From Antarctobacter heliothermus (lineage in GTDB: Bacteria > Pseudomonadota > Alphaproteobacteria > Rhodobacterales > Rhodobacteraceae), in assembly GCF_002237555.1 (NCBI RefSeq), contig NZ_CP022540.1, forward strand, positions 2,364,501 to 2,428,500: a stretch of 64,000 nucleotides of DNA. The letters are read 5' to 3'. A program made the translations under genes and the position numbers. Numbering within the stretch: the stretch's first letter is position 1; each line of letters opens with the position of its first letter. Shown piece after piece: positions 1-64,000 of this stretch. The notes beneath the pieces are model-generated. The model ran no database searches, was not told the origin of the DNA, and saw only the letters and a list, made by a program, of their open reading frames with translations.

Positions 1-251
1 GTGGCGGATAGCGCTGAATTTATGGCCACCTCTATCAAGGTGGCATCGCCAGATTCGACCATCACATCAAAGGCGGCAAGCGCTCGGTTGGCGTCTGCTC
101 CCTGCAGGATCTCGATAAGTTGTTGATATTGCCCACTTCGCGTATCAATGCGCGAGAGCAAGGCGTCTATATCGGCGATCTGGGCTTGGGCCGGTACTGA
201 AAGAGCCACCGCCACGATGGCCACCGAAGAGTGTTTAATCATATTCTTCAT
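1..251 (-). CDS. Small exported protein, 3' end beyond window (partial)
   Basis: The reverse strand reads open from an ATG at 251 (a second in-frame ATG is at 257) to the window edge, about 83 codons. The first 21-23 residues are a clear Sec signal peptide: a short basic start (MKNMIKH), a hydrophobic core and an AQA cleavage site. The mature part is acidic and helical-looking, starting IADIDALLSRIDTRSG, and I recognise no family in it. The region upstream (260-360) is AT-rich and could hold its promoter. The IS5-type element at 365 inserted just beyond that region. Function unknown; exported location is the only supported statement. Confidence 0.6.
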   Translation of the reverse strand, partial: MKNMIKHSSVAIVAVALSVPAQAQIADIDALLSRIDTRSGQYQQLIEILQGADANRALAAFDVMVESGDATLIEVAINSALSA

Positions 252-364
252 ATGCATAATCCAAACAACGAAAATGCCAGATTATGGAAGTATTCCAAAT
301 TTTTGTCTTTTGGGCAAGGTATTAGAATATTATAGCAACAGACGATGCCCGAGCCGAATGGTTA

Positions 365-1215
365 GGTTATGTTGACAAAAGGGATTCCCACCGACCGCTG
401 ATCGTGATTCAAGCTGGTATTTGCAATGGAGATCAGCTTGGCACGAGACCTCATGTCGGACGAGGAGTGGACATTCTTTGAACAGTTCATCCTGGCCGTT
501 CGCGCCCCGAATGGGCGCAAACCGACCAACCACCGCATTGTTCTTGATGGAATTTTCTGGATAGCGCGAACAGGAGCGCCGTGGCGTGACCTGCCGGAAG
601 AGTTCGGCAAATGGTCGAGCGTTTATCGCCAGTTCCGACGCTGGACACTGGCAGGACTATGGGAAGAGATCATGGACGCCCTGAACGACAGCGGGGCCGT
701 GCCGGACGCCCTACAAATGATCGACAGCACTGTAATTCGCGCGCACCATCAGGCAGCGGGCGCAAAAGGGGGACTCCGCGGCAGGGTTTTGGCCGCTCAA
801 GAGGTGGCTTCACGACCAAGATCCATCTCCGCGTCAATGCAGCAGGTCTGCCCATGAGAACCGAGATCACGCCCGGTCAGACTTCCGACTATCTGGGGTT
901 CGATCTGGTCATGGCCGACAACCTGCCTGAACCGCGCGTCCTGTTGGCCGATAGAGGCTATGATTCTGATAGAATACGCAAAAAAAAGGATGCCCGGGAT
1001 GTTCTAACCCAAATCCCGATGCGCAAATCACGCAAGATGCGTGTCGGTGTCGATCATTCGCTGTATTCCTTGCGCAACCTGGTCGAGCGCTGCTTCAACA
1101 AGCTCAAAAACGCCCGCCGCGTCGCAACCCGCTATGACAAGACCGCCGGGAGCTTCCTCGGCTTCATAGACATAACGTCAATCCGCCTTTGGCTGCAGCT
1201 TTTGTCAACATGACC
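365..1215 (+). mobile_element. IS5-family insertion sequence (IS427-like group), complete
   Basis: The element is 851 bp, bounded by 17-bp terminal inverted repeats: GGTTATGTTGACAAAAG at 365-381 and its complement at 1199-1215, matching at 16 of 17 positions. A TA dinucleotide flanks each end (363-364 and 1216-1217), which is the target duplication typical of this IS5 subgroup. Both transposase frames lie inside and the stop codon of the second falls within the right repeat. It has landed between the promoter region of the leftward gene at 251 and the gene starting at 1233, so it may have separated the latter from its promoter. It appears intact and recent. Confidence 0.93.
426..1213 (+). CDS. 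IS5-family transposase, two frames joined by -1 frameshift
   Basis: DDE transposase encoded in two overlapping frames, as is usual in IS427-type elements. The first frame (426-857) carries the N-terminal DUF4096-like domain (motif TGAPWRDLPEEFGKWSSVY) and the first catalytic Asp in MIDSTVIRAHH. The second frame (open 611-1213) supplies the rest: the second Asp in LLADRGYDSD and the Glu in RNLVERCFNKLK. The frames differ by -1 and join in the run AAAAGGGGG at 764-772, where the first reads AGAKGG and the second continues TPRQGF. All catalytic residues are present, so the enzyme is probably functional if frameshifting occurs. The start at 426 is the first ATG; 453 is an alternative. Confidence 0.9.
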
Positions 1216-1232
1216 TAGCAAACGCCCCTCCG

Positions 1233-1754
1233 ATGCGCTCCGCACTTGTGGCCGCGATTTTAAGCCTCATCCTGCCGTATGGCGCACTGGCGCAAAGCCC
1301 GGTCATCCAGACCGAAGGGCCGATCATCCAACTTGCGGACAATCTGGGTGAAGAGGCCATGTTCGGCTGGTGTATCGACACCGAAGGACGTGGGCGGACC
1401 GATCAGCTTCACGCGCATTCCTGCAAACCGACCGGGAACGATGTGCCGATCTTCTATGGCGCGGACAAAGGGCGCATTGAATCTGCGACTTACACCGGTC
1501 GGTGCATGGTGCACAAAGCGCCGGACAGCGAGGAAAAGCCGTTTGGATTGATCGCATGCGACGATACGGACCCGAACCAGCGCTTTGTCCATGACGCCGA
1601 AAGCGGGCAGATCCGTCTGGGTTCCGAGGCGACGTAATGAGTGACGGTCAGTGCCACCATCGACGATGCTGGACCCTTCCAGTCGAAAGACCTGCTTCTG
1701 GGGGCGTGCGACGACCTCGATCCGAGTTTCCCGACGTGGGCCATTCGCGGCTGA
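1233..1754 (+). pseudogene. Secreted ricin-B-lectin-like protein, interrupted by tandem stops
   Basis: A gene for an exported protein of about 170 residues. It has a signal peptide ending ALAQS, then a Cys-rich domain with beta-trefoil-like repeats (FGWCIDTEGRG; GRCMVHKA; FGLIACDD with NQRFVHD), which resembles ricin-type lectin folds. The frame meets TAA at 1635-1637 and directly TGA at 1638-1640. The same frame then stays open to 1754 and encodes a fitting last repeat (VTVSAT, LLLGACDD, PTWAIRG). Two adjacent stops without a frame change suggest decay of two codons, perhaps CAA TGC, since Q-C-V fits the repeat; that reconstruction is inference. The IS ends 17 bp upstream of the start codon and probably removed the promoter. 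Confidence 0.7.
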
Positions 1755-1980
1755 ACGGTGTCTGCCGAATTCGCATCAAACAGGGGTCAGGCGGGGTTCT
1801 TATTCAGGAAGCAAGTCTCTCCGATGAGTTGTCTGCCTGACCGGCGTCCCGAGCCGATGGTCCTCCAGACACAGAGAAAGGCTTCACTCACTCCAAGCTG
1901 ACAAAAGCGTGAGCACTGCGACGGAACTTGCGGCAGGATGCGTATCAAGTGGGATGAGGCCCTCAGACAGGTAGAAAAAC

Positions 1981-2515
1981 ATGCGCCATCTATCAGACAG
2001 ACCTGACCGTTTCGGCCCCGTACGCCGCGCGTTTCTCTGGAGCATGGCGGCGCTCTTTGCACTGCAATTTTCGTCGGCGGCTGCTCATTGGGCGCTGCCG
2101 CGTGACACTATCCTGCGCGAGACGCTGTGGAGCTATCACGTCGATCTGGGGCTGACATTATTCCTGCTGGTGCTGCTGCGGGGCATGTGGGAGCTTTGTA
2201 ACTTTCGTCAAAGGCCGCGACATCAGGGTCTGGTAGAGCGGGAGGCCAGCGCGGGAAATGCGGCGCTCTACCTGCTCATGATGATCGTTCCTTCCGTCAA
2301 GATCATGGCCGCTGCAGGGCGCGCGCGGACTCAGCTACTTCGGTATCTCGCTCGTCCCGGCACGCGAGACGGAGATTGCCTAGACGCAGGCAATGGCAGA
2401 GTGGCATAGCATGGTAGGATGAATATTGGCGACCCTCGTCCTCGGGCACGTCGTGGTGGCAATTGATTGGCATCGTTTCGTCGAGCGGGATGATGTATTG
2501 AGCCGCATGGCCTGA
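1981..2515 (+). pseudogene. Cytochrome b561-family protein, frameshifted and stopped
   Basis: The first 115 codons encode a cytochrome b561-like membrane protein with three hydrophobic stretches and haem-candidate His residues (SAAAHWALP, WSYHVDLGL). Around 2320 the frame shifts. The continuing protein (GLSYFGISLVPARETEIA) is found one frame over and is followed by TAG (2381-2383), TGA (2420-2422) and then an intact C-terminal helix (ILATLVLGHVVVAIDWHRF) ending at 2515. Both internal stops sit where Trp (TGG) would fit, so single G-to-A changes could explain them. The gene is dead by three lesions. Its remnant ends one base into the first ATG of the adaptor gene, so it may once have been the first gene of that operon. 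Confidence 0.8.
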
Positions 2516-3726
2516 TGGCCGCCCGAAACCCAAACCACCCGCAGGCCCAGAGGGCCCAAGCGCGTTCTGGAGCTCGTATTGTCTTGAAGAAACTCATCAC
2601 TGTTCTCCTCTCACTGGCCGTTCTCGTCGGCGCCTACCTAGTCGCTTTCGGCGTGCCCCTGCAGGTCGCGCAGTATTGGGGCATCGCCCTGACCGAGGAG
2701 GCAACGCCTGCGGCGCGCGGTGGGCCGGGCGGCTTCCCTGGAGGCGGCCCGCGTGGCCAAGGCCGGGCCACGACGGTGGTTCTCGCGCCACTCGAAGAGC
2801 TCGCCTACACTCTTGTTTTGCGGACGATCGGCAGCGGCGTCTCTTTGCGCCGCGCTGACGTTGTGGCGACCGAAGCGGGTGAGGTGGTCGAGACCGCGCT
2901 TCATGCCAACCAACTGGTCGAAAAGGGCGACGTTCTTCTTCGTCTGGACGATCGCACCGAACAGTTCGCACTGGAAATCGCGCTGGCTAACCGCGATCAG
3001 GCGTTGGCAACGGTGACCCGCTACAAAGGTCTTAATCAGAACGGTAACGCTGTAGTAACAGAAGTTGCCCTGTCCGAGGCAGAAGTAGCATTGCGACTGG
3101 CACAAGCAAATGTCGGCCTGGCCGAGGTCGCACTGGAAAACCGGACGATTGTCGCGCCGTTCTCTGGTCGCCTCGGGCTGAGTGACGTAAGCGTCGGCGA
3201 CCGGCTGTCCATCGGGGATGCAATCGTGACGGTGGACGATTCCACGTCCCTGTTGGCCACCTTCGAGGTGCCTGAACGCTCGATAGGTCTGCTTGCCGAA
3301 GGCAAGCCGGTTCTCGTCACAACCCCGACTTTTGCGGGGCGGGTTTTTGAGGGGACCATTACCGCGTTCGACAGCCGCCTCGACAGCCTCACCCGTAGCG
3401 CCACAGTCCAAGCGGAGATCGACAATTCAGAAGGGTTGCTTCTGGCGGGTATGACCTTTGCGATCCGCATGACCGAAGAGACAGATCCATTGCCCATGGT
3501 GCCCTCGACCGCGATTACATGGGACCGCGCAGGTGCGGGAATCTGGATCGCTGAAAATGGCATCACGCGCCGTGTACCCGTCACGATCCGGTATCGGAAC
3601 GGGGATCAGGTCTGGGTTGAGACAGACGCCCCGATCGGCGCGCAGATCGTAACCGAAGGCGCATCGAAGCTGCGCGATGGTGCGCAAGTGGCCGCAGCGG
3701 ACGTGCGCAAGGGACTCGGCACATGA
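2515..3726 (+). CDS. RND efflux periplasmic adaptor subunit (HlyD/MFP family)
   Basis: Membrane-fusion protein that links an RND pump to an outer-membrane channel. It has an N-terminal signal/anchor helix (KKLITVLLSLAVLVGAYLVAF), a Gly-rich linker, a lipoyl-like half motif (AGEVVETALHANQLVEKGDVLLRLDD), a short helical hairpin rich in Ala and Glu, the second lipoyl half (IVAPFSGRLGLSDVSVGDRL) and beta-barrel domains. A TTG at 2584, immediately before Lys-Lys and preceded by GGAG, is an attractive alternative start because the 23 residues before it do not look like a signal peptide. The gene overlaps the pump gene by 4 bp. Substrate cannot be told from sequence. No outer-membrane partner lies beside it; the TolC-like gene at 14.6-16.0 kb is one candidate. 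Confidence 0.88.
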   Translation: MAARNPNHPQAQRAQARSGARIVLKKLITVLLSLAVLVGAYLVAFGVPLQVAQYWGIALTEEATPAARGGPGGFPGGGPRGQGRATTVVLAPLEELAYTLVLRTIGSGVSLRRADVVATEAGEVVETALHANQLVEKGDVLLRLDDRTEQFALEIALANRDQALATVTRYKGLNQNGNAVVTEVALSEAEVALRLAQANVGLAEVALENRTIVAPFSGRLGLSDVSVGDRLSIGDAIVTVDDSTSLLATFEVPERSIGLLAEGKPVLVTTPTFAGRVFEGTITAFDSRLDSLTRSATVQAEIDNSEGLLLAGMTFAIRMTEETDPLPMVPSTAITWDRAGAGIWIAENGITRRVPVTIRYRNGDQVWVETDAPIGAQIVTEGASKLRDGAQVAAADVRKGLGT

Positions 3727-6700
3727 GTTTGGAAAAAAGAGCGCACAAGGCCGGTTTCGCCGACACGTTTGTGGCGCGGCCGATCTTTGGGATCGTCCTG
3801 AACCTCTTGATCATCATCGCAGGGCTTGCTGCACTCAGCAGCGTCGACATTCGTGAAATGCCCGATGTGGATCGCCCCGTATTGTCCGTGCGGACAACCT
3901 ATACCGGAGCTGTTGCAAGCACGGTGGACACGGAAGTGACCCAAGTTCTCGAAGACGCCCTGAGCGCGCTTGATGGAATGTCCTACATCGAATCCACCTC
4001 CAGCGAGGGATCAAGCCGTATAACGATTGATTTGTCCGACGGCACGGACGTCGATATCGCGGCCAACGAAGCACGCGAGATCGTGTCGAACACGTTGCGG
4101 TCCTTGCCCGACGATATTGACGACCCCAGCGTGAGCAAGAGCGACAGCAACGCAGACGCGATCATCCGCCTTGCTCTGCTGGGCGACGCAAGCTTTGACG
4201 ACCTCACCCGGATCGCCGAGGGCGCGGTTTATGAACGCCTTTCTCTGATCGACGGCATTGCCGAGGTGACCGTCCGTGGCAACCGGGCCAACCAGTTTCG
4301 GGTGGCGGTGAACATGCCCTCGCTGCTGAGCCGCGGCCTGACCGTCTTTGACGTCTCCGCCGCCCTGGAACAACTGCGTGACGACACCGCGCTGGGATCG
4401 CTCTCGACAGAGTCCAAGACACTCTCCCTGCGGGTAGGCAACGAAGAGGTTACTGTCGAAACCATCAACCAGCTGCCGATCAACGACACCACCAAAGTGG
4501 CCGATATCGCCTTTGTTCAACTGATCCCGGAGGACACCGATGTCTATAGCCGGGTAAATGGCGTAACCGCCGTCGGCCTTGACATCACGCGGCAATCGGT
4601 CGGCAACACGCTGACAATCTCCCGCGCTGTGAGCGAGGCGGTCGAGGAATTGCGCAGCCAGTTGCCAGAGGGCGTGCAACTGCTTGTGACCTCTGACGAT
4701 GGTATCTTCATCGAAGGGTCAATCAACGAGGTGGTCAAATCCATCCTGATGGCCACCGCCATCGTGATTGCAGTGATCTTCCTTTTCCTGCGCTCGCCGC
4801 GCGCGACATTGATCCCTGCGGTGACAATTCCGGTCGCCCTTATCGGCACGCTGGCCGCGATCTGGCTGACAGGATTTTCGGTCAACACGATCAGCCTGCT
4901 GGCGTTGGTTCTGGCGACCGGGATGGTGGTGGACGATGCCATCGTGGTGATCGAGAACATCGTGCGTAAACGCAAATCGGGGATGGGTGCCTTTGCGGCA
5001 GCCGCATCAGGCACCAACGAGGTGTTCTTCGCCGTTATCTCGACCACGGCCACACTCGCCGCCGTGTTCATCCCGATCTCATTCCTGCCCGGTCAGGCAG
5101 GCGGGGTGTTTTCAGAGTTCGGCTTTGTGCTGGCCTTTGCAGTCACGCTGTCGTCGATCACTGCGCTGACGTTGGCACCGATCCTAGCGGCCTTACTGGA
5201 CCCAGGGAAGTCACAGACCAACGTTAAAGAGATCAAACCAAGTGCGCTTGCGCGCGCATTCGATAGCGTAATGGACTTCGCTATCCGCACGCCGCTCATC
5301 GTGCTGTCCGTTGCCATCGGCTTTGCGATGATCGCCTTGGGCGCGGCGATGACACTGCCCTCCTCGGTGACGCCGGACGAAGACCGCGGCTTTTTCCTCG
5401 TACAGGCGCGTGGGTCCTCGGACACGACGGTCGACTATCTCGATACTCAGGTCCTTCTGGTCGAGGAAATCCTTGCCCCCTATCAAGAAAGCGGCCAGAT
5501 CGAGACTGTGCAAAGCATCATCGGAGTCGGCGGTGGCACCAGTGCTTTCATCGTCGTGCGCTTGCCGGATTGGGCCGACCGCGACTACACTCAGCAGGAG
5601 CTGATCGCGCAGATTAGTGGCCAGCTGTCTTCGGTGCCCGGGGTGCAGGTCAGCGCCCGTTCCACCAACAGCCTCAATATTCGCGGCGCTGGCCGGGGGC
5701 TTGGTTTTGCAGTCACAGGCACCAACCTAGAGCGTATGACCGAGGCAGCCGAGACCCTCGTTGCGGCCATGTCGCAGGACGCCACCTTCCTCAACCCGCA
5801 ATTGTCCAACAACAGCGTAGATGCACAGCTGGCGGTAACCGTCGACTCCGCCGCTGCGGGCGACATGGGGTTGAACACCTCGGACGTCACAAGCCTCGTG
5901 CGGGCTCTCGTGCAGGGCGAAGTCGCGGTCAGCGTCTTTTCCGATGACGTTGAGATCGACGTCAATGTCGTCCCCGGCGGCCCGCCCATCGACGATCCTT
6001 CCGACATCGAGTCCCTATCCATCCGTCTGAACAGTGGCGCTTACATCCCACTTTCTGCTGTAGCCTCGCTGGACACGGTGGTCAGCGACGCGCAGATCGT
6101 ACGCCTCGGCGGCGCCTTGGCGGTGTCATTGCAGTCGAATCTAGGCGAAGGGATCGATCTGTCGACCGCCATGAGTCGGTTGCTAGAAATTTCCGACGAG
6201 GTCCTGCCCGACGGCATGGGCATCGCCTTCACCGGCGAGGCCGCGACGCTGGATGACACGGCGGGGGGGATGTACGCGGTGTTTGGCGTTGCTCTGCTGG
6301 TCGTTCTGCTGGTGCTGGCCGCCCAGTTTGAGAGCTTTGCCAGTGCGGTTGTCATCATGATGACGGTGCCGTTCGGCCTGGCCGCTGCGCTGCTCGCAAT
6401 TTCGATCACCGGCGGATCGCTGAACTACTACAGCCAAATCGGCCTTGTGATGCTGATCGGAGTGATGGCGAAGAACGGCATTCTGATCGTAGAATTTGCC
6501 AACCAGTTGCGCGAGGCGGGTGAGGATATCGACAGCGCCATTCGCAACGCTTTGCGTCTGCGTATCCGGCCTGTGATGATGACGATGGTGTCCACGGTCT
6601 TCGGCGGCTTGCCCCTGATCCTGACATCGGGCGCGGGCGCCGAAGCGCGCATCGCCGTTGGTTGGGTGATCGTGGGGGGCCTTGGCTTTGCGACCGTGTT

Positions 6701-6812
6701 CACCTTGTTTCTGACGCCGATCTTTTATCGCTGGATCGCCGTCTGGGGCGCAGCGCCCGGCGCCGCCGCCAACAGGCTGCGGACCGAGACAGAGGAAGTA
6801 GCGATCACATAG
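3723..6812 (+). CDS. RND efflux pump inner-membrane permease (HAE1/AcrB type)
   Basis: A proton-driven tripartite efflux transporter of 1029 residues, the normal length. It shows the RND layout: TM1 near residue 20, a large porter domain, TM2-6 around 330-500, a second periplasmic domain and TM8-12 at 850-1005. The TM4 relay carries the two Asp residues in TGMVVDDAIVVIENI, which marks the hydrophobe/amphiphile (HAE) group rather than the metal (HME) group. The TM10 motif GVMAKNGILIVEFANQLRE is also present. It is translated from an ATG overlapping the adaptor stop codon (ATGA). A heavy-metal substrate is therefore less likely despite the nearby copper cluster. No defect is seen. Confidence 0.93.
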   Translation: MSLEKRAHKAGFADTFVARPIFGIVLNLLIIIAGLAALSSVDIREMPDVDRPVLSVRTTYTGAVASTVDTEVTQVLEDALSALDGMSYIESTSSEGSSRITIDLSDGTDVDIAANEAREIVSNTLRSLPDDIDDPSVSKSDSNADAIIRLALLGDASFDDLTRIAEGAVYERLSLIDGIAEVTVRGNRANQFRVAVNMPSLLSRGLTVFDVSAALEQLRDDTALGSLSTESKTLSLRVGNEEVTVETINQLPINDTTKVADIAFVQLIPEDTDVYSRVNGVTAVGLDITRQSVGNTLTISRAVSEAVEELRSQLPEGVQLLVTSDDGIFIEGSINEVVKSILMATAIVIAVIFLFLRSPRATLIPAVTIPVALIGTLAAIWLTGFSVNTISLLALVLATGMVVDDAIVVIENIVRKRKSGMGAFAAAASGTNEVFFAVISTTATLAAVFIPISFLPGQAGGVFSEFGFVLAFAVTLSSITALTLAPILAALLDPGKSQTNVKEIKPSALARAFDSVMDFAIRTPLIVLSVAIGFAMIALGAAMTLPSSVTPDEDRGFFLVQARGSSDTTVDYLDTQVLLVEEILAPYQESGQIETVQSIIGVGGGTSAFIVVRLPDWADRDYTQQELIAQISGQLSSVPGVQVSARSTNSLNIRGAGRGLGFAVTGTNLERMTEAAETLVAAMSQDATFLNPQLSNNSVDAQLAVTVDSAAAGDMGLNTSDVTSLVRALVQGEVAVSVFSDDVEIDVNVVPGGPPIDDPSDIESLSIRLNSGAYIPLSAVASLDTVVSDAQIVRLGGALAVSLQSNLGEGIDLSTAMSRLLEISDEVLPDGMGIAFTGEAATLDDTAGGMYAVFGVALLVVLLVLAAQFESFASAVVIMMTVPFGLAAALLAISITGGSLNYYSQIGLVMLIGVMAKNGILIVEFANQLREAGEDIDSAIRNALRLRIRPVMMTMVSTVFGGLPLILTSGAGAEARIAVGWVIVGGLGFATVFTLFLTPIFYRWIAVWGAAPGAAANRLRTETEEVAIT

Positions 6813-6903
6813 TCTCGAACCTGTCACCGGGGCCTGTGGCGCGGGTCCCGGAACGACACTTCTTTTTGTCCGAGGCGCTTCATACAGAGCCGAGAGGCCT
6901 CTG

Positions 6904-7251
6904 CTAGGTGTTTAGTCCCGGCATTTGGTGGATCGGATTGATGATGAATCTATCGGGCTCTGATGTCCAAATTTTGCAGATGCATTCGTAGGGTGTGAGC
7001 CCGCTGAGCATCTTGAGCCTGCGCACGAAGTAATGGGCCGCCATGAAGTCCGCGAGGTGCGTGCACCGCGGATCACGACCGTCGTTGCGGTATCGTGTGA
7101 CGGTCGCCTCCTTGATCGTGCGGTTCATCCGCTCGACTTGGCCGTTGGTCCAGGGGTGGTTCGGCTTAGTGAGCCGATGCTCGATCCCATTCGCCTCACA
7201 GATCATGTCGAAGCGCGTCTGACGCGATGTTCCGGTTCCGAGCCGTCCCAT
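6904..7251 (-). pseudogene. IS481-family transposase, C-terminal remnant
   Basis: The 115-codon frame encodes the tail of an rve-type integrase core: RFDMICEANGIEHRL, HPWTNGQVERMNRTIKE with the third catalytic residue (Glu), then the conserved end of the family (IHQMPGLNT). The N-terminal HTH and the first two catalytic Asp residues are missing. The first codons (MGR) seem to come from the original gene start, followed by about ten residues out of frame with the family, so an internal deletion fused start and end. It cannot be active. Confidence 0.85.
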
Positions 7252-7313
7252 AGTGCTTCTTTCCGTTCATGAGAAAGGATCACACTATCAAACCGTGGGA
7301 TCACCCCCCCTAG
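6904..7313 (-). mobile_element. Internally deleted IS481-family element remnant
   Basis: A 0.4-kb piece in which the 5' leader of an IS481-type element is joined to its 3' third. On the reverse strand the leader (a GTGATCC region, GGAAAGAAGCACT, then ATGGGAC) matches my recollection of the start of Roseobacter IS481 copies; the distal end closes with GTGTTTAGTCCCGGC (complement of 6908-6922). CTAG occurs at both borders (6904-6907 and 7310-7313), which would be a short target duplication. The boundaries and the duplication are inference and need ISfinder alignment. Confidence 0.55.
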
Positions 7314-7367
7314 GGCGGCGGCCATGTCAAACACGCGCTGCCCAAGATCAACCTATTGGCTGGAGTC

Positions 7368-7949
7368 TCACGCGGTTAACACCTTTGGATGGAGGCTCAC
7401 GCGGGCACCGATCTGGACCCGGTCATAGAGGTCCTTGATGTGCTCGTTTGTCAGCCGCGCGCAGCCGTTCGATACGGCGGTGCCGATGGTCGAAGGCGCG
7501 TTCGTGCCGTGGATGCGCAGGTAGGTGTCGCGCCCGTTCGCGTCGTACAGATACAACGCCCGCGCGCCGAGCGGGTTGTTTGGGCCGCCCTTCATGCCGT
7601 TCTTGTACTTGCTGTATTTGCCGGGTTCGCGCCGGATCATTGCTGGCGTGGGCCGCCACCACGGCCATTTGGCCTTGCGCGCAACGGTAAATATACCGGA
7701 CTCGTACAGGCCCTTGCGCCCGACGCCCACGCCATAGCGGATTGCCGCCCCGTCCTGACCCATCAAGAAAAGGTGGAACTCGTCCGGCACGACATGGATT
7801 TCCCCGGGCAGCCAGTCGGTGCGGCCGGTCTGGACGGCGACCGGGTTGAAGTGTTCGGGCAGTTGGACCTTGTGGGCGCGCGCCAGCGTCGGCGCGACCA
7901 ATGCCACGGCCAGCCCCGTGATCATGCGGCGTCGTGAATATCGAGTCAT
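7368..7949 (-). CDS. L,D-transpeptidase, YkuD family, Tat-exported
   Basis: Periplasmic enzyme that forms 3-3 peptidoglycan crosslinks or attaches lipoproteins. The signal has a twin-arginine character (RYSRRRMITG then a hydrophobic stretch to LARA). The YkuD catalytic block is complete: IHGTNAPSTIGTAVSNGCARL, with the conserved His, Ser, Gly and the nucleophile Cys followed by an Arg. The start at 7949 is chosen over 7991 because AGGAG lies 6 bases upstream and the signal peptide begins there. The 3' end lies close to an insertion scar. TGGAGTCTCACGCGG and TGGAGGCTCACGCGG repeat at 7361-7404, so the last few residues may not be original. It is divergent from the copper operon. Confidence 0.88.
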   Translation of the reverse strand: MTRYSRRRMITGLAVALVAPTLARAHKVQLPEHFNPVAVQTGRTDWLPGEIHVVPDEFHLFLMGQDGAAIRYGVGVGRKGLYESGIFTVARKAKWPWWRPTPAMIRREPGKYSKYKNGMKGGPNNPLGARALYLYDANGRDTYLRIHGTNAPSTIGTAVSNGCARLTNEHIKDLYDRVQIGARVSLHPKVLTA

Positions 7950-8064
7950 GGCAGCTCCTGCTTTAGCGTGAATGTCAGCAGGCCAGCTCACACCGTCCGT
8001 GCCCAGTCAAATGCCTGTGAACATGCCCGGACAGGCGAAATTGTTTCCGGAACGGCACGGTTTT

Positions 8065-8098
8065 CGGACCGGTCCGGAACCCTCCAGCGCTGGAAGGA
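8065..8098 (+). promoter_or_regulatory. Palindromic promoter region of the rightward copper operon
   Basis: Between the divergent genes lie a perfect 12-bp palindrome, CGGACCGGTCCG (8065-8076), and just after it ACCCTCC-AGCGCT-GGAAGGA (8079-8098). The second resembles CueR/MerR-type operators (ACCTTCC-N-GGAAGGT), which sit between the -35 and -10 boxes of copper-responsive promoters, but its spacer is 6 rather than 7. No MerR gene is in the window. Position and resemblance support a metal-responsive site only weakly. Confidence 0.35.
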
Positions 8099-8135
8099 CG
8101 TTGTTTCCACATTCGACCCAAGCAGGAGAGGATTG

Positions 8136-8975
8136 ATGAAATATTCCAGATTTTTCCTAATGATCGGCACATCGACGCTGGTGATGTTCATGCTGATGTA
8201 TCTGAACATCTATCTCGTCGGGCACGTCTTCTTTTCCGAGACGCGCGCCTGGATGGCGGTGCTGATGGGCGCAACGATGGCCTTTGTCATGCTATCCTTC
8301 ATGTTGTCGATGTATACGAACAAGGTGATGAACGCGGGTATCTTCGTGGGCTCCGTCGTGGTCTTTGTGCTGTCCCTCTGGCTGGTGCGCAGTCAAGTGA
8401 CGGTGCAGGACCAGTCCTTTATGCGCGCGATGATCCCGCATCACTCGATTGCCATCATGACCTCGTCGCGGGCTGAGATCACCGATCCCCGCGTGGCCAA
8501 ACTGGCCGAGGCCATCGTTTATGCGCAGGACAAGGAGATTGCCGAGATGCGCTATCTGATCGCGGATATTTCGGCCAATGGCAACGCCGCGCCAGAGGAC
8601 GTCACGCCCGAAGCCCGGGTCCGAAGCGCCGCTGATGCGTTGGAGACAGAGGTTATCGCGACCGTCGATCCCGAATTCCTGACCGAGGCCGATATCGCCA
8701 AGGTCCTGCCCGATGGCGCCTCCTGCCGCTTCACTTATACGGCGTCCAGTCCCGCTGTTCTGGCCGTCGGCCCGAATTCTGCCGTGATGAAGATCAGCGG
8801 CGACCTCGTACGGCTCTCCGCACAGAGCGCCAGTGGCCAGACCCTGCGCTTCGCCGACGGCCTGCTCCGCGCCGAATTGCGTAGGGGCGACGACCTGACC
8901 GACATGATGGTCACCGCCGGGCCGGACTATACCGCCGGGTTCCGCGGCCAATACCGTTGTGAAGGAGGCTTGTGA
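8136..8975 (+). CDS. Membrane protein with DUF305 domain
   Basis: Three transmembrane helices fill residues 1-90 (MKYSRFFLMIGTSTLVMFML..., AWMAVLMGATMAFVML..., AGIFVGSVVVFVLSLWLV). They are followed by a periplasmic DUF305 ferritin-like helical domain with the signature FMRAMIPHHSIAIM and RVAKLAEAIVYAQDKEI. The final 120 residues are a soluble beta-rich domain with two Cys (GASCRF and QYRCEGGL). DUF305 proteins are often found with copper oxidases and are thought to bind metal through His/Met, but no reaction is proven. The start at 8136 follows AGGAGAGGATTG; the longer upstream frame lacks a signal. It is the first gene of the copper operon and its stop overlaps the next start. Confidence 0.82.
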   Translation: MKYSRFFLMIGTSTLVMFMLMYLNIYLVGHVFFSETRAWMAVLMGATMAFVMLSFMLSMYTNKVMNAGIFVGSVVVFVLSLWLVRSQVTVQDQSFMRAMIPHHSIAIMTSSRAEITDPRVAKLAEAIVYAQDKEIAEMRYLIADISANGNAAPEDVTPEARVRSAADALETEVIATVDPEFLTEADIAKVLPDGASCRFTYTASSPAVLAVGPNSAVMKISGDLVRLSAQSASGQTLRFADGLLRAELRRGDDLTDMMVTAGPDYTAGFRGQYRCEGGL

Positions 8976-9733
8976 TGCCCGAGGACACGCAAACCGCGAC
9001 GCTTTACCGGATGGTCATGCCGGACCACCTGTGCCCCTTTGGGCTGAAATCCAAGGACCTGTTGGAACGGCAGGGCTATACGGTGGATGACCGCCACCTG
9101 ACCACGCGCGAGACAACCGACGCCTTCATGGCGAAACACGCGGTCGAGACCACACCGCAGACCTTCTTTGGCGGTAAGCGGATCGGCGGCTATGACGACC
9201 TGCGCGTGTTCTTCGATCTCGACCCGCCGAAGGAGGATCAGAGCGACACCAGCTATCAGCCGGTCATCGCCATCTTTTCCGTCACGGCGCTGCTGGCGCT
9301 GGGTCTGTCCTGGCATCAAGACGGCACCGTCCTGACGCTGCGCGCGCTGGAATGGTTCATCTCGCTGGCGATGACGATCCTCGCGATCCAGAAATTGCAG
9401 GACGTCGAGAGCTTTTCAACCATGTTCCTGAACTACGACCTGCTCGCGCAGCGATGGGTGCCTTACGGCAAGGCCTATCCTTTTGCCGAGGCGCTGGCGG
9501 GCATCCTGATGACTGCGGGCGCGTTGACGTGGATCTCGGCCCCCGTGGCTCTGTTTATCGGCACAATCGGCGCAGCAAGCGTGTTCAAGGCGGTTTACAT
9601 GGACAAGCGCGAGTTGAAATGCGCCTGTGTTGGCGGATCGTCGAACGTGCCGCTGGGCTTTGTTTCTTTGACAGAAAACCTGATGATGATCGTCATGGGC
9701 CTTTGGATGGGCGGCAAGGCGCTGATCGGCTGA
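8975..9733 (+). CDS. Glutaredoxin-MauE fusion membrane protein
   Basis: A two-part protein. Residues 1-85 are a glutaredoxin-like thioredoxin fold with a CPFG active site (DHLCPFGLKSKDLLERQGY) and the cis-Pro region TTPQTFFGGKRIGGYDDL. Residues 95-252 form four helices of the MauE/DoxX type, ending in a Cys pair (LKCACVGGSSNVPLGFVSLTE), the pattern of MauE proteins that handle disulfides or thiols during periplasmic maturation. The active site has one Cys (CPFG), so it is monothiol. The ATG at 8975 overlaps the preceding stop; AAGGAGG lies 6 bases upstream, and a GTG at 8972 is an alternative. In this context it may keep Cys ligands of copper proteins reduced; that is inference. Confidence 0.82.
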   Translation: MPEDTQTATLYRMVMPDHLCPFGLKSKDLLERQGYTVDDRHLTTRETTDAFMAKHAVETTPQTFFGGKRIGGYDDLRVFFDLDPPKEDQSDTSYQPVIAIFSVTALLALGLSWHQDGTVLTLRALEWFISLAMTILAIQKLQDVESFSTMFLNYDLLAQRWVPYGKAYPFAEALAGILMTAGALTWISAPVALFIGTIGAASVFKAVYMDKRELKCACVGGSSNVPLGFVSLTENLMMIVMGLWMGGKALIG

Positions 9734-9816
9734 CCTGTCAGATCCGTGAGCATGTGGTGCTTGACCCACCCCCGCAATTTATCGCACTCTCTGCCGCAAT
9801 CCAAAGCGGAGAGCCT

Positions 9817-10140
9817 GTGCGCCTGATCCTCGTTCTTGTCCTGACCGGCCTGCTTGCCGTGCTGGCCCTTCCCGGGGCGGCGGTCGCGCATGGCGCGTCC
9901 GACGTGGCGATGTTGGACCACATGCCGGGTTGCGCCGATTGCTCCGAGATCTCCGGTGGCCCGAGCATTGACCATGACTGCCCGCATGTCACGGGCTGCG
10001 GCGCGATGGTGACGGTCAGTCCGGCGATGTGGCCTGCAACGATTGCACCGCAAAGCCAGCCCCACGATCGCGCTGGGGCAAACCTGTTGAATGGCATTCC
10101 CTCCCGGATCGACCTGCCGCCGCCGCGATCTGCCGCCTGA
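9817..10140 (+). CDS. Small exported Cys/His-rich protein of the copper operon
   Basis: About 107 residues starting at a GTG with GGAG upstream. A hydrophobic signal (RLILVLVLTGLLAVLALPGAAVAH) is followed by a stretch dense in metal ligands: MLDHMPGCADCSE, DHDCPHVTGCGAM. The tail is Pro-rich and ends near LPPPR. It looks like the small secreted Cys-rich proteins found in copper clusters (DUF2946-like or CopL-like), although I cannot confirm a family. It lies between the glutaredoxin fusion and the cytochrome c gene. A second protein of the same style opens the opposing operon at 16.6 kb. Binding copper in the periplasm is a reasonable guess. Confidence 0.6.
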   Translation: MRLILVLVLTGLLAVLALPGAAVAHGASDVAMLDHMPGCADCSEISGGPSIDHDCPHVTGCGAMVTVSPAMWPATIAPQSQPHDRAGANLLNGIPSRIDLPPPRSAA

Positions 10141-10221
10141 CCCTTGCCTCATCGGCGGTATCTCCGCCACCAGACAGGATCAGCGCAGCCCGCAGAGGCG
10201 CGCGCGACACAGGACCATATC

Positions 10222-10656
10222 ATGAAGATCAAACTGATCGCTGGGGGCGCTGCCCTCGTCATCGGCGCCGGTGCGTATTACCTGACGCGCGGCGATGCCC
10301 TCGAAGAGGCTGCCAAGGCCAGGACTGCCCAAGGCGCGCCCATCGTCGAAGTGACCCTTCCCGACACGCTCAGCGCCAAGGCCGAGATCGGCAAGCATGC
10401 GTTTGACGCGGTTTGCGCCGACTGCCACGGGCAAAATGCTGCGGGAAAGTTGGGGTTTGGCCCACCGCTGGTGCACAAGATCTACGAACCGAACCACCAC
10501 GGCGACATGGCCTTTTACATGGCGGCGCAGAACGGCGTGCGGGCGCATCACTGGAAATTCGGCGACATGCCTGCGCAGGACGGGCTGACCAAGACCGATG
10601 TCGCCGGGATCGTAACCTATGTGCGCGAGCTTCAGCGCAACAATGGCATCAACTGA
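10222..10656 (+). CDS. Membrane-anchored or exported class I cytochrome c
   Basis: A 144-residue protein with an N-terminal hydrophobic helix (IKLIAGGAALVIGAGAYYL) and a single haem-c motif CADCH at about residue 70. The distal part supplies a Met in FGDMPAQDGL as likely sixth ligand, followed by the C-terminal helix VAGIVTYVRELQR. This is the usual small cytochrome c fold. The start at 10222 places the hydrophobic helix at the N terminus, with AGGA upstream; the frame extends further but without a signal. Its stop lies 10 bp before the multicopper oxidase start, so the two are probably co-translated and may pass electrons between periplasmic copper/haem centres. Confidence 0.87.
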   Translation: MKIKLIAGGAALVIGAGAYYLTRGDALEEAAKARTAQGAPIVEVTLPDTLSAKAEIGKHAFDAVCADCHGQNAAGKLGFGPPLVHKIYEPNHHGDMAFYMAAQNGVRAHHWKFGDMPAQDGLTKTDVAGIVTYVRELQRNNGIN

Positions 10657-10666
10657 GGAGATGCGC

Positions 10667-12046
10667 ATGGAACTCAACCGCAGGGCTTTTTGCGCCGGGA
10701 TGGCCGGGGTCACCGGGCTGGCGCTGGCCCGCCCCGCATTGGCCGCAACTAATAGGCTGACCGCGCGCAAGGCCAGCGTGCAGCTGGCCCCCGAAGGCTA
10801 TCCCGCGACCGAAGTCTGGTCCTATGACGGGACCATTCCCGGCCCGCTGATTCGCGCCCCGCAGGGAGGACGCGTGACCCGGCAGCTGGTCAATGAACTG
10901 GACGAGCCGACGTCGATCCACTGGCACGGCATCCGCATCGACAACGCCATGGACGGTGTCGCGGGCCTGACGCAAGAGCCTGCTGCGCCGGGCGAGACGT
11001 TCGAATATGACTTTGCCGTGCCGGATGCGGGAACCTATTGGTATCACGCGCACAAGAACTCGATGGAGCAGGTCGCGCGCGGCCTGTCCGGCGTGCTGAT
11101 CGTGGGCGAACCGACGCCGCCGGACGTGGACCGCGACGAAGTGCTGATGCTGGACGACTGGCTGCTTGATCCGGATACGGGCCAGTTCGCCGAGCCGTTC
11201 AATCATCCGATGATGATGAGCCACGGCGGCCGCAGCGGGAACCTGATCGGGGTTAACGGGCAATACGCCTATACGATGCAGGCCGAGACGGGCGAACGCC
11301 TACGCCTGCGGCTGATCAACGCTGCAAATGCCCGCATCTTTGGCTTGAAGCTGGAAGGCATGACCGGCTGGACCGTTGCGCTGGACGGGATGCCGTTGGA
11401 TACCCCCGAGGCAGTGACCGGCGAGATCGTCCTGGCCCCCGCCCAACGTACCGACCTGATTGTCGACGTCACCGCGACCGATGGCCTTGCCGCGCTGCTG
11501 ATGTCCCTCGGTGGCGACACGTGGGAAGCGTTGGTCGAGATCACCATCACCGGCGCGCGCGCTGCGCGCGACACCGTCCCGTCTCCGCTGCCCGCCAATC
11601 CGAACACTGCGCTGCCAGACCTGTCGAACGCGCGCAGCTTTGCCATGGTGATGGAGGGCGGCGCAATGGCGGGCATGGACAGTGCCACCTATGAGGGTGA
11701 ACAGCTGGACTTCCGGGCGCTGATCGAAAAAGGCCAATACTGGGCGCTGTCAGGTCAGGCCGGGATGTCCGACACGCCCTTTGCCGCCCTGAAACGCGGC
11801 GAAGTGGCGCGGATCAAGCTGACCAACCGAACGGTCTTTCCACATGCCATGCACTTGCACGGCATGCATTTCCGTGAGGTCCGCGCCGATGGCAGCTTTG
11901 GCCCGATGCGCGACACCATTCTCAGCATCCCAAATGAACCGCTTGAGATCGCTTTCACCGCCGACAACCCCGGAAAATGGCTGTTCCATTGTCACATGCT
12001 GGCCCACGCGGCCTCGGGCATGACCGCATGGATTGACGTCGCATGA
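10667..12046 (+). CDS. Multicopper oxidase, Tat-exported (CueO/CopA-like)
   Basis: Three-domain laccase-type oxidase of 459 residues that oxidises a substrate (often Cu(I)) with O2. The Tat signal is NRRAFCAGMAGVTGLALA. All four copper-ligand blocks are present: IHWHGIRID, YWYHAHKNSME, the type 1/3 block HAMHLHGMHF, and HCHMLAHAASGM with the axial Met. The ATG at 10667 is chosen because AGGAG sits at 10656-10660; an ATG at 10661 is too close. Compared with CueO it lacks a long Met-rich insert. It lies in the copper operon between cytochrome c and cytochrome c' genes and is distinct from the second oxidase at 13.3-14.6 kb. Confidence 0.9.
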   Translation: MELNRRAFCAGMAGVTGLALARPALAATNRLTARKASVQLAPEGYPATEVWSYDGTIPGPLIRAPQGGRVTRQLVNELDEPTSIHWHGIRIDNAMDGVAGLTQEPAAPGETFEYDFAVPDAGTYWYHAHKNSMEQVARGLSGVLIVGEPTPPDVDRDEVLMLDDWLLDPDTGQFAEPFNHPMMMSHGGRSGNLIGVNGQYAYTMQAETGERLRLRLINAANARIFGLKLEGMTGWTVALDGMPLDTPEAVTGEIVLAPAQRTDLIVDVTATDGLAALLMSLGGDTWEALVEITITGARAARDTVPSPLPANPNTALPDLSNARSFAMVMEGGAMAGMDSATYEGEQLDFRALIEKGQYWALSGQAGMSDTPFAALKRGEVARIKLTNRTVFPHAMHLHGMHFREVRADGSFGPMRDTILSIPNEPLEIAFTADNPGKWLFHCHMLAHAASGMTAWIDVA

Positions 12047-12075
12047 CTCTCATCAAATCAAAGGAAATCGGAACA

Positions 12076-12510
12076 ATGAAAAAGACTGCATTCGCTGTGG
12101 CGCTGATTGCGCTCGGAACCGCGGCACTGGCGCATGGCGGCGTCAAGAACAAGGACGTTATGGCCCGTATGGAAGTCATGAAGTCGATCGGCGATCAGAT
12201 GAAGATCATCGGGTCGATGGCCAAAGGTGAAGCCGACTTTGATGCAGGCGTCGCCAATGCCGCCCTGACCGAGATCGCGGCACAGTCTGCGCAAATCCAG
12301 TCGCTGTTCGAAAGCCGCGCCGACGATCCGAAATCCGAGGCTCTGCCCGCGATCTGGAAGGATTGGACGGATTTCGCGCACCTCGCCTCGACAGCCGAAA
12401 TCACCGCCGAGGGAATGATCGGGACGATTTCTGCCGAAGCCGATCTTGGCCCGGCTCTGGGCACGTTGGGCGGGACTTGCAAGGCCTGTCATTCCAAGTA
12501 CCGCAAGTGA
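12076..12510 (+). CDS. Cytochrome c' / c556-like periplasmic protein
   Basis: A 144-residue protein with signal peptide (MKKTAFAVALIALGTAALAHG). It has the four-helix cytochrome c' pattern: the early Met/Arg helix (VMARMEVMKSIGDQMK) and the haem motif at the very C terminus, CKACHSKYRK. The start at 12076 follows AAGGAAAT and begins the signal peptide. It ends the rightward operon. Cytochromes c' bind NO or other small gases or act in electron transfer; a role beside two multicopper oxidases is not established. Downstream the opposing operon converges, and I see no strong terminator between them. Confidence 0.86.
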   Translation: MKKTAFAVALIALGTAALAHGGVKNKDVMARMEVMKSIGDQMKIIGSMAKGEADFDAGVANAALTEIAAQSAQIQSLFESRADDPKSEALPAIWKDWTDFAHLASTAEITAEGMIGTISAEADLGPALGTLGGTCKACHSKYRK

Positions 12511-12554
12511 TGCTGCCGCGCCCCGTCTACTGCGGGGCGCGCACCTGCAAGCGA

Positions 12555-12851
12555 TCAGCCTGCCAGCAGCGTCTTGCGCGCAGAGCAATCCTCGGGGTCA
12601 ATCTCGCCTCGGGCAAGGCGCATGTCCAGTGCAGCGATGGCAGCACCTGGTCGCTGCGTCGGATTGGCATCGGTGCGCCGGACGAACCAGATCACCCCGG
12701 CCACGACAATGCCCAGCACGATCAGCCAAAGGGGCAGGGCGAACATCATCATCCCGAAACCGTACCCATCCATTATATAGCCACGACCGTCGTCCCGGTC
12801 GGCCAGCGCAGGGTCAGCGGCCAAAACCATCGGAAATACAAGGCGTTTCAT
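12555..12851 (-). CDS. Small SHOCT-domain membrane protein
   Basis: About 98 residues: a short N-terminal signal-like segment (MKRLVFPMVLAADPALA), an aromatic/Gly/Met-rich stretch (GYIMDGYGFGMMMF), one strong transmembrane helix (LWLIVLGIVVAGVIWFV) and a C-terminal SHOCT motif (LDMRLARGEIDPEDCSARK). SHOCT modules follow helices in many small membrane proteins and are thought to aid oligomerisation. It is the last gene of the leftward copper operon. The start at 12851 is chosen to expose the signal; no clear Shine-Dalgarno is seen, so the start is uncertain. Confidence 0.7.
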   Translation of the reverse strand: MKRLVFPMVLAADPALADRDDGRGYIMDGYGFGMMMFALPLWLIVLGIVVAGVIWFVRRTDANPTQRPGAAIAALDMRLARGEIDPEDCSARKTLLAG

Positions 12852-12963
12852 CGGGATCGCCTGTCGGTTTACATAGGTCTTATCCTGCACCGGGCGCAAC
12901 TGCGCAGCCTTGCTCCTGAGCAAGGAAACGGCCCCGAAGGGCCACCCCGGCACCACATCGCAA

Positions 12964-13248
12964 TCACTCTGCCATGATCTCGGTCACGGCCAACTTACCG
13001 TTCACGCGATCCGCAACAAAGGCTACCTTTGCGCCCTCGGCCAGCCCGTCCATCATGCCGTCCGCATAACCGAAGACCATCTTCATGGCGGGCATGTCGA
13101 GGTTCTCCAGTGGGCCGTGGTCGATGGTGACCTTCTTCCACTTTGTGTCGATCTTGGTGATGGTGCCGTGGCTTTGTGGCATGGCCTCCTGTGCCAGTGC
13201 GGCAGTGGCGGTCATCAGGCCAAGGGTCAGTGCATAGATGAGTTTCAT
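12964..13248 (-). CDS. CusF-like periplasmic copper-binding protein
   Basis: A 94-residue exported protein: signal peptide to ALAQE, then a small OB-fold domain with the CusF pattern. The copper site of CusF uses one His, two Met and a Trp; here DTKWKKVTIDHGPL and NLDMPAMKMVF supply all of these (Trp, His and the MPAMKM block). It would carry Cu(I) or Ag(I) in the periplasm and hand it to an export system. It sits just downstream of the second multicopper oxidase in the leftward operon. The RBS lies in GGAAAACGCC before the ATG. I am confident of the family; partner specificity is unknown. Confidence 0.88.
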   Translation of the reverse strand: MKLIYALTLGLMTATAALAQEAMPQSHGTITKIDTKWKKVTIDHGPLENLDMPAMKMVFGYADGMMDGLAEGAKVAFVADRVNGKLAVTEIMAE

Positions 13249-13269
13249 GGCGCGTTTTCCTTTGTTGCG

Positions 13270-14625
13270 TCAGTGATCGTGTTTGAGGTGGGATTTCGGA
13301 GTGACCTGCGTGGCAGGCCCGTTGGCGCGGGCAAATTCGGGCATGTCGCCTGTCCACTCATACGCCTGCGTGCCGGGCGGATTCACATACCAACCGGGGT
13401 CGGAATAATCGTCGGGGGCAATGCCCTCGCGCACCTTGACCACGCTGAACATGCCGCCCATTTCCAGCGGGCCATACGGCCCCCAGCCCGTCATCATCGG
13501 GATGGTGTTGTCGGGCAGTTCCATTGACATCTCACCCATGTCGGCCATGCCGGCAGTGCCCATTGGCATGTAGCCCGGTTGCTGGCGGCGGATCATCTGG
13601 GTCACGCGGCGCTTGTCCGTGCCGATGAAGGTCGGCAGGTCATGGCCCATGGCGTTCATCGTGTGGTGCGACTTGTGGCAATGGATTGCCCAGTCGCCTT
13701 CATGGATGGCGTCGAATTCATAGGCACGCATGGCACCGACGGGAATGTCGATGCTGACCTCGGGCCAGCGGGCGCTTTTGGGCACCCAGCCGCCATCGGT
13801 GCAGGTGACCTCGAAATCATATCCATGCATGTGGATCGGATGGTTAGTCATCGTCAGGTTGCCACAGCGCACCCGCACCCGGTCGCCCTTGTTGACAACA
13901 AGTGGGTCGATATCCGGGAAGATCCGGCTGTTCCACGTCCACATGTTGAAGTTGGTCATCTCGGCGACGCGCGGGATATAAGTGCCCGGGTCGATGTCAT
14001 AGGCCGCCAGCAAGAAGGCAAAGTCGCGATCTACAGGCATGAAGGCCGGGTCGCGCGGATGCACGATAAACAGACCCATCATGCCCATCGCCATCTGCAC
14101 CATCTCGTCGGCATGGGGGTGGTACATGAAGGTGCCAGACTTCGTCAGGTCGAACTCGTAGACAAAGGTCTTTCCGGGCGCGATCGCGGGATGGCTGAGC
14201 CCGCCGACGCCGTCCATCCCCGAGGGCAGGATCAGCCCGTGCCAATGCACGCTCGTGTGTTCGGGCAGACGGTTGGTGACGTAGATGCGCACGCGCTCGC
14301 CCTCGACCGCCTCGATGGTTGGGCCGGTGGACTGGCCGTTATAGCCCCACAGCCGCGCCATCATGCCATCAGCCATGATGCGTTCCACCGGCTCAGCGAC
14401 AAGGTGAAATTCTTTGACGCCCGCGTTCATCCGCCACGGCAGCGACCAGCCGTTCAGCGTGACGACAGGATTATACTCGAGCCCCGCCATGGGGCGGTCA
14501 GGCACCTGCGTATAGGGGCTGTCGGTAAAGGCGGCCTCGGGCAGGTCACGGAAACGGGTTTCGGCGGCGGCGGCAGAGGCCAAAACGGCCCCCGCGCCCC
14601 CGGTCAGCAATTGACGGCGGTTCAT
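13270..14625 (-). CDS. Multicopper oxidase, copper-resistance type
   Basis: A 451-residue Tat-exported oxidase (signal NRRQLLTGGAGAVLASAAAA). Copper-ligand blocks are complete: SVHWHGLILPSGMDG, FMYHPHADEMVQMAMG, NHPIHMHGYDFEV and AIHCHKSHHTMNAMGHD. The last block and a Met-rich C-terminal tract (MPMGTAGMADMGEMSM) resemble PcoA/CopA-like oxidases more than CueO. Its start overlaps the stop of the TolC-like gene by 4 bp, so the two are translationally coupled, and the CusF-like gene follows 22 bp after. It is only distantly similar to the oxidase at 10.7-12.0 kb, so the island carries two different types. Likely role: oxidation and sequestration of Cu(I) in the periplasm. Confidence 0.9.
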   Translation of the reverse strand: MNRRQLLTGGAGAVLASAAAAETRFRDLPEAAFTDSPYTQVPDRPMAGLEYNPVVTLNGWSLPWRMNAGVKEFHLVAEPVERIMADGMMARLWGYNGQSTGPTIEAVEGERVRIYVTNRLPEHTSVHWHGLILPSGMDGVGGLSHPAIAPGKTFVYEFDLTKSGTFMYHPHADEMVQMAMGMMGLFIVHPRDPAFMPVDRDFAFLLAAYDIDPGTYIPRVAEMTNFNMWTWNSRIFPDIDPLVVNKGDRVRVRCGNLTMTNHPIHMHGYDFEVTCTDGGWVPKSARWPEVSIDIPVGAMRAYEFDAIHEGDWAIHCHKSHHTMNAMGHDLPTFIGTDKRRVTQMIRRQQPGYMPMGTAGMADMGEMSMELPDNTIPMMTGWGPYGPLEMGGMFSVVKVREGIAPDDYSDPGWYVNPPGTQAYEWTGDMPEFARANGPATQVTPKSHLKHDH

Positions 14626-16019
14626 TCGGCTCCTCCCGGGATCGGTCCCCAGATGACGGTTTTCAGATCGGATTCTGCGCGCCAGTAGGCTGCTTTGGCT
14701 TTTGCAGTCTCCAGTTCTGCCTCCAGCCCGTCGCGGGCGTCCTCGATCAGCTCGAAGGTCGACGTCAGCATCCCGTTGTAGGATTTCAGCGCCTCGCGGT
14801 CGATTTCGCGGCGCAACGGCAGCACCTCGTCGCGCCAGTGGCGGGCGATGTTGTAGGTGCCGGTGACGGCGGCATGGGCCGAGCGCGCCTCGGATCTGGC
14901 GTTGACCGCCCGCTGGGCTAGTGTATGGGCCGCGCGGCTGTATTCCAAAGCGCCTCGTCGCGAGGTCAGCGGCCCGGCATCGTACAGCGGGATTTCAAAC
15001 CCCACCGCCAATACAGGCGAGGCTTCGGTTTCGCGGGCATCGCTCCGTTCGATTTCGACCCCGACGCTGAGATCTGCCGAGGACAGGCGCCGCGTCTGCG
15101 TGTCCAGACGATACTGCTGCGCGATGGCCTCAAGCTCAAGCTTGGCGATGGCCAGGTCGGTGCGGTGTTCAAGGGCCAACCGTTCCGCGTTGCTAGGCGC
15201 GGGCCTGCGACCGGGCAGCGAGGGCAGGCTGTCAGGCACATAGTAGTCGGTTCCGGTGCCATACAGCCCCATCAGCCGGGTCAGCTTTTCCTTGGCCAGC
15301 TGCGCTGCAAGCCGCGCCTCTGTGCGCTCAGCCGCCAGTTCGGCGGTAAATACATGCTCGCGCGCCTGGTCGGCCCGATTCATCGCCCCGGTGCGCCCCA
15401 GTTCGGCGGCCAACTCCGACGCAGCCTCGGCTGTGCCTTGCGCCCGCCCGATCATCGACGAGACCTCAAAGGCGGCGACAGCGTCGATCCAGGCGCGGCG
15501 CGTCTCGGCGGCCAGCGCGACGGTATCGGCCAAGGCCATCATCTGCGCTTGCCGAAAGCGCGTCTCGGCCAATTTGGTGCGTGGTTTCTGCGTGGCCAGA
15601 TCAAGGATCGCCCCGGTCACCACCGCTTCGAGCGATCGGGCCAGCCCGGCCTCGCCAATGCCGCTGATCCCGATCTCCAGCCTTGGGCGCGGGCCAAGCG
15701 CAACGTCCCAAAGGTCCGTGGCGGACAGGCCCAACTCGGCATAGGCCGCCTGAATCCTGCGATTGTTCATAAGCGCGACCTGAACGGCGGTCTCGGGGCC
15801 AACGGTCTTGCCCGCAACCAGCGCCCTGACGCGGGCCTCGTTCGCGGCAACCTCGGCCGAGGTCTGCGCCCACGCGGCGCTGGCCCCGGTCGACCGTTTT
15901 GCACCGTCCTCGACAAAGCCAAACCCTGCGCGCGGGTCAGATGCCCTGTCCACCACCGTCTGATCGGTACATGCGGCCAACAGAACCAGCGAGGCCAAGC
16001 CCAACAAACGCGCGCTCAT
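14622..16019 (-). CDS. TolC-family outer-membrane channel lipoprotein
   Basis: A 465-residue outer-membrane efflux protein with a lipobox (LVLLAACTDQ) at residue 16. The rest is the TolC/CusC pattern: two repeats of long Ala/Glu/Arg-rich helices (residues 60-260 and 270-450), with ALMNNRRIQAAYAELGLS early and the second repeat beginning around ALEHRTDLAIAKLEL. It would form the outer-membrane exit of a tripartite pump. No RND or adaptor gene is adjacent; the RND pair at 2.5-6.8 kb lacks a channel and could use it, but that is only proximity. It overlaps the small lipoprotein gene upstream (4 bp) and the oxidase gene downstream (4 bp). Confidence 0.88.
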   Translation of the reverse strand: MSARLLGLASLVLLAACTDQTVVDRASDPRAGFGFVEDGAKRSTGASAAWAQTSAEVAANEARVRALVAGKTVGPETAVQVALMNNRRIQAAYAELGLSATDLWDVALGPRPRLEIGISGIGEAGLARSLEAVVTGAILDLATQKPRTKLAETRFRQAQMMALADTVALAAETRRAWIDAVAAFEVSSMIGRAQGTAEAASELAAELGRTGAMNRADQAREHVFTAELAAERTEARLAAQLAKEKLTRLMGLYGTGTDYYVPDSLPSLPGRRPAPSNAERLALEHRTDLAIAKLELEAIAQQYRLDTQTRRLSSADLSVGVEIERSDARETEASPVLAVGFEIPLYDAGPLTSRRGALEYSRAAHTLAQRAVNARSEARSAHAAVTGTYNIARHWRDEVLPLRREIDREALKSYNGMLTSTFELIEDARDGLEAELETAKAKAAYWRAESDLKTVIWGPIPGGAE

Positions 16020-16234
16020 GTGCCACTTCCGGGCGCCTGAGCGTCGTTTAGTTGCCGCCAGTCGAGCGGCTCGGAAATGGCATGTGCCTTGTATGCGACA
16101 CTCGGACCCGGCGGCAAAGGCGCCACCAATTTGGGATCGGCGGCACGGACAAGCGCACCACCGTCAGGTAGCACCAGCGGCTTTGCACAGCCTGCAAGCG
16201 CAAGCGGCACGAGGGCCGCGAAACGATATTTCAT
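16016..16234 (-). CDS. Small lipoprotein of the copper operon, function unknown
   Basis: Seventy-two residues with a clear lipobox (LVPLALAGCAKP) near residue 16. The mature part is short, Pro/Ala-rich and contains a motif AYKAHAISEPLDWRQLND. I do not recognise a family by domain. The ATG is preceded by GGAGTC. Its stop overlaps the TolC-like lipoprotein start, and both are outer-membrane lipoproteins, so a stabilising role for the channel is conceivable but unproven. It lies 59 bp after the Cys-rich gene that starts the operon. Confidence 0.7.
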   Translation of the reverse strand: MKYRFAALVPLALAGCAKPLVLPDGGALVRAADPKLVAPLPPGPSVAYKAHAISEPLDWRQLNDAQAPGSGT

Positions 16235-16293
16235 GGAAAGACTCCGGAGGGATCAATGGCAACGGCGCAAAATGCGCCCGCGATGCACGATGA

Positions 16294-16656
16294 TCAGACC
16301 CGTGGAGGACGCTTCAGCCCAAATGGCCCCGACTGTTTGCGCGGAGATGTGCTGTCCCAATCGCGCGGCAGAGATGTTTCGCGAAACGCGGTCGGCCGCT
16401 CGCCGATCTGAAAAAGGAAGTCGACAGAGCAGACCTTGTCACAGCAAGTGTTCTGATCGATGAACGTGCTGATATGCGCGGACTTGCCGTAATTGGCATG
16501 CATCATGTGGCCCGCTTGCGTATGCGCCTGATGTGCGCCGACTTCGGTGATACCACATCCCGTTTGCCCGAACGCGGCTTGGGCTACGACCGGAGAGATC
16601 GTAACCGAAAGACCCGCCAAAACGACAAGCATGGTAAGAATGAACCGTTTCACCAT
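16294..16656 (-). CDS. Small exported Cys/His-rich protein heading the leftward copper operon
   Basis: About 120 residues: signal peptide (VKRFILTMLVVLAGLSVTISPVVA), then a His/Met stretch (HQAHTQAGHMMHANYG), a Cys cluster (NTCCDKVCS) and a basic Pro-rich tail ending RPPRV. The layout (signal, His/Met/Cys motif, Pro-Arg tail) echoes the protein at 9817-10140, so both may be metal-binding factors of one loose family. I cannot name the family; DUF2946-like is a guess. The start at 16656 begins the signal peptide; the longer frame to 16692 lacks one. A perfect inverted repeat about 100 bp upstream may control this operon. Confidence 0.6.
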   Translation of the reverse strand: MVKRFILTMLVVLAGLSVTISPVVAQAAFGQTGCGITEVGAHQAHTQAGHMMHANYGKSAHISTFIDQNTCCDKVCSVDFLFQIGERPTAFRETSLPRDWDSTSPRKQSGPFGLKRPPRV

Positions 16657-16751
16657 GCCGAAATCGATGACCGAAGCCGTGAAGCAGGGCAACTCACGAA
16701 AGCGTCATCTGGTTGGCAGAATAGGTCTTTTCGAGTCACGCCCAGACCACT

Positions 16752-16773
16752 GTTGCAAGGACGTGCTTGCAAC
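16752..16773 (-). promoter_or_regulatory. Inverted repeat upstream of the leftward copper operon
   Basis: GTTGCAAG-6-CTTGCAAC is a perfect 8-bp inverted repeat, 96 bp before the first gene of the operon, in an otherwise gene-free 260-bp stretch between that gene and the Lrp-type regulator. Dyads of this size with a 6-8 bp spacer are typical of MerR-family metal sensors. Which regulator binds is unknown. The rest of the gap (16657-16915) shows no other structure I can support. Confidence 0.4.
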
Positions 16774-16915
16774 TGACCATAACAGTAGAGGCACAATAGC
16801 AAATAACTGCGTGACTTGTTCCGCATTGGACCTGTCGCGCTTTCGTGCCGCCCCAAAAGCTCGTTAGGGGGCACAAGACGCTGTGCTGGAGGTCGGGAGC
16901 GGGAATTCACGCTGG

Positions 16916-17380
16916 TTAGCGCAGGCGCGACATGTCGCCCTTGATGCGCCGGATCGGGATTGAGGATTCAAGCGAGGCGACACCGGGGATCTTGGTCAGG
17001 CGAACCGTCAGGAACTGTTCGAACTCTTCCAGATCCCGCACAGAGATTCGTAGCAAGTAATCCCTGTTTCCGGTCATCAGCCAGCAATCTACGACCTCGG
17101 GACATATTGCGATTGCACGCTCGAAATGCACCAGACGGCTGTCGATCTGGCGGTCGAGCTTGACCGACACAAAGATGCTCATCGAGAAGCCCAGCTTCCT
17201 TTCGTCCACATGGGCGCTGTACCCCTTGATGATGCCGCTAGCCTCCATGATGCGGATGCGCCGGGAGCAGGGCGATGGCGACAGGCCGACCTGTTCGCTA
17301 AGTTCCTGATGCGAGATTCGGGCATCGGTCTGCAACGCGTGCAGGATCTTCAGGTCTGTTTCATCCAGTGTCTGTCTCAT
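16916..17380 (-). CDS. Lrp/AsnC-family transcriptional regulator
   Basis: A 154-residue regulator with the winged HTH at the start (LDETDLKILHALQTDARISHQELSEQVGLSPSPCSRRI) and the RAM ligand-binding domain after residue 65 (SIFVSVKLD, CWLMTGNRDYLLRISVRDLEEFEQF). Lrp-type proteins bind amino or keto acids and act locally. It is divergent from aceE with 138 bp of AT-rich DNA between, so it probably senses a metabolite near pyruvate metabolism and controls the PDH genes. ATG at 17380 is chosen over the TTG at 17386 because GGGGA lies 6 bases before it. Confidence 0.92.
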   Translation of the reverse strand: MRQTLDETDLKILHALQTDARISHQELSEQVGLSPSPCSRRIRIMEASGIIKGYSAHVDERKLGFSMSIFVSVKLDRQIDSRLVHFERAIAICPEVVDCWLMTGNRDYLLRISVRDLEEFEQFLTVRLTKIPGVASLESSIPIRRIKGDMSRLR

Positions 17381-17518
17381 CCACAATCCCCTTAGCTGAT
17401 TTCTCGAAAAATCATTGAATTTTTAGCGGATGCAACCAAAGAATCTACTTTTTCTGGCCAGTTTGTCATTTTCAGTCAAGCGCCTTGTGGCATCCTGCGC
17501 GCTGGCAAGGAGGACCAC

Positions 17519-20173
17519 ATGACCAAGATCAGCACCTTTCAGGACGAGGACGCCATTGAAACCGCCGAGTGGGTCGAGGCGCTCGACTCCCTGATGCAGG
17601 TCTCGGGCCCGGACCGTGCTCAGTTCGTTCTGAACAAGGTGCAGGACCATGCGCGTAGGTTGGGTGTCACCACTGCGGGGCTGCCCTACTCGTCATACCG
17701 CAACACCATTCCGCTGGCACGTCAGCCCGCCTATCCCGGCGATATGGCGATGGAAGAGCGCATCACTTCGATCATCCGGTGGAATGCGCTGGCCATGGTG
17801 ATGCGCGCCAACAAGGCGTATGGCGAGCTTGGTGGGCATATTGCCTCTTTTGCATCCGCGGCCGAGATCTTCGAAGTGGGTTTTAACCATTTCTTTCGCG
17901 CCAAATCGGACGAATTCGGCGGCGACCTTGTCTACTTTCAGCCCCACTCTGCGCCGGGGGTCTATGCCCGCGCCTTCCTCGAAGGACGGCTGAGCGAGAC
18001 GGATATCTCCAACTATCGGCAGGAGGTGCCTGGCAAGGGGCTGTGTTCCTATCCGCATCCCTGGCTGATGGACGAGTTCTGGCAATTGCCAACCGGCTCC
18101 ATGGGGATCGGCCCGCTGTCGGCGGTATACCAGGCGCGTTTCATGCGATACCTGCAGGCGCGGGGGATGGCAGAGACGCAGGACAGGCATGTCTGGGGCG
18201 TGTTCGGTGACGGCGAAATGGATGAACCCGAGTCCATTGCGGGGCTTACTCTCGCCGCGCGCGAGGGGCTCGACAATCTGACCTTCATCGTGAACTGCAA
18301 TCTGCAGCGTCTGGACGGTCCCGTGCGCGGCAACGGCCAGATCATACAAGAGCTGGAATCGCTGTTCATCGGCGCAGGCTGGAACGTGATCAAGGTGCTC
18401 TGGGGGTCCGAATGGGACAACCTTTTTGCTCGCGACACAGACCACGCCCTGCTGCGTCGTTTCGCGGAGACCGTTGACGGCGAGTATCAGAATCTCGGGT
18501 CCAAAAACGGCGACTACAACCGCACGAAATTCTTCGACGCCGATCCGGCCACTGCGCGCCTGGTCGCGCATATGTCGGACGAAGAGATCCACAAGCTGAA
18601 GCGTGGCGGACACGACCTGAAAAAGCTCTACGCCGCCTTTGCTGCCGCGAAGGCACATAAGGGGCGTCCGACGGTCATCCTCACCAAGACCAAGAAAGGC
18701 TACGGCATGGGGGGCGCGGGGGAATCGCGGATGATCGCGCACCAAGCCAAGAAGCTCGATATTGAGGCGCTGAAGGCGTTCCGCGACCGGTTTGCCCTGC
18801 CGCTGACGGATCAGGCGGTCGAGAGCCTTGCGTTCTTCCATCCCGGTGAAGACAGCCCCGAGATCGCCTATCTGAAGGACCGCCGTGCGGCGCTTGGCGG
18901 CTATCTGCCACGGCGACCGGACCGTGCGGATTCCATGGCACCGCCGCGCCCGCCGCTTGAGAAATACGCGAAGTTCGCCATCTCGGCGGATGGCAAAGAG
19001 ATGTCCACCACCATGGCCGCGGTGCGGATGATGAGCGGGCTGCTGAGGGACAAGGCCTTTGGCCCGCGCGTGGTCCCGATCGTCGCGGACGAGGCCCGCA
19101 CCTTTGGCATGGACAATCTGTTCCGACAGATCGGTATCTATGCGCCGGGTGGACAGGCTTATGAGCCCGAAGATGCGGGTTCCATGCTCTACTACAAGGA
19201 GTCTGCCGATGGACAGCTGCTGGAAGAAGGGATCACCGAGGCCGGCGCAATCAGCTCTTGGACCGCTGCGGCCACCGCCTATTCGACCCACGGAACGGAA
19301 ATGCTGCCGATCTACATCTACTACTCGATGTTCGGTTTCCAGCGGGTCGGCGACCTGATCTGGGCGGCGGCGGACCAGCGTGCTCGCGGCTTTCTACTGG
19401 GCGCCACGGCGGGTCGCACGACCCTTTCGGGAGAAGGGCTGCAGCACCAAGACGGCTCCAGCCATCTCTGGGCGGCGGCGGTCCCGAACTGCCGCGCCTA
19501 TGACCCATGTTTTGCCGGTGAACTGGCAGTGATCATGGACCACGGCATGACCCGGATGCTGGACGAAAAGCGCGATGAATTCTTTTACATCACGGTCATG
19601 AACGAAAATTATGCCCAGCCCAACCTGCCGGACGGGGCCGCAGAGGGCATCGTCAAGGGGATGTACAGGCTGGAGAGCCGTGCCGGCGACGGGCCGCGCG
19701 TGCGGCTGCTTGGCTCCGGCACCATCTTGCGTGAGGTGATCGCGGCTGCCGGAATCTTGGAGGGGTATGGCATTGCCGCTGACATCTTTTCCGTTACGTC
19801 GTTCAGCGAGCTAGCCCGCGACGCGGCGGAGGCTGATCGGAACACGCGGCTTGGCACGCCCGCGACATCTCACCTAGAGACCTTGTTGCCCGGACGAGCG
19901 CCTGTGGTTGCGGCCAGCGACTATGTGCGCGCCGTGCCAGGGCAGATCGCGCCCTATCTAGATATGCGGATGACGATACTTGGCACAGATGGGTTTGGTC
20001 GCTCTGCCAGTCGTGCAGCGCTGCGCCGGTTCTTTGAGGTCGACCGCCAGCATGTGGCGCTGGCTGCCATCGACGCGTTGGTCCGCACCGGAGAGGTCGA
20101 GGCGGCGTTGCTTCAGAAAGCATCTGCCGACCTGGAGATCGATCTGTCGGCCTCCGCCCCCTGGCAGTTGTGA
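17519..20173 (+). CDS. aceE: Pyruvate dehydrogenase E1 component, homodimeric type
   Basis: Thiamine-dependent decarboxylase of the pyruvate dehydrogenase complex, 884 residues, close to the usual size of AceE. The TPP-binding motif reads GDGEMDEPES, followed by VNCNLQRLDG. The other conserved blocks of this family are evident, including PHPWLMDEFWQLPTGSMG and GEGLQHQDGSSHL. AAGGAGG lies 6 bases before the ATG. Many alphaproteobacteria use the heterodimeric PdhA/PdhB enzyme, so a homodimeric E1 with its own E2 is noteworthy. It is followed by the E2 gene (12 bp gap) but no E3 gene lies here, so a lipoamide dehydrogenase encoded elsewhere is needed. Substrate could be pyruvate or a related 2-oxo acid. 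Confidence 0.94.
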   Translation: MTKISTFQDEDAIETAEWVEALDSLMQVSGPDRAQFVLNKVQDHARRLGVTTAGLPYSSYRNTIPLARQPAYPGDMAMEERITSIIRWNALAMVMRANKAYGELGGHIASFASAAEIFEVGFNHFFRAKSDEFGGDLVYFQPHSAPGVYARAFLEGRLSETDISNYRQEVPGKGLCSYPHPWLMDEFWQLPTGSMGIGPLSAVYQARFMRYLQARGMAETQDRHVWGVFGDGEMDEPESIAGLTLAAREGLDNLTFIVNCNLQRLDGPVRGNGQIIQELESLFIGAGWNVIKVLWGSEWDNLFARDTDHALLRRFAETVDGEYQNLGSKNGDYNRTKFFDADPATARLVAHMSDEEIHKLKRGGHDLKKLYAAFAAAKAHKGRPTVILTKTKKGYGMGGAGESRMIAHQAKKLDIEALKAFRDRFALPLTDQAVESLAFFHPGEDSPEIAYLKDRRAALGGYLPRRPDRADSMAPPRPPLEKYAKFAISADGKEMSTTMAAVRMMSGLLRDKAFGPRVVPIVADEARTFGMDNLFRQIGIYAPGGQAYEPEDAGSMLYYKESADGQLLEEGITEAGAISSWTAAATAYSTHGTEMLPIYIYYSMFGFQRVGDLIWAAADQRARGFLLGATAGRTTLSGEGLQHQDGSSHLWAAAVPNCRAYDPCFAGELAVIMDHGMTRMLDEKRDEFFYITVMNENYAQPNLPDGAAEGIVKGMYRLESRAGDGPRVRLLGSGTILREVIAAAGILEGYGIAADIFSVTSFSELARDAAEADRNTRLGTPATSHLETLLPGRAPVVAASDYVRAVPGQIAPYLDMRMTILGTDGFGRSASRAALRRFFEVDRQHVALAAIDALVRTGEVEAALLQKASADLEIDLSASAPWQL

Positions 20174-20184
20174 GGGAGGCAAAG

Positions 20185-21483
20185 ATGACCCGAATGATAG
20201 ACATTCAAGTACCCGATATCGGCGACGTTGCCGATGTTCCCGTGGTTGAGATCGCAGTGTCCGTGGGCGATGAAGTCGCGGCCGATGACACGCTGCTGGT
20301 GGTGGAAACCGACAAGGCGACGCTTGATATTCCCAGCCCGGAGGGGGGGCGGATCGCCGCGCTGAAGGTTGTGCCGGGGGATCGCGTCAGTCGAGGAACA
20401 TTGATCGCGGTAATGGAAGTCAGTAGCGCCGCCGCTGAGGCGTTGCCCGAACCGCCCGAGGCGGAAGCAAAACCTGAGACGCCAAAACCGATTTCGACAC
20501 AACCGGAAGGGTCGCGGCCTGTCGTTGCATCGCTGCAGACTGAAGCAGCTGCTATGCCAACCGGTCTGGGTAAGCAGTCCCATGCGACGCCGTCGACTCG
20601 TAAATTTGCACGCTCTCTGGGGGTGGACGTTGCCTCGGTGCCCGGCACCGGCCCAAAGGGGCGGATCCTGCGCGAGGACGTGGAACGCTATGTAAAGATG
20701 CGCATGCAGAACGTCGCCACCGGTCAGACCGGCGCAGGAAATCTGCCGCTGTCCGAGCTTCCAGAGTGGCCCCGGGTCGACTTTGCCCGGTTCGGACCGG
20801 TGGAACGCCAACCGCTCTCACGCATTGCCCGGTTCTCTGGTCCAGCGCTTGCGCGGAATTCGCTGGTAATTCCGCATGTCTGCAACTTCGACAAGGCCGA
20901 TGTCACCGAGCTGGAGCAGTTCCGCAAGGAGTTGAACGCCGAGGCGGGATCGACTGATGCGAAGATTACTATGCTGGCTTTCACGGTGAAGGCGGTGGTC
21001 GCCGCGCTGAAAGCTTTTCCGCGTTTCAACGCTTCGCTGGATGGCGATGAGTTGGTGGTCAAATCCTACTGGAATATCGGGGTCGCCGCCGACACGCCTG
21101 ACGGTCTTGTCGTGCCGGTCGTCAAACAGGCCGATCAAAAGGGGCTGCGCGATGTCGCCGCAGAGATGTCGGAACTGGCAGGCGCGGCCCGCGTCGGAAA
21201 ACTGAAGCCCGCCGACATGCAGGGGGCCACCTTCACCATCTCGTCACTGGGTGGGGTCGGCGGCACCGGGTTCACGCCGATTATCAACGCCCCGGAGGTC
21301 GCCATCCTCGGCATGACTCGTGCCGAGATCCAGCCGGTCTGGGATGGCGAGTCATTCCGGCCGCGTCTTGTTCAGCCGCTGAGCCTGAGTTGGGATCACC
21401 GCGTCGTCGATGGCGTTCTCGCCGCGCGATTCCTGGCCCATGTCTCTCGCAGTCTGGGTGACTTTCGACGCCTCTCGGTCTGA
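20185..21483 (+). CDS. aceF: Dihydrolipoamide acetyltransferase (E2), single lipoyl domain
   Basis: Core enzyme of the PDH complex, 432 residues. The order is one lipoyl domain (residues 1-80, with lipoylated Lys in VVETDKATLDIPSP), an Ala/Pro/Glu linker, the E1/E3-binding domain (STRKFARSLGVDVASVPGTG), a second linker, and the catalytic domain with the active-site motif SWDHRVVDG. Many AceF proteins paired with homodimeric E1 have two or three lipoyl domains, so this is a short form. ATG at 20185 is chosen because GGGAGG lies 5 bases upstream; a GTG at 20170 overlaps the aceE stop. Operon with aceE. Confidence 0.93.
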   Translation: MTRMIDIQVPDIGDVADVPVVEIAVSVGDEVAADDTLLVVETDKATLDIPSPEGGRIAALKVVPGDRVSRGTLIAVMEVSSAAAEALPEPPEAEAKPETPKPISTQPEGSRPVVASLQTEAAAMPTGLGKQSHATPSTRKFARSLGVDVASVPGTGPKGRILREDVERYVKMRMQNVATGQTGAGNLPLSELPEWPRVDFARFGPVERQPLSRIARFSGPALARNSLVIPHVCNFDKADVTELEQFRKELNAEAGSTDAKITMLAFTVKAVVAALKAFPRFNASLDGDELVVKSYWNIGVAADTPDGLVVPVVKQADQKGLRDVAAEMSELAGAARVGKLKPADMQGATFTISSLGGVGGTGFTPIINAPEVAILGMTRAEIQPVWDGESFRPRLVQPLSLSWDHRVVDGVLAARFLAHVSRSLGDFRRLSV

Positions 21484-21572
21484 GCGGTCACCCGAGCCGG
21501 GTTACCGTCACAGTCGCACGATCAACGGAAAGATATCCCCCTTGCGTGTCGCCGAAACGGGCCGCGCCGGGG

Positions 21573-22355
21573 TCACGTCGCCGGACTGCGGTAGCTTTCG
21601 AAGTTGCCGCACACGCCGATAGACTGCCCAGAGACATGCCGGGCGCGATCAGAGGCAAGAAACGCCGCCATATCGGCGATCTCTTCCATTTCAACCATGC
21701 TATGCATCGAGATGTTGTGCAGGAACTTCTGCATATAGGCTTCCGGCTCCATGCCTTTGGCAAGAGCTTGTTCGGAGATCACGCGCAGCCCGCGCGGGCC
21801 GTTGACGAAGCCGGGCAGAATGGAATTCACCCTTACACCGACCTCACCCAGTTCCATCGCCAGGGTTTCGGTCAGGCCGCGCACGGCATGTTTTGTGACC
21901 GAGTATGGCAGGCGCAGGGGCATCCCCATCCGTCCGGCAGTCGATGACATGTTGATGACGGCGCCGCTGTTCTGCTTTCGGAAATAGGGGGCGGCGGCGC
22001 GCGCCATGTGGAACATACCACTGATGTTGACCCCCATCACGTCCGCCCATTCGCTATCTGCGATCTCGTCGAAGGCTTTCGTGGGCCCCGAGACGCCGGC
22101 ATTGTTGACGAGAACATCCAGACGGTCAAAAGCCGCGCCAAAATCCTCAAATGCCTGGGCCACATCGTCCGGCCGGGACACGTCGGCACGGACGAGGATC
22201 GCGCCAGGCAGCAGATTGTGCACGTCATCCAGTGCCGCCTGCGATACATCGCAGAGGCACAGATCGGCACCGAGTTCCGAAAAACGCTTTGCGATGGCCA
22301 GTCCGATGCCGGAGGCACCGCCGGTGATAATCGCCGTCTTGCCGGTCAGATTCAT
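21573..22355 (-). CDS. SDR-family oxidoreductase
   Basis: Classical short-chain dehydrogenase of 260 residues. The cofactor loop is TGGASGIG with an Asp-rich next strand (CLCDVS), favouring NAD; NNAGVSG and the catalytic Tyr-Lys in PYSVTKHAVRG follow, with Ser in NMSSTAG. The ATG at 22355 follows GAAAGACTGAAA, two bases after the stop of the GntR gene, so the two are in one operon read leftward. It is therefore probably a step of the pathway controlled by that GntR regulator rather than part of the PDH operon. Substrate is unknown. Confidence 0.88.
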   Translation of the reverse strand: MNLTGKTAIITGGASGIGLAIAKRFSELGADLCLCDVSQAALDDVHNLLPGAILVRADVSRPDDVAQAFEDFGAAFDRLDVLVNNAGVSGPTKAFDEIADSEWADVMGVNISGMFHMARAAAPYFRKQNSGAVINMSSTAGRMGMPLRLPYSVTKHAVRGLTETLAMELGEVGVRVNSILPGFVNGPRGLRVISEQALAKGMEPEAYMQKFLHNISMHSMVEMEEIADMAAFLASDRARHVSGQSIGVCGNFESYRSPAT

Positions 22356-22357
22356 TT

Positions 22358-23089
22358 TCAGTCTTTCCGTGATTTGCTTCGTTTTGGCGTCTTTGTTTTC
22401 TTGGCTGTGCCCGTGTTCACCAGTTCCATGTTTCGGCGGAAGTAGCGGGCGGAATACCAAATATCACCGGCCATGGCACGCGCAGCGGTTCGGTGGTCAT
22501 TGACGAGACAGGCCTCGATCAGCCTTTCGTGGAACAGGGTGCCGGCCCGGAAGAAGGGAAGGGGGTCTTCCAGATTCCGATGCGCATTCATCAGATAGGG
22601 GCTGGCCCGTAACCATAGACCGTTGATGATATCCATAAGCTGGGGCATCTGGGCTATTTCGTAGAGTGCGAAATGGAACCTGAAGTTCGATTTCATGATC
22701 GCGTCCGAATCGTTTTTCTCGATACCCCGAATCATCGTCTTATTCAGTTTTTGCAGTGTCCGGACATCTTCAGAACGGGTCCGGCGGGCGGCTTCTCCGG
22801 CGGCTAAACCCTCGACCGACATGCGGACGCGGGTCAACTCGCGAAACATCTCGGTGGTGAAGGGCGTGACCTGAAATGTGCGATTGGGAAGTTGCACGAG
22901 CGCGCGCTCTGCAACCAGTCTTTGCAGGGCTTCCCGCACGGGCATCGGGCTGGTGCCCAAGCCTGCGGCAAGGTTGCGGATTGTCAGGCTTTGCCCCGGT
23001 GAAAAAGCGCCATCGAACAGCCCCTCGCGAAGACGCTGATACACCTGCGTCTGGATAGTTGCAGACTCAATCTGTCCCAGATTCGCCAT
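22358..23089 (-). CDS. GntR-family regulator, FCD subfamily
   Basis: A 243-residue regulator with an N-terminal winged HTH (LREGLFDGAFSPGQSLTIRNLAAGLGTSPMPVREALQRL) and a C-terminal all-helical FCD sensor domain. Metal/ligand residues are plausible in the helix NFRFHFALYEIAQM and LFHERLIEACLVNDHRTA. The tail is Lys-rich (TKTPKRSKSRKD). FCD regulators usually respond to small organic acids. It is divergent from the 3-hydroxyacid dehydrogenase gene, with two palindromes in the 166-bp gap, so it probably controls both directions of the 21.5-31.4 kb cluster. Confidence 0.92.
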   Translation of the reverse strand: MANLGQIESATIQTQVYQRLREGLFDGAFSPGQSLTIRNLAAGLGTSPMPVREALQRLVAERALVQLPNRTFQVTPFTTEMFRELTRVRMSVEGLAAGEAARRTRSEDVRTLQKLNKTMIRGIEKNDSDAIMKSNFRFHFALYEIAQMPQLMDIINGLWLRASPYLMNAHRNLEDPLPFFRAGTLFHERLIEACLVNDHRTAARAMAGDIWYSARYFRRNMELVNTGTAKKTKTPKRSKSRKD

Positions 23090-23142
23090 AGGTCAAAACT
23101 CCTCGAACATCAGTGTGCACCACCAACTCACGAAATCACTAG

Positions 23143-23181
23143 CACGATTTTTCGCGCTGTAAAATCGTGATCACGGATCAC
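23143..23181 (+). promoter_or_regulatory. Two adjoining palindromes, likely GntR operator
   Basis: CACGATTTT (23143-23151) and AAAATCGTG (23161-23169) form a perfect 9-bp inverted repeat, and overlapping its right arm GTGATC-ACG-GATCAC (23167-23181) forms another perfect dyad. The second has the spacing of FadR/FCD operators. TTGACG at 23189 with weak CTAGTC-like -10 near 23211 could be the rightward promoter, placing the dyads immediately upstream of or over it. The site lies between the divergent GntR gene and its likely target. Confidence 0.55.
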
Positions 23182-23255
23182 AAATATCTTGACGGCATTT
23201 GCTCGGCGCGGCTAGTCATGAAGCAATTCGAGGCACCACGTTCGGGAGGAGAATC

Positions 23256-24221
23256 ATGGAGCCGCTTGCCATAATCGGCTGTGGATTGATCGGTCGGGGT
23301 TGGGCTGTCTGCTTTGCTCGCGCTGGGGTTTCGGTGCGTCTTTGGGACCCTACGCCGGGTGTGGCCGACGCGGCCATCGACTGGATCTCCACAACTCTGG
23401 CGAACATGGCTGATGCGGGTTTAACCGACGCCCAGGATGTCGCCGCGATCGCCAAGAAAGTCACCGTTTGCCAAACATTGGCAGAGGCTGTGGACGGCGT
23501 GCGCCACGTCCAGGAATGCGCGCCGGAAAAGATTGAGATGAAGCGGTCGCTTTTCGCTGAACTCGATCGGCTGACGCCCCGGGGCGCGGTGATTGCAAGC
23601 TCTGCCTCTGCGCTCATGGCCTCTTCTTTCACTGAGGAATTGCCGGGCCGCGGACGGTGTCTGGTGGCACATCCAGTCAATCCGCCACATCTGGTTCCGT
23701 TGGTCGAGGTCGTTCCGGCCCCTTGGACAGAGCCGGAGGTGGTTGAACGCACAGTCGCGCTGATGGCGGACATCGGACAAAAGCCGATCCGGCTGGACCG
23801 GGAGATCGACGGCTTTGTCCTGAACCGACTTCAGGCCGCAATCTTGGACGAGGCCTTCCGCCTCGTCGATGATGGGTACGCCGATGCCGAAGGTGTGGAT
23901 GCCTGCATTCGTGACGGGCTGGCGATGCGGTGGGTCTTTATGGGCCCGTTCGAGACCATCGACCTGAACTCTCCCAAGGGGGTGCGGGAATATGTCGAGC
24001 GCTATCAGCCCATGTTTCGCGGTCTGACCAGCACCATGGGCACCAGCGCCGACTGGTCCGGTCCGGTTCTGGACCGGATCGAAGCTCAGCGACGCGAGAG
24101 ACTAGAAGAATCCGAACTGCCGGAACGGCAGGCGTGGCGTGACAGGCAGCTTATGGCGCTGGCCGCGTTCCGACGCCAGCAGGCCGACGCCGGGAAACCC
24201 AAAGTCAGGACAGAGCTATGA
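23256..24221 (+). CDS. 3-hydroxyacid dehydrogenase, lambda-crystallin (CRYL1) / carnitine dehydrogenase type
   Basis: NAD-dependent 3-hydroxyacyl dehydrogenase fold, 321 residues: Rossmann motif GCGLIGRGWAVCFARAG, the HPVNPP block containing the catalytic His (CLVAHPVNPPHLVPL), and the helical C-terminal domain with GFVLNRLQAAILDEAFRLV and GLAMRWVFMGPFE. The layout matches lambda-crystallin/L-gulonate 3-dehydrogenase and L-carnitine dehydrogenase, which act on free 3-hydroxy acids rather than CoA esters. The ATG at 23256 follows GGGAGGAG. Its stop overlaps the BKACE start by 4 bp. Oxidation of a 3-hydroxy acid to the 3-oxo acid that BKACE then cleaves is a coherent pairing, as in carnitine breakdown, but the substrate is not proven. 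Confidence 0.87.
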   Translation: MEPLAIIGCGLIGRGWAVCFARAGVSVRLWDPTPGVADAAIDWISTTLANMADAGLTDAQDVAAIAKKVTVCQTLAEAVDGVRHVQECAPEKIEMKRSLFAELDRLTPRGAVIASSASALMASSFTEELPGRGRCLVAHPVNPPHLVPLVEVVPAPWTEPEVVERTVALMADIGQKPIRLDREIDGFVLNRLQAAILDEAFRLVDDGYADAEGVDACIRDGLAMRWVFMGPFETIDLNSPKGVREYVERYQPMFRGLTSTMGTSADWSGPVLDRIEAQRRERLEESELPERQAWRDRQLMALAAFRRQQADAGKPKVRTEL

Positions 24222-25147
24222 GCCGCGACCCAGTTATCATCACCTGCGCCGTAACCGGTGGGATTCACACGCCGACGATGTCGCCACACCTGCCGGTAAC
24301 ACCGCAAGAGATTATCGACGACGCCCTGGGTGCCGCAGGGGCAGGGGCATCGGTGCTGCACCTTCACGCCCGCGACCCCGAGAACGGTCGCCCGGATCAG
24401 AGCATCGAAGGCTTCATGCGCTTTCTGCCGCAGCTCAAGCAGGCGACCGGGGCGGTCATCAATCTGACGTCGGGCGGCTCACCGCATATGTCTCTGGAAG
24501 AGCGCGTGCAGCCTGCGAAGCAGCTCAAGCCGGAAGTGGCCTCGTTGAACATGGGGTCGATCAATTTCGGTCTGTTCCCGCTGGTCGACAAATATCCAGA
24601 GTTTAAACACGACTGGGAGCGGGAGCATCTGGAGGCCACCCGCGATGTCGTGTTCAAGAACACGTTCAAGGACATCGAATATATCCTGAAGAGCTGCGGT
24701 GCCAACGGCACCCGGTTTGAGTTCGAGTGTTACGACATCTCACACCTCTACAACCTCGCCCATTTTGTTGACCGGGGTCTCGTGAAGCCGCCTTTCTTCG
24801 TGCAGTCGGTGTTCGGGATTCTCGGCGGAATCGGTGCGCATCCTGAGGATGTCTCGCATATGAAACGCACGGCGGATCGCCTGTTCGGTGACGATTACCG
24901 ATGGTCGGTGCTGGGCGCGGGTGCAAGCCAACTGCGTGTCGTGGCCCAGGCCGCGGCCATGGGCGGCAATGTACGGGTGGGGCTTGAGGATTCGCTTTGG
25001 GCCGGTCCCGGCCGCATGGCGACATCCAGCGCCGAACAAGTCCGGCTGGCCCGGCAGATCATCGAGGGTCTCGGGCTCACCATCGCAAGCCCGGACGAGG
25101 CGCGCAAACTTCTGGACCTCAAGGGGGGCGCGGAAGTCGGTTTTTGA
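24218..25147 (+). CDS. Beta-keto acid cleavage enzyme (BKACE, DUF849)
   Basis: Zn-dependent enzyme that transfers the acyl part of a beta-keto acid to acetyl-CoA, giving acetoacetate and a new CoA ester. The 309-residue length is normal. Signatures are TCAVTGGIHTPTMSPHLP at the start, the metal-binding pair HLHARDPENGR and the C-terminal VGLEDSLWAGPGRMA block with its conserved Glu. BKACE specificity is set by active-site pockets I cannot model; known substrates include 3-keto-5-aminohexanoate, dehydrocarnitine, beta-ketoglutarate and others. Coupling to the upstream 3-hydroxyacid dehydrogenase indicates a two-step module. Confidence 0.9.
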   Translation: MSRDPVIITCAVTGGIHTPTMSPHLPVTPQEIIDDALGAAGAGASVLHLHARDPENGRPDQSIEGFMRFLPQLKQATGAVINLTSGGSPHMSLEERVQPAKQLKPEVASLNMGSINFGLFPLVDKYPEFKHDWEREHLEATRDVVFKNTFKDIEYILKSCGANGTRFEFECYDISHLYNLAHFVDRGLVKPPFFVQSVFGILGGIGAHPEDVSHMKRTADRLFGDDYRWSVLGAGASQLRVVAQAAAMGGNVRVGLEDSLWAGPGRMATSSAEQVRLARQIIEGLGLTIASPDEARKLLDLKGGAEVGF

Positions 25148-25202
25148 AACCAACTACAACCCGGGTCGAATGATCGGCCCGTCATCTCGGGGAGGAGAAA
25201 AC

Positions 25203-26465
25203 ATGAAAAGAAGAACAGTGCTAAAAGGCATGGCCGCAAGCGCAGGTGCTGCGCTGGGTATGAATGCCACCTATTTGCGCGCGCAATCCGGACCGATCCG
25301 TGTTGGCGTGTCCTACGCCCTGACCGGCGTCGGTGCGCCCGTGGGCACGCAGTTCCTGCAAGGAACCGAAATCGCCGCCATGCAGGTCAACCGGGCTGGC
25401 GGCATCAACGGTCGCGAGATCGAACTGATCGTGCGCGATGACAAGTACAACAGCGCCGAATCCGTGGCCGTCACCCGCGAATTGGCTGGTGATGGGGTGA
25501 ACCTGATCATCGGCGGCTCGCAGACCGTGACGGCCCTTGGCATCGCGCCGCTGGCGCCGGAACTGGGTGCTCTGATCGTGATCGCGGGCGCCGCCGGGAT
25601 GCCGGTGACGCACCAGTTGTTCAACAAGAACATCTTCCGCACCGTGTCTAATAACTACACCCAGTACGGTTCTTTCGGTCGGTCTCTGATCGAAAGCCAT
25701 CCGGATGTGAAAACCTGGATTTCGATGGCGCCTGACGGCGACTTTGGCCGCGATTCCGCTTTGTTCTTCGGCAACGCTGTCAAGAAATACTCCGTCGAAG
25801 CCGCCGGAGAAGAGGCGACCGTTCTCGATACGATCTACACGCAGGGGACGGCGACGGACTTCCGTACGCAGATCAACGCGCTGATGTCTTCGGACGCCGA
25901 GGGGCTGTATATCGGGGTCGCGGGCGCGGCGCAGATCAGCTTCTTCCAACAGGCACGCTCGGTCGGCCTGTACGACAAGTTCAAGGTCATCGGCGAGGTC
26001 GGCAACGGTGAAGTCACTGGCAAGGCGATGGGGCGGAACACCTATCCCAACCTCTGGTCTGTGTCCTATTGGAACCACGGGCTAGAACCTTTTAAGAGCA
26101 ACCCGCTCAGCCAGCAGCTATACGACGACTATGTCGATCTGACCGGGGATCCGTTCCCACCGGCACTGATCATGGCCGGGCAGCGCAGTGCGATGGGCCT
26201 GTTCGATGGCATCCGCAAGGCGGGTTCTACTGAGACCGAAGAGGTCGTCGCGGCCATGGAGGGCATGACCTTCGACACCCCCGCTGGCCCCTGTTACTTC
26301 CGTCCCGAAGATCACCAGATGCTTTGCACCAACTATTACTCGCAGATGGGGCCCTCTAGGGAAGAACCCTACTATGATGTGATGCAGATGGCACAGATCG
26401 ACGCCGCCGAAATGGTCGAACCCGCCAATCCGGGGAAGCCTTTCTCTCTCGGCGAGATCGAATGA
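25203..26465 (+). CDS. Liv-type ABC transporter substrate-binding protein
   Basis: Periplasmic type I binding protein of 420 residues for the following permease genes. The N terminus has a Tat-like signal (KRRTVLKGMAASAGAALG), then the family opening IRVGVSYALTGVGAPVG and AGGINGREIELIVRDD. Homologues carry branched-chain amino acids, amides, aromatic acids or other carboxylates, so the name LivK would overstate what is known. The ATG at 25203 has GGGGAGGAG upstream. The 55-bp gap after the BKACE gene and the 4-bp overlap with the next permease gene make it part of the same operon; the ligand is probably the substrate of the neighbouring enzymes. Confidence 0.9.
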   Translation: MKRRTVLKGMAASAGAALGMNATYLRAQSGPIRVGVSYALTGVGAPVGTQFLQGTEIAAMQVNRAGGINGREIELIVRDDKYNSAESVAVTRELAGDGVNLIIGGSQTVTALGIAPLAPELGALIVIAGAAGMPVTHQLFNKNIFRTVSNNYTQYGSFGRSLIESHPDVKTWISMAPDGDFGRDSALFFGNAVKKYSVEAAGEEATVLDTIYTQGTATDFRTQINALMSSDAEGLYIGVAGAAQISFFQQARSVGLYDKFKVIGEVGNGEVTGKAMGRNTYPNLWSVSYWNHGLEPFKSNPLSQQLYDDYVDLTGDPFPPALIMAGQRSAMGLFDGIRKAGSTETEEVVAAMEGMTFDTPAGPCYFRPEDHQMLCTNYYSQMGPSREEPYYDVMQMAQIDAAEMVEPANPGKPFSLGEIE

Positions 26466-27346
26466 TGCTTTCCCAGGCTGTATTTGTCCTGTTCAACGGT
26501 CTGGCATCCGGGATGGCTTTCTTCCTGGTTGCCGCAGGCCTGACATGGGTTTTCGGAATCCTCAAACTCCTGAACCTCGCGCATGGTGCCTTTTTCATGC
26601 TGGGGGCATATATCGCCTACACGATCGGGGGGTCCTGGCCGGAATCGGTCTGGGCCTTCCTCGGCGTGGCGCTGCTTTCGGCCATGGCCGTCGGAGCCCT
26701 CGGGTATCTGACCGATCTGATTGTTCTGAAACGATTGAGAGGTGTGGATTACCACTATGCCCTCATCGCGACGTTCGGTCTGATGCTGTTTTGCGAAGGG
26801 GTCGCCAAGGCGATCTGGGGCACTGACTATTTTGCCGTCATGCCGCCGCCCGAGGTCGACCGCGCCATCGTTATCGGCGGGTCTTATATCTCGCTCTACA
26901 CGATTTTCGTGATCGGGCTGGGCATCCTGACGTTCTTGGTGCTTGAAATCATCATGCACCGGACCTGGGCGGGCAAGATCATGCGCGCGGTGTCCAATGA
27001 TCCCTGGATGTCGGGGACCGTCGGTATCAACGTGCCAATGGTGCTGATGCTGTCCGTGATCGCAAGCTTCGCGCTTGCAGGCTTTGCCGGCGGCATTCTT
27101 GTTCCCAACCAGGCCTTGTCGACCCATGTCGGCGCGTCCTTCGTGCTCTTTGCGTTCCTGGCAGTCGTGATCGGTGGCTTGGGCAGCATTCGCGGCACGT
27201 TCATCGCCTGCATCATGCTGGGCATCGTCGAAAGCGCCAACGCGACCTTCCTTTCACAATATGGCGGCATCGCAATCTATGTGCTGTTGGCCGTTTTCCT
27301 CGTCTGGAAGCCGAACGGCCTTTTCCCCGCACAAGGAGCCACCTGA
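26462..27346 (+). CDS. Liv-type ABC transporter permease (LivH-like)
   Basis: Inner-membrane permease of 294 residues with about eight hydrophobic helices. Family signatures are FNGLASGMAFFLVAAGLTWVFG near the start, LNLAHGAFFMLGAY and the cytoplasmic loop RAVSNDPWMSGTVGINV with the coupling-helix motif. The end AVFLVWKPNGLFPAQG is typical of LivH. The ATG overlaps the TGA of the binding-protein gene by 4 bp. It pairs with the LivM-like permease that follows. Confidence 0.92.
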   Translation: MMLSQAVFVLFNGLASGMAFFLVAAGLTWVFGILKLLNLAHGAFFMLGAYIAYTIGGSWPESVWAFLGVALLSAMAVGALGYLTDLIVLKRLRGVDYHYALIATFGLMLFCEGVAKAIWGTDYFAVMPPPEVDRAIVIGGSYISLYTIFVIGLGILTFLVLEIIMHRTWAGKIMRAVSNDPWMSGTVGINVPMVLMLSVIASFALAGFAGGILVPNQALSTHVGASFVLFAFLAVVIGGLGSIRGTFIACIMLGIVESANATFLSQYGGIAIYVLLAVFLVWKPNGLFPAQGAT

Positions 27347-27347
27347 A

Positions 27348-28361
27348 ATGGGTCAGAGGACTTTAAACATCGGCGCCACAACTGGCACGCCGATAACCGT
27401 ATGGCTTGGCCCAGTCGCGCTGACCATTCTGGTTGTACTACTGTACTTCGCCCCGCATCTGGTCAATCCCGGCATACTCTTCGTCGTCGGGATGACCCTG
27501 ATCCAGTCGGTCTTTGCACTGTCATGGAATCTGCTGTTCGGATATACCGGACTGCCGTCCTTTGGTCATGCCGGGTTCTACGCCATCGGTGCCTATTTCA
27601 CCGGTGCCGCGCTACGCTACGATTTCCAACTGCACTTTCTGGTGACGCTGGTAATCGCTGGTTTGCTGGGCGCGCTTGTCGCGCTGGCAATTGGCGTCGT
27701 CGCGCTGAAGCGGCTGACGGGCATATTCCTTGCGGTTCTCACGGTGGCGTTGACCGAGGCCTTGGGCAAGATCATCGGGTTCTCGCCAGCGCTGGGTGAG
27801 CAGGACGGGTTGGGCAACATCCCGCGTCCTATCATGGACTTCGGACTGTTCACTGTCGACCTGACCCACGGGGACGATTACTACCGTTTCCTTGTGGTGG
27901 CAGTGGTGGCGATCGTTGCCGGACTCTGGTGGGTGGTGCATTCGCGATTGGGCCGGGCGTTCAGAGCGGTGCGCGACGACGCGGATCGCGCGCGTTTTGT
28001 CGGCATCGACGTGCTGCGCTACCGGGTTTACTCCTTCATGATCTCGGGCGGTACAGCGGCGCTCGCGGGTGCTCTGTCCGCCCCATTGACCCGCATCGTG
28101 ACGCTGGATCAGGTCAACTGGCTGGCGTCCACGCAACCAATCCTGAATTCACTGCTTGGTGGCTTCACCTCCTTCTGGGGGCCGATTGTTGGGTCCGTCG
28201 CCTTTTCCACCATCAACTACTGGACACGGAGCTTCCCGGGTCTGTCGGAAATGATGGTCGGTGGCATTCTCGTGGTGGTCATCCTGGTGGCGCCCACCGG
28301 CATCGTTGGCATGCTGGGCAAGCTGCGAGACCGGTTCACAAAGAACGGAGACAAGGCATGA
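27348..28361 (+). CDS. Liv-type ABC transporter permease (LivM-like)
   Basis: Second permease, 337 residues, with signatures LIQSVFALSWNLLFGYTGLPSFGHAGFYAIGAY and FRAVRDDADRARFVGIDVLRYRVYSFMISGG, both conserved in LivM. About nine helices. The ATG at 27348 directly follows the LivH stop and has AAGGAGCC upstream; a longer frame from 27174 runs inside livH and is not the gene. It ends in a basic tail (LRDRFTKNGDKA) and overlaps the ATPase start by 4 bp. Confidence 0.92.
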   Translation: MGQRTLNIGATTGTPITVWLGPVALTILVVLLYFAPHLVNPGILFVVGMTLIQSVFALSWNLLFGYTGLPSFGHAGFYAIGAYFTGAALRYDFQLHFLVTLVIAGLLGALVALAIGVVALKRLTGIFLAVLTVALTEALGKIIGFSPALGEQDGLGNIPRPIMDFGLFTVDLTHGDDYYRFLVVAVVAIVAGLWWVVHSRLGRAFRAVRDDADRARFVGIDVLRYRVYSFMISGGTAALAGALSAPLTRIVTLDQVNWLASTQPILNSLLGGFTSFWGPIVGSVAFSTINYWTRSFPGLSEMMVGGILVVVILVAPTGIVGMLGKLRDRFTKNGDKA

Positions 28362-29140
28362 CTGCGACACCGCTGCTCGAAGCCCGTGACCTTTGCGTGT
28401 CCTACGGCGCATTCGATGTGATCAAGAGCGTCAGCTTTTCGGTTCCTGAACAGGAGGCAATGGCGATCATCGGGCCCAACGGTGCCGGCAAGACGACGCT
28501 GTTCAAGGCGCTGACCGGAGAAATCTCGTGCAAGTCCGGCACGGTCGCCTTCCGCGGCAGTGAGGTCACCGGCATGCCGGCCCACAAGCGGACGGCGGTC
28601 GGGATGGGGCGCACCTTTCAGGTGTCCCGCGTCTTCCTCGACATGACTGCGACCGAAAACCTGATCGTCGCCCTCGAATCCCGGCACCGCAACAAGCGAG
28701 AGCGGGTCGGCGGTTGGTGGCGGACCAGCCCCGCTGACCAGTTGCGGAATGAGGCAGAAGACCTGCTTGACCAACTCAATATCGGATATTTGCGCAACGA
28801 GGTCGCGGCGACGATCTCTCACGGTGACAAGAAGAGGCTGGAACTTGCCCTCGCGCTCGCCCTTGAACCGACCATCCTGATGCTGGACGAGCCGACAGCC
28901 GGGATGGCCCCTGCTGACCGGATGCAGATCGTCGACATGATCCTGGATATCCGCAAGCAGAAAGGCGTGGCGGTGGTCATGACGGAACACGACATGGACG
29001 TGATCTTTGCGATTGCCGACTCCGTCATGGTCATGAACTACGGCGAGGTCATCGCCTCTGGCACCGTCGACGAGGTGCGCAACAGTCCGACGGTTCGCAA
29101 GGTTTATCTCGGGGAGGATATGTACAATGCTGCAGGTTGA
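28358..29140 (+). CDS. Liv-type ABC transporter ATPase (LivG-like)
   Basis: Cytoplasmic ATPase of 260 residues with Walker A GPNGAGKTTL, Q-loop region RTFQVSRVFLDMTATENL, the signature motif as ISHGDKKRLELALAL, Walker B ILMLDEPTAGMAP and the H-loop VMTEHDMDVIFAI. The extended C-terminal piece characteristic of LivG is present. ATG at 28358 overlaps the permease stop. It overlaps the next ATPase gene by 14 bp. Confidence 0.93.
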   Translation: MTATPLLEARDLCVSYGAFDVIKSVSFSVPEQEAMAIIGPNGAGKTTLFKALTGEISCKSGTVAFRGSEVTGMPAHKRTAVGMGRTFQVSRVFLDMTATENLIVALESRHRNKRERVGGWWRTSPADQLRNEAEDLLDQLNIGYLRNEVAATISHGDKKRLELALALALEPTILMLDEPTAGMAPADRMQIVDMILDIRKQKGVAVVMTEHDMDVIFAIADSVMVMNYGEVIASGTVDEVRNSPTVRKVYLGEDMYNAAG

Positions 29141-29834
29141 GAACCTGAATGCCTTCTACGGGCAAAGCCACATCCTGCACGGCATCAGCCTGGAAGTTCC
29201 GGATTGCGGTCGGACCACTGTGCTGGGCCGCAATGGTGCCGGCAAGACAACCTTGCTGAAATCCATCGCGAACTCTGGTCCGCGGGTTGATGGCAAGGTC
29301 GCAATCGGCAACGCGCCGACTGGCCGGACCGCTTGGTTCAAACGCGCCAAGCACGGGCTCGCTCTGGTGCCAGAGGATCGTCGGATCTTCACTCATATCT
29401 CGGTTGAAGAGAATATCGAATTGGGGCGTTTTGGCGCCTCGGCGGACCGGCCGATGGTGAAGCTCGATCAGATATACGAATGGTTCCCGATGTTGGGGCC
29501 TTTGCGCGCCCGGTTGGGCGGACAGCTCAGCGGCGGACAGCAACAGATGCTAGCGGTCGCCCGTGCGGTCGCCTCGCGTCCACGGCTCTTGTTGCTGGAC
29601 GAGCCGACAGAGGGGCTTGCCCCCGTCATTGTCGAGGAACTGGCCGCCATTGTTGCGAAGATTTGCAACGAGCTCGACATCACCTTGTTGCTGGTGGAGC
29701 AGAACATCTGGTTCAGCCGGCAGACCACGGATCACGTCTATGTCCTCGACACGGGCACGGTGGCCTTCTCCGGCAGCTGGCAGCAGTTCGACGCAGACGA
29801 GTCCGTGCGCAATCGACATCTGGCAATCGCCTAA
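29127..29834 (+). CDS. Liv-type ABC transporter ATPase (LivF-like)
   Basis: Second ATPase, 235 residues: Walker A GRNGAGKTTL, signature LSGGQQQMLAVARAV, Walker B LLLLDEPTEGLAP, switch His replaced by Gln in VEQNIWFS, as is usual in LivF. It closes the five-gene transporter set. An SDR gene follows 21 bp later with its own GGGAGG, so the operon probably continues. Confidence 0.93.
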   Translation: MLQVENLNAFYGQSHILHGISLEVPDCGRTTVLGRNGAGKTTLLKSIANSGPRVDGKVAIGNAPTGRTAWFKRAKHGLALVPEDRRIFTHISVEENIELGRFGASADRPMVKLDQIYEWFPMLGPLRARLGGQLSGGQQQMLAVARAVASRPRLLLLDEPTEGLAPVIVEELAAIVAKICNELDITLLLVEQNIWFSRQTTDHVYVLDTGTVAFSGSWQQFDADESVRNRHLAIA

Positions 29835-29855
29835 AGACATTCTGGGAGGAAAATC

Positions 29856-30614
29856 ATGACACAACGCTTTGAAGGGCGGACCGCGCTCGTCACCGGTGGC
29901 GCGAACGGTATCGGCCGCGCCAGCGCCATCCGTTTCGCGGAACAGGGCGCAAAGGTCGCCATCCTCGACATCGAGGACGGGCCGCTGGAAGAAACCGCAG
30001 AGGCGATCCGCAAGGCAGGCGGCACAGTTTGCCCGATCGTAACCGATATGCGCAACCGTGAGACCGTCAAGGAAGCGATCGACAAAGCCACAGCAGAACT
30101 AGGCCCAATCGACCTGCTTCTGAACAATGTGGGCCAGACCGCACGCAAGAACTCGTCAGAATTCCTCGACTCCGTACCGGAAACCTGGGATTTCGTCATC
30201 GATCTGAACCTGATGGTCACCTTCTATGTGACTTGGCTGATTGCTCCGGGAATGCGCGATCGCGGCTTTGGCAAGATCGTCAACATCTCTTCTGACTCCA
30301 CTCTGATCGGTGACCGGACCATCGTCGATTACGCGGCGGCGAAATCCGGCGTGACCGGCTTCACCCGTGGTCTTGCCCGCGAACTTGCCCCGCATGGCAT
30401 CAACGTGAATGCTGTCGCGCCCGGCGTTACCAACACGCGCGGCCCCAAGCAGCTTGCGAAAGAGGTCTACGAGGCGGCGCTGCGCGAGATCCCCATTGGC
30501 CATTTCGCGGAACCCGAAGACATCGCCAACGCAATCACCTTCCTTGCCAGTGACGAGGCGCGCTGCATCACCGGGCAACTTCTGGTGGTCAACGGCGGCC
30601 GAATTTTCCACTGA
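29856..30614 (+). CDS. SDR-family oxidoreductase
   Basis: Short-chain dehydrogenase, 252 residues: cofactor loop TGGANGIG, acidic strand end ILDIEDG (NAD preference), NNVGQ in place of NNAG, Ser in ISSDST and the Tyr-Lys pair in DYAAAKSGVTG. It ends VVNGGRIFH, similar to the C termini of the SDRs at 31.4 and 34.6 kb. Start has GGGAGGAAAATC upstream. It lies between the Liv genes and an alpha/beta hydrolase in one apparent operon, so it probably oxidises an alcohol intermediate of this unknown pathway. Confidence 0.9.
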   Translation: MTQRFEGRTALVTGGANGIGRASAIRFAEQGAKVAILDIEDGPLEETAEAIRKAGGTVCPIVTDMRNRETVKEAIDKATAELGPIDLLLNNVGQTARKNSSEFLDSVPETWDFVIDLNLMVTFYVTWLIAPGMRDRGFGKIVNISSDSTLIGDRTIVDYAAAKSGVTGFTRGLARELAPHGINVNAVAPGVTNTRGPKQLAKEVYEAALREIPIGHFAEPEDIANAITFLASDEARCITGQLLVVNGGRIFH

Positions 30615-30627
30615 GGAGAAAACAGAT

Positions 30628-31428
30628 ATGATGCACAACACAGGAAAAAGCTGGATCAACTACGATCTTGTCGGGCCGGACGACGCGCCGGTGGTCTGCA
30701 TGTCGCATTCGCTGACCTCGGATTACGGGATGTGGGCCGAACAGGTCCCCATCCTGCTCAAGGAAGGGTTTCAGGTCCTGCGCATCGACACTCGGGGTCA
30801 TGGTGGCAGCACGGCGACTCCCGGCGAATATACCATCGACGAGCTGTCGGGCGACATTATCAGCGTGCTGGATGCGTTGGGCTTCACAAGCGGCGTCCAC
30901 ATGATCGGCCTGTCCATGGGCGGCATGATCGGTCAGGTCATCGCTGCGGACAGACCTGGTCGTTTTGCCTCGCTCATGGCGTGTTGCACGGCGGCAAGCT
31001 GGACCGGCGATACCGAACTGATGCAAGGGCGGATCAAGGCGGTCCGGGAATCCGGCTCGCTGGAAAGCATCGTGGCCGCCAACATGGAACGCCGCTACGG
31101 TCCTGGCTTTCAAAAGCAGCGCCCGCTGCGCTGGAATGCTCTGCGGGATACGTTTCTGGGCACGTCTCTCGACGGCTACTTTGGCTGTATGAATGCCTGC
31201 TTGACACATAACGTGCTGCCGCGGTTGGGGCAGGTGGATGTGCCGACGCTGGTCCTTGCGGGGTCCCAGGACCCGACGACACCACCTGCGGACAACAAGA
31301 TTATCGCCGACGCCATCCCCGGGGCGCGCTACGCCGAGATCGAGGGCGGGTATCACTTTCCGAACGTCGAGTTCGCGGATGAATTCAACCGCATCATGGT
31401 CGACTGGCTGAGAGAGGTGCGCGGCTGA
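30628..31428 (+). CDS. Alpha/beta hydrolase, 3-oxoadipate enol-lactonase-like
   Basis: Hydrolase of 266 residues. The nucleophile elbow is GLSMGGMIGQ (Ser), the acid is in AGSQDPTTPP and the His in EGGYHFPNVE. The oxyanion region is MSHSLTSDYGMWAEQ. This pattern is closest to PcaD-type enol-lactonases and related ring-opening hydrolases. No protocatechuate genes are beside it, so its real substrate may be a lactone or a cyclic diketone of the local pathway. ATG at 30628 follows GAGGAGAAAACAG. It is the last gene of the rightward operon and converges on the next SDR with a 16-bp gap. Confidence 0.85.
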   Translation: MMHNTGKSWINYDLVGPDDAPVVCMSHSLTSDYGMWAEQVPILLKEGFQVLRIDTRGHGGSTATPGEYTIDELSGDIISVLDALGFTSGVHMIGLSMGGMIGQVIAADRPGRFASLMACCTAASWTGDTELMQGRIKAVRESGSLESIVAANMERRYGPGFQKQRPLRWNALRDTFLGTSLDGYFGCMNACLTHNVLPRLGQVDVPTLVLAGSQDPTTPPADNKIIADAIPGARYAEIEGGYHFPNVEFADEFNRIMVDWLREVRG

Positions 31429-31444
31429 TGCCGCGCACGTCGCT

Positions 31445-32197
31445 TCAATGGTAGGTGCGTCCGTTGTCTATGGCGAGCGCGATACCGGTGACGGCAGAGG
31501 CTTCTTGCGACATGAGGAACAGAATGCCGTTGGCAATCTGGTCCGGCTCGCAGAGCCGCTTCATCGCGTAGACCGAGGCCAACGCCGCACGTCCCTCCAC
31601 ATCGTCGGGAGAGACCCCCGCATCGGTCATCGGGGTCACCGTGGCGCCCGGGCAGATCACATTGACGCGGATCTCCGGAGCCAGCTCTTTGGCGATGCTC
31701 TTCGAGAACATCATCGCAGCAGCCTTGGACGCTGCATAGGCGGAACCTGTCAACGACGGCGACAGCGCCTGCGCCGAGGCGATGTTGACGATTGCCGCAT
31801 CGCCTGTCTTGCCCGCCTCGCGCAGATAGGGCAGCGCGGCTTTGCAGATGTTGAACGTGCCCAGCACGTTCACGTCCAGAACCTTGCGGAATTCCTCCGT
31901 CCCCAGGTCGTCGATGCTGGCCATTGTCAGGATACCGGCGGAGTTCACGATTCCGTCGAGCCCTCCAAGATCCGCAGCCGCCTGGGCAACCACCTTTTCA
32001 GCCGCAGCCGCATCAGTGACATCCAACCCATAGGATGTGCCGCCGGCGGCTTTTGCTGTCGCTTCAGCCGCCGCAACGTCAAGGTCGACCAGCGCCAGCG
32101 CCGCGCCTTCGCGTGCGAAAATCTCGGCGGTTTCGCGGCCGATCCCAGATCCCGCACCAGTGATCAAGATCTTTCGACCTTTCAATCTTTCGGACAT
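31445..32197 (-). CDS. SDR-family oxidoreductase
   Basis: Short-chain dehydrogenase, 250 residues: TGAGSGIG, Asp at the end of the second strand (ALVDLD), NSAGI, catalytic Tyr-Lys in SAYAASKAAAM. It carries NIASAQALSP and the C terminus NGRTYH, both nearly repeated in the SDR at 34585-35340, so the two are paralogues. Divergent from the LysR gene, whose operator-like repeats lie upstream. GGAGG precedes the ATG. It is probably induced together with the monooxygenase operon. Confidence 0.9.
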   Translation of the reverse strand: MSERLKGRKILITGAGSGIGRETAEIFAREGAALALVDLDVAAAEATAKAAGGTSYGLDVTDAAAAEKVVAQAAADLGGLDGIVNSAGILTMASIDDLGTEEFRKVLDVNVLGTFNICKAALPYLREAGKTGDAAIVNIASAQALSPSLTGSAYAASKAAAMMFSKSIAKELAPEIRVNVICPGATVTPMTDAGVSPDDVEGRAALASVYAMKRLCEPDQIANGILFLMSQEASAVTGIALAIDNGRTYH

Positions 32198-32253
32198 CTC
32201 TCCTCCTTCAGAATGTTCTCGTTGCGTTGTCGCATTACTCTGCCCCGATCTCA

Positions 32254-32297
32254 GGGCCGGGTTCCAATACCTTCGGGGGCCGGGTTCGATACCCGGC
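32254..32297 (+). promoter_or_regulatory. Two direct copies of a GCCGGGT-based LysR-type box
   Basis: GGGCCGGGTTC occurs at 32254-32264 and again at 32277-32287, a 23-bp period. The second copy completes a perfect dyad, GCCGGGT-TCGAT-ACCCGGC (32279-32297), ending 7 bp before the LysR start codon. A third copy lies before the monooxygenase gene at 33254. The spacing and location between an SDR gene and a divergent lysR fit autoregulation and control of the neighbour. The dyad also looks like a tRNA T-arm, but there is no tRNA around it. Confidence 0.5.
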
Positions 32298-32304
32298 TGG
32301 CATC

Positions 32305-33240
32305 ATGAACCTGCAGACCCGGCATATGCGCTATTTCGTGGCGGTCGCGGAAGAGTTGAATTTCCACCGCGCCGCCGACCGTTTGCACATGTCGCAGCCC
32401 GCCTTGTGGCGCCAGATACGCGACTTGGAAATCACGCTTGGCGCCACCCTGTTGAACCGCGATCCGCGCGGGATCTCTCTTACCGCTTCAGGCGCGGCCT
32501 TTCTGGAGGACTGCGGTGACATCCTTGAACGGATGGAGCACAGCTGCCAGCGCGCCCGCAGGATTGCGAACGGGCAGGGTGGCACGCTCAACATCGCCTT
32601 CAACGAGATCGCAGGACGGCGGGCGGAATTGCCCCGGTTCCTGCACGCCTTTCGCGAATCCTTTCCCGGCGTAGACCTGCAGCTTCATGTTCTGATGTCG
32701 CAAGCTCAGGTCGACGCGCTCAGGTCAGGAGAGGTTGATGCCGGATTTCTGTTCCGGCAGCGCAGCGATCGCTCGGAATTTCAGTCCTGCCGCATCGCAG
32801 AAGACGGCTACGCGCTGGCCATGCCACGTGGGCATCCACTGGCGCGCACGCCGACGCTGATGCTTGCTGACTTGGCAGGCACGCCACTGATCATGCCGAA
32901 TCCGCGGTCCAACGGAGCAGTGCATGACCGCGTGCAATCGGCCTTTCGCAAGGCAGGCGTGTCGCCGAAGGTTTCCCAGTACGCGGATAACGAGAACACA
33001 ATCGTCAACTTGGTCTCTGCCGGGATCGGGTTGGCCTTTCTCAACACATCGTTCCGGCCGAGTGAACGGAACGGCGTGGTGTTGCGCCCGCTGGACGACC
33101 TATGCATGTCAGTGGATCTCGAATTGGCCTGGAAGGCGACCAACAGTAATCCGGCGCTGGCGCGATTCGTAGAGCTTGTCGGTTCTCTTGCTGGTGATCT
33201 CGAACTGATGGCGTCGCTGATGGAGACAGGAATGGGTTGA
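32305..33240 (+). CDS. LysR-family transcriptional regulator
   Basis: A 311-residue regulator with the HTH at the N terminus (MRYFVAVAEELNFHRAADRLHMSQPALWRQIRDLE) and the periplasmic-binding-like effector domain after residue 90. The FHRAADRLHMSQPALWRQI block resembles CatR/BenM-type LysR proteins that sense aromatic or muconate-like inducers. ATG at 32305 is preferred; an upstream in-frame ATG at 32227 would place the operator repeats inside the gene. It stands between a divergent SDR and a co-directional flavin monooxygenase operon, and likely controls both. Confidence 0.9.
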   Translation: MNLQTRHMRYFVAVAEELNFHRAADRLHMSQPALWRQIRDLEITLGATLLNRDPRGISLTASGAAFLEDCGDILERMEHSCQRARRIANGQGGTLNIAFNEIAGRRAELPRFLHAFRESFPGVDLQLHVLMSQAQVDALRSGEVDAGFLFRQRSDRSEFQSCRIAEDGYALAMPRGHPLARTPTLMLADLAGTPLIMPNPRSNGAVHDRVQSAFRKAGVSPKVSQYADNENTIVNLVSAGIGLAFLNTSFRPSERNGVVLRPLDDLCMSVDLELAWKATNSNPALARFVELVGSLAGDLELMASLMETGMG

Positions 33241-33253
33241 GGGCTTGATGCCC

Positions 33254-33272
33254 GCCGGGTATCGCCACCGGT
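33254..33272 (+). promoter_or_regulatory. Third LysR-type box before the monooxygenase operon
   Basis: GCCGGGTATCGCCACCGGT matches the reverse complement of the dyad at 32279-32297 (GCCGGGTATCGAACCCGGC) at 15 of 19 positions. It lies 95 bp before the monooxygenase start in the 127-bp gap after lysR. This conserved element upstream of a second transcription unit supports LysR control of that operon; binding is inferred. Confidence 0.5.
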
Positions 33273-33367
33273 CGCAGACGGTATTTGTGCAGTGTCGGGA
33301 ACTCGGTAGCCTCTGGAGAAACGGGATCAGGCGGTCCGCCCAAGGGATCGCTGAAAGGGAGGAAATG

Positions 33368-34579
33368 ATGAACGTGCAGAACACCATAGAAAACACCAAT
33401 ACGGAAACCATGCAGGAGCGGGCCAAGCGTATCGCGCCAATTATCCGCGCCGAGGCCGAGGAATCCGAGCGCATCGGCACCATGACAGCCAAGTCCGTGG
33501 CCGCGATGAAAGAGGCGGGTCTTTTCTGGATGCTGGTGCCCGAAAGCGTCGGCGGCTACGGCGCGCCCATGACCGATTGCATGCAGGCCTGGGAAGAGAT
33601 TGGCGCGGCGGACGGATCCGCCGGATGGTCGCTGATGGCCAATTCCAGCGGAACAGCTGCCGCCTACGCCTATTGCAGCGACGAGGCCGTGGTCGAAATG
33701 TTCGGAACGGCGCAAAACCCCAAACGACCGATTATGGCCGGAATGCTTGGACCGGGCGGCGCTGGCAAAGAGACCGACACCGGAATCGACGGCAGTGGCA
33801 ACTACAAGTTCGGCAGCGGTTCGCTGCACGCCGACTGGTTGGGTGCCGGCATGTTCCTGATGGACGAAAAAATCATGCGCAAGCTGCCCGACGGCTCACC
33901 CGCCGTGCGTGTTTGCTGGCTGCCGCGCGATCAGGTGGAATTCGACACCAACTGGGACGTGCTGGGCCTGAAGGGCACTGGCAGCGTTGACTACCGCTTG
34001 ACCGACGTGACCATCCCGCACGGGTTCCACCACGAACGGACGGATGCGAACTCGCCGCGCAGCTGGCGGCTTTATGACATCGGCATCGCGGGGCTGGCGT
34101 GCGCGGGTCATACCGGTTTCGTTCTTGGTGTGATGAAGCGCGCGCTGGAAGAGGTTACGCGCATCGGCTTTGGCAAGAAACGCCCGGCCTATCAAACCGT
34201 TCTGGGCGAACAGCAAGTTTTCCGCCATGACTTCGCTTTTCACGAGGCGTCCTACCATGCGGCGCGCGACTACACGCTCCGCTTTTATGCCGAGACGCAG
34301 GCCTATCTGGAAAACGGTGGGGAACTGACCCCGGCGATGCGCGCCCGCTTTCGCCAGAACTGTATTTATGTGCACAAAGTGGCCGAAGAGGTTGTTCGGT
34401 TCTGCTACAAGATGGGCGGCTCGGAAGCGCTGCGCAACCCAAGCGACCTTGGCCGCTGCATGCGCGACATGTATGCCGCGACCCAGCACATTTTCGTCGA
34501 TACGATCGCGTTGCAGGACATCGCGGTGCCGATCCTCGATGAATGGCGGGCGCTGGTCGAAGAAAATCGGCAGGCCTAA
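33368..34579 (+). CDS. Group D flavin-dependent monooxygenase (acyl-CoA dehydrogenase fold)
   Basis: A 403-residue protein with the acyl-CoA dehydrogenase fold but belonging to the HpaH/HsaA-like oxygenases: AGLFWMLVPESVGGYGAPM and SAGWSLMANSS near the N terminus, and KMGGSEALRNPSDLGRCMRDMYAATQHIFVD at the end, the usual C-terminal block of reduced-flavin hydroxylases. These enzymes hydroxylate phenolic or similar rings using FMNH2 or FADH2 supplied by a separate reductase, and such a reductase gene lies at 36125 in the same operon. A true dehydrogenase is less likely as no CoA-related genes are adjacent. ATG at 33368 has GGGAGG 5 bases upstream; 33365 is an alternative. Confidence 0.82.
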   Translation: MNVQNTIENTNTETMQERAKRIAPIIRAEAEESERIGTMTAKSVAAMKEAGLFWMLVPESVGGYGAPMTDCMQAWEEIGAADGSAGWSLMANSSGTAAAYAYCSDEAVVEMFGTAQNPKRPIMAGMLGPGGAGKETDTGIDGSGNYKFGSGSLHADWLGAGMFLMDEKIMRKLPDGSPAVRVCWLPRDQVEFDTNWDVLGLKGTGSVDYRLTDVTIPHGFHHERTDANSPRSWRLYDIGIAGLACAGHTGFVLGVMKRALEEVTRIGFGKKRPAYQTVLGEQQVFRHDFAFHEASYHAARDYTLRFYAETQAYLENGGELTPAMRARFRQNCIYVHKVAEEVVRFCYKMGGSEALRNPSDLGRCMRDMYAATQHIFVDTIALQDIAVPILDEWRALVEENRQA

Positions 34580-34584
34580 ACACC

Positions 34585-35340
34585 ATGGCCGAAGAATTGG
34601 TGAACATGCAGAACCGGCGCGTCCTAGTGACAGGCGCCGGGTCGGGTATCGGCGCGGCGGTGGCACGGCAGTTGGCCCGGTTGGGGGCCCGTGTCGCCTG
34701 TCTCGACCGAGACGGGGCAGCGGTCACGGCGCTGGCGGAGACTTTGCAGGCGGACGCGATCGCGATTGCCGCCGACGTCTCGGACGGGGCGGTGGTGGCC
34801 CGTGCGCTGGCCGAGGCGGACGAAAAACTGGGCGGGATCGACGGGGTGGTGAACTCTGCCGGGATCGTGTCGGTGAAGCCGGTCACGGAGCTGTCGCTTG
34901 ACGCGTGGCGGGCCGTGATCGACGTCAACCTGACCGGCACCTTTATTGTCAGCCAGGCGGCAATTCCCTATCTCCGCAGGGCGACCAATCCCGCCATCGT
35001 CAATATTTCCTCGGCGCAGGCTCTGTCGCCTATCGCGGGCACATCGGCCTATTCCGCTTCCAAGGGCGGGGTGCTGAGCCTGACCCGCGCGCTTGCCGCC
35101 GAGCTGGGGCCGCAGATCCGGGTAAATTCTATCTGTCCCGGGCTGATCGACACACCAATGAACGAGTCGCTGAAGACCAAGGCAGACGACGGTCCGCCAG
35201 TGCCACTGGACCGCTACGCGCTGCGCCGTTGGGGCGATCCTGACGAAGTGGCAGCAACGATCGTGTTCCTCCTGTCTTCCGCCGCCAGCTATATGACCGG
35301 CGCGTCTTTGGCCGTCGATGGCGGGCGCACCTATCATTGA
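34585..35340 (+). CDS. SDR-family oxidoreductase
   Basis: Short-chain dehydrogenase, 251 residues: TGAGSGIG, CLDRDG at the second strand end, NSAGI, catalytic SAYSASKGGVL. ISSAQALSP and the ending DGGRTYH mark it as paralogue of the SDR at 31445-32197. It starts 5 bp after the monooxygenase stop; an ATG at 34606 (beginning MQNRRVLV) is an alternative start because the extra seven residues are not typical of SDRs. It probably acts on the product of the monooxygenase or a later alcohol. Confidence 0.88.
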   Translation: MAEELVNMQNRRVLVTGAGSGIGAAVARQLARLGARVACLDRDGAAVTALAETLQADAIAIAADVSDGAVVARALAEADEKLGGIDGVVNSAGIVSVKPVTELSLDAWRAVIDVNLTGTFIVSQAAIPYLRRATNPAIVNISSAQALSPIAGTSAYSASKGGVLSLTRALAAELGPQIRVNSICPGLIDTPMNESLKTKADDGPPVPLDRYALRRWGDPDEVAATIVFLLSSAASYMTGASLAVDGGRTYH

Positions 35341-35347
35341 GGACGAC

Positions 35348-36112
35348 ATGAGCGGAATTTTCGATCTGACGGGCAAGATCGCCGTCGTGACTGGCGCGGG
35401 CCGGGGCTTGGGGGCCGAGATGGCCAAGGCCCTCGCCGCGGCAGGCGCACGGGTCACATTGGCGGGTCGCAGTCCCGAGCCGCTGGAATGTGTGGCCACC
35501 ATAATCCGCGACGCTGGCGGTCACGCCGATTGCATGCCCTGCGACATCACCCGCGCCGACGACGTTCAGGCCCTTATCGAGGGGGTGCTGGCGCGCAACG
35601 GTCGGATCGACATCCTCGTGAACAACGCCGGCATCAACAGCTGGGCGCCTCTGACAGATGTCACCGACAGCGACTGGCACAGGATGTTGGACACACATAT
35701 GACCGGCCCCTTCCTCGCCTGCCGTGAGGTGCTTCCGGGCATGATTGCGCAGGGCGGCGGCAAGATCGTAAACACCGTCTCCGTGGCAGCGCAGTTGGGA
35801 CGGCCGAACGTGGTGCCCTATTCGGCGGCCAAGGGCGGGCTGGCGATGATGACACGCGGACTCGCTGCCGAGGTTGCTGGAAAAAACATTCAGGTCAACG
35901 GTATCGGCCCGGGTTATTTCCTGACCGAGATGAATCGACAGATCATGGACGACCAAGCCGCCTATGAGGCGCGCGTCGCGCGCATACCTGCCGGACGATG
36001 GGGCGATCCCGACGAACTGCACGGAACAATTGTTTTCCTGGCATCTCGCGCTTCGGATTATGTCTCTGGCCAGGTCATCTTTGTCGATGGCGGTCTGTCG
36101 ACGTCATTTTGA
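35348..36112 (+). CDS. SDR-family oxidoreductase, gluconate 5-dehydrogenase-like
   Basis: Short-chain dehydrogenase, 254 residues: TGAGRGLG, AGRSPEPL after the second strand (Arg-Ser suggests NADP), NNAGIN, catalytic PYSAAKGGLAM. The N-terminal IFDLTGKIAVVTGAGRGLG and the C-terminal YVSGQVIFVDGGLSTSF resemble Ga5DH/IdnO-type enzymes, although the context is not sugar metabolism. ATG follows GAGGACGAC, 7 bp after the previous SDR. Third gene of the LysR-linked operon. Confidence 0.88.
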   Translation: MSGIFDLTGKIAVVTGAGRGLGAEMAKALAAAGARVTLAGRSPEPLECVATIIRDAGGHADCMPCDITRADDVQALIEGVLARNGRIDILVNNAGINSWAPLTDVTDSDWHRMLDTHMTGPFLACREVLPGMIAQGGGKIVNTVSVAAQLGRPNVVPYSAAKGGLAMMTRGLAAEVAGKNIQVNGIGPGYFLTEMNRQIMDDQAAYEARVARIPAGRWGDPDELHGTIVFLASRASDYVSGQVIFVDGGLSTSF

Positions 36113-36124
36113 AAGGAGTACTTT

Positions 36125-36625
36125 GTGCCGTCTGAAGAGATAACTATGACCGACAGCCAGACCTTCGTCGAGGGCATGAGCCGCCTTGCCGCTGGCGTCT
36201 CGTTGGTGACAACTATCGGGGAGGATGGCGCACCCCTTGGCATGCTTGCCACGGCCGTCACCTCCGTATCCGCGGATCCGCCTACGCTGCTTGTCTGCGT
36301 GAACCAGAGCGCCACCATGCATGCGGATCTGATCCGGTCGGGCACGTTTTGCGTCAACGTTCTGGGCGAGGCGAATGCCGAGATCGCCCGACGCTTTTCG
36401 TCTGGAGCCGACCGTGCTGCGCGTTTCGCCACCGGTGACTGGCGGCGCGTGGGAAGGGAGGCGCCGGTGCTTGCCGACAGTCTCGTCTCATTCAACTGTC
36501 GGATAGAGACGACGGTTCCGGGTGGAACCCATACAGTGGTTATTGGTCGCGTCGTGGACTTGGCCACGCCGCCTGTCACCGGCGGCCCCCTGGTCTATTT
36601 CGGCCGTGGATACCTACACGGCTGA
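36125..36625 (+). CDS. Flavin reductase (DIM6/NTAB type), monooxygenase partner
   Basis: FMN-binding split-barrel protein of 166 residues: FVEGMSRLAAGVSLVTTIGEDG, the flavin contact block LATAVTSVSADPPTLLVCVNQSATMH and GTFCVNVLGE, ending with a conserved FGRGYLHG. It would reduce flavin with NAD(P)H and deliver it to the oxygenase of this operon. The GTG at 36125 is supported by AAGGAG 7 bases upstream; ATG at 36146 (MTDSQT) is a possible alternative. It is the last gene before a terminator-like hairpin at 36877. Confidence 0.88.
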   Translation: MPSEEITMTDSQTFVEGMSRLAAGVSLVTTIGEDGAPLGMLATAVTSVSADPPTLLVCVNQSATMHADLIRSGTFCVNVLGEANAEIARRFSSGADRAARFATGDWRRVGREAPVLADSLVSFNCRIETTVPGGTHTVVIGRVVDLATPPVTGGPLVYFGRGYLHG

Positions 36626-36645
36626 CGGCTGGACCGCGCCGCTGA

Positions 36646-36750
36646 TCATGCCGTCACGGCCTTGTTCAATGTCTTGACGATCTCATTGATCTATTGCGCC
36701 CGATCGCTGTTAATCACGCCCGCGATACCTTTGTCGGTGAAATCGGTGAA
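36646..36750 (-). pseudogene. Possible decayed 3' gene fragment
   Basis: On the reverse strand an uninterrupted coding-like stretch reads GRPFTDFTDKGIAGVINS DRAQ, then TAG, then INEIVKTLNKAVTA and a terminal TGA at 36646-36648. The composition and the final amphipathic helix look like the tail of a real protein, with one internal stop. I cannot assign a family. The remaining gap to 36950 holds the hairpin at 36877 and an imperfect dyad (TTGTTGCTGA and TCAGCAGCAA, near 36770-36826), otherwise nothing supported. Confidence 0.3.
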
Positions 36751-36876
36751 GGGACGTCCGCAAATTGTTGCTGACTCTTCTCAACTAAATCTGCGGATTC
36801 GATTTGATCAGCAGCAAACCGAGACCGACCCAACTCCTTGAAACCAACGCGGCCCTTCGCAATTTTATGGGTGTGC

Positions 36877-36924
36877 GGGTGACTGGCAGTCGCAGCGCGT
36901 GCCGCCAGTCACCCATAGGTTTTT
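36877..36924 (+). terminator. Strong hairpin terminator between convergent operons
   Basis: GGGTGACTGGC (36877-36887) and GCCAGTCACCC (36904-36914) form a perfect 11-bp stem with a 16-nt loop, followed by GGTTTTT on the plus strand. It can end the flavin monooxygenase operon; the leftward operon ends at 36951 and may use the same stem, although no T-run follows on that strand. Confidence 0.75.
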
Positions 36925-36950
36925 GAACAAAGAAGTAATTACAGGCCGGA

Positions 36951-37913
36951 TCAGGCTGGCAGATCGTCTTCGAGGAAATAACGGATGTTGTCCTCAAAGC
37001 TTGCGTCGGCCTCCAACCCCAGACGAGCGGCCTTTTGTGGCCGGATGTCGTTGCGCCAGCCCTTGAGAATGGGCTCAATCTCGGGCTGCGGATCCCATGT
37101 GATCAATTTGGCCGGTTCCGGACCCGCGACGGCGGTCAGGGCATCGATCATCTGGCCGATGGTCCAGACCCTGCCCGGCATGGTCATGGTCTGGTTGAGG
37201 CCCAGAGCATCGCGCGGGATCTCTGCGCCTTTGATCAGGTTTTCGACGCATTTGCGCGGGCTGAGGTAGAAGTGGGGAAAATCTTTGTCGACCGGGCAGT
37301 TGGCGGTTTGCCCCTGCAGCGGTTCGCGAAAGATCGACGACATGAAACCAGAGGCCGCACGGTTGGGTTTTCCGGGGCGCACAGAGATCGTTGGCAGGCG
37401 AAAGCCGCGCCCGTCGATAAAGCCCTTGCGCGCATAGTCATTGACCAGAATTTCACCAATGGCCTTTTGCGCACCATAGCTGATCTGCGGGTTGGGCAGG
37501 GAGGAATCGGTGAAGGGCTGCGGCACCTCGCCGCCGAACACCGCGATGGACGAGGTGAAGACAAGGGCAGGGCAGGTGCCCAATGCGCGGGCGCGTTCCA
37601 GCACGTTGAGCGTGCCCATCATGTTGACCTTGTAGCCAAAGTCAAAGTCCTGTTCCGCATGCGCCGAAACTACCGCCGCCAGCAGGTAGATCACGTCGGT
37701 GCCATCGGGTATTGCCTGCGCGACCGACGCGGGGTCCGTGATGTCGCAGGTCAGCGTCTCGACGGTAAAGCGGGCCTCGACCGGCGCGGGATCGGTGATG
37801 TCGGCCAGCGTCAGCCGAGAGATCTCTGCATCGCGCAGCGTACCGCGTTTGGCGAGCGCACGGGCGAGTTTCTGGCCTACAAGGCCGGCCCCGCCAAGGA
37901 TGACGATGTTCAT
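36951..37913 (-). CDS. denD: NAD-dependent epimerase/dehydratase, D-erythronate dehydrogenase-like
   Basis: Extended SDR of 320 residues: cofactor loop ILGGAGLVGQKLA, catalytic Tyr-Lys in SYGAQKAIGE, with VFTSSIAVFGG before it. These features and the segment RLPTISVRPGKPN match DenD-type enzymes that oxidise D-erythronate or related 4-carbon/aldonic acids at C2. The other genes of the characterised denD/otnK/otnI pathway are absent, so the substrate may differ. ATG at 37913 begins the Rossmann fold and overlaps the kinase stop by 4 bp. It is the last gene of a leftward operon with the kinase, FAD-linked dehydrogenase and LysE genes. Confidence 0.78.
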   Translation of the reverse strand: MNIVILGGAGLVGQKLARALAKRGTLRDAEISRLTLADITDPAPVEARFTVETLTCDITDPASVAQAIPDGTDVIYLLAAVVSAHAEQDFDFGYKVNMMGTLNVLERARALGTCPALVFTSSIAVFGGEVPQPFTDSSLPNPQISYGAQKAIGEILVNDYARKGFIDGRGFRLPTISVRPGKPNRAASGFMSSIFREPLQGQTANCPVDKDFPHFYLSPRKCVENLIKGAEIPRDALGLNQTMTMPGRVWTIGQMIDALTAVAGPEPAKLITWDPQPEIEPILKGWRNDIRPQKAARLGLEADASFEDNIRYFLEDDLPA

Positions 37914-38836
37914 GAGGATTCTCCTATCTCGAAGATCTGTGGCGCCAGCGCGCCGGGATGTTGGATGACCTCTGCGGCCAACTGGGCGGCGCGGGTCATG
38001 GCGGTGCCAAGACTGGCGCCGGTGGCGCGGGCGGCAAGAAAGCCCGCGCCAAAGCTGTCGCCTGCGGCGGTGCTGTCGACCACGCGCGCCACATCGGGCG
38101 GGGTACATGTGACGGTGCCATCGGTCTGGGACCAGCCGTGGCAGGGGGCCTCACCGTTCTTGATCACCACGCAAGACGCCCCAGCGGCGCGGTAGCGTTG
38201 CACGGTCTCTTCTGGTGTGGCGTCCTGAAAGGCCAGTTGTTCTTCGTCAAAGCTGGGCAGCACGGTGTCTGACACCGCCGCGCCCTGCAACAGGCCAGAG
38301 CGCATCGCCTCTGCACTGTCCCACAGGAGCGGGCGCAGGTTGGTGTCAAAGGCGATGTGGCTGCCTGCCGCGCGCGCGCGGGCAAGGGCGGCGCACAGTG
38401 ACTTGCGCGCCTCGGGCGCCAGGATCGCAAGTGTGATGCCGGAAAACTGGATCACGGCCCGGTTGGCAAAGATGCTGTCGAGCCAGTCGGGATCATCGGC
38501 CAGTGTCCGTGCCGCCGCTTGGCCGCGCCAGTAGGAAAAGCTGCGCTCTCCTTCGCGGGTCTGGATCATGTAGAGGCCCACGGTGCGGTCCGGAATGCGG
38601 CGCAACGTGTCGGTGGCCACGCCCTGGCGTTCGATGAACTGTGCCAAATCGGTGGACATCGGGTCGTCACCGATCACGGTGCCATAGCTGACCGTCCAGG
38701 ACGCGGGCAGCAGGCGGCGCGCGTACCACGCGGTGTTGAAGGTATCGCCGGCATAGCCAAGGCGGAACAGTCCGGGGCTGTCAGGGGCAGGGGCCATTTC
38801 GACCATGATTTCGCCAAGGGTCAGGAAACGCGTCAT
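37910..38836 (-). CDS. PfkB-family sugar kinase, 2-keto-3-deoxygluconate kinase-like
   Basis: Ribokinase-fold kinase of 308 residues. It opens LTLGEIMVEMAP and has YAGDTFNTAWYARRL, the substrate region of KDG kinases. The C-terminal signature DSTAAGDSFGAGFL contains the catalytic Asp. KDG kinase makes KDG-6-phosphate, which normally needs an aldolase (Eda) that is not in the window. The dehydratase genes at 45.5 and 51 kb could provide a 2-keto-3-deoxy acid. Overlaps the upstream FAD gene stop and the downstream denD start by 4 bp each. Confidence 0.87.
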   Translation of the reverse strand: MTRFLTLGEIMVEMAPAPDSPGLFRLGYAGDTFNTAWYARRLLPASWTVSYGTVIGDDPMSTDLAQFIERQGVATDTLRRIPDRTVGLYMIQTREGERSFSYWRGQAAARTLADDPDWLDSIFANRAVIQFSGITLAILAPEARKSLCAALARARAAGSHIAFDTNLRPLLWDSAEAMRSGLLQGAAVSDTVLPSFDEEQLAFQDATPEETVQRYRAAGASCVVIKNGEAPCHGWSQTDGTVTCTPPDVARVVDSTAAGDSFGAGFLAARATGASLGTAMTRAAQLAAEVIQHPGALAPQIFEIGESS

Positions 38837-40227
38837 TCTGCGGCCTCTTGTTGGGTCACTGGAGGCAAGAGCTTGCCCGGGTTGAGGATGCCTTGCGGGT
38901 CGAACGCATGTTTGATGGCGCGCATGTAGGTCAGGGCAGGCCCGTGTTCCGTGGCCATCAAATCTTGCTTGCCAATGCCGATGCCGTGTTCGCCCGAAAC
39001 CGTCCCGCCAAGGCGCAGCGCGGTTTCCGCTAATGTGTGGGTAAAGGTGTGGGCGCGGGCCATTTCATCGACGTCGTTTGGGTCAACCGACAGACCGGCA
39101 TGGAAATTTCCATCGCCCACATGGCCAACGATAGTGGCGGTTAGGTTCAGGCGCAGGGCGTCGGCCTGTGATTGCGCAATGGCCTCTGCCAAATGGGAAA
39201 TCGGGACGCAGACATCCGTCGGCCATATATGCTTGCCCTGTCCCAGCGCGGCAGAGGCATAGTGTGCATTGTGGCGCATGGCCCAAAGGGCGTTGCGGTC
39301 CTCTGTCGTGGTTGCGGCCTTCCAGCCGCGCGCGCCGCTGTCCTGCGCGATCTCCTCAAAGCTGGCCATCTGTTCGGCCACAGTTGCGGGCGCGCCGTGG
39401 AATTCCAGAAACAGGTGCGGTTCCTCGGGCAAGCCCGCGTCAGCATAGGCGTTGAATCCGCGCACCATCATATGGTCCAGCAGTTCGATGCGCGCCATCG
39501 GGATGCCGCACTGAATAGTGGCGATCACACAGGCAACGGCCTGTTGGACGTCTTCGAACCGGCAAGTGGCGGCGGTGATGCATTCGGGCTGACCGTGTAG
39601 GCGCAGGGTCAGTTCGGTGATGATCCCCAGCGTGCCCTCAGATCCGATCATCAGATGCGTCAGGTCATAGCCCGTCGCCGACTTGCGCGCGCGACTGCCG
39701 GACCGGATCACAGTCCCGTCGGCCATGACGACCTCGACCGCCAGCACGTTGTCGCGGATCGTGCCATAGCGGACGGCGGTGGTGCCAGAGGCTCGCGTTG
39801 CCGCCATGCCGCCGATACTGGCATCCGCGCCGGGATCGACGGAGAAAAACAAGCCCGTGGCGCGCAGGTTCTCGTTCAGTTGCTTGCGGGTCAGGCCGGG
39901 CTGCACGACGCAGGTCAGATCCTCGGACTGGACGCCAAGAACACGGTTCATTCGGCTCATGTCCAGACTGATGCCACCGTGCAGCGCAAGGTGCTGGCCC
40001 TCCAGCGAACTGGCCGCGCCATAGGCCGTCACCGGACAGCTGTGCTCGTGGCAGATCTTTAGGATCGCCGACACCTCGGCGGTGGTCTCAGGATAAGCCA
40101 CCGCGTCGGGCGGGGTGTTAGGATAATAGGTCTCATTCTGGCCGTGTAGGCGGCGGTCGGCCTCCGATGTGGTCAGGCGGTCGCCTAGCAGATGCGCCAG
40201 TGCGGCGATGGCGATGTCATTTGGCAT
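38833..40227 (-). CDS. FAD-linked 2-hydroxyacid dehydrogenase (GlcD / D-lactate dehydrogenase type)
   Basis: A 464-residue VAO-fold flavoenzyme: PCMH FAD domain with CPVTAYGAASSLEGQHLAL and VDPGADASIGGMAATRASGT, then the cap/C-terminal domain ending with the family block GGTVSGEHGIGIGKQD. Such proteins oxidise D-2-hydroxy acids (glycolate, D-lactate, 2-hydroxyglutarate) and feed quinone or cytochrome. ATG at 40227 follows GGAGGTGCTCTGG. Its start lies inside the end of the LysE-type gene (11-bp overlap). In this operon it may oxidise a sugar-derived 2-hydroxy acid. Confidence 0.89.
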   Translation of the reverse strand: MPNDIAIAALAHLLGDRLTTSEADRRLHGQNETYYPNTPPDAVAYPETTAEVSAILKICHEHSCPVTAYGAASSLEGQHLALHGGISLDMSRMNRVLGVQSEDLTCVVQPGLTRKQLNENLRATGLFFSVDPGADASIGGMAATRASGTTAVRYGTIRDNVLAVEVVMADGTVIRSGSRARKSATGYDLTHLMIGSEGTLGIITELTLRLHGQPECITAATCRFEDVQQAVACVIATIQCGIPMARIELLDHMMVRGFNAYADAGLPEEPHLFLEFHGAPATVAEQMASFEEIAQDSGARGWKAATTTEDRNALWAMRHNAHYASAALGQGKHIWPTDVCVPISHLAEAIAQSQADALRLNLTATIVGHVGDGNFHAGLSVDPNDVDEMARAHTFTHTLAETALRLGGTVSGEHGIGIGKQDLMATEHGPALTYMRAIKHAFDPQGILNPGKLLPPVTQQEAAE

Positions 40228-40825
40228 CCAGAGCACCTCCGGCAGAAAATATGGCAAGGGCGACGACCGCTAGCATAGAGGCCGCCATGGAATAATTGAC
40301 GCCGCGATGAGCGGCTTGTGACAGGTTCAGCCGGTGCAGCGATGCCCCGGCGTAGAGCCAGGCAAGGTGGACGGAAATCCAAATAGCGTTTGCGATCAGC
40401 AGCTTGGCAGTGGTCTCAAAGGCAAGGTTGTCCGGCGCAAACGGAAAGCCCGCAAACAGCGTGGTGTTGACGACGTAGGCCTTGGGGTTGATCGCCTGCA
40501 ACAGCAGGCCAGACAGGACGGCGGGCGGGGCCTTGGCCTCGACAAAGGCGATCTTGCTGCCAGCAAAGGCGATGCGCGCGGCCAAGTACAGCAGATAGAC
40601 GATAGAGGCGGCCATCAGCACGGTGCGGATGACCGGGACTGACAGGACGATCGCCGCCACGCCCGAGATCACGGCCAGCGCCACAAGGTTGGTGCCAATG
40701 AACAACCCCAAGACATAGGCCAGACCCGGACGAAATCCGTAGGCCGCGCCCAGACCGGCAGTGGACAGCACGCCGGGACCGGGGGTGATGATCAGGAAAA
40801 ACACCGCAAGCGCAAAGGTCAGCAT
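40217..40825 (-). CDS. LysE/RhtB-family amino-acid or metabolite exporter
   Basis: About 202 residues with six hydrophobic helices. Signatures are FFLIITPGPGVLSTAGLGAAYG at the first helix and LLLQAINPKAYVVNTTLF. LysE-type proteins export amino acids or related small molecules. ATG at 40825 starts at the first helix; an upstream ATG at 40891 would add 22 polar residues and cannot be ruled out. It heads the leftward operon, with the TGGTATACCA palindrome about 78 bp upstream, so it is probably under the GntR regulator of this island. Confidence 0.82.
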   Translation of the reverse strand: MLTFALAVFFLIITPGPGVLSTAGLGAAYGFRPGLAYVLGLFIGTNLVALAVISGVAAIVLSVPVIRTVLMAASIVYLLYLAARIAFAGSKIAFVEAKAPPAVLSGLLLQAINPKAYVVNTTLFAGFPFAPDNLAFETTAKLLIANAIWISVHLAWLYAGASLHRLNLSQAAHRGVNYSMAASMLAVVALAIFSAGGALDAK

Positions 40826-40902
40826 GGGGCAGGCCCCCGTGGTGCCGGCATAGTCTTCCTCCCGAGACGTGCTGGTGGGGTCCGCTTGCATGACGGCCCA
40901 TT

Positions 40903-40912
40903 TGGTATACCA
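40903..40912. promoter_or_regulatory. TGGTATACCA palindrome (site 1), divergent promoter
   Basis: A perfect 10-bp palindrome in the 214-bp gap between the LysE-type operon (leftward) and the HIBADH-family gene (rightward). The same core recurs at 45390, 57177 and 57235, each time at a promoter of this island, including the GntR gene itself. GntR/FCD operators of this type (T-GGTATACC-A) are established for some family members; here the binding is inferred. Confidence 0.6.
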
Positions 40913-41039
40913 TCTACACTCAAAACCAGCCGGGGCGGGAAGTCAACGGCGTGCGGGGGAGGCTGACGCCACTCGTGGCTATGAGCCACATCGCCCCGCC
41001 CACTGTCCCTCCTTTGGCGCGCAACAGGGGAGGTCGCGC

Positions 41040-41963
41040 ATGTCTAGCAAGGTCAAGGTGGGGTTCATTGGTGTGGGGCTGATGGGCCACGGGATGGCGA
41101 AGAACCTGTTGGAAAAAGGGCATCCGCTGGTGGTCAAGGGAAACCGCAACCGTGCACCGGTTGACGATCTGCTGGCGCGCGGCGCGACAGAGGTGTCGAC
41201 CCCGCGCGAGATGGCGGCGAACAGCGATGTCATCCACATTTGTCTGTCCAACGCGCCGCAGGTCGAAAGCGTCTTTCGCGGCCCCGACGGTATTCTTAAG
41301 GGGATGCGCGACGGTCTGATCGTGGTGGACTGCTCGACCTCCGATCCCAACGTGACACTGGCCTTGGCCGCGGAACTGGCCGAGCGCGGTGGACACATGG
41401 TGGATGCCCCGCTGGGCCGCACACCGAAAGAGGCCGAGGCAGGCACGCTGGACGCGATGGTCGGCGCAGACACAGAAGTTTTCCAGCGCATCTTGCCGGT
41501 GATGGAATGCTGGGCGGGCAACATCAACCACGTCGGCCCGGTCGGCGCGGGCCACAAGATGAAGCTGATCATGAACACCATCGCCATGAGCTATGCGGCC
41601 TTGTATTCCGAGGTGACGGCGCTGGGTGCCAAGGTGGGCATTCCGCCGGCAACGATCCAGCGGGTGATCGGGTCGTCTCGTCTGGGCAACGGGTTCTTCG
41701 ACACCTTCATGAGCTACGCGGTGGACCGGGACCGGGACGCGCATAAATTCTCGATCGCCAATGCATCCAAGGACGTGCGCTATGCGCTGGCCATGGCGGC
41801 AGAGGCGGGGGCGCTGTCACCCATGGCCTCTGCCACGCGGCAGTATTTCGCACAGGTCGAGGCGCAGGGCTTTGCCGAGGACTATGTCCCTTTCCTGTCT
41901 GATCATGTGGCGCGGATGAACGGGCTTGATCTGGAAGAAGAGGCCAAAAAAGGTCGCGACTAG
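41040..41963 (+). CDS. HIBADH-family NAD(P)-dependent reductase (2-hydroxy-3-oxopropionate reductase-like)
   Basis: Beta-hydroxyacid dehydrogenase of 307 residues: Rossmann motif GFIGVGLMGHGMAKNLL, the substrate motif VVDCSTSDPN, the glycine-rich block MVDAPLGRTPKEAEAGTLDAM, catalytic Lys in GAGHKMKLIMNT, and the C-terminal helix block FSIANASKDVRYA. Members reduce tartronate semialdehyde or oxidise 3-hydroxyisobutyrate and similar acids. ATG at 41040 follows GGGGAGGTCGCGC. Its stop overlaps the convergent LacI gene by 4 bp. Together with sugar-acid dehydratases and dehydrogenases it suggests handling of a 3-carbon semialdehyde. Confidence 0.86.
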   Translation: MSSKVKVGFIGVGLMGHGMAKNLLEKGHPLVVKGNRNRAPVDDLLARGATEVSTPREMAANSDVIHICLSNAPQVESVFRGPDGILKGMRDGLIVVDCSTSDPNVTLALAAELAERGGHMVDAPLGRTPKEAEAGTLDAMVGADTEVFQRILPVMECWAGNINHVGPVGAGHKMKLIMNTIAMSYAALYSEVTALGAKVGIPPATIQRVIGSSRLGNGFFDTFMSYAVDRDRDAHKFSIANASKDVRYALAMAAEAGALSPMASATRQYFAQVEAQGFAEDYVPFLSDHVARMNGLDLEEEAKKGRD

Positions 41964-42970
41964 CCAGTCGCCCGCCGCACCAGAGTATAGCCAAGGTCGA
42001 TGATCCGGTCGGCCAGCGGCTCTCCGGCGGTGGCCGCCAGCGTCAGGCGGGCGGCCTCGCGTCCGATGGCCTCTCCGTCGATGCGGATGGTGGTCAGCGC
42101 AAGGCCAGCGTCCCCCGCCACGTCGATATCGCCAAAGCCAGTGATCGCCAACGCGCCCGGCACGTCCAGCCCGCGCCGCATCGCCTCACACCATGCACCG
42201 ACGGCCAACCCGTCGCTAACGCAGATCACCGCATCGGTATCGGGCCAGCAGGCCAGGGCCTGCGCCAAACCCCGCGCGCCAAAATCCGGCCCGCTCTGGC
42301 TGTCATCCGCAGGCAGGGACAGAATGCGCGGCTCCAACCCATCCAATGCGCCGCAATAGCCTGCTTCGCGCAGATCGGCGCGGGTGTCGTTGGCATTGGC
42401 GACCCGCAAAAAGACCGGATGCTTGCGGCCCGCGTCGATCAGGTGGCGTGTCATGTCGCGCCCCGCCGCCCGGTTTGAAAATCCCACGGCGGCAAAAATC
42501 GGATCGTCGGGCAACTCCCAAAGCTCGATCACCGGCAGGCCAGCGTTTCCCAGCAATCGCCGGGTCTGCGGTGTGTGGTCGGTGCTGGTTAGAACCAGCG
42601 CATCGGGGCGGCGCCCCAGCAGGGTCGAGACCATGCGCGCCTCCTTGTCCGGGGCATAGCGTGTGCTGCCCAACAACAGTTGCAGGCCTCCTGCGCTCAA
42701 CCCTTCTTCCAGCCCGCGGATCGTGGTGGCAAAGACCGGACGATCCAACGTCGACACCAGCGCCCCCACCACGCGTGAGCGCTGTGACGACAGGGCCCCT
42801 GCAGTTTCGTCCCGAACATAGCCCAACGCGTCCACGGCCTTTTGCACCTTGGCAAGCGTATCCGGGCTGACCTTGGCAGGTGTGCGCAAGGCCCGGCTGA
42901 CGGTGATCTTGCCCACCCCGGCTGCGCGGGCCACATCCCCCATCGTCACCCATTTTCGCGGATCGCTCAT
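41960..42970 (-). CDS. LacI-family transcriptional regulator, GntR(gluconate)-like
   Basis: A 336-residue LacI-type repressor: HTH VTMGDVARAAGVGKITVSRALRTP, hinge helix, and a sugar-binding periplasmic-like domain (VVGALVSTLDRPVFA, LVLTSTDHTPQTRR, DAVICVSDGLAVGAW). The subfamily with KITVSRALR is common for gluconate or sugar-acid regulators. ATG at 42970 follows GGGGGCATC. Two operator-like palindromes lie 30-70 bp upstream, shared with the divergent PhyH gene. It probably represses itself and that dioxygenase. Confidence 0.9.
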   Translation of the reverse strand: MSDPRKWVTMGDVARAAGVGKITVSRALRTPAKVSPDTLAKVQKAVDALGYVRDETAGALSSQRSRVVGALVSTLDRPVFATTIRGLEEGLSAGGLQLLLGSTRYAPDKEARMVSTLLGRRPDALVLTSTDHTPQTRRLLGNAGLPVIELWELPDDPIFAAVGFSNRAAGRDMTRHLIDAGRKHPVFLRVANANDTRADLREAGYCGALDGLEPRILSLPADDSQSGPDFGARGLAQALACWPDTDAVICVSDGLAVGAWCEAMRRGLDVPGALAITGFGDIDVAGDAGLALTTIRIDGEAIGREAARLTLAATAGEPLADRIIDLGYTLVRRATG

Positions 42971-43001
42971 GATGCCCCCTTTGACAGGTGCCAGAATGCC
43001 G

Positions 43002-43039
43002 TGGTATCGATGCCATGGAAAGCATGGTATCGATACCAT
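43002..43039 (+). promoter_or_regulatory. Tandem LacI operators in the lacI-phyH gap
   Basis: TGGTATCGATGCCA (43002-43015) and the perfect 16-bp palindrome ATGGTATCGATACCAT (43024-43039) lie 23-24 bp apart centre to centre, just upstream of the dioxygenase gene. TTGACA at 42981 could be the -35 box of its promoter, placing the first operator over the -10. The central CG is characteristic of LacI-family operators. It is similar to, but distinct from, TGGTATACCA of the GntR sites. Confidence 0.7.
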
Positions 43040-43059
43040 AAAGCGGGAGGAAATTACAG

Positions 43060-43950
43060 ATGCTCAGCCAGAAACAACGGGAATTTTACGAAACAAATGG
43101 CTATCTGAAGGTCGAACAGGTTGTGACGCCATCAGAACTGGACGAATTGCAGGCGGTGACAGACCAATTGATCGACGAGTCGCGGCAGGTGACGCAAAGC
43201 AACGAGGTCTACGATCTGGACCGTGGCCACGCCCCCCAAGATCCGCGCCTGACCCGGATCAAACTGCCGCACAAACGGCATGCGATTTACGACCGGATCT
43301 TGAAACAATCAAAAGTGACCGAGGTGCTGACCGATCTGTTGGGGCCGAATACCTTTCTCAATACCTCCAAGCTGAACACCAAGGCACCAGGCGGCGGGGC
43401 AGCTGTGGAATGGCATCAGGATTGGGCGTTCTACCCGGCCACCAATGACTCGCTGCTGGCCTTTGGCCTGATGCTGCGGGATGTCACTCCGGACAATGGC
43501 CCGCTGTTGGTAATCCCCGGTTCGCACAAAGGGCCGGTGCTAAGCCACCATGCGTCCGGCGTGTTTTGCGGCGCGGTCAACCCAGAGGACCCGCAGTTCG
43601 AACGCGACAAGGCGGTGACCCTGACCGGACGCGCCGGGGATATGACAGTACATCATGTCCGCACCCTGCACGGATCGGCTCCCAATGTGTCGGACCGGGC
43701 GCGGCAAATCCTGTTCTACGAATGCGCCAGCGCAGACGCCTGGCCACTGTTGGGGGCGTCAAGCTATATCCACTCGCTAGGGCAGCGGATGTTCTGGGAG
43801 GACTTGCAAGACCGCATGATCACCGGCACGCCATGCCTGCAACCGCGCCTTGCGCAGGTGCCGGTGCGGATGCCGCTGCCACCTGCGCCGGACAACAGTT
43901 CCATCTTCAAAACGCAGGAAAGCGGCGGGGCCAAAAGCGCCTTCGCCTGA
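43060..43950 (+). CDS. Phytanoyl-CoA dioxygenase-family protein (Fe/2-oxoglutarate)
   Basis: A 296-residue PhyH-family oxygenase. It begins KQREFYETNGYLKVEQVV, has the iron ligands His-x-Asp in EWHQDWAFYP and distal His in VRTLHGSAPN, with Arg nearby in DRARQILFYE for 2-oxoglutarate. Such enzymes hydroxylate or demethylate varied small molecules; the substrate here is unknown. GAGGAAATTACAG precedes the ATG. It is divergent from the LacI gene with two operators between, and a second PhyH gene lies at 52.5 kb. It converges on the RraA-like gene with paired intergenic repeats between. Confidence 0.85.
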   Translation: MLSQKQREFYETNGYLKVEQVVTPSELDELQAVTDQLIDESRQVTQSNEVYDLDRGHAPQDPRLTRIKLPHKRHAIYDRILKQSKVTEVLTDLLGPNTFLNTSKLNTKAPGGGAAVEWHQDWAFYPATNDSLLAFGLMLRDVTPDNGPLLVIPGSHKGPVLSHHASGVFCGAVNPEDPQFERDKAVTLTGRAGDMTVHHVRTLHGSAPNVSDRARQILFYECASADAWPLLGASSYIHSLGQRMFWEDLQDRMITGTPCLQPRLAQVPVRMPLPPAPDNSSIFKTQESGGAKSAFA

Positions 43951-43964
43951 TTTCGAGCAGGGAA

Positions 43965-44098
43965 AGGGGCGCTGCCCCTCTGCGCTGCGCGCATTCACCC
44001 CGGGATATTTCAAGACAGAAGAAGCCACTCCCCTGCGTTTCTTCTGTCCTGAAATATCCCGGGGGAGTCGACCGAAGGAAGACGGGGGCAGCGCCCCC
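43965..44098. repeat. Inverted pair of the CCCGGGATATTTC intergenic repeat
   Basis: Between the convergent genes lie two oppositely oriented copies of one element. The left copy has a GGGGC-GCT-GCCCC hairpin (43965-43979) and CCCCGGGATATTTC then GACAGAAGAAG (43998-44024). The right copy is the mirror: CTTCTGTCCTGAAATATC with CCGGGGG (44038-44065) and GGGGGC-AGC-GCCCCC (44084-44098). Together they could fold into one long imperfect hairpin and act as a two-way terminator for both genes. The same element recurs at 47.3, 52.5 and 60.7 kb. Confidence 0.8.
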
Positions 44099-44102
44099 TT
44101 GT

Positions 44103-44801
44103 TTACCCGACCTCCACCGCGCTGCCATCGGCCAGCATGGCCTCAATGTCCATGGGCGTGCGGAAACCGTCCTTGACCTTGGCTTCTAGCTCGGCCTCCA
44201 GCCGGGCGACGTCTTCGAGCTTGCTGATCACCGTGTCGATCTGGGCGAAGGGGATCACCACCACGCCGTTTCGGTCGGCAACAATCATGTCGCCCGTGGC
44301 CACATGACGCCCGCCCACATTTGCCGAACCGCCCAGCGTGCCGGGGCCCGAAACGCAAGGAGAGTTCGGGTTCAGGCCGGTACACCAAGACGGAAGGCCA
44401 GCGGCGACAATGCCTTCGTAGTCGCGCATCGGCCCGTCGGTGACAAAGCCCGCAGCGCCCGCATTCTTGAGCATCCCTGACAACTGGTCACCGATTGTGG
44501 CGCCGCCCTGATACCCGTGGCCCGCGTGGACCAGAACGTCGCCCGGGGTCAGCAAGTTGACCGCTGCCAGCGTTGCGATGATGTCGCCGGGCCCACTGTC
44601 GGCGACCAGGGCGGGTCCGGCGACAGCGCAGTCAAGGTCCCGGCCAAACCCCAGTGGTGCGATGTTTGTGTCCATCGCGCCAAGTCCGCCCATCGCGTCG
44701 CAAAGAAAGGCGGTTTCTACCCCCTGAAAGGCGGCGATCTGTTCGGGGGTCGGGCGCGGCGCGCCTTTGATCAGTGTCAGCTTGGGCGGTTCTTCGATCA
44801 T
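44103..44801 (-). CDS. RraA-like protein, 4-hydroxy-4-methyl-2-oxoglutarate aldolase family
   Basis: A 232-residue member of the RraA/HMG-aldolase family: AFLCDAMGGLGAMDTNI, NLLTPGDVLVHAGHGYQGGATIGD, and the metal/pyruvate-binding RD motif in GFVTDGPMRDYEGI, followed by GLPSWCTGL. Many family members are class II pyruvate aldolases that cleave 4-hydroxy-2-oxo acids to pyruvate and an aldehyde or acid. In this island it could be the aldolase for a dehydratase product, since no Eda or KDG aldolase is seen. ATG at 44801 follows GGAGGAC. It overlaps the upstream exported-protein gene by 4 bp. Confidence 0.83.
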   Translation of the reverse strand: MIEEPPKLTLIKGAPRPTPEQIAAFQGVETAFLCDAMGGLGAMDTNIAPLGFGRDLDCAVAGPALVADSGPGDIIATLAAVNLLTPGDVLVHAGHGYQGGATIGDQLSGMLKNAGAAGFVTDGPMRDYEGIVAAGLPSWCTGLNPNSPCVSGPGTLGGSANVGGRHVATGDMIVADRNGVVVIPFAQIDTVISKLEDVARLEAELEAKVKDGFRTPMDIEAMLADGSAVEVG

Positions 44802-45316
44802 GGTTGGTTGTCCTCCGGGGTGATCGGGTCGGGGTCGGGCAGCCGCCAAAGCAGACGGATATAGGCCAGTCCCGACGCGGTGGCGGTGCAGCGGCTTTTC
44901 TGTGTGCGGATCTCTTCGGCGGGGATGTCGCGCAGGATGGCCAGTTCCTCCATCCGGTCGCACTGCACCAGAGAGGACAGGAGATCGTACTTCAATTCGA
45001 TCCCGGCCAGTGCGGCAATACGGTCTGGTGCGGCTTTGCTCAGGTGGTCCATGCGCGCCGCGATGGCAGCGGACCATTGAGCGCGGGCGTCCTCAAAGCA
45101 AAGGGTCGCCACCGCCGGAGTTTCTGTCGTGCCTTGCATACAGGCGGCATGAGCGGCATCGACGCAGCCGGTTGGCTTCGTGCCCAGGTCGATGGCTGTT
45201 GAAATGCAGGCGCGTACCGCATCGAGGTCCAGCGGGTCTTCGGCTTTGGCGGGTGTTGTGCAGGTCAAGACCAGCGCCAGTGACGCCGCGCCGCGTGCGG
45301 CGGGGGTCCATACCAT
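44798..45316 (-). CDS. Exported Cys-containing protein of unknown function
   Basis: A 172-residue protein with signal peptide (WTPAARGAASLALVLTCTTPAKA). The mature part has five spaced Cys residues (VRACISTAID, PTGCVDAAHAACMQG, TLCFEDARAQW, QCDRMEELAIL, SRCTATASG) in a helical, Ala-rich background, partly like lysozyme-inhibitor LprI/DUF1311 proteins; the match is uncertain. GGGAGGAAACATC precedes the ATG. Its stop overlaps the RraA-like start, so it is translated with it, which is unusual for an exported protein. The gene starts 73 bp from TGGTATACCA site 2. Confidence 0.65.
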   Translation of the reverse strand: MVWTPAARGAASLALVLTCTTPAKAEDPLDLDAVRACISTAIDLGTKPTGCVDAAHAACMQGTTETPAVATLCFEDARAQWSAAIAARMDHLSKAAPDRIAALAGIELKYDLLSSLVQCDRMEELAILRDIPAEEIRTQKSRCTATASGLAYIRLLWRLPDPDPITPEDNQP

Positions 45317-45388
45317 GATGTTTCCTCCCGGGGCAGGGCGTTCTATGTCCTTGCCGTCTTTTGCGCTCTCGTGCGAGGTTGCTTGCAA

Positions 45389-45400
45389 TTGGTATACCAA
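45389..45400. promoter_or_regulatory. TTGGTATACCAA palindrome (site 2), divergent promoter
   Basis: A perfect 12-bp palindrome at the middle of the 150-bp gap between the exported-protein/RraA operon (leftward) and the IlvD/Edd-family dehydratase operon (rightward). Same core as sites 1, 3 and 4. Its position, 72 and 66 bp from the two start codons, fits control of both promoters. Confidence 0.65.
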
Positions 45401-45466
45401 ATTGAAATGCTCGCACAAGAGTTGAGACCCGTCAGAATCGGTGGGTGCCAGAGGGGGAGAATGGTC

Positions 45467-47248
45467 ATGTCCGATACCCGCGCCAACAAGCGCTTTCGCT
45501 CACAAGAGTGGTTCGACAACCCGAACAACCCAGGGATGACCGCGCTTTACGTTGAACGGTATCAGAACAGCACGTTCACCCGCGAGGAATTGCAGGGTGA
45601 ACGGCCCATCATCGGCATCGCCAACACCGGAAGTGATCTGGCCCCCTGCAACAAGATCCATGTCTTTCTGATGGACCGGATCAAGGCGGGCATCCGTGAG
45701 GCGGGTGGCGTGCCGATGGAATTTCCCGTGCATCCGATTCAGGAAACCGGCAAGCGGCCGACCGCAGCGCTGGACCGTAACCTTGCCTATCTGTCGTTGG
45801 TCGAGGTGCTGCACGGCTATCCGATCGACGGGGTGGTGCTGACGACGGGATGTGACAAGACCACGCCTGCCATGCTGATGGGGGCGGCCACGGTGGACCT
45901 GCCGGCCATCGCACTGAACGGTGGTCCGATGCTGGACGGCTGGTGGCAGGGTAAACGCGCCGGGTCCGGCACCATCGTCTGGGAAAGCCGCCGCCTGCTG
46001 GCTGAGGGCAAGATCGACTATGAGGAATTCATGGCGCGGGTCTGTTCATCGGCTCCGTCTCTGGGCCATTGCAATACAATGGGTACCGCCAGCACTATGA
46101 ACGCCATGGCAGAGGCGCTGGGCATGTCCCTGACCGGCAACAGCGCGATCCCCGCGCCCTTCCGAGAGCGGATGGCCATGGCCTATGAGACCGGCCAACG
46201 GATTGTCGAGATGGTTCACGAGGATCTGAAACCCTCGGATATTCTGACCCGCGAGGCGTTCGAGAACGCCATCGTGGTGAACACCGCAATCGGCGGCTCG
46301 ACCAATGCGCCTCCCCATCTGCAGGCGGTGGCCCGTCATGCCGGGGTTGATCTGCACGTCAAGGACTGGGAGACGGTTGGCTTTGACGTGCCGCTGCTGG
46401 TCAACATGCAGCCAGCGGGCGAATATCTGGGCGAAAGCTTTTTCCGCGCGGGCGGGGTGCCTGCGGTTATGGGCGAATTGATGAGTGCGGGGCGTCTGCA
46501 CGTTAAGGCGATGACGGCCACGGGCAACACTATGGGCGCCAACCTTGCCGGGGTCGATAGTCTGGATACGGATGTGATCCGCCGCTACGACGCGCCGATG
46601 CGCGAAAAGGCGGGGTTCAAGGTGCTGTCCGGCAATCTGTTTGACAGCGCCTTGATGAAAACCAGCGTGATCTCACCGGATTTCCGAGCGCGTTTCCTGT
46701 CGACGCCGGGTCAGGAGGGGATCTTCGAGGCCAAAGCCGTGGTGTTTGAGGGACCGGAAGATTACCACGACCGGATCAACGATGCGTCGCTGGATATCGA
46801 TGAAAAGACCATCCTGTTCATTCGTGGCGTGGGGTGCGTGGGCTATCCCGGCTCTGCCGAGGTGGTGAACATGCAGCCGCCGGACGCGCTGATCCGCGCT
46901 GGGATCAATCACCTTCCGACTGTGGGAGACGGACGGCAATCGGGCACGTCGGAGTCGCCGTCGATCCTGAACGCCTCCCCGGAGTCGGTGGTGGGCGGCG
47001 GACTGGCGCATCTGAAGACCGGCGACCGGGTGCGGCTGGACCTGACTGCGGGACGTCTGGACGCCCAAGTGGACGATGACGTATGGCAGGCCCGTATTGA
47101 CGCTTGGGAAGCACCGGAAATCGTTCATCAGACGCCGTGGGAAGAGATCTATCGCACGCATGTGGGGCAGTTGGCCGAGGGCGGCTGTCTGGAGCTGGCC
47201 ACTGCCTATCAGCGGATTGCCAAGGATCTGCCGCGCGACAATCACTGA
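45467..47248 (+). CDS. IlvD/Edd-family sugar-acid dehydratase
   Basis: Fe-S dehydratase of 593 residues. The cluster ligands are in NTGSDLAPCNKIH, LTTGCDKTTPAMLMGA and SLGHCNTMGTASTMNAMAEALG; C-terminal GVGCVGYPGSAEVVNMQPP and GDGRQSGTSESPSILNASPE are also conserved. The subgroup is that of L-arabinonate/D-xylonate-type dehydratases rather than IlvD itself, so it likely removes water from an aldonic acid to give a 2-keto-3-deoxy acid. ATG at 45467 has GGGGGAG 7 bases upstream; 45461 is too close. First gene of a rightward operon with an SDR; GntR site 2 lies upstream. Confidence 0.9.
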   Translation: MSDTRANKRFRSQEWFDNPNNPGMTALYVERYQNSTFTREELQGERPIIGIANTGSDLAPCNKIHVFLMDRIKAGIREAGGVPMEFPVHPIQETGKRPTAALDRNLAYLSLVEVLHGYPIDGVVLTTGCDKTTPAMLMGAATVDLPAIALNGGPMLDGWWQGKRAGSGTIVWESRRLLAEGKIDYEEFMARVCSSAPSLGHCNTMGTASTMNAMAEALGMSLTGNSAIPAPFRERMAMAYETGQRIVEMVHEDLKPSDILTREAFENAIVVNTAIGGSTNAPPHLQAVARHAGVDLHVKDWETVGFDVPLLVNMQPAGEYLGESFFRAGGVPAVMGELMSAGRLHVKAMTATGNTMGANLAGVDSLDTDVIRRYDAPMREKAGFKVLSGNLFDSALMKTSVISPDFRARFLSTPGQEGIFEAKAVVFEGPEDYHDRINDASLDIDEKTILFIRGVGCVGYPGSAEVVNMQPPDALIRAGINHLPTVGDGRQSGTSESPSILNASPESVVGGGLAHLKTGDRVRLDLTAGRLDAQVDDDVWQARIDAWEAPEIVHQTPWEEIYRTHVGQLAEGGCLELATAYQRIAKDLPRDNH

Positions 47249-47271
47249 GGGATGCGGGAGGTGAGGTTCGA

Positions 47272-47328
47272 GGGGGGCGCTGCCCCCCGCCTTCGGCACC
47301 CCCCGGGATATTTTCGGACAGAAGAAAA
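47272..47328. repeat. CCCGGGATATTTC intergenic repeat, copy between dehydratase and SDR
   Basis: Hairpin GGGGGGC-GCT-GCCCCCC (47272-47288), a short GC-rich spacer, then CCCCCCGGGATATTTTC and GGACAGAAGAAAA (47299-47328). It lies in the 93-bp gap between two co-directional genes, directly before the AAGGAGG of the SDR, so it can modulate expression inside an operon. Confidence 0.8.
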
Positions 47329-47341
47329 CCAAGGAGGGCAA

Positions 47342-48079
47342 ATGTCCAAAACGATAATCATTACCGGGGGCGCGCGCGGGATCGGCAAGGCTTGTGCGGA
47401 GGTTTTTCTGGATGCGGGTTGGCGCGTCGGGATTGTGGGCCGGACAGCGGACACTGTGCAGGATATGGCCGACCGTCATGAGAACGCGCTCGCGCTGCCC
47501 TGTGATGTTGTAGATGAGGCGGGGGTGGATGCCGCCTTTGACAAGGCTGTGGCCGAGTGGGGGCGGATCGATGCGCTGTTCAATAATGCCGGTGTATCGG
47601 TATTGGGGGGAACGATTGACGAGACCTCTGTCGCGGATTTCCGGCGGGCGATCGACATCAACCTGACCGGCTCTTTTATTTGCGCACAGGCGGCTTTTGC
47701 CCGGATGCGGGCGCAGGACCCACAGGGGGGCCGGATCATCAACAATGGGTCGGTGTCGGCCCATGTGCCGCGCTGGGGGTCGACCCCTTATACGTCGTCG
47801 AAACACGCGATCACCGGGTTGACGCGGTCGATTTCTCTGGACGGGCGGCCATATGGGATTGCTTGTGGGCAGATCGACATCGGTAACACGCTGACCGACA
47901 TGGCCGAGAGGATGACCAAGGGTGTGCCGCAGGCGGATGGCTCCATCGCGGTGGAGCCGGTGATGGATGTGTCGAATGTCGCGTCCAGCGTGTTGCACAT
48001 GGCGTCGCTTCCGCTGGATGCGAACGTGCAGTTCATGACCGTTATGGCGACGACGATGCCCTTTATCGGGCGCGGGTGA
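47342..48079 (+). CDS. SDR-family oxidoreductase
   Basis: Short-chain dehydrogenase, 245 residues: TGGARGIG, NNAGVS, Ser in NGSVSAH, catalytic TPYTSSKHAITG. The segment CGQIDIGNTLTDMAERMTKG after the usual PG turn is changed (AC GQID instead of PG), seen in a subgroup of uncharacterised SDRs. AAGGAGGGCAA precedes the ATG. It follows the dehydratase after the intergenic repeat and converges on the EamA-type transporter with a 7-bp gap. It probably acts on the dehydratase substrate or product. Confidence 0.87.
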   Translation: MSKTIIITGGARGIGKACAEVFLDAGWRVGIVGRTADTVQDMADRHENALALPCDVVDEAGVDAAFDKAVAEWGRIDALFNNAGVSVLGGTIDETSVADFRRAIDINLTGSFICAQAAFARMRAQDPQGGRIINNGSVSAHVPRWGSTPYTSSKHAITGLTRSISLDGRPYGIACGQIDIGNTLTDMAERMTKGVPQADGSIAVEPVMDVSNVASSVLHMASLPLDANVQFMTVMATTMPFIGRG

Positions 48080-48086
48080 ACCGAGG

Positions 48087-48998
48087 CTAGCGGGTGTTGG
48101 GGACGGGGCGGCGGACGCGGCCCCGGACCTTGCGCTCCCGCTGCCAGATATAAAGGCCGGAGGCGATGATGATCGCGCCTCCGCCCAGCGTCCAGATCGT
48201 GGGCCAGGTGTCGAACAGAAAGATGCCAGCGGCGGCTGCCAGAACGATTTGGATATAGATCACCGGCGCGAGGATCGAGGCATCCGCCAGACGGTGAGCA
48301 GTTACGGCGGCAATGTGGCCGGCCGCGCCGAAGATGCCGATCGCGAAGAAGGCGATCCATGCGCTGCCCTGCGGCCAGACCCAGCCGTCCAGCATAAAGG
48401 GGAACAGGGCCAGCATGGCCACGCCGCTGGACCAGATCTGTTGGGTCGCATTGCCTTCGATCCCCGCCAGCAGCCGCGTCATGATGAAGTAGAAGGCTGC
48501 CATGGTCAGCGCGGTAAGAGACAGGAACATCGCGGGGTGGAACGAGACGCCCCATGGCTGCATCACCACGATCACGCCAAGAAAACCGACACAGACCGCC
48601 GCGATCCTTCGGATGCCGACCTTTTCGCCGAGGATGGGGATGGCCAGCAGGGTGACGACGATGGGGCCGGCGAACATGATGGTCGTGGTGACGGTGATTG
48701 GCAGGTATTTCAGCGCGGTGAAATTGCACACGGTGCTGCCGAGCAGGAAAAAGCTGCGCAGGAGTTGGCGGAGCGGCGCGTTGGAGACGAAGGCCTGGCG
48801 GCCCTCTTTTGATCCATAGAGCGCCACGGCGACGATGAAGTGCCCGGCATAGCGGGCAAAGACGACCTGAAGGGCGGGCATGCCCGCGAGGATCAGCCAC
48901 TTGGCGGAGCTATCGATACAGGTGAAACCGACCACGGCCAGCATCATCATCATGACGCCGGAGGCGGTTCGATCTTCGCGGGGTTTTGCTTCGGACAT
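48087..48998 (-). CDS. EamA/DMT-family transporter
   Basis: A 303-residue membrane protein with ten hydrophobic helices in two EamA repeats: MMMMLAVVGFTCIDSSAKWLIL with the conserved RYAGHF in the first half and LTMAAFYFIMTRLL in the second. Drug/metabolite transporters export or take up amino acids, sugar phosphates and other metabolites; the direction cannot be predicted. ATG at 48998 is chosen; a TTG at 49022 lies upstream in frame. The tail is very basic (RKVRGRVRRPVPNTR). Ordinary member of the island, with no operator-like site in its 157-bp upstream gap. Confidence 0.88.
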   Translation of the reverse strand: MSEAKPREDRTASGVMMMMLAVVGFTCIDSSAKWLILAGMPALQVVFARYAGHFIVAVALYGSKEGRQAFVSNAPLRQLLRSFFLLGSTVCNFTALKYLPITVTTTIMFAGPIVVTLLAIPILGEKVGIRRIAAVCVGFLGVIVVMQPWGVSFHPAMFLSLTALTMAAFYFIMTRLLAGIEGNATQQIWSSGVAMLALFPFMLDGWVWPQGSAWIAFFAIGIFGAAGHIAAVTAHRLADASILAPVIYIQIVLAAAAGIFLFDTWPTIWTLGGGAIIIASGLYIWQRERKVRGRVRRPVPNTR

Positions 48999-49155
48999 GG
49001 GGGCTACTTGCGCCGCCGACAACGTGGCGTCAATGGGGTGTCCACGCGTGGACAGGTTTCAGGGTATGTAAAATCAATGAGTTACAGGGACGATTTTACG
49101 AAGTATTAGGACTTGCGTCGGGCGGCGGAGGCCCGCCCTCGCCGCGCGGGGCGCG

Positions 49156-49878
49156 TCAGCCAGTGGCCCAGCCGCCGTCGATCACATGCGCCTGGCCGGT
49201 GGTAAAGGCGGCCTCATCAGAGCCCAGATAGACCGCCAGATGGGCGATTTCCTGCGGCGTGCCGATGCGGCCCATGGGCTGACGCGCGTTGAAGGCCTGT
49301 AGCGCGGCCTCGTAGTCGCCCATCGCGCGCAGGCGGTCATGCAGAGAGGGGCTGTCGACGGTGCCGGGGCAGATACAGTTCACCCGGATGCCTTTGGTCA
49401 CATAATCCAGCGCCACGGATTTGGTCAGGCCGATCACCGCCGCCTTGGACGCGCCGTAGATGCAGCGGTTCGGCGCGGCGACGATGCTGCCCGCGATGCT
49501 GGCGATATTGACGATGGACCCGCCGCCGCGATTGATCATGCCGGGCAGGGCCGCCTGCATGGTGTGAAACTGCGAGCGGACATTCAGCGTCATGGCAAAG
49601 TCAAAGTCATCGTCCGTCGCGTCCAGCAGCGCCCCCGCATGAACAAACCCGGCGCAGTTCACGAGGATGTCCGGGGCGGCGGCCTCTACCGCGCGGGTCA
49701 GCGCGGGTTTGTCGGTCACGTCCAGCGCAAAACTGGTGCCCAGAAGACCCTGCAACAGGTCGGCATTCAGGTCCGTAGCGGTCACATCCGCGCCCTCGCG
49801 GGCATAGGCCTCGGCGATGGCGCGGCCGATGCCCTGACCGGCGGCGGTGATGAAGGCGCGTTTGCCCGCAAGTCTCAT
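49156..49878 (-). CDS. SDR, 2-keto-3-deoxy-L-fuconate dehydrogenase-like (DHRS6/BDH2 group)
   Basis: Short-chain dehydrogenase, 240 residues: atypical cofactor loop TAAGQGIG, TATDLN after the second strand, ILVNCAGFVH, Ser in NIASIAG, catalytic RCIYGASKAAVIG and the block VRVNCICPGTVDSPSL. The T-AA-QGIG loop and NCAGFVHxG mark the DHRS6/2-keto-3-deoxy-L-fuconate dehydrogenase group. Those enzymes make a 2,4-diketo acid that an FAH-family hydrolase cleaves, and such a hydrolase gene lies at 58.0 kb. ATG overlaps the oxidoreductase stop by 4 bp; the gene ends the leftward operon 53.5 to 49.2 kb. Confidence 0.86.
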   Translation of the reverse strand: MRLAGKRAFITAAGQGIGRAIAEAYAREGADVTATDLNADLLQGLLGTSFALDVTDKPALTRAVEAAAPDILVNCAGFVHAGALLDATDDDFDFAMTLNVRSQFHTMQAALPGMINRGGGSIVNIASIAGSIVAAPNRCIYGASKAAVIGLTKSVALDYVTKGIRVNCICPGTVDSPSLHDRLRAMGDYEAALQAFNARQPMGRIGTPQEIAHLAVYLGSDEAAFTTGQAHVIDGGWATG

Positions 49879-50945
49879 GTCAGAACTCCTGTGAAATCGC
49901 CCGGCACCTCACCGCGTTTGACGGGGCGGTGGGTCTGGCCGGACAGGGCGGTGGCCAGTGTCATTTCCAGCGCGGCGAAACCGTTTTCGGGTCGGCAAAG
50001 AACGTCATCTGTAGCGCCGTCCAGAAGGGCGGCAAAGCGGTCGATCTGAGCGCGGATCGGGTCGATCTTGTCGAAATGTGGCCCCGGTGTTTGTGCCAGT
50101 GGTTTGGACCATTCGACCTCACCCGGCCCGCTTGCCCCCCAGAGGGTCAGCGAGGGGAAGGCCAGCGCGCCCAAAGTGCCGGTAAAGCGCAGGTAATCCT
50201 GATCCGATCCGGCGATCTCGGGGTTCTCTGCCGATGTCGCCTCGAACGACCAAGGGGAGGCTCCGGCATCCGACATCAGGAAAGAGCCAAGTGCGCCGTT
50301 TTCAAAGCGGAAGGCCAGTGCGGCTGTATCCTCGATCACCAAGCCGCGCGTGGCGGAGGAGGTGAGGGCCGTCACCTCTGTCGGGATGCCGGTCATAAAG
50401 CCCAGCAGGTCAATTTCGTGGCTGAGGTTGCTGGCCAGCGGTCCGGCACCCGGCAGACGACGCCACGGCACATCGTAGTAGGTGTCGTGTTTGCGCACCG
50501 ACCAAAAGCCCTGAAGGCCGACAAGCTGCCCGATGGCGGGCAGGGCGTCACGCATGGCCATTGCATAGGGATGACAGCGGCGGTGGTGACCGACGATGAG
50601 CGGCAGGCCAGCCGCCTCTGCGGCCTGCATCATGGCGCGGGCATTGTCGAGCGATTCAGCAAAGGGTTTTTCCACCAGCACCGCCCAGCCGCGCGACAGC
50701 GCAGCGAGGGTCGAGGGCAGGTGATCCGGTGTCGGCGTGGCGATCACGCAGGCGCGGGTTTCCTTTGGCACCTCGTCAAGACTGTCAACCACAGGCAGGC
50801 CCTGTCGCGCCAGTTTCGCACGGGTTTCGGCATGGGGTTCGACCACGGCGGTCAGGGTGATGTTGGGGGAGTCGATGGCGACCTCTATATGGCGGCGTCC
50901 GATGCTGCCTGCGCCGATTACGCAAAGGGGAAGGGGCGTTTTCAT
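49875..50945 (-). CDS. Gfo/Idh/MocA-family oxidoreductase
   Basis: NAD(P)-dependent sugar oxidoreductase, 356 residues: Rossmann motif CVIGAGSIGRRHIEV, the EKP motif in VLVEKPFAESLDNA, HHRRCHP and the SHEIDLLGFMTG block in the second domain. Members oxidise sugars or inositols, or act on sugar acids/lactones. ATG at 50945 overlaps the dehydratase stop (TGATG-type coupling). Operon with the UxaA-family dehydratase and the SDR, suggesting sequential steps: oxidation, dehydration, second oxidation. Confidence 0.88.
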   Translation of the reverse strand: MKTPLPLCVIGAGSIGRRHIEVAIDSPNITLTAVVEPHAETRAKLARQGLPVVDSLDEVPKETRACVIATPTPDHLPSTLAALSRGWAVLVEKPFAESLDNARAMMQAAEAAGLPLIVGHHRRCHPYAMAMRDALPAIGQLVGLQGFWSVRKHDTYYDVPWRRLPGAGPLASNLSHEIDLLGFMTGIPTEVTALTSSATRGLVIEDTAALAFRFENGALGSFLMSDAGASPWSFEATSAENPEIAGSDQDYLRFTGTLGALAFPSLTLWGASGPGEVEWSKPLAQTPGPHFDKIDPIRAQIDRFAALLDGATDDVLCRPENGFAALEMTLATALSGQTHRPVKRGEVPGDFTGVLT

Positions 50946-52441
50946 CACATCACCGCCCCGATTTGCCATGGTACAAATTCATAATCACCCAATCCCTGCA
51001 GTTCCGATTTGCTGTGTTCGCCAGAGGCCATGTGCAGCCACATCTCATAGATTTCGCGGCCCACTTCCTCAACCGAGCGGCCCTCTGTGAGGATGCTGCC
51101 CGCGTTGATGTCCATATCCTCTGTCATGCGATTGTACATCTGTGTGTTGGTGGCCACCTTCATCGAAGGGCTGGGTTTTGCGCCAAAGGCCGATCCGCGC
51201 CCGGTGGTGAAACAGACAAGGTTGCAGCCCGATGCGATCTGGCCTGTGACACTGGCCGGGTCGTAACCGGGGCTGTCCATGAAGGTAAACCCCTTGGCGG
51301 TGACAGGTTCGGCATATTTGTAGACGCCGGTCAGGGGCGTTGTGCCGCCTTTGGCCGCCGCGCCCAGCGATTTCTCAAGGATGGTGGTCAGCCCGCCCTT
51401 CTTGTTGCCCGGCGAGGGGTTGTTGTCCATGCTGCCCTTGTTGCGTTCTGTGTAATCCTCCCACCAGCGGATCAGGTCGATGAGTTTTTCACCGGTGGCG
51501 CGGTCCACGGCGCGGGCGGTCAGCAGGTGTTCGGCGCCGTAGATTTCCGGTGTTTCGGCAAGGACGCCGGTGCCGCCTTGCGCGACCAGCAGGTCACAGG
51601 CGTAGCCCACTGCCGGGTTGGCGGTGATGCCGGACCACGCGTCAGAGCCGCCACATTGCAGGGCCACCATCAGCTCTGATGCCGGGCATTCGGTGCGGGT
51701 GGATTGGTTGACCACGGGCAGCATCTTTTCAATCTTGGCGATGCCCAGTTCGATGGATTTGCGCAGCCCGCCCACGTCCTGAATGTTCATGCTCTGGAAC
51801 AGGGGGCCGGGTTTGAGGCCGTATGCCTCGACCAACCAGTCGATCTGGTTCATCTCACAGCCAAGGCCCGCCATCAGCACGCCGCCGACGTTGGGGTTGC
51901 GGGCATAGCCCCACATCACCCGTTGCAGCGCCTCAAACCCCTCAGACCCCTGTCCGGCCATGCCGCAGCCGGTGCCGTGGACAAAGGCGACCACGCCGTC
52001 GACATTGGGATAGTCGGCGAGTTTGTCATCGGTGAAATGGGCGGCGATCTTGCGCGCGGCGGTGGCGGAACAGTTCACCGATGTGAGGACGGCGATGTAG
52101 TTGCGGGTGCCGGTGCGGCCGGTGTCGCGGCGGTAGCCTTGAAAGGTGTCTTGGGTGGCGGCGGGGGCCACGGGGCGCAGGTTGGTGCCGAACTCATAGG
52201 CCGTGTCGACGTTGCGAAAATCCAGATTGTGGGTGTGGACATGGGCGCCGGGGGCGATGTCCTCTGCCGCGTAGCCGATGACTTGGGCGTATTTGATCAC
52301 CGGCGCGCCTTTGGGGATGGCGGTGGTGGCCAGCTTGTGCCCGCGCGGGATCAGTTGGGTGGCGCCCTCTTGCCCGATTTCAAGCGGGGTGACGGCGGTG
52401 ACGACATTGTCGGCGTCGGACAGGCGGACGGTGTTGGTCAT
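50945..52441 (-). CDS. UxaA-family dehydratase (altronate/galactarate type), SAF-fused
   Basis: A 498-residue dehydratase with the SAF domain at the N terminus (residues 10-90, HKLATTAIPKGAPVIKYAQVIG and HTHNLDF) and the large UxaA_2 domain after it: SVNCSATAARKIAAHF, HGTGCGMAGQGSEGFEALQRV, GLGCEMNQID, LQCGGSDAWSGITANPAVG and the C-terminal GCNLVCFTTGRGSAFG. The Cys residues are Fe ligands in this family. Altronate, galactarate and some deoxysugar acids are known substrates. The start at 52441 begins the SAF domain. Gene before the intergenic repeat and second PhyH gene. Confidence 0.88.
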   Translation of the reverse strand: MTNTVRLSDADNVVTAVTPLEIGQEGATQLIPRGHKLATTAIPKGAPVIKYAQVIGYAAEDIAPGAHVHTHNLDFRNVDTAYEFGTNLRPVAPAATQDTFQGYRRDTGRTGTRNYIAVLTSVNCSATAARKIAAHFTDDKLADYPNVDGVVAFVHGTGCGMAGQGSEGFEALQRVMWGYARNPNVGGVLMAGLGCEMNQIDWLVEAYGLKPGPLFQSMNIQDVGGLRKSIELGIAKIEKMLPVVNQSTRTECPASELMVALQCGGSDAWSGITANPAVGYACDLLVAQGGTGVLAETPEIYGAEHLLTARAVDRATGEKLIDLIRWWEDYTERNKGSMDNNPSPGNKKGGLTTILEKSLGAAAKGGTTPLTGVYKYAEPVTAKGFTFMDSPGYDPASVTGQIASGCNLVCFTTGRGSAFGAKPSPSMKVATNTQMYNRMTEDMDINAGSILTEGRSVEEVGREIYEMWLHMASGEHSKSELQGLGDYEFVPWQIGAVM

Positions 52442-52460
52442 TGTGAATCTCGGCTGTTGA

Positions 52461-52515
52461 GGGGGGCGCTGCCCCCCGCCTGCGGCCCCCCCGGGATATT
52501 TCAGGACAGAAGAAA
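52461..52515. repeat. CCCGGGATATTTC intergenic repeat, copy before uxaA-like gene
   Basis: Hairpin GGGGGGC-GCT-GCCCCCC (52461-52477), GC-rich spacer, then CCCCCCCGGGATATTTC and AGGACAGAAGAAA (52486-52515). It fills most of the 101-bp gap between the PhyH gene and the dehydratase gene, both read leftward, and is oriented against them. Confidence 0.8.
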
Positions 52516-52542
52516 CGGGGGCGCGCGGGCAGGATTGACGGG

Positions 52543-53493
52543 TCAGGCGCAGACCGGGCTGTCGGCGCTCCAGCGGTGGATCGGGATATGCGGCTGCTCT
52601 GACAGGCGCGCGCGGGTGTCTTGCCACATCGCCTGCCAGATGCGCCAGTCGCGCAGTTCGGTATCGGGGTTTGTGCGAGAGCGGGCGATGAAGTCGGGGA
52701 AATGTGACCGCCCTGTGGGCTGGCCGGTCACATTGAAGCGGATGTCAAAGCTCCACCGGAATTGGTCAGACTGGTTGGCGAGCGAGGCATGGGGTGTGAG
52801 CGGGTGGAACAGGACGGCGCCGCCTGCGCGGACGGGCAGGGGGCGGGCCTTTGTCTCATCCAGCAGGCCGGGGGCGATGGCGGTTTGTTTCTGCGGGCAA
52901 TGCGGATACATCTGGGGCTTGCCCGGTACGACCTGCAGGCAGCCGTTGTCGACCGTGGCGTCGGTGATCGCCAGCCAGACGGTCACCATCTGCGTGGCGT
53001 CGCCGGTTTCATGCGCGACGGCGCGGTCCTGATGCCAGTCGGTGGTGGTGACATGGGCGCGCAATTCGTCTGATTTCAGCGTTACGGCGGGCGGTTTCAG
53101 GCGGACGTGCTGGATCGGGTTCGAGGTCAGCTCTGCCCCGATGAGGTCCTCGACCATGTCCAGCAGGCGGGGGTTGGTCAGCATGTCAAAGACGGCAGGA
53201 CCAAAATGAAACGGTGTGTCGGCGGCAATGTCGCCGCCGGGCAGCGAGATGTCCATCGGCTGAAACCAGTCGCAGCCCGCCTTGTAGCTGGTCAGCAGCT
53301 TTTGCCAGAAATTGAGGCCGGTGCCGTCGGGCACAAGCCCCCGAGCCTGCCAGCGCGCGTAGAGCCGGTCGAGAAGGTCGCTGTATTCCGCCTTCACCGC
53401 GTCAAGCGTGGCGGTGTCCAGCACGTCGTCGATGACGAGGTAGCCTTGGGAATTGAAGTGGTCGATCTGGTCCGGGGTCAACATGCGAGGCAT
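52543..53493 (-). CDS. Phytanoyl-CoA dioxygenase-family protein (second copy)
   Basis: A 316-residue Fe/2-oxoglutarate oxygenase: TPDQIDHFNSQGYLVIDDVL, His-x-Asp in DWHQDRAVAH, distal His in VLFHPLTPHASLAN, Arg in QFRWSFDIRFN. It is only distantly similar to the PhyH protein at 43.1 kb. PhyH enzymes can oxidise small acids, methyl groups or sugar derivatives; the substrate is unknown. GGAGCTGTGTCC precedes the ATG at 53493; 53484 is an alternative. It lies between the TRAP genes and the dehydratase in one leftward run. Confidence 0.83.
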   Translation of the reverse strand: MPRMLTPDQIDHFNSQGYLVIDDVLDTATLDAVKAEYSDLLDRLYARWQARGLVPDGTGLNFWQKLLTSYKAGCDWFQPMDISLPGGDIAADTPFHFGPAVFDMLTNPRLLDMVEDLIGAELTSNPIQHVRLKPPAVTLKSDELRAHVTTTDWHQDRAVAHETGDATQMVTVWLAITDATVDNGCLQVVPGKPQMYPHCPQKQTAIAPGLLDETKARPLPVRAGGAVLFHPLTPHASLANQSDQFRWSFDIRFNVTGQPTGRSHFPDFIARSRTNPDTELRDWRIWQAMWQDTRARLSEQPHIPIHRWSADSPVCA

Positions 53494-53573
53494 GGACACA
53501 GCTCCGTCAAAGGGATTGTTGAGGCAGGAGAGGCCGGACCGAGGCGCACCCGGTCCGGCCAAGGATCATACCG

Positions 53574-55169
53574 TCACAGGAAGATCGTGACGATGGGCGG
53601 CCAAGCAAGCAGCACCGTCAGCGCCAACAGTTGCAGGGCGATGAAGGGCAGGAAACCGCGGAAGATGTCGGTCAGCGAGATATGCGCCGGGGCCACCGAT
53701 TTGAGGTAGAACGCCGCCGGGCCAAAGGGTGGTGACAGGAAACTGACCTGCATGTTCATACAGAACACCACGCCGAACCAGATCGGGACATAGCGCGCGT
53801 CGACGCTGCCCAGCCAGCCGATTTCCTCTGCCGGAAGGCGCACCACGATGGGCAGGAACACGGGCATGATCAGCAGCACGATGCCGACCCAGTCCATGAA
53901 CATCCCCATGATCAGGAACACCACCATCATCACAAGAATGATGCCCATGGTCGGCATGTCCGCGCCCACGATCAGGTTGGCCACATAGGTCGGCCCGCCT
54001 GCCAGCGTATAGGCCGCCGCAAGGGCCGCCGCACCGATGGTGACCCAGATGATCGTGCCGGTGGATTTCAGCGTGCGCAGGAGCGCGTCCCAGACAATCT
54101 CGAACGTCATCTCTCGGCGGATCATGCCGATGGTAAAGACCGCGACAACGCCCATGCCGGCCGCCTCTGTGATGCCGGTGATGCCGCCATAGATCGACCC
54201 GAGAACCACGCCGATCACGACAATGGGGGCGATCAGGCCATAGCCCATTTCCCAGCCCTTGGCGGTCCGTTCCATCCCGACGATGAAATACATGATCACA
54301 CCGAACAGAACAAAGGTGCCGATCAGCCACGGAATGTCCGCGACCATGCCAAGAAAGATCGGATCGACGCCTTCGGTGATCACGTTGTTGCCGGTCACGG
54401 TGAAGAACAGCGCCCGCAGCGTCAGAACCCCGGTGATCCACATGCCAAAGCGTGACACGAAGCCGAGGAACATTAGCCGCTTTTCATTGCCTTCGGGTGC
54501 GCCCGGTTCCTGCGGTGGCAGGGGGGCCTGATCCGGGTCAAGCTGGGTGCGTATGATGATGTAGACGATAAAGAAGGTCGCCAGCATGAAACCGGGCAGG
54601 AAGGACGCGGTGAACAGCGCCTTGATCGAGGTTTCTGTCACCAGCCCGTAGAAGATCAGCACGATCGACGGAGGGATCATGGTGCCAAGACTGCCCGAGG
54701 CGCAGATGGTGCCGATGGCAAGGTTCTGATTATAGCCCAGCCGCAGCATCTGGGGCAGGGCGATCAGGCCCAGCAGGACCACCTCACCGCCGATGATGCC
54801 GGACATGGCGGCCATGATGACGGCCATGATCGAGGTCACGATGGCGATGCCGCCACGGGTGCGCGACAGCCAGACGTTCAGCGACGAATACATGTCGCGC
54901 GCGATGCCCGATCGTTCCAGCAGCGCCGCCATGAAGATGAACAACGGTACTGATATCAGGACGTAATTGACCATCTGTCGATAGACCGCCTGACCCAGCA
55001 CGTTGAACGGCCCTTGGCCGAAGCTGCGGAACAGGATGTCGTCACCGAATTTCAGGTACAGCGTGACCACGGCCAGAAAGGCCGAGGCAAAGCCCAGCGG
55101 CATACCGATGGCCAGAAGCACGAACATCAGCAGTAGTACAACGAGGGAGAGTGTGCCGATGTCGACCAT
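53574..55169 (-). CDS. TRAP transporter large permease (DctM-like)
   Basis: A 531-residue membrane protein with about twelve helices. Signatures include LSLVVLLLMFVLLAIGMPLGFASAFLAV at the first helix, AIVTSIMAVIMAAMSGIIGGEVVLLGLIALPQML and CASGSLGTMIPPSIVLIFYG. It is larger than the usual 430-residue DctM because of a polar loop (residues 215-235, PPQEPGAPEGNEKR) and extra helices around 255-330. Imports a carboxylate or sugar acid with Na+. ATG overlaps the DctQ stop by 1 bp. Confidence 0.93.
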   Translation of the reverse strand: MVDIGTLSLVVLLLMFVLLAIGMPLGFASAFLAVVTLYLKFGDDILFRSFGQGPFNVLGQAVYRQMVNYVLISVPLFIFMAALLERSGIARDMYSSLNVWLSRTRGGIAIVTSIMAVIMAAMSGIIGGEVVLLGLIALPQMLRLGYNQNLAIGTICASGSLGTMIPPSIVLIFYGLVTETSIKALFTASFLPGFMLATFFIVYIIIRTQLDPDQAPLPPQEPGAPEGNEKRLMFLGFVSRFGMWITGVLTLRALFFTVTGNNVITEGVDPIFLGMVADIPWLIGTFVLFGVIMYFIVGMERTAKGWEMGYGLIAPIVVIGVVLGSIYGGITGITEAAGMGVVAVFTIGMIRREMTFEIVWDALLRTLKSTGTIIWVTIGAAALAAAYTLAGGPTYVANLIVGADMPTMGIILVMMVVFLIMGMFMDWVGIVLLIMPVFLPIVVRLPAEEIGWLGSVDARYVPIWFGVVFCMNMQVSFLSPPFGPAAFYLKSVAPAHISLTDIFRGFLPFIALQLLALTVLLAWPPIVTIFL

Positions 55170-55984
55170 CAGTTCTTGTCCACTTCCAGAGTTTTGCGGA
55201 TGTTCTCGATCTCTGTTTCGTCGATCTCATCGGCGGGATTGTGGTGTTCGGGGGCTTTGTTCCAGTCGGCGATCAGGTTTGACAGCGCCTGCAGCGCAAC
55301 CAGTACGACAATCACCAGAATGGCGGTTTTGACGGTGCCCGGAATGGGCGGATCCCATGCAGAGCCGTAACCTTCGAGGCGCAGAAGGCGGCGTTTCGCG
55401 TCCGCGTAGCCGCCCCAGACAAGGCAGAAGGCAAAGACCCAGATCAGCGAGACAGAAATCACATCAGACAGTTTTTGCATCCAGCGGGGCATCATGTCGT
55501 AGATCACATAGATGCGGATGTGGCTGCGCTGCTGCATGGCGTAGAGGCCGGCAAACAGAAAGACGATGGCCGCAATCCACAGCGACAGTTCGTTGGCCCA
55601 GAGGGTGCCACCGCTAAAGACGTAGCGGGCGACCACCTCATAGAACATCACCAGCACGATAAAGGTGATGCCGATCATCGACAGCCGACCCAGCACAAGG
55701 CTGAGGATGTCAAAGGGGCCGGTGCGTTCCACCTCGATCGTGCCGCGGATGTCCGAGGTAAAGATCGCGGCAAAGAGCAGTGCCAGCGCCAGGGTGGTCA
55801 TCATCAGAATGACGGTCATCCGGCCCTCTGGGCGGATCATTTCATGTACGCCAAGCGGTTCGTCGGTGATGAACAGGCTGAGGATCAGCCATGCGTAGAT
55901 CACCAGCGCCAGCGCGGTAAAGACGATCATGGCCCATCGCACGGGTGTTCTGAGTGGCCCCAGCCACACGCTTTCGGAATTCAT
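55169..55984 (-). CDS. TRAP transporter small permease (DctQ-like)
   Basis: A 271-residue small permease, longer than the usual 160-180. Four helices of the DctQ module lie after residue 110 (FIVLVMFYEVVARYVFSGGTLWANELSLWIA with conserved E and W) and two extra helices precede it (AMIVFTALALVIYAWLILSLF and ILMMTTLALALLFAAIF). The N-terminal extension also fits the large TRAP subfamily of the DctM partner. ATG at 55984 follows AAGGAGGCAGGGC. Membrane partner of the genes on both sides. Confidence 0.9.
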   Translation of the reverse strand: MNSESVWLGPLRTPVRWAMIVFTALALVIYAWLILSLFITDEPLGVHEMIRPEGRMTVILMMTTLALALLFAAIFTSDIRGTIEVERTGPFDILSLVLGRLSMIGITFIVLVMFYEVVARYVFSGGTLWANELSLWIAAIVFLFAGLYAMQQRSHIRIYVIYDMMPRWMQKLSDVISVSLIWVFAFCLVWGGYADAKRRLLRLEGYGSAWDPPIPGTVKTAILVIVVLVALQALSNLIADWNKAPEHHNPADEIDETEIENIRKTLEVDKN

Positions 55985-56100
55985 GCCCTGCCTCCTTGTT
56001 GTGATGGCCTTGTTTGTGGTCATGGCTTGCCTGCGAGACGAAAAGCGGGGGACCCTGTACAGAGTCCGCCGCTGTGTCACTCGTCCGTCAGATCAGGCGA

Positions 56101-57111
56101 TCAGTCGGCTAGAAGGCCAAGCTGGCCCAGGTAGGCGCGGTGGCTGGCGACAAGCGCGGCGGCCTCGGGCGTCTTTTCGGCCCAACGGTCCCACGCAACC
56201 TGCGCGGCCGCACGGAAGTCGGCGCGGTCCTTGGCGGACCATTCATGCAGCGTCACGCCTTTGGCGGTCAGCATGGCGGCGGCCTCTGCGTTCTTTTTCT
56301 CATTCGACAGTGCGGTGTGCAGGGCAAGTTTCTGCATGGCGGTGTCGATGATACGCTTGTGCTGGTCGCTCAACCCGTTCCAGACGTCGAGGTTACAGGC
56401 AAGGTGGTCCGACGGCATCGAGTGGAAGCCGGGGTAGGTGGCATGGTTGACGATGTCATACAGACCAAGGCCCACGTTGTTGTTCAGGCCCGATGCGTCA
56501 GCACCGTCGATGATGCCGGTTTCCAGCGCGGTAAAGATCTCGGTGAAGTCCATCACGATGGGCTGTGCGCCCAGTTCCTCGAAGATCTCGGTTTCCAGAC
56601 CCGGAGGCGAACGGAATTTCCAGCCTTTCAGATCCTCGGGACCGGCGAGCGGCTTGGACGAGGACAGCGATTCCTGACCATAGATCCACCAGCCAACCAG
56701 CTGCATGTTCTCGGCGTTGTAAAGTTCCTGCGCGGCGTCGTAGCCACCGCCGTAATACAGCCAGCTCAGCTGCTGCCAGGGGGTGTCGTAGCCGCCCATG
56801 ATGTCGCCGACAAACTGGAACGCCGGGTTCTTGCCGGTCTGGTAAGCGCCGCCGGTCATGTCGCAGTCGAGGATGCCGTTGATGGCTGCGTCAAAGGTTT
56901 CCGTCGTGGCGACGACGGACGAGCTGTAGAAGATCTCGATGTCGATTTCGCCACCGGACATGACCTCGATGTCATCGGCGAACTGGGCGGCAAGAATGCC
57001 TGACGGATGCTCGGTCGCATAGTGGGACTGGATGCGTAGGGTGACGTCCTGCGCGGTGGCCGCGGATGCGGCAATGGCAACGGCCGCAGCCGTCGTCAGA
57101 AGATTCTTCAT
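56101..57111 (-). CDS. TRAP transporter substrate-binding protein (DctP-like)
   Basis: Periplasmic binding protein of 336 residues: signal peptide to ATAQD, VTLRIQSHYATEHPSG, the DctP block LAGPEDLKGWKFRSPP with the conserved Arg that binds the carboxylate, and FTALETGIIDGADASGL. The ligand is most likely an organic or sugar acid. GGGAGGAACAC precedes the ATG. It is the first gene of the leftward TRAP operon; two GntR-type palindromes lie 66 and 124 bp upstream, so the operon is probably regulated by the adjacent GntR gene. Confidence 0.92.
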   Translation of the reverse strand: MKNLLTTAAAVAIAASAATAQDVTLRIQSHYATEHPSGILAAQFADDIEVMSGGEIDIEIFYSSSVVATTETFDAAINGILDCDMTGGAYQTGKNPAFQFVGDIMGGYDTPWQQLSWLYYGGGYDAAQELYNAENMQLVGWWIYGQESLSSSKPLAGPEDLKGWKFRSPPGLETEIFEELGAQPIVMDFTEIFTALETGIIDGADASGLNNNVGLGLYDIVNHATYPGFHSMPSDHLACNLDVWNGLSDQHKRIIDTAMQKLALHTALSNEKKNAEAAAMLTAKGVTLHEWSAKDRADFRAAAQVAWDRWAEKTPEAAALVASHRAYLGQLGLLAD

Positions 57112-57175
57112 GTGTTCCTCCCTGCGGCGGGCTCCCCCCCGCCTGTTTTCGCTTTGGGGGCTTGCCCCTACCGGA

Positions 57176-57246
57176 ATGGTATACCATCCAGTATTGGCAC
57201 GCTAACCAAAGCCTAGTGTACAGGCAAGGAATTTTGGTATACCAAA
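57176..57246. promoter_or_regulatory. Two TGGTATACCA palindromes (sites 3 and 4), divergent TRAP/gntR promoter
   Basis: ATGGTATACCAT (57176-57187) and TTTGGTATACCAAA (57233-57246), centres 58 bp apart, in the gap between the TRAP operon and the GntR gene. Site 4 is the longest dyad of the four. Two copies at this location and their absence outside the island (only four seen by eye) support autoregulation and control of uptake. Confidence 0.7.
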
Positions 57247-57315
57247 TCTCGGTCAAGCAAGGGTGCCTGTAGAGGCGCGAAAAAAAGGTGCGGATTCAGG
57301 GAGGTGGGCTGCGCC

Positions 57316-57989
57316 ATGGTCGACGGGACACTGCCGGAACAGATCGCGACGCGATTGCGCAGGGACATCTTGCGGGGCAAGTTGCCCCCCGGGACGCCTG
57401 TCAAGGAGCGTGACCATGCGGCGGAACTCGGCGTGAGCCGGACTCCCATGCGTGAAGCGATTCGAATGCTGGCGAAAGAGGGGCTGGTGCAGTTGCGCCC
57501 CGCAAGGTCGCCCATCGTCGCCAAACCCAGCTTTGAGGAAGTGGCCCACAACATCGAGGTGATGGCCGCGTTGGAGGTGTTGTCGGTCCGGCTGACCTGT
57601 CAACGCGCCAGCGATCCCGAGATCGACGAGATCGCCGACGTGGCGAACCACATGCAGCGTGACTATGACAGCCTTGATCGGGTGGATCTGTTCGAGCTGG
57701 ACATGAGAGCTTTCACCGGGCAATTGCGCGGGCGGCTGGCAATCCGGTTCTGGACGAGACCCACGGCGCGCTGCTGGCGCGGCTTTGGCGTGTGCGCTAT
57801 CTGTCGGCCAGCCGGAAACGATCCCGCGACAGGGTGTTGCGCCAACATGCGGATATCGTCACGGCCCTGCGCGCCCGCGACGTAGTTGCAGCACAGACCT
57901 GTGTGCAGGCGCACCTTGACCATCTGCTGGTCAATGTTGTGGATGTGTTCGATGCCGACGAGACAGAGGACGCCCCGGTGGAGGAGTGA
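57316..57989 (+). pseudogene. GntR-family (FCD) regulator with frameshift
   Basis: The first frame encodes the winged HTH (LRRDILRGKLPPGTPVKERDHAAELGVSRTPMREAIRML) and half of the FCD domain, then ends in unrelated residues. After ATGAGAG at 57703-57709 the correct reading resumes in another frame (SFHRAIARAAGNPVLDETHGA, then LRQHADIVTALRARDVVAAQTCV) up to 57989. Removing one AG from AGAG gives ELDMSFHRAIA, a normal FCD helix, so a 2-bp duplication is the likely lesion. As given, the protein loses its effector domain but keeps the DNA-binding part. ATG at 57316 has GGGAGG upstream; a GTG at 57304 is an alternative. Confidence 0.85.
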
Positions 57990-58037
57990 CCTTGGATCAG
58001 TTAATAGCGGACCCTAGGAACAAGGATTGGGAAAGAC

Positions 58038-58883
58038 ATGAAACTATTGCGATTTGGCCCCGTGGGCAGCGAAAAGCCCGGCATGCTGGACAGCGACGGA
58101 CAGGTGCGCGATCTGTCGGCCCATGTGGCGGATTTCGCAGGGGACGCCGTGTCGCTGGAGGCATTGGACAAGCTGCGCGCCATTGACCCCGCCAGCCTGC
58201 CGGTGGTGGCAGAGCCGGGCCGGATCGGGGCCTGCCTCGCCTCGGTTCCGAACTTTTTCTGCATTGGGCTGAACTATGCCAAACACGCCGCAGAAACCGG
58301 GGCAGAACCGCCCAAAGAGCCGATCATCTTTTCCAAGGCGACCTCGGCCCTGTCGGGCCCGAACGATGCGGTGGTGATCCCGCGCAATTCGGTCAAGGGC
58401 GACTGGGAAGTCGAACTGGGCGTGGTGATCGGTAAGGCCGCCTCTTACGTCTCTGAGGCGGATGCGCTGTCCTATGTGGCGGGCTACTGCGTCATCAATG
58501 ACGTCAGCGAGCGCTCTTTTCAGGCCGAGCGGGGCGGCCAGTGGATCAAGGGCAAGTCCGCGCCGACCTTTGGCCCGACCGGGCCTTGGCTGGTGACGGC
58601 CGATGAGGTCGCCGATCCGCAGAACCTGAAGGTGAGTTTGGATCTGAACGGCGAAACGGTACAAGACAGCGACACCTCGGACATGATCTTTACCGTGGCC
58701 GAGATCATCAGCTACATGTCGCAGTTCATGCTGCTGCAACCCGGCGACATCATCGCCACCGGCACGCCGTCGGGCGTTGGACTGGGCATGAAGCCGCAGC
58801 GGTTCCTGCGTCCGGGCGACGAGATGGTTGTACGGGTCGAGGGGCTGGGCGAGCAGCGGCAGACCACGGTCGCCGCCGACTGA
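58038..58883 (+). CDS. Fumarylacetoacetate hydrolase-family protein, 2,4-diketo-3-deoxy-L-fuconate hydrolase-like
   Basis: A 281-residue FAH-fold hydrolase. N-terminal KLLRFGPVGSEKPGMLD and CIGLNYAKHAAETG are followed by the metal block EVELGVVIGK and SERSFQAERGGQWIKGKSAPTFGPTGPW, with GDIIATGTPSGVG at the end. Length and the GQWIKGKSxPTFGPTGPWL segment fit the diketo-deoxysugar-acid hydrolases that yield pyruvate and lactate or glycolate. GGGAAAG precedes the ATG. It follows the GntR gene by 48 bp and is followed by a hairpin terminator. It is likely the last step after the SDR at 49.2 kb. Confidence 0.88.
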   Translation: MKLLRFGPVGSEKPGMLDSDGQVRDLSAHVADFAGDAVSLEALDKLRAIDPASLPVVAEPGRIGACLASVPNFFCIGLNYAKHAAETGAEPPKEPIIFSKATSALSGPNDAVVIPRNSVKGDWEVELGVVIGKAASYVSEADALSYVAGYCVINDVSERSFQAERGGQWIKGKSAPTFGPTGPWLVTADEVADPQNLKVSLDLNGETVQDSDTSDMIFTVAEIISYMSQFMLLQPGDIIATGTPSGVGLGMKPQRFLRPGDEMVVRVEGLGEQRQTTVAAD

Positions 58884-58918
58884 AACCCGCGACTAGAACT
58901 GCTTGGTTTCGCGACAGG

Positions 58919-58947
58919 AAAGGCCCTCCACGCGGGGGCCTTTGCAC
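58919..58947 (+). terminator. Hairpin terminator after the FAH-family gene
   Basis: AAAGGCCC (58919-58926) and GGGCCTTT (58936-58943), a perfect 8-bp stem with a 9-nt loop, 36 bp after the stop. The A and T ends of the stem fit a Rho-independent terminator acting in both directions, although no long U-run follows. Confidence 0.65.
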
Positions 58948-59045
58948 GTCGGGGTGAATGTGAAAGGTTTCTAGGGTCGGAGCACAATGGCCGCTCCGAG
59001 CCCATCTTTACCGAATGCTGCACCATCAACGAAGGTCCGGTTAAC

Positions 59046-59549
59046 TCAAAGCTTCACGTCACCATGATGCAGCACGATATTGAATCCTTCCTTTGGAGAG
59101 GGAGCAACGAAGTACTTTGAAATCTGTCGAAATTGCTCTTCGGTTGCAGCAAACGGATGATCACCTTGCGCATTGCGAGCGTGAAGTCGTGCGATACAGA
59201 CTTCGTCAGGGACATCTAATACGTGAAGTTGATGTGCAGCCGTTGTTTGTTCCAAGATGCTCCGCATCCAGTCACGCGACGCAATCGTGTTCGCCTGGAA
59301 GTCCAAAACGACAGAAACTCCCTCATTCAGCAATGATACGACGTGCGGCCCCATGACCTCACGATATTTCGACATGCACCGCATGTAGTCTGACATCGAA
59401 GACATTTCTTCAGAATAGAGACCATTCAGCCAATCGTCTTCAGCAATCGTCACAGTTCCAGCCGCACGGCTAAGTTCGGCAGCCAGTGTGGATTTGCCAG
59501 AAGCAATTTTTCCGCACATCAGGTGCAGGGTTGGTGTTGTCGAGGACAT
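59046..59549 (-). CDS. AAA/P-loop small kinase-like ATPase
   Basis: A 167-residue nucleotide-binding protein: Walker A GKIASGKST, then IAEDDWLNGLY (possible acid), a region VVLDFQANTIASRDW and a lid-like segment with Arg (CIARLHARN). It resembles the AAA_33 group: zeta toxins, chloramphenicol phosphotransferase and small-molecule kinases. The true substrate is unknown. Codon use is visibly more AT-rich than in the genes around, and it interrupts the sugar-acid island, so it may be acquired. Upstream ATG context lacks a strong RBS. Confidence 0.75.
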   Translation of the reverse strand: MSSTTPTLHLMCGKIASGKSTLAAELSRAAGTVTIAEDDWLNGLYSEEMSSMSDYMRCMSKYREVMGPHVVSLLNEGVSVVLDFQANTIASRDWMRSILEQTTAAHQLHVLDVPDEVCIARLHARNAQGDHPFAATEEQFRQISKYFVAPSPKEGFNIVLHHGDVKL

Positions 59550-59901
59550 TTGAATAACCTTATTCGGCGCGGCGCGCGCAATTGACGTTCAGAGATGAGT
59601 TACCCGGTCCGGTCTTCAGACCGGGGTGGTAATTCGATTTTGGCCCAGACGGCCAAATTTCTGAACGAAGGTTTTCATGCTCATTTACTGGCACGTGGGC
59701 TTGTCAATGTCTATCGGTAGAGCGGACATTCAACGGTATTTTCCTAAAGCGGCTTTGTCCCGCTGAGCGGGCATTAAGCCCGCAAGGCTCCCAAGAATTT
59801 TTCGGGAGCCTTGGCCCGACATGCCTTCGCGGTCGCAAGCGGTTGCGCCGAATGCTGCACTGCGAAGGGTAGGGGCTGGCCCACGTGGGGGACTCTTCGC
59901 G
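59550..59901. other. Gene-poor 350-bp stretch with two hairpins
   Basis: No supported gene. Structures seen are CCGGTC-TTCA-GACCGG near 59615 and the 9-bp stem AAGGCTCCC / GGGAGCCTT (59784-59812). Base composition is lower in GC than the flanks. It separates the P-loop kinase from the SDR gene and may be a scar of the same insertion. Confidence 0.5.
59784..59812 (-). terminator. Hairpin near the end of the SDR gene
   Basis: AAGGCTCCC (59784-59792) and GGGAGCCTT (59804-59812), a perfect 9-bp stem with an AT-rich loop. It lies 90 bp beyond the stop of the leftward SDR gene and could end the transketolase-SDR operon. The loop, not the flank, is T-rich, so a simple terminator is not certain. Confidence 0.45.
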
Positions 59902-60654
59902 TCAGTGGATCAGAGAGCCGCCGTTTACGTCCACCTCGGAGCCGGTGACATAGGTCGAAAGATCAGAGGCAAGGAACAGGCAGCACCCCGCCACATCGCT
60001 GGCCGCGCCCGCCCGGGCCATGGGTATGCCGGCGAGGATCTGTTCCATCATCTCGTCGGTCAGCTTGCCTTCGGTGATGTCGGTGGCGATGAACCCCGGG
60101 CAGACCGCATTGGCACGGATGCCTTCGGGGGCCAGTTCGCGCGCCATGGCCTTGGTCAGGCCCAGCACGCCGGCCTTGGCCGCTGAATAATGTGGCCCGC
60201 CAAAGATGCCGCCGCCGCGCTGGGCGGATACCGACGAGATGTTTACGATGGTCCCGGTCTTGCGGTCGCGCATGTGCGGGATCAGCGCTTGAGCCATGTA
60301 GAGCGTGCCGCGCAGGTTGACGTCTGTCACCGCCTCATAGTTCTGCGGCTCGATCTGCATCAGTTTCAGCGGCTGGGTGATGCCGGCGTTGTTGACGAGG
60401 ATATCGATGTGCCCGAAGGCGTCGATGGCCGTCTTTGCAGCGGCGTCACACTGCGGTTTGCTGGTGACATCGCAGGGCAGGCCGATGTGGCCCTCGCCCG
60501 GAAGATCAGCGGCGGCGGCGCGGGCGGCCTCGTCATTCAGGTCCAGAATGGCGATGCGCGCGCCGTGGTCGGCAAAGAGTTTGGCAGTCGCCTTGCCAAG
60601 GCCGCGCGCGCTGGCGGCACCGGTGATCAGAGCGGTCTTGTGTTTCAGAAGCAT
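59902..60654 (-). CDS. SDR-family oxidoreductase
   Basis: Short-chain dehydrogenase, 250 residues. The cofactor loop TGAASARGLG carries two extra residues compared with TGxxxGxG, a feature of one SDR subgroup. ILDLND, NNAGIT, Ser in NISSVSA and catalytic PHYSAAKAGVLG are intact; DVNGGSLIH ends it. AGGAAAAACA precedes the ATG at 60654. It is the last gene after the split transketolase pair, with an intergenic repeat between, and probably oxidises or reduces a sugar linked to that enzyme. Confidence 0.89.
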   Translation of the reverse strand: MLLKHKTALITGAASARGLGKATAKLFADHGARIAILDLNDEAARAAAADLPGEGHIGLPCDVTSKPQCDAAAKTAIDAFGHIDILVNNAGITQPLKLMQIEPQNYEAVTDVNLRGTLYMAQALIPHMRDRKTGTIVNISSVSAQRGGGIFGGPHYSAAKAGVLGLTKAMARELAPEGIRANAVCPGFIATDITEGKLTDEMMEQILAGIPMARAGAASDVAGCCLFLASDLSTYVTGSEVDVNGGSLIH

Positions 60655-60737
60655 TGTTTTTCCTGTGGTTGGCCGGGGAGGGGGCATCATGCCAGAGGCA
60701 TGCTTTCAGCATGGCCCCCGCCGCCTATTGGGCGACT

Positions 60738-60765
60738 CCCCCGGGATATTTCTGGACAGAAGAAG
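60738..60765. repeat. CCCGGGATATTTC intergenic repeat, copy before the SDR
   Basis: CCCCCGGGATATTTC and TGGACAGAAGAAG, identical in its core to the copies at 44.0, 47.3 and 52.5 kb. The preceding hairpin is changed here: GGGGGC ... GCATGGCCCCC with an inner GCATG pair (60680-60719). It lies between the split-transketolase gene and the SDR, both read leftward. Confidence 0.75.
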
Positions 60766-60771
60766 CACAGG

Positions 60772-61827
60772 TCAGAGCCAGGATTTGACCCGGGTGGTGA
60801 TGGCGTTGACCGACAGTCCGTATTGATCGTGCAGCGTGGGAAGGGCGCCCGCGTCTAGGAATTCATCCGGCAGCGCGATGGTGCGGAACGTGGGGTGGAT
60901 GTCCGCGCGCATGAGGTCTGCGGCCACCGCTTCTCCCAGCCCGCCGACGATGGTGTGGTTTTCCAGCGTGACGACGAGGCGGCCGGTCTTGGCGGCCTCG
61001 GCGCGGATGGTTTGGGTGTCCAGCGGTTTGATCGTGGGGACGTGCAGGACAGCGCAATCGGTGCCGTCCTTTTTCAAGGCTTTGGCCGCATCCAGGGCGC
61101 GCATGGTCATGAAGCCGGTGGAGATAAACAGCACGTCCGACCCGCCGTGGATGACCTGCGCCTTGCCCAGTTGGAATTTGTAGCCGTATTCACCCAGCAC
61201 GTCCGGCACCTGCCCGCGCAGGAGGCGCATGTAGACCGGGCCGGGATGATCGGCGATGGCGTGTGTGGCCTGCGTGATTTCCGTGGCGTCGCAGGGATCG
61301 ACGATGGTCAGGTTGGGCATACCGCGAAAGATGGCGAGGTCTTCGGTCGCTTGGTGGCTGGGGCCGTAGCCGGTGGTCAGGCCGGGCAGGGCGCAGACGA
61401 TCTTGACCGGCAGGTTCTCCTCGGCAATCGCCATGATGATAAAGTCATAGGCGCGGCGTGAGGCGAAGACCGCGTAGGTGGTGGCGAAGGGGGTGAACCC
61501 CTCACGCGCCAGCCCGGCGGCGGTCGAGATCATGACCTGTTCGGCCATGCCCATCTGGTAGAAGCGGTCGGGGTATTCTTTGGCGAAGACATGCAGGTCG
61601 GTGTATTTTGACAGGTCCGCTGTCAGGCCGACGATGTCGTTGCGGGTTTTCGCCAGATCGCAGAGCGCATGGCCAAAGGGGGCCGCGACGGTATTGCGAC
61701 CCTCGGCATCCAGCGAGGCGATCATGGCGGAGGTGGTCAGGCGCTCACCCGTGGCTGAGACGGGCATGGTGCGGGGCGTGGATTTGGGTTTACGGCGGGA
61801 GTGCGCGCCGATGGGGGCGTTGGTCAT
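60772..61827 (-). CDS. Transketolase, C-terminal subunit (split type)
   Basis: A 351-residue protein with the pyrimidine-binding and C-terminal domains of transketolase: GLTADLSKYTDLHVFAKEYPDRFYQMGMAEQVMISTAAGLA (with the catalytic Glu), AGLTTGYGPSHQATEDLAIFRGMPN-type block and VTLENHTIVGGLGEAV. It must pair with the N-terminal subunit encoded 15 bp upstream. An N-terminal Lys/Arg-rich tail (SRRKPKSTPRT) of about 35 residues precedes the domain. AGGAGCACC precedes the ATG at 61827. Split transketolases occur in sugar and apiose-type pathways; which ketose phosphate is used is unknown. Confidence 0.9.
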   Translation of the reverse strand: MTNAPIGAHSRRKPKSTPRTMPVSATGERLTTSAMIASLDAEGRNTVAAPFGHALCDLAKTRNDIVGLTADLSKYTDLHVFAKEYPDRFYQMGMAEQVMISTAAGLAREGFTPFATTYAVFASRRAYDFIIMAIAEENLPVKIVCALPGLTTGYGPSHQATEDLAIFRGMPNLTIVDPCDATEITQATHAIADHPGPVYMRLLRGQVPDVLGEYGYKFQLGKAQVIHGGSDVLFISTGFMTMRALDAAKALKKDGTDCAVLHVPTIKPLDTQTIRAEAAKTGRLVVTLENHTIVGGLGEAVAADLMRADIHPTFRTIALPDEFLDAGALPTLHDQYGLSVNAITTRVKSWL

Positions 61828-61841
61828 GGCGGTGCTCCTGT

Positions 61842-62687
61842 TCAGGCCGGGATTTGCGCGTCGAGATGGGCAATGGCGCGGGCCCATTCGTCAGGATCGA
61901 CCCGCACGAAATGGGTGATTTCGCGCTCTTCAAGAAAGGGCACGCCTTTGCACATCTGGGTGCGGCAGATGATGACGCGGGGGCGCGGTTCGGACAGGTT
62001 GCGAGCGGTGTCGAAGGCCGCGACCAGCGCGTCCATGTCGTTGCCGTCGACCTCTTGCGCGTGCCAGCCGAAGGCAGCCCATTTCGGGGCCTCGTCGCCC
62101 TTGGCCAGTGCCTGTGTCGTTGGCCCGTCGGCCTGCTGGTCGTTGAAATCGACCACGCAGATCAGGTTGTCCAACTGGTGGGACCGGGCGGCCATGACCG
62201 CCTCCCAGGTCGAGCCTTCGCCCAGTTCGCCGTCCGACATGAGGTTGTAGACAAAGGCAGGGTTGTTCTTGCGCTTCAGACCCAGCGCCGCGCCCACGGC
62301 GATGCCAAGGCCGTGGCCCAGAGAGCCGCCGGTGATCTCCATCCCCGGTGTGTAGGCGGCCATGCCGGACATGGGCATGCGGCTGTCGTCCATGCCGTAG
62401 GTTTCCAGCTCATCCTCGGGCAGGATGCAGGCCTCGATCATCGCGGAATAGAGCGCGATGGCGTAGTGGCCGATGGAGAGATAGAAACGGTCTCGCCCTT
62501 CCCACTCCGGGTCTTCGGGGCGGTAGGTCAGCGCGTGGAAATAGTTGACCGCCAGCACGTCGGCGACGCCAAGCGCCTGTCCGATGTAACCCTGTCCCTG
62601 AACTTGAGCCATGCGCAGCGCCAGCCGCCGGATCGACCAGGCACGCCGCATCAGGCTCGTATTCGAGCCGTCGTGGAGCGTCGTCAT
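61842..62687 (-). CDS. Transketolase, N-terminal subunit (split type)
   Basis: A 281-residue protein containing the thiamine diphosphate-binding domain: TGGSLGHGLGIAVGAALGL and the ThDP motif SDGELGEGSTWEAVMAA with NLICVVDFNDQQADG. GGGAGGAGGCGC precedes the ATG. It is the first gene of the leftward tkt-tkt-SDR operon. In the 77-bp gap to the AraC-type gene upstream, I see no palindrome of the GntR type, so this operon may be outside that regulon. Confidence 0.91.
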   Translation of the reverse strand: MTTLHDGSNTSLMRRAWSIRRLALRMAQVQGQGYIGQALGVADVLAVNYFHALTYRPEDPEWEGRDRFYLSIGHYAIALYSAMIEACILPEDELETYGMDDSRMPMSGMAAYTPGMEITGGSLGHGLGIAVGAALGLKRKNNPAFVYNLMSDGELGEGSTWEAVMAARSHQLDNLICVVDFNDQQADGPTTQALAKGDEAPKWAAFGWHAQEVDGNDMDALVAAFDTARNLSEPRPRVIICRTQMCKGVPFLEEREITHFVRVDPDEWARAIAHLDAQIPA

Positions 62688-62764
62688 GCGCCTCCTCCCC
62701 TGTTCGTCTTTTTGTTGGATCGGACTGTGACAGCTAGCAGTCGACGGGGCAAGGGTCTTGGCGG

Positions 62765-63724
62765 TCAGTCCCGTTGGCGCAGGGTCCGAGGCGTTGCGCC
62801 GAAGGTCGCGTGAAAGGCGCGGGCCAGGGCCGAGGCATCCTCGTACCCGCAGCGGGTGGCGATTTCGCTGACCGAGAGGGTGGTCTGTTCCACCAGCCGC
62901 CGCGCCGCGTTCAGACGCAGGGCGCGGTAGGTGGCGCCGGGACCGCGGCCCAGAACGGTGCGAAAGCGGCGTTCCAAAGCGCGCGAGGTGACGTTTAGGC
63001 GGCGGGCGACGGCAGCCACCGGCAGCGGCGCCTCGACGTTGCGGCGCATGATCGACACTGCCGCCTCGACCAGCTGGTCGTCGCTGAGGCGCGGGGGCAG
63101 ATCGGCGGGGGCGGGGCGTTCGCCATGCATGAACAGGGCCGCCACCTCTAGCCGCAGCATTGGGCCGTGGTGTTGTCCGATAAGGTCCAGCATCAGTTCA
63201 AAAGCGGTGGTGCCGCCGCCGCAACTGAGGATGTCGCCGTCGTTGACGACCCGTTCCGGGCGCGCCTCGACCTCTGGGAACGTCTCTGCGAAATTGTCCA
63301 GCTCATCCCAGTGCAGGGTGGCGCGCCGCTCGTCCAGCAGGCCCGCCGCAGCAAGCAGCCAGCTGCCCATGTCCAGCCCCGCCAGCGTGCCGAAGCGCCG
63401 CCGCGCCGCGCGCAGGGCGCGCAGGGTGTCCGGCCCTGCCTGCGCCTGAAAATCGTAGCTGGGCAAAAGCAGCAGGTAGTCGCCGCCGGGATGGCGGGCG
63501 AGGCTGTCCTCTGGCGTGACCGGCAGGCCGGAGGATGACGTCAGCGTTTCCCGTGTCAGGCCAAGGAATTGCCAACGGTAGAGCGGCCTGCGCGCCAGTG
63601 TGTTGGCAGCCCGCAATGGCTCGATCGCGTTGGCAAGGCACAGGTTGGAGAAGTTCGGAAACAGCAGCACGCCCACGGTGCGTGTCGCATTCTGCGGAGT
63701 ATCGGGGGCGTTCTGCATATCCAT
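62765..63724 (-). CDS. GlxA-type AraC-family regulator with amidotransferase-like domain
   Basis: A 319-residue regulator: N-terminal DJ-1/PfpI-like domain (GVLLFPNFSNLCLANAIEPLRAANTL, LAGLDMGSWLLAAAGLLDERRATLHW with Cys replaced by Met), C-terminal AraC HTH pair (SVSEIATRCGYEDASALARAFHATFGATPRTLR). GlxA-type regulators such as CdhR or GbdR control carnitine, betaine and related catabolism. It is divergent from the acyl-CoA dehydrogenase gene, which may be its target. ATG at 63724 follows GCGGGG. Confidence 0.9.
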   Translation of the reverse strand: MDMQNAPDTPQNATRTVGVLLFPNFSNLCLANAIEPLRAANTLARRPLYRWQFLGLTRETLTSSSGLPVTPEDSLARHPGGDYLLLLPSYDFQAQAGPDTLRALRAARRRFGTLAGLDMGSWLLAAAGLLDERRATLHWDELDNFAETFPEVEARPERVVNDGDILSCGGGTTAFELMLDLIGQHHGPMLRLEVAALFMHGERPAPADLPPRLSDDQLVEAAVSIMRRNVEAPLPVAAVARRLNVTSRALERRFRTVLGRGPGATYRALRLNAARRLVEQTTLSVSEIATRCGYEDASALARAFHATFGATPRTLRQRD

Positions 63725-63773
63725 CCCCGCCGATCTACTCTCTAGTAACACCATCACGCAAGCGGAGGGTGCC

Positions 63774-64000
63774 ATGCAGTTCGGATTGAGCGATGAGCAG
63801 GAGATGATCGTCTCTACCGTGCGGAGTTTTGTCGAGAACGAGATTTACCCTCATGAGGCCGAGGTGGAGCGCACCGGAGAGGTGCCGCCGGGACTGGGCG
63901 AAGAGATCAAGCGCAAGGTGCTGGATCTGGGGTTCTACGCCTGCAATTTCCCCGAGGAGGTTGGCGGCGCGGGTCTGAGCCATCTGGATTTCACGCTGGT
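63774..64000 (+). CDS. Acyl-CoA dehydrogenase, N-terminal part (cut by window end)
   Basis: Seventy-five codons are visible: QFGLSDEQEMIVSTVRSFV, the first helices of the acyl-CoA dehydrogenase fold, then GLGEEIKRKVLDLGFYACNFPEEVGGAGLSHLDF with the conserved PEEVGGAG turn. GGAGGGTGCC precedes the ATG. The gene runs past the window edge, so the catalytic Glu and substrate type cannot be judged; CaiA-like or short-chain types are options. Divergent from the GlxA-type regulator with a 49-bp gap. Confidence 0.88.
   Translation, partial: MQFGLSDEQEMIVSTVRSFVENEIYPHEAEVERTGEVPPGLGEEIKRKVLDLGFYACNFPEEVGGAGLSHLDFTL

Follow-up and report, generated by a model that had tools for sequence, protein, structure and literature searches.

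Four copies of one short palindrome lie in the promoter gaps of a transport and catabolic island of Antarctobacter heliothermus, raising the question of whether they mark out a regulon and, if so, which regulator reads them. We addressed this in a 64-kb stretch of the genome, hereafter the window. The four palindromes are very probably the operators of the adjacent GntR protein of the FadR/FCD subfamily, a predicted repressor that would hold the island's units down until an effector binds.

A cluster of exact palindromes in one island

An earlier note on this DNA had described four palindromes with a common core, and all four prove to be exact copies of TGGTATACCA lying in three divergent promoter gaps of a single island of sugar-acid-type genes (Table 1). 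The wider palindromes 45389-45400, 57176-57187 and 57233-57246 are also present in the window sequence. There is no fifth exact copy within the window, and its sole site with one mismatch, at 18123, falls within an 884-aa ORF. Among the 57 distinct exact 10-base palindromes of the window, TGGTATACCA is the most frequent, the runner-up having three copies. The whole genome (5,331,190 bases, or 5.33 Mb, in 4 contigs) holds six exact copies, vs one of the reversed palindrome that served as a control. Base composition predicts about 2.3 copies genome-wide, which puts the pair found elsewhere than in the island at chance level, while four within 16.3 kb, where 0.007 are expected, are not; a scan-type bound on the chance that four of the six genome copies fall within 16.3 kb is about 1.7e-6.

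The genome scan with one mismatch that the earlier note proposed gave no support to a relaxed form, as its 45 sites fall below the 89 of the control palindrome and show no enrichment. Within the window, TGGTATACCA with up to two mismatches is not clearly enriched either (13 sites vs 8.74 expected, a count that 11 of 100 shuffles reach), which indicates that the information is carried by the exact form.

With operon limits drawn from strand and spacing, six units could be under the control of the sites. The island's ILVD/EDD dehydratase exceeds the cut-offs of the NCBIfam subfamilies PRK13017 and PRK06131, the gene order of the dctP unit is maintained in relatives within the genus, and the top NCBIfam match of fah is 2,4-didehydro-3-deoxy-L-rhamnonate hydrolase, which at 398.7 bits falls short of its cut-off of 500. 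The pathway substrate could not be pinned down by searching the island proteins against Pfam, NCBIfam and PDB. A short minus-strand ORF lies beside the RraA-like gene; "exported protein" is the earlier note's label for it.

Table 1. Genes, predicted operators and promoter-like elements of the island (window coordinates; promoter positions are predicted).
Feature	Position	Strand	Details
lysE-like, glcD-like and pfkB-like genes	37910..40891	-	Probable unit (Pfam)
Predicted operator, lysE(-)/HIBADH(+) gap	40903..40912		Exact TGGTATACCA; 5 bases behind the lysE -10-like hexamer
Promoter-like element, lysE	40918..40946	-	-35 TTGACT 40946-40941; 17-base spacer; -10 TTGAGT 40923-40918
HIBADH-type dehydrogenase gene	41040..41963	+	Starts 127 bases from the first operator; putative control from the HIBADH side
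LacI-family gene	41960-43039		Inside the island
RraA-like gene	44103..45077	-	Opposite side of the dehydratase gap (Pfam); putative control of the RraA side
Promoter-like element, dehydratase	45383..45411	+	-35 TTGCAA 45383-45388; weak -10 AATGCT 45406-45411
Predicted operator before the ILVD/EDD dehydratase	45390..45399		Exact; within the -35/-10 spacer; extended form AATTGGTATACCAAATT
ILVD/EDD-family dehydratase and SDR genes	45467..48079	+	Probable unit (Pfam, NCBIfam)
dctP-dctQ-dctM TRAP transporter, PhyH-family gene, galactarate/altronate-type dehydratase, MocA-type oxidoreductase, SDR	49156..57111	-	Probable single unit (Pfam)
Predicted operator O1, dctP(-)/gntR(+) gap	57177..57186		Exact; 12 bases behind the dctP -10-like hexamer
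Promoter-like element, dctP	57199..57227	-	-35 TTGCCT 57227-57222; 17-base spacer; -10 TAGCGT 57204-57199; O1 and O2 on either side
Predicted operator O2, dctP/gntR gap	57235..57244		Exact; 7 bases upstream of the dctP -35-like hexamer; start 58 bases from that of O1
gntR, FadR/FCD-type regulator, frameshifted	57304..57885	+	Remnant continues, in another frame, to about 57989
fah, FAA-hydrolase family	58038..58883	+	Probably co-transcribed with gntR

Sites placed on conserved promoter-like elements

At three of the six units (lysE, dehydratase and dctP), the site sits on a conserved promoter-like element. The dctP element, TTG[CA][CT]T-17-TA[GC]C[GT]T, is found with O2 just upstream of its -35 in 15 of 15 genomes examined, and O1 lies 9-12 bases behind its -10 in 14 of them, G030 being without O1; this reading covers 15 of the 17 aligned genomes, with G011 and G031 excluded. 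At lysE, TTGAC[AT], 17 bases and a hexamer are followed 4-9 bases on by the site (10 of 11 aligned genomes), and at the dehydratase TTGC stands precisely 7 bases before the site (12 of 14), which occupies the spacer ahead of a weak -10. The genomes of both these alignments were selected for carrying the site. Such placement on predicted, conserved promoters fits repression and suggests an autoregulated repressor.

Conservation in relatives and co-occurrence with gntR

Two samples that were not selected for carrying the site, the five relatives within the genus and 21 loci with a gntR homologue, speak to its conservation. In the five other genus genomes, which include A. heliothermus DSM 11445 and Mameliella strains, the sites corresponding to our four are exact in 20 of 20 cases, the outcome of a check at orthologous promoters that the earlier note had proposed, and in the alignments the sites are preserved in surrounding DNA that has largely diverged. 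Of the 21 loci, 18 have one or more exact sites before gntR; all 21 are counted as distinct in that L043-L049 differ from the G genomes in identities and spacings. Two elements with starts 55-58 bases apart occur before gntR at 15 of the 21 loci, one of the elements in G011 being CGGTATACCA. Two of the three exceptions are L047 and L048, where gntR comes after an SDR gene and has no site directly before it; in L047, GGGTATACCA precedes that SDR gene. The third is G028, the most distant at 48% identity, whose dehydratase is preceded by a site and whose gntR is not.

The abundance of the motif also follows the gene. Among 37 family genomes, our own included, TTGGTATACCA has on average 6.0 matches on both strands in the 14 whose gntR homologue is strong (E up to 3e-34) vs 0.48 in the 23 without, a comparison whose test values are only indicative because the genomes are related. 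Outside the genus, the means are 4.9 with a gntR homologue (n=8) and 0.48 without, and G034, which lacks a homologue, has three matches.

The gntR gene and its product

The window copy of gntR carries a whole GntR HTH domain (PF00392, 1e-16) followed by only the first part of an FCD domain (Pfam, profile positions 4-54 of 125, 1.8e-6), which is cut by a frameshift. The reading frame breaks near 57.71 kb in the assembly. Past this point the DNA still encodes, in another frame, an FCD-like continuation near the DSM 11445 protein, so the break is either recent or artefactual. Relatives have intact copies, and the two that we tested contain PF00392 (1.4e-16 and 6.1e-15) together with FCD positions 4-124 and 3-124 of 125. 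The FCD domain expected of the FadR subfamily is present in the orthologous group and is not complete in the window copy.

In FadR-subfamily operators, as described in the main text of PMC4494728, a palindrome has TKGT/ACMA boxes with 2-3 bases between GT and AC. Against that description, the TGGT-AT-ACCA of the island fits TKGT/ACMA with a GT-AC distance of 2, and the window protein, placed by eye on the table of DNA-contact positions in PMC4494728, has E, R and R at positions 27, 28 and 38. An N-terminal GntR HTH and a TKGT/ACMA palindrome at target promoters, both features of the subfamily, can thus be recognized here at the level of sequence.

Which regulator reads the sites

Sites fixed at the promoters of relatives, their co-occurrence with gntR and their persistence where the island's LacI gene is missing together argue for one regulon under one regulator. 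This is most likely the gntR product encoded at 57.3 kb, as the earlier note had proposed for at least four transcription units.

The strongest rival is a paralogous FCD regulator that reads the sites or shares them with GntR. In E. coli, ExuR and UxuR are reported to share sites in this way. The genome has a second match to the gntR query, 37% identical, at C1:1408726, and a site before ilvD with poor flanks, described below, could have another reader. Against this, the stretch around the paralogue (L108) contains no profile match of 7 or above, and the sites before gntR track this gntR across genomes, leaving a paralogue unlikely.

Less probable still is a reading of the sites by the LacI-family protein of the island, whose gene lies within the island and accompanies the sites in all five genus relatives. 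In G007, G029 and G032, however, HIBADH and PhyH1 stand side by side, no LacI gene separates them and none was matched in the stretch covered, and the sites are present, which makes this protein a poor candidate. The paired sites, moreover, precede gntR, and the motif has the form of the FadR subfamily. Chance, an ordinary palindrome happening to fall in promoters, might account for the number of exact copies outside the island and for the unenriched relaxed forms, but clustering and conservation across genomes refute it for the four island sites, and we give it practically no weight.

For the favored reading, regulation by the adjacent GntR, we envision the following. A GntR dimer would bind TGGT-AT-ACCA, with A/T-rich flanks favored, and would repress, rather than activate, the lysE, dehydratase-SDR and TRAP-transporter units and probably its own gntR-fah unit. 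Release would follow the binding of a pathway intermediate to the FCD domain; this effector is probably a sugar acid. Looping between the two operators of the gntR gap may also contribute.

Sites beyond the island

The earlier note, judging by eye, considered the palindrome absent from other promoters and took the four sites as the likely boundary of the pathway. Within the window the first statement is correct for the exact motif; it fails across the whole genome, where an exact site precedes ilvD. The second does not stand, given that this ilvD site is conserved and that a further site, at an aminotransferase operon, is conserved within the genus. Of the genome's nine ILVD/EDD-family matches, a single one clears the PRK00911 cut-off of NCBIfam for dihydroxy-acid dehydratase (818.8 bits), and the ilvD site, at C1:1323858, lies before this gene. 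The core of the site is exact in five of six genus genomes (our own, G001, G002, G003 and G005) and decayed in G004; no ilvD site was seen in G029 or G030, and G007 has no match to the ilvD query. The DNA upstream of this site is barely alignable, which speaks for constraint.

To score sites together with their flanks, we used a profile built from 54 exact sites of relatives, selected for carrying the site; only scores of at least 7 are listed, and all 39 further one-mismatch sites are covered. The dehydratase site of the island is the top site of our genome against this profile, at 33.1. The ilvD site scores 19.4 overall in our genome and 6.5 to 10.2 in relatives, and its poor flanks leave its strength or its owner uncertain. 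The highest score among the 39 one-mismatch sites, 18.4, belongs to C1:4239939, upstream of an aminotransferase/D-2-hydroxyacid-dehydrogenase pair. All five genus relatives have the exact motif there (in the set aligned for this operon, the part from outside the genus was selected for carrying the site). The distance between this site and gntR is 25-28 kb in G002, G003 and G005 and 1.8 Mb in our genome; in G001 and G004 the two are on different contigs. Further one-mismatch sites, scoring 13.7 to 15.5, lie in L140, L014, L133 and L012.

Two other candidates were set aside. TAGTATACCA, at C1:2547828 before another ILVD/EDD paralogue, has a profile score below 7. The other is an exact copy at C1:961214, upstream of the gene for a LuxR-type response regulator. 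Among the five genus relatives only G001 has it exact, three having AGGTATACCA and one CGGTATACCA, and it is probably a product of chance or of promoter overlap.

One could take these observations further and envision a regulon that in this genus reaches beyond the island to ilvD and the aminotransferase/D-2-hydroxyacid-dehydrogenase operon, tying the island to amino-acid metabolism, in a strain whose regulator would only recently have lost its sensor half, persisting as a DNA-binding stub on intact operators. We regard this combined scenario as tentative and somewhat doubtful.

Relation to known systems

UxuR of E. coli, a GntR-family regulator of the FadR subfamily, acts in hexuronate catabolism. 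It resembles the island regulator in its GntR and FCD domains, in the TGGT-N2-ACCA sites of the gntP-uxuA and uxuB-uxuR gaps of strain MG1655, and in controlling genes for uptake and for dehydratases in a sugar-acid pathway. The two differ in gene set, the island having a TRAP transporter, and in the centers of the E. coli sites (TGGTCAACCA, TGGTTAACCA and TGGTTGACCA), which are unlike those of the island. UxuR is 26% identical to the DSM 11445 orthologue by pairwise BLASTP, and this identity together with the different operator center argues that the island GntR is not its orthologue. An ExuR/UxuR consensus with a GGTATACC core was dropped after it proved absent from two 9-kb MG1655 stretches (uxu; uxa/exu), with TGGTCAACCA, TGGTTAACCA and TGGTTGACCA found in the uxu stretch instead. 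What the island sites share with those of E. coli is the TGGT-N2-ACCA architecture only.

Over its N-terminal 134 aa, the DSM 11445 orthologue has PDB 6z74 as its closest solved sequence (E 2.2e-13), a GntR family transcriptional regulator that is distant nonetheless. In the literature searched, which did not extend to the supplementary site lists of PMC4494728, we found no exact TGGTATACCA operator with this gene set, nor did we find GGTATACC paired with a GntR regulator in the literature searched. The available part of PMC12842492 contains no operator sequence that we could find.

Implications

With the same sites at the same genes in relatives, this gene switch is real but of an ordinary kind: the regulon is conserved, and the type of regulator is well known. 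What is new is the set of genes and the possible link to ilvD, not the mechanism. A transport and catabolic island of marine Rhodobacterales now has a probable regulator, an operator and target units assigned to it, and this assignment narrows the search for the island's substrate and effector. The conserved ilvD site, in turn, suggests a link from the island's pathway to the synthesis of the branched-chain amino acids valine and isoleucine.

Predicted operator sites at ilvD and an aminotransferase operon

The core of the operator predicted for the GntR regulator encoded in the window occurs as an exact copy about 80 bases upstream of the canonical ilvD start, and this copy is present in five of the six genus genomes (the own genome and five relatives). 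The whole own genome gives nine ILVD/EDD-family dehydratase matches, only one of which passes the dihydroxy-acid dehydratase cut-off (NCBIfam PRK00911). A further site, upstream of an aminotransferase/2-hydroxyacid-dehydrogenase pair, carries one mismatch in the own genome, whereas it is exact in all five relatives.

Features and coordinates (L, fetched stretch; G000:C1, own contig)
Feature	Fetched stretch	Genome or window
Exact operator core, ilvD	L002	G000:C1:1323858
Operator, one mismatch, upstream of aminotransferase pair	L147:7940-7949	G000:C1:4239939
Palindrome, LuxR-type regulator	L001:1420-1620	
gntR		window 57304-57989

The regulator and other promoter elements

In the present assembly, gntR is broken by a frameshift near 57.71 kb that removes most of the FCD sensor domain, unlike the intact copies of relatives. 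Relatives G003, G004 and G005 (L054, L056, L057) and stretch L043 have one more exact site ~4-6 kb past gntR, on the side of the FAA-hydrolase gene fah; this site is without counterpart in the window.

A separate palindrome, CTAAGACCTTAG, lies upstream of a LuxR-type response regulator gene and is conserved across the six genomes. The aminotransferase gap also holds a second block, ATTGTTTAC..GGAAAC, ~80-110 bases right of the one-mismatch operator; conserved in all six genomes in the same gap, it may be a site for a different regulator.
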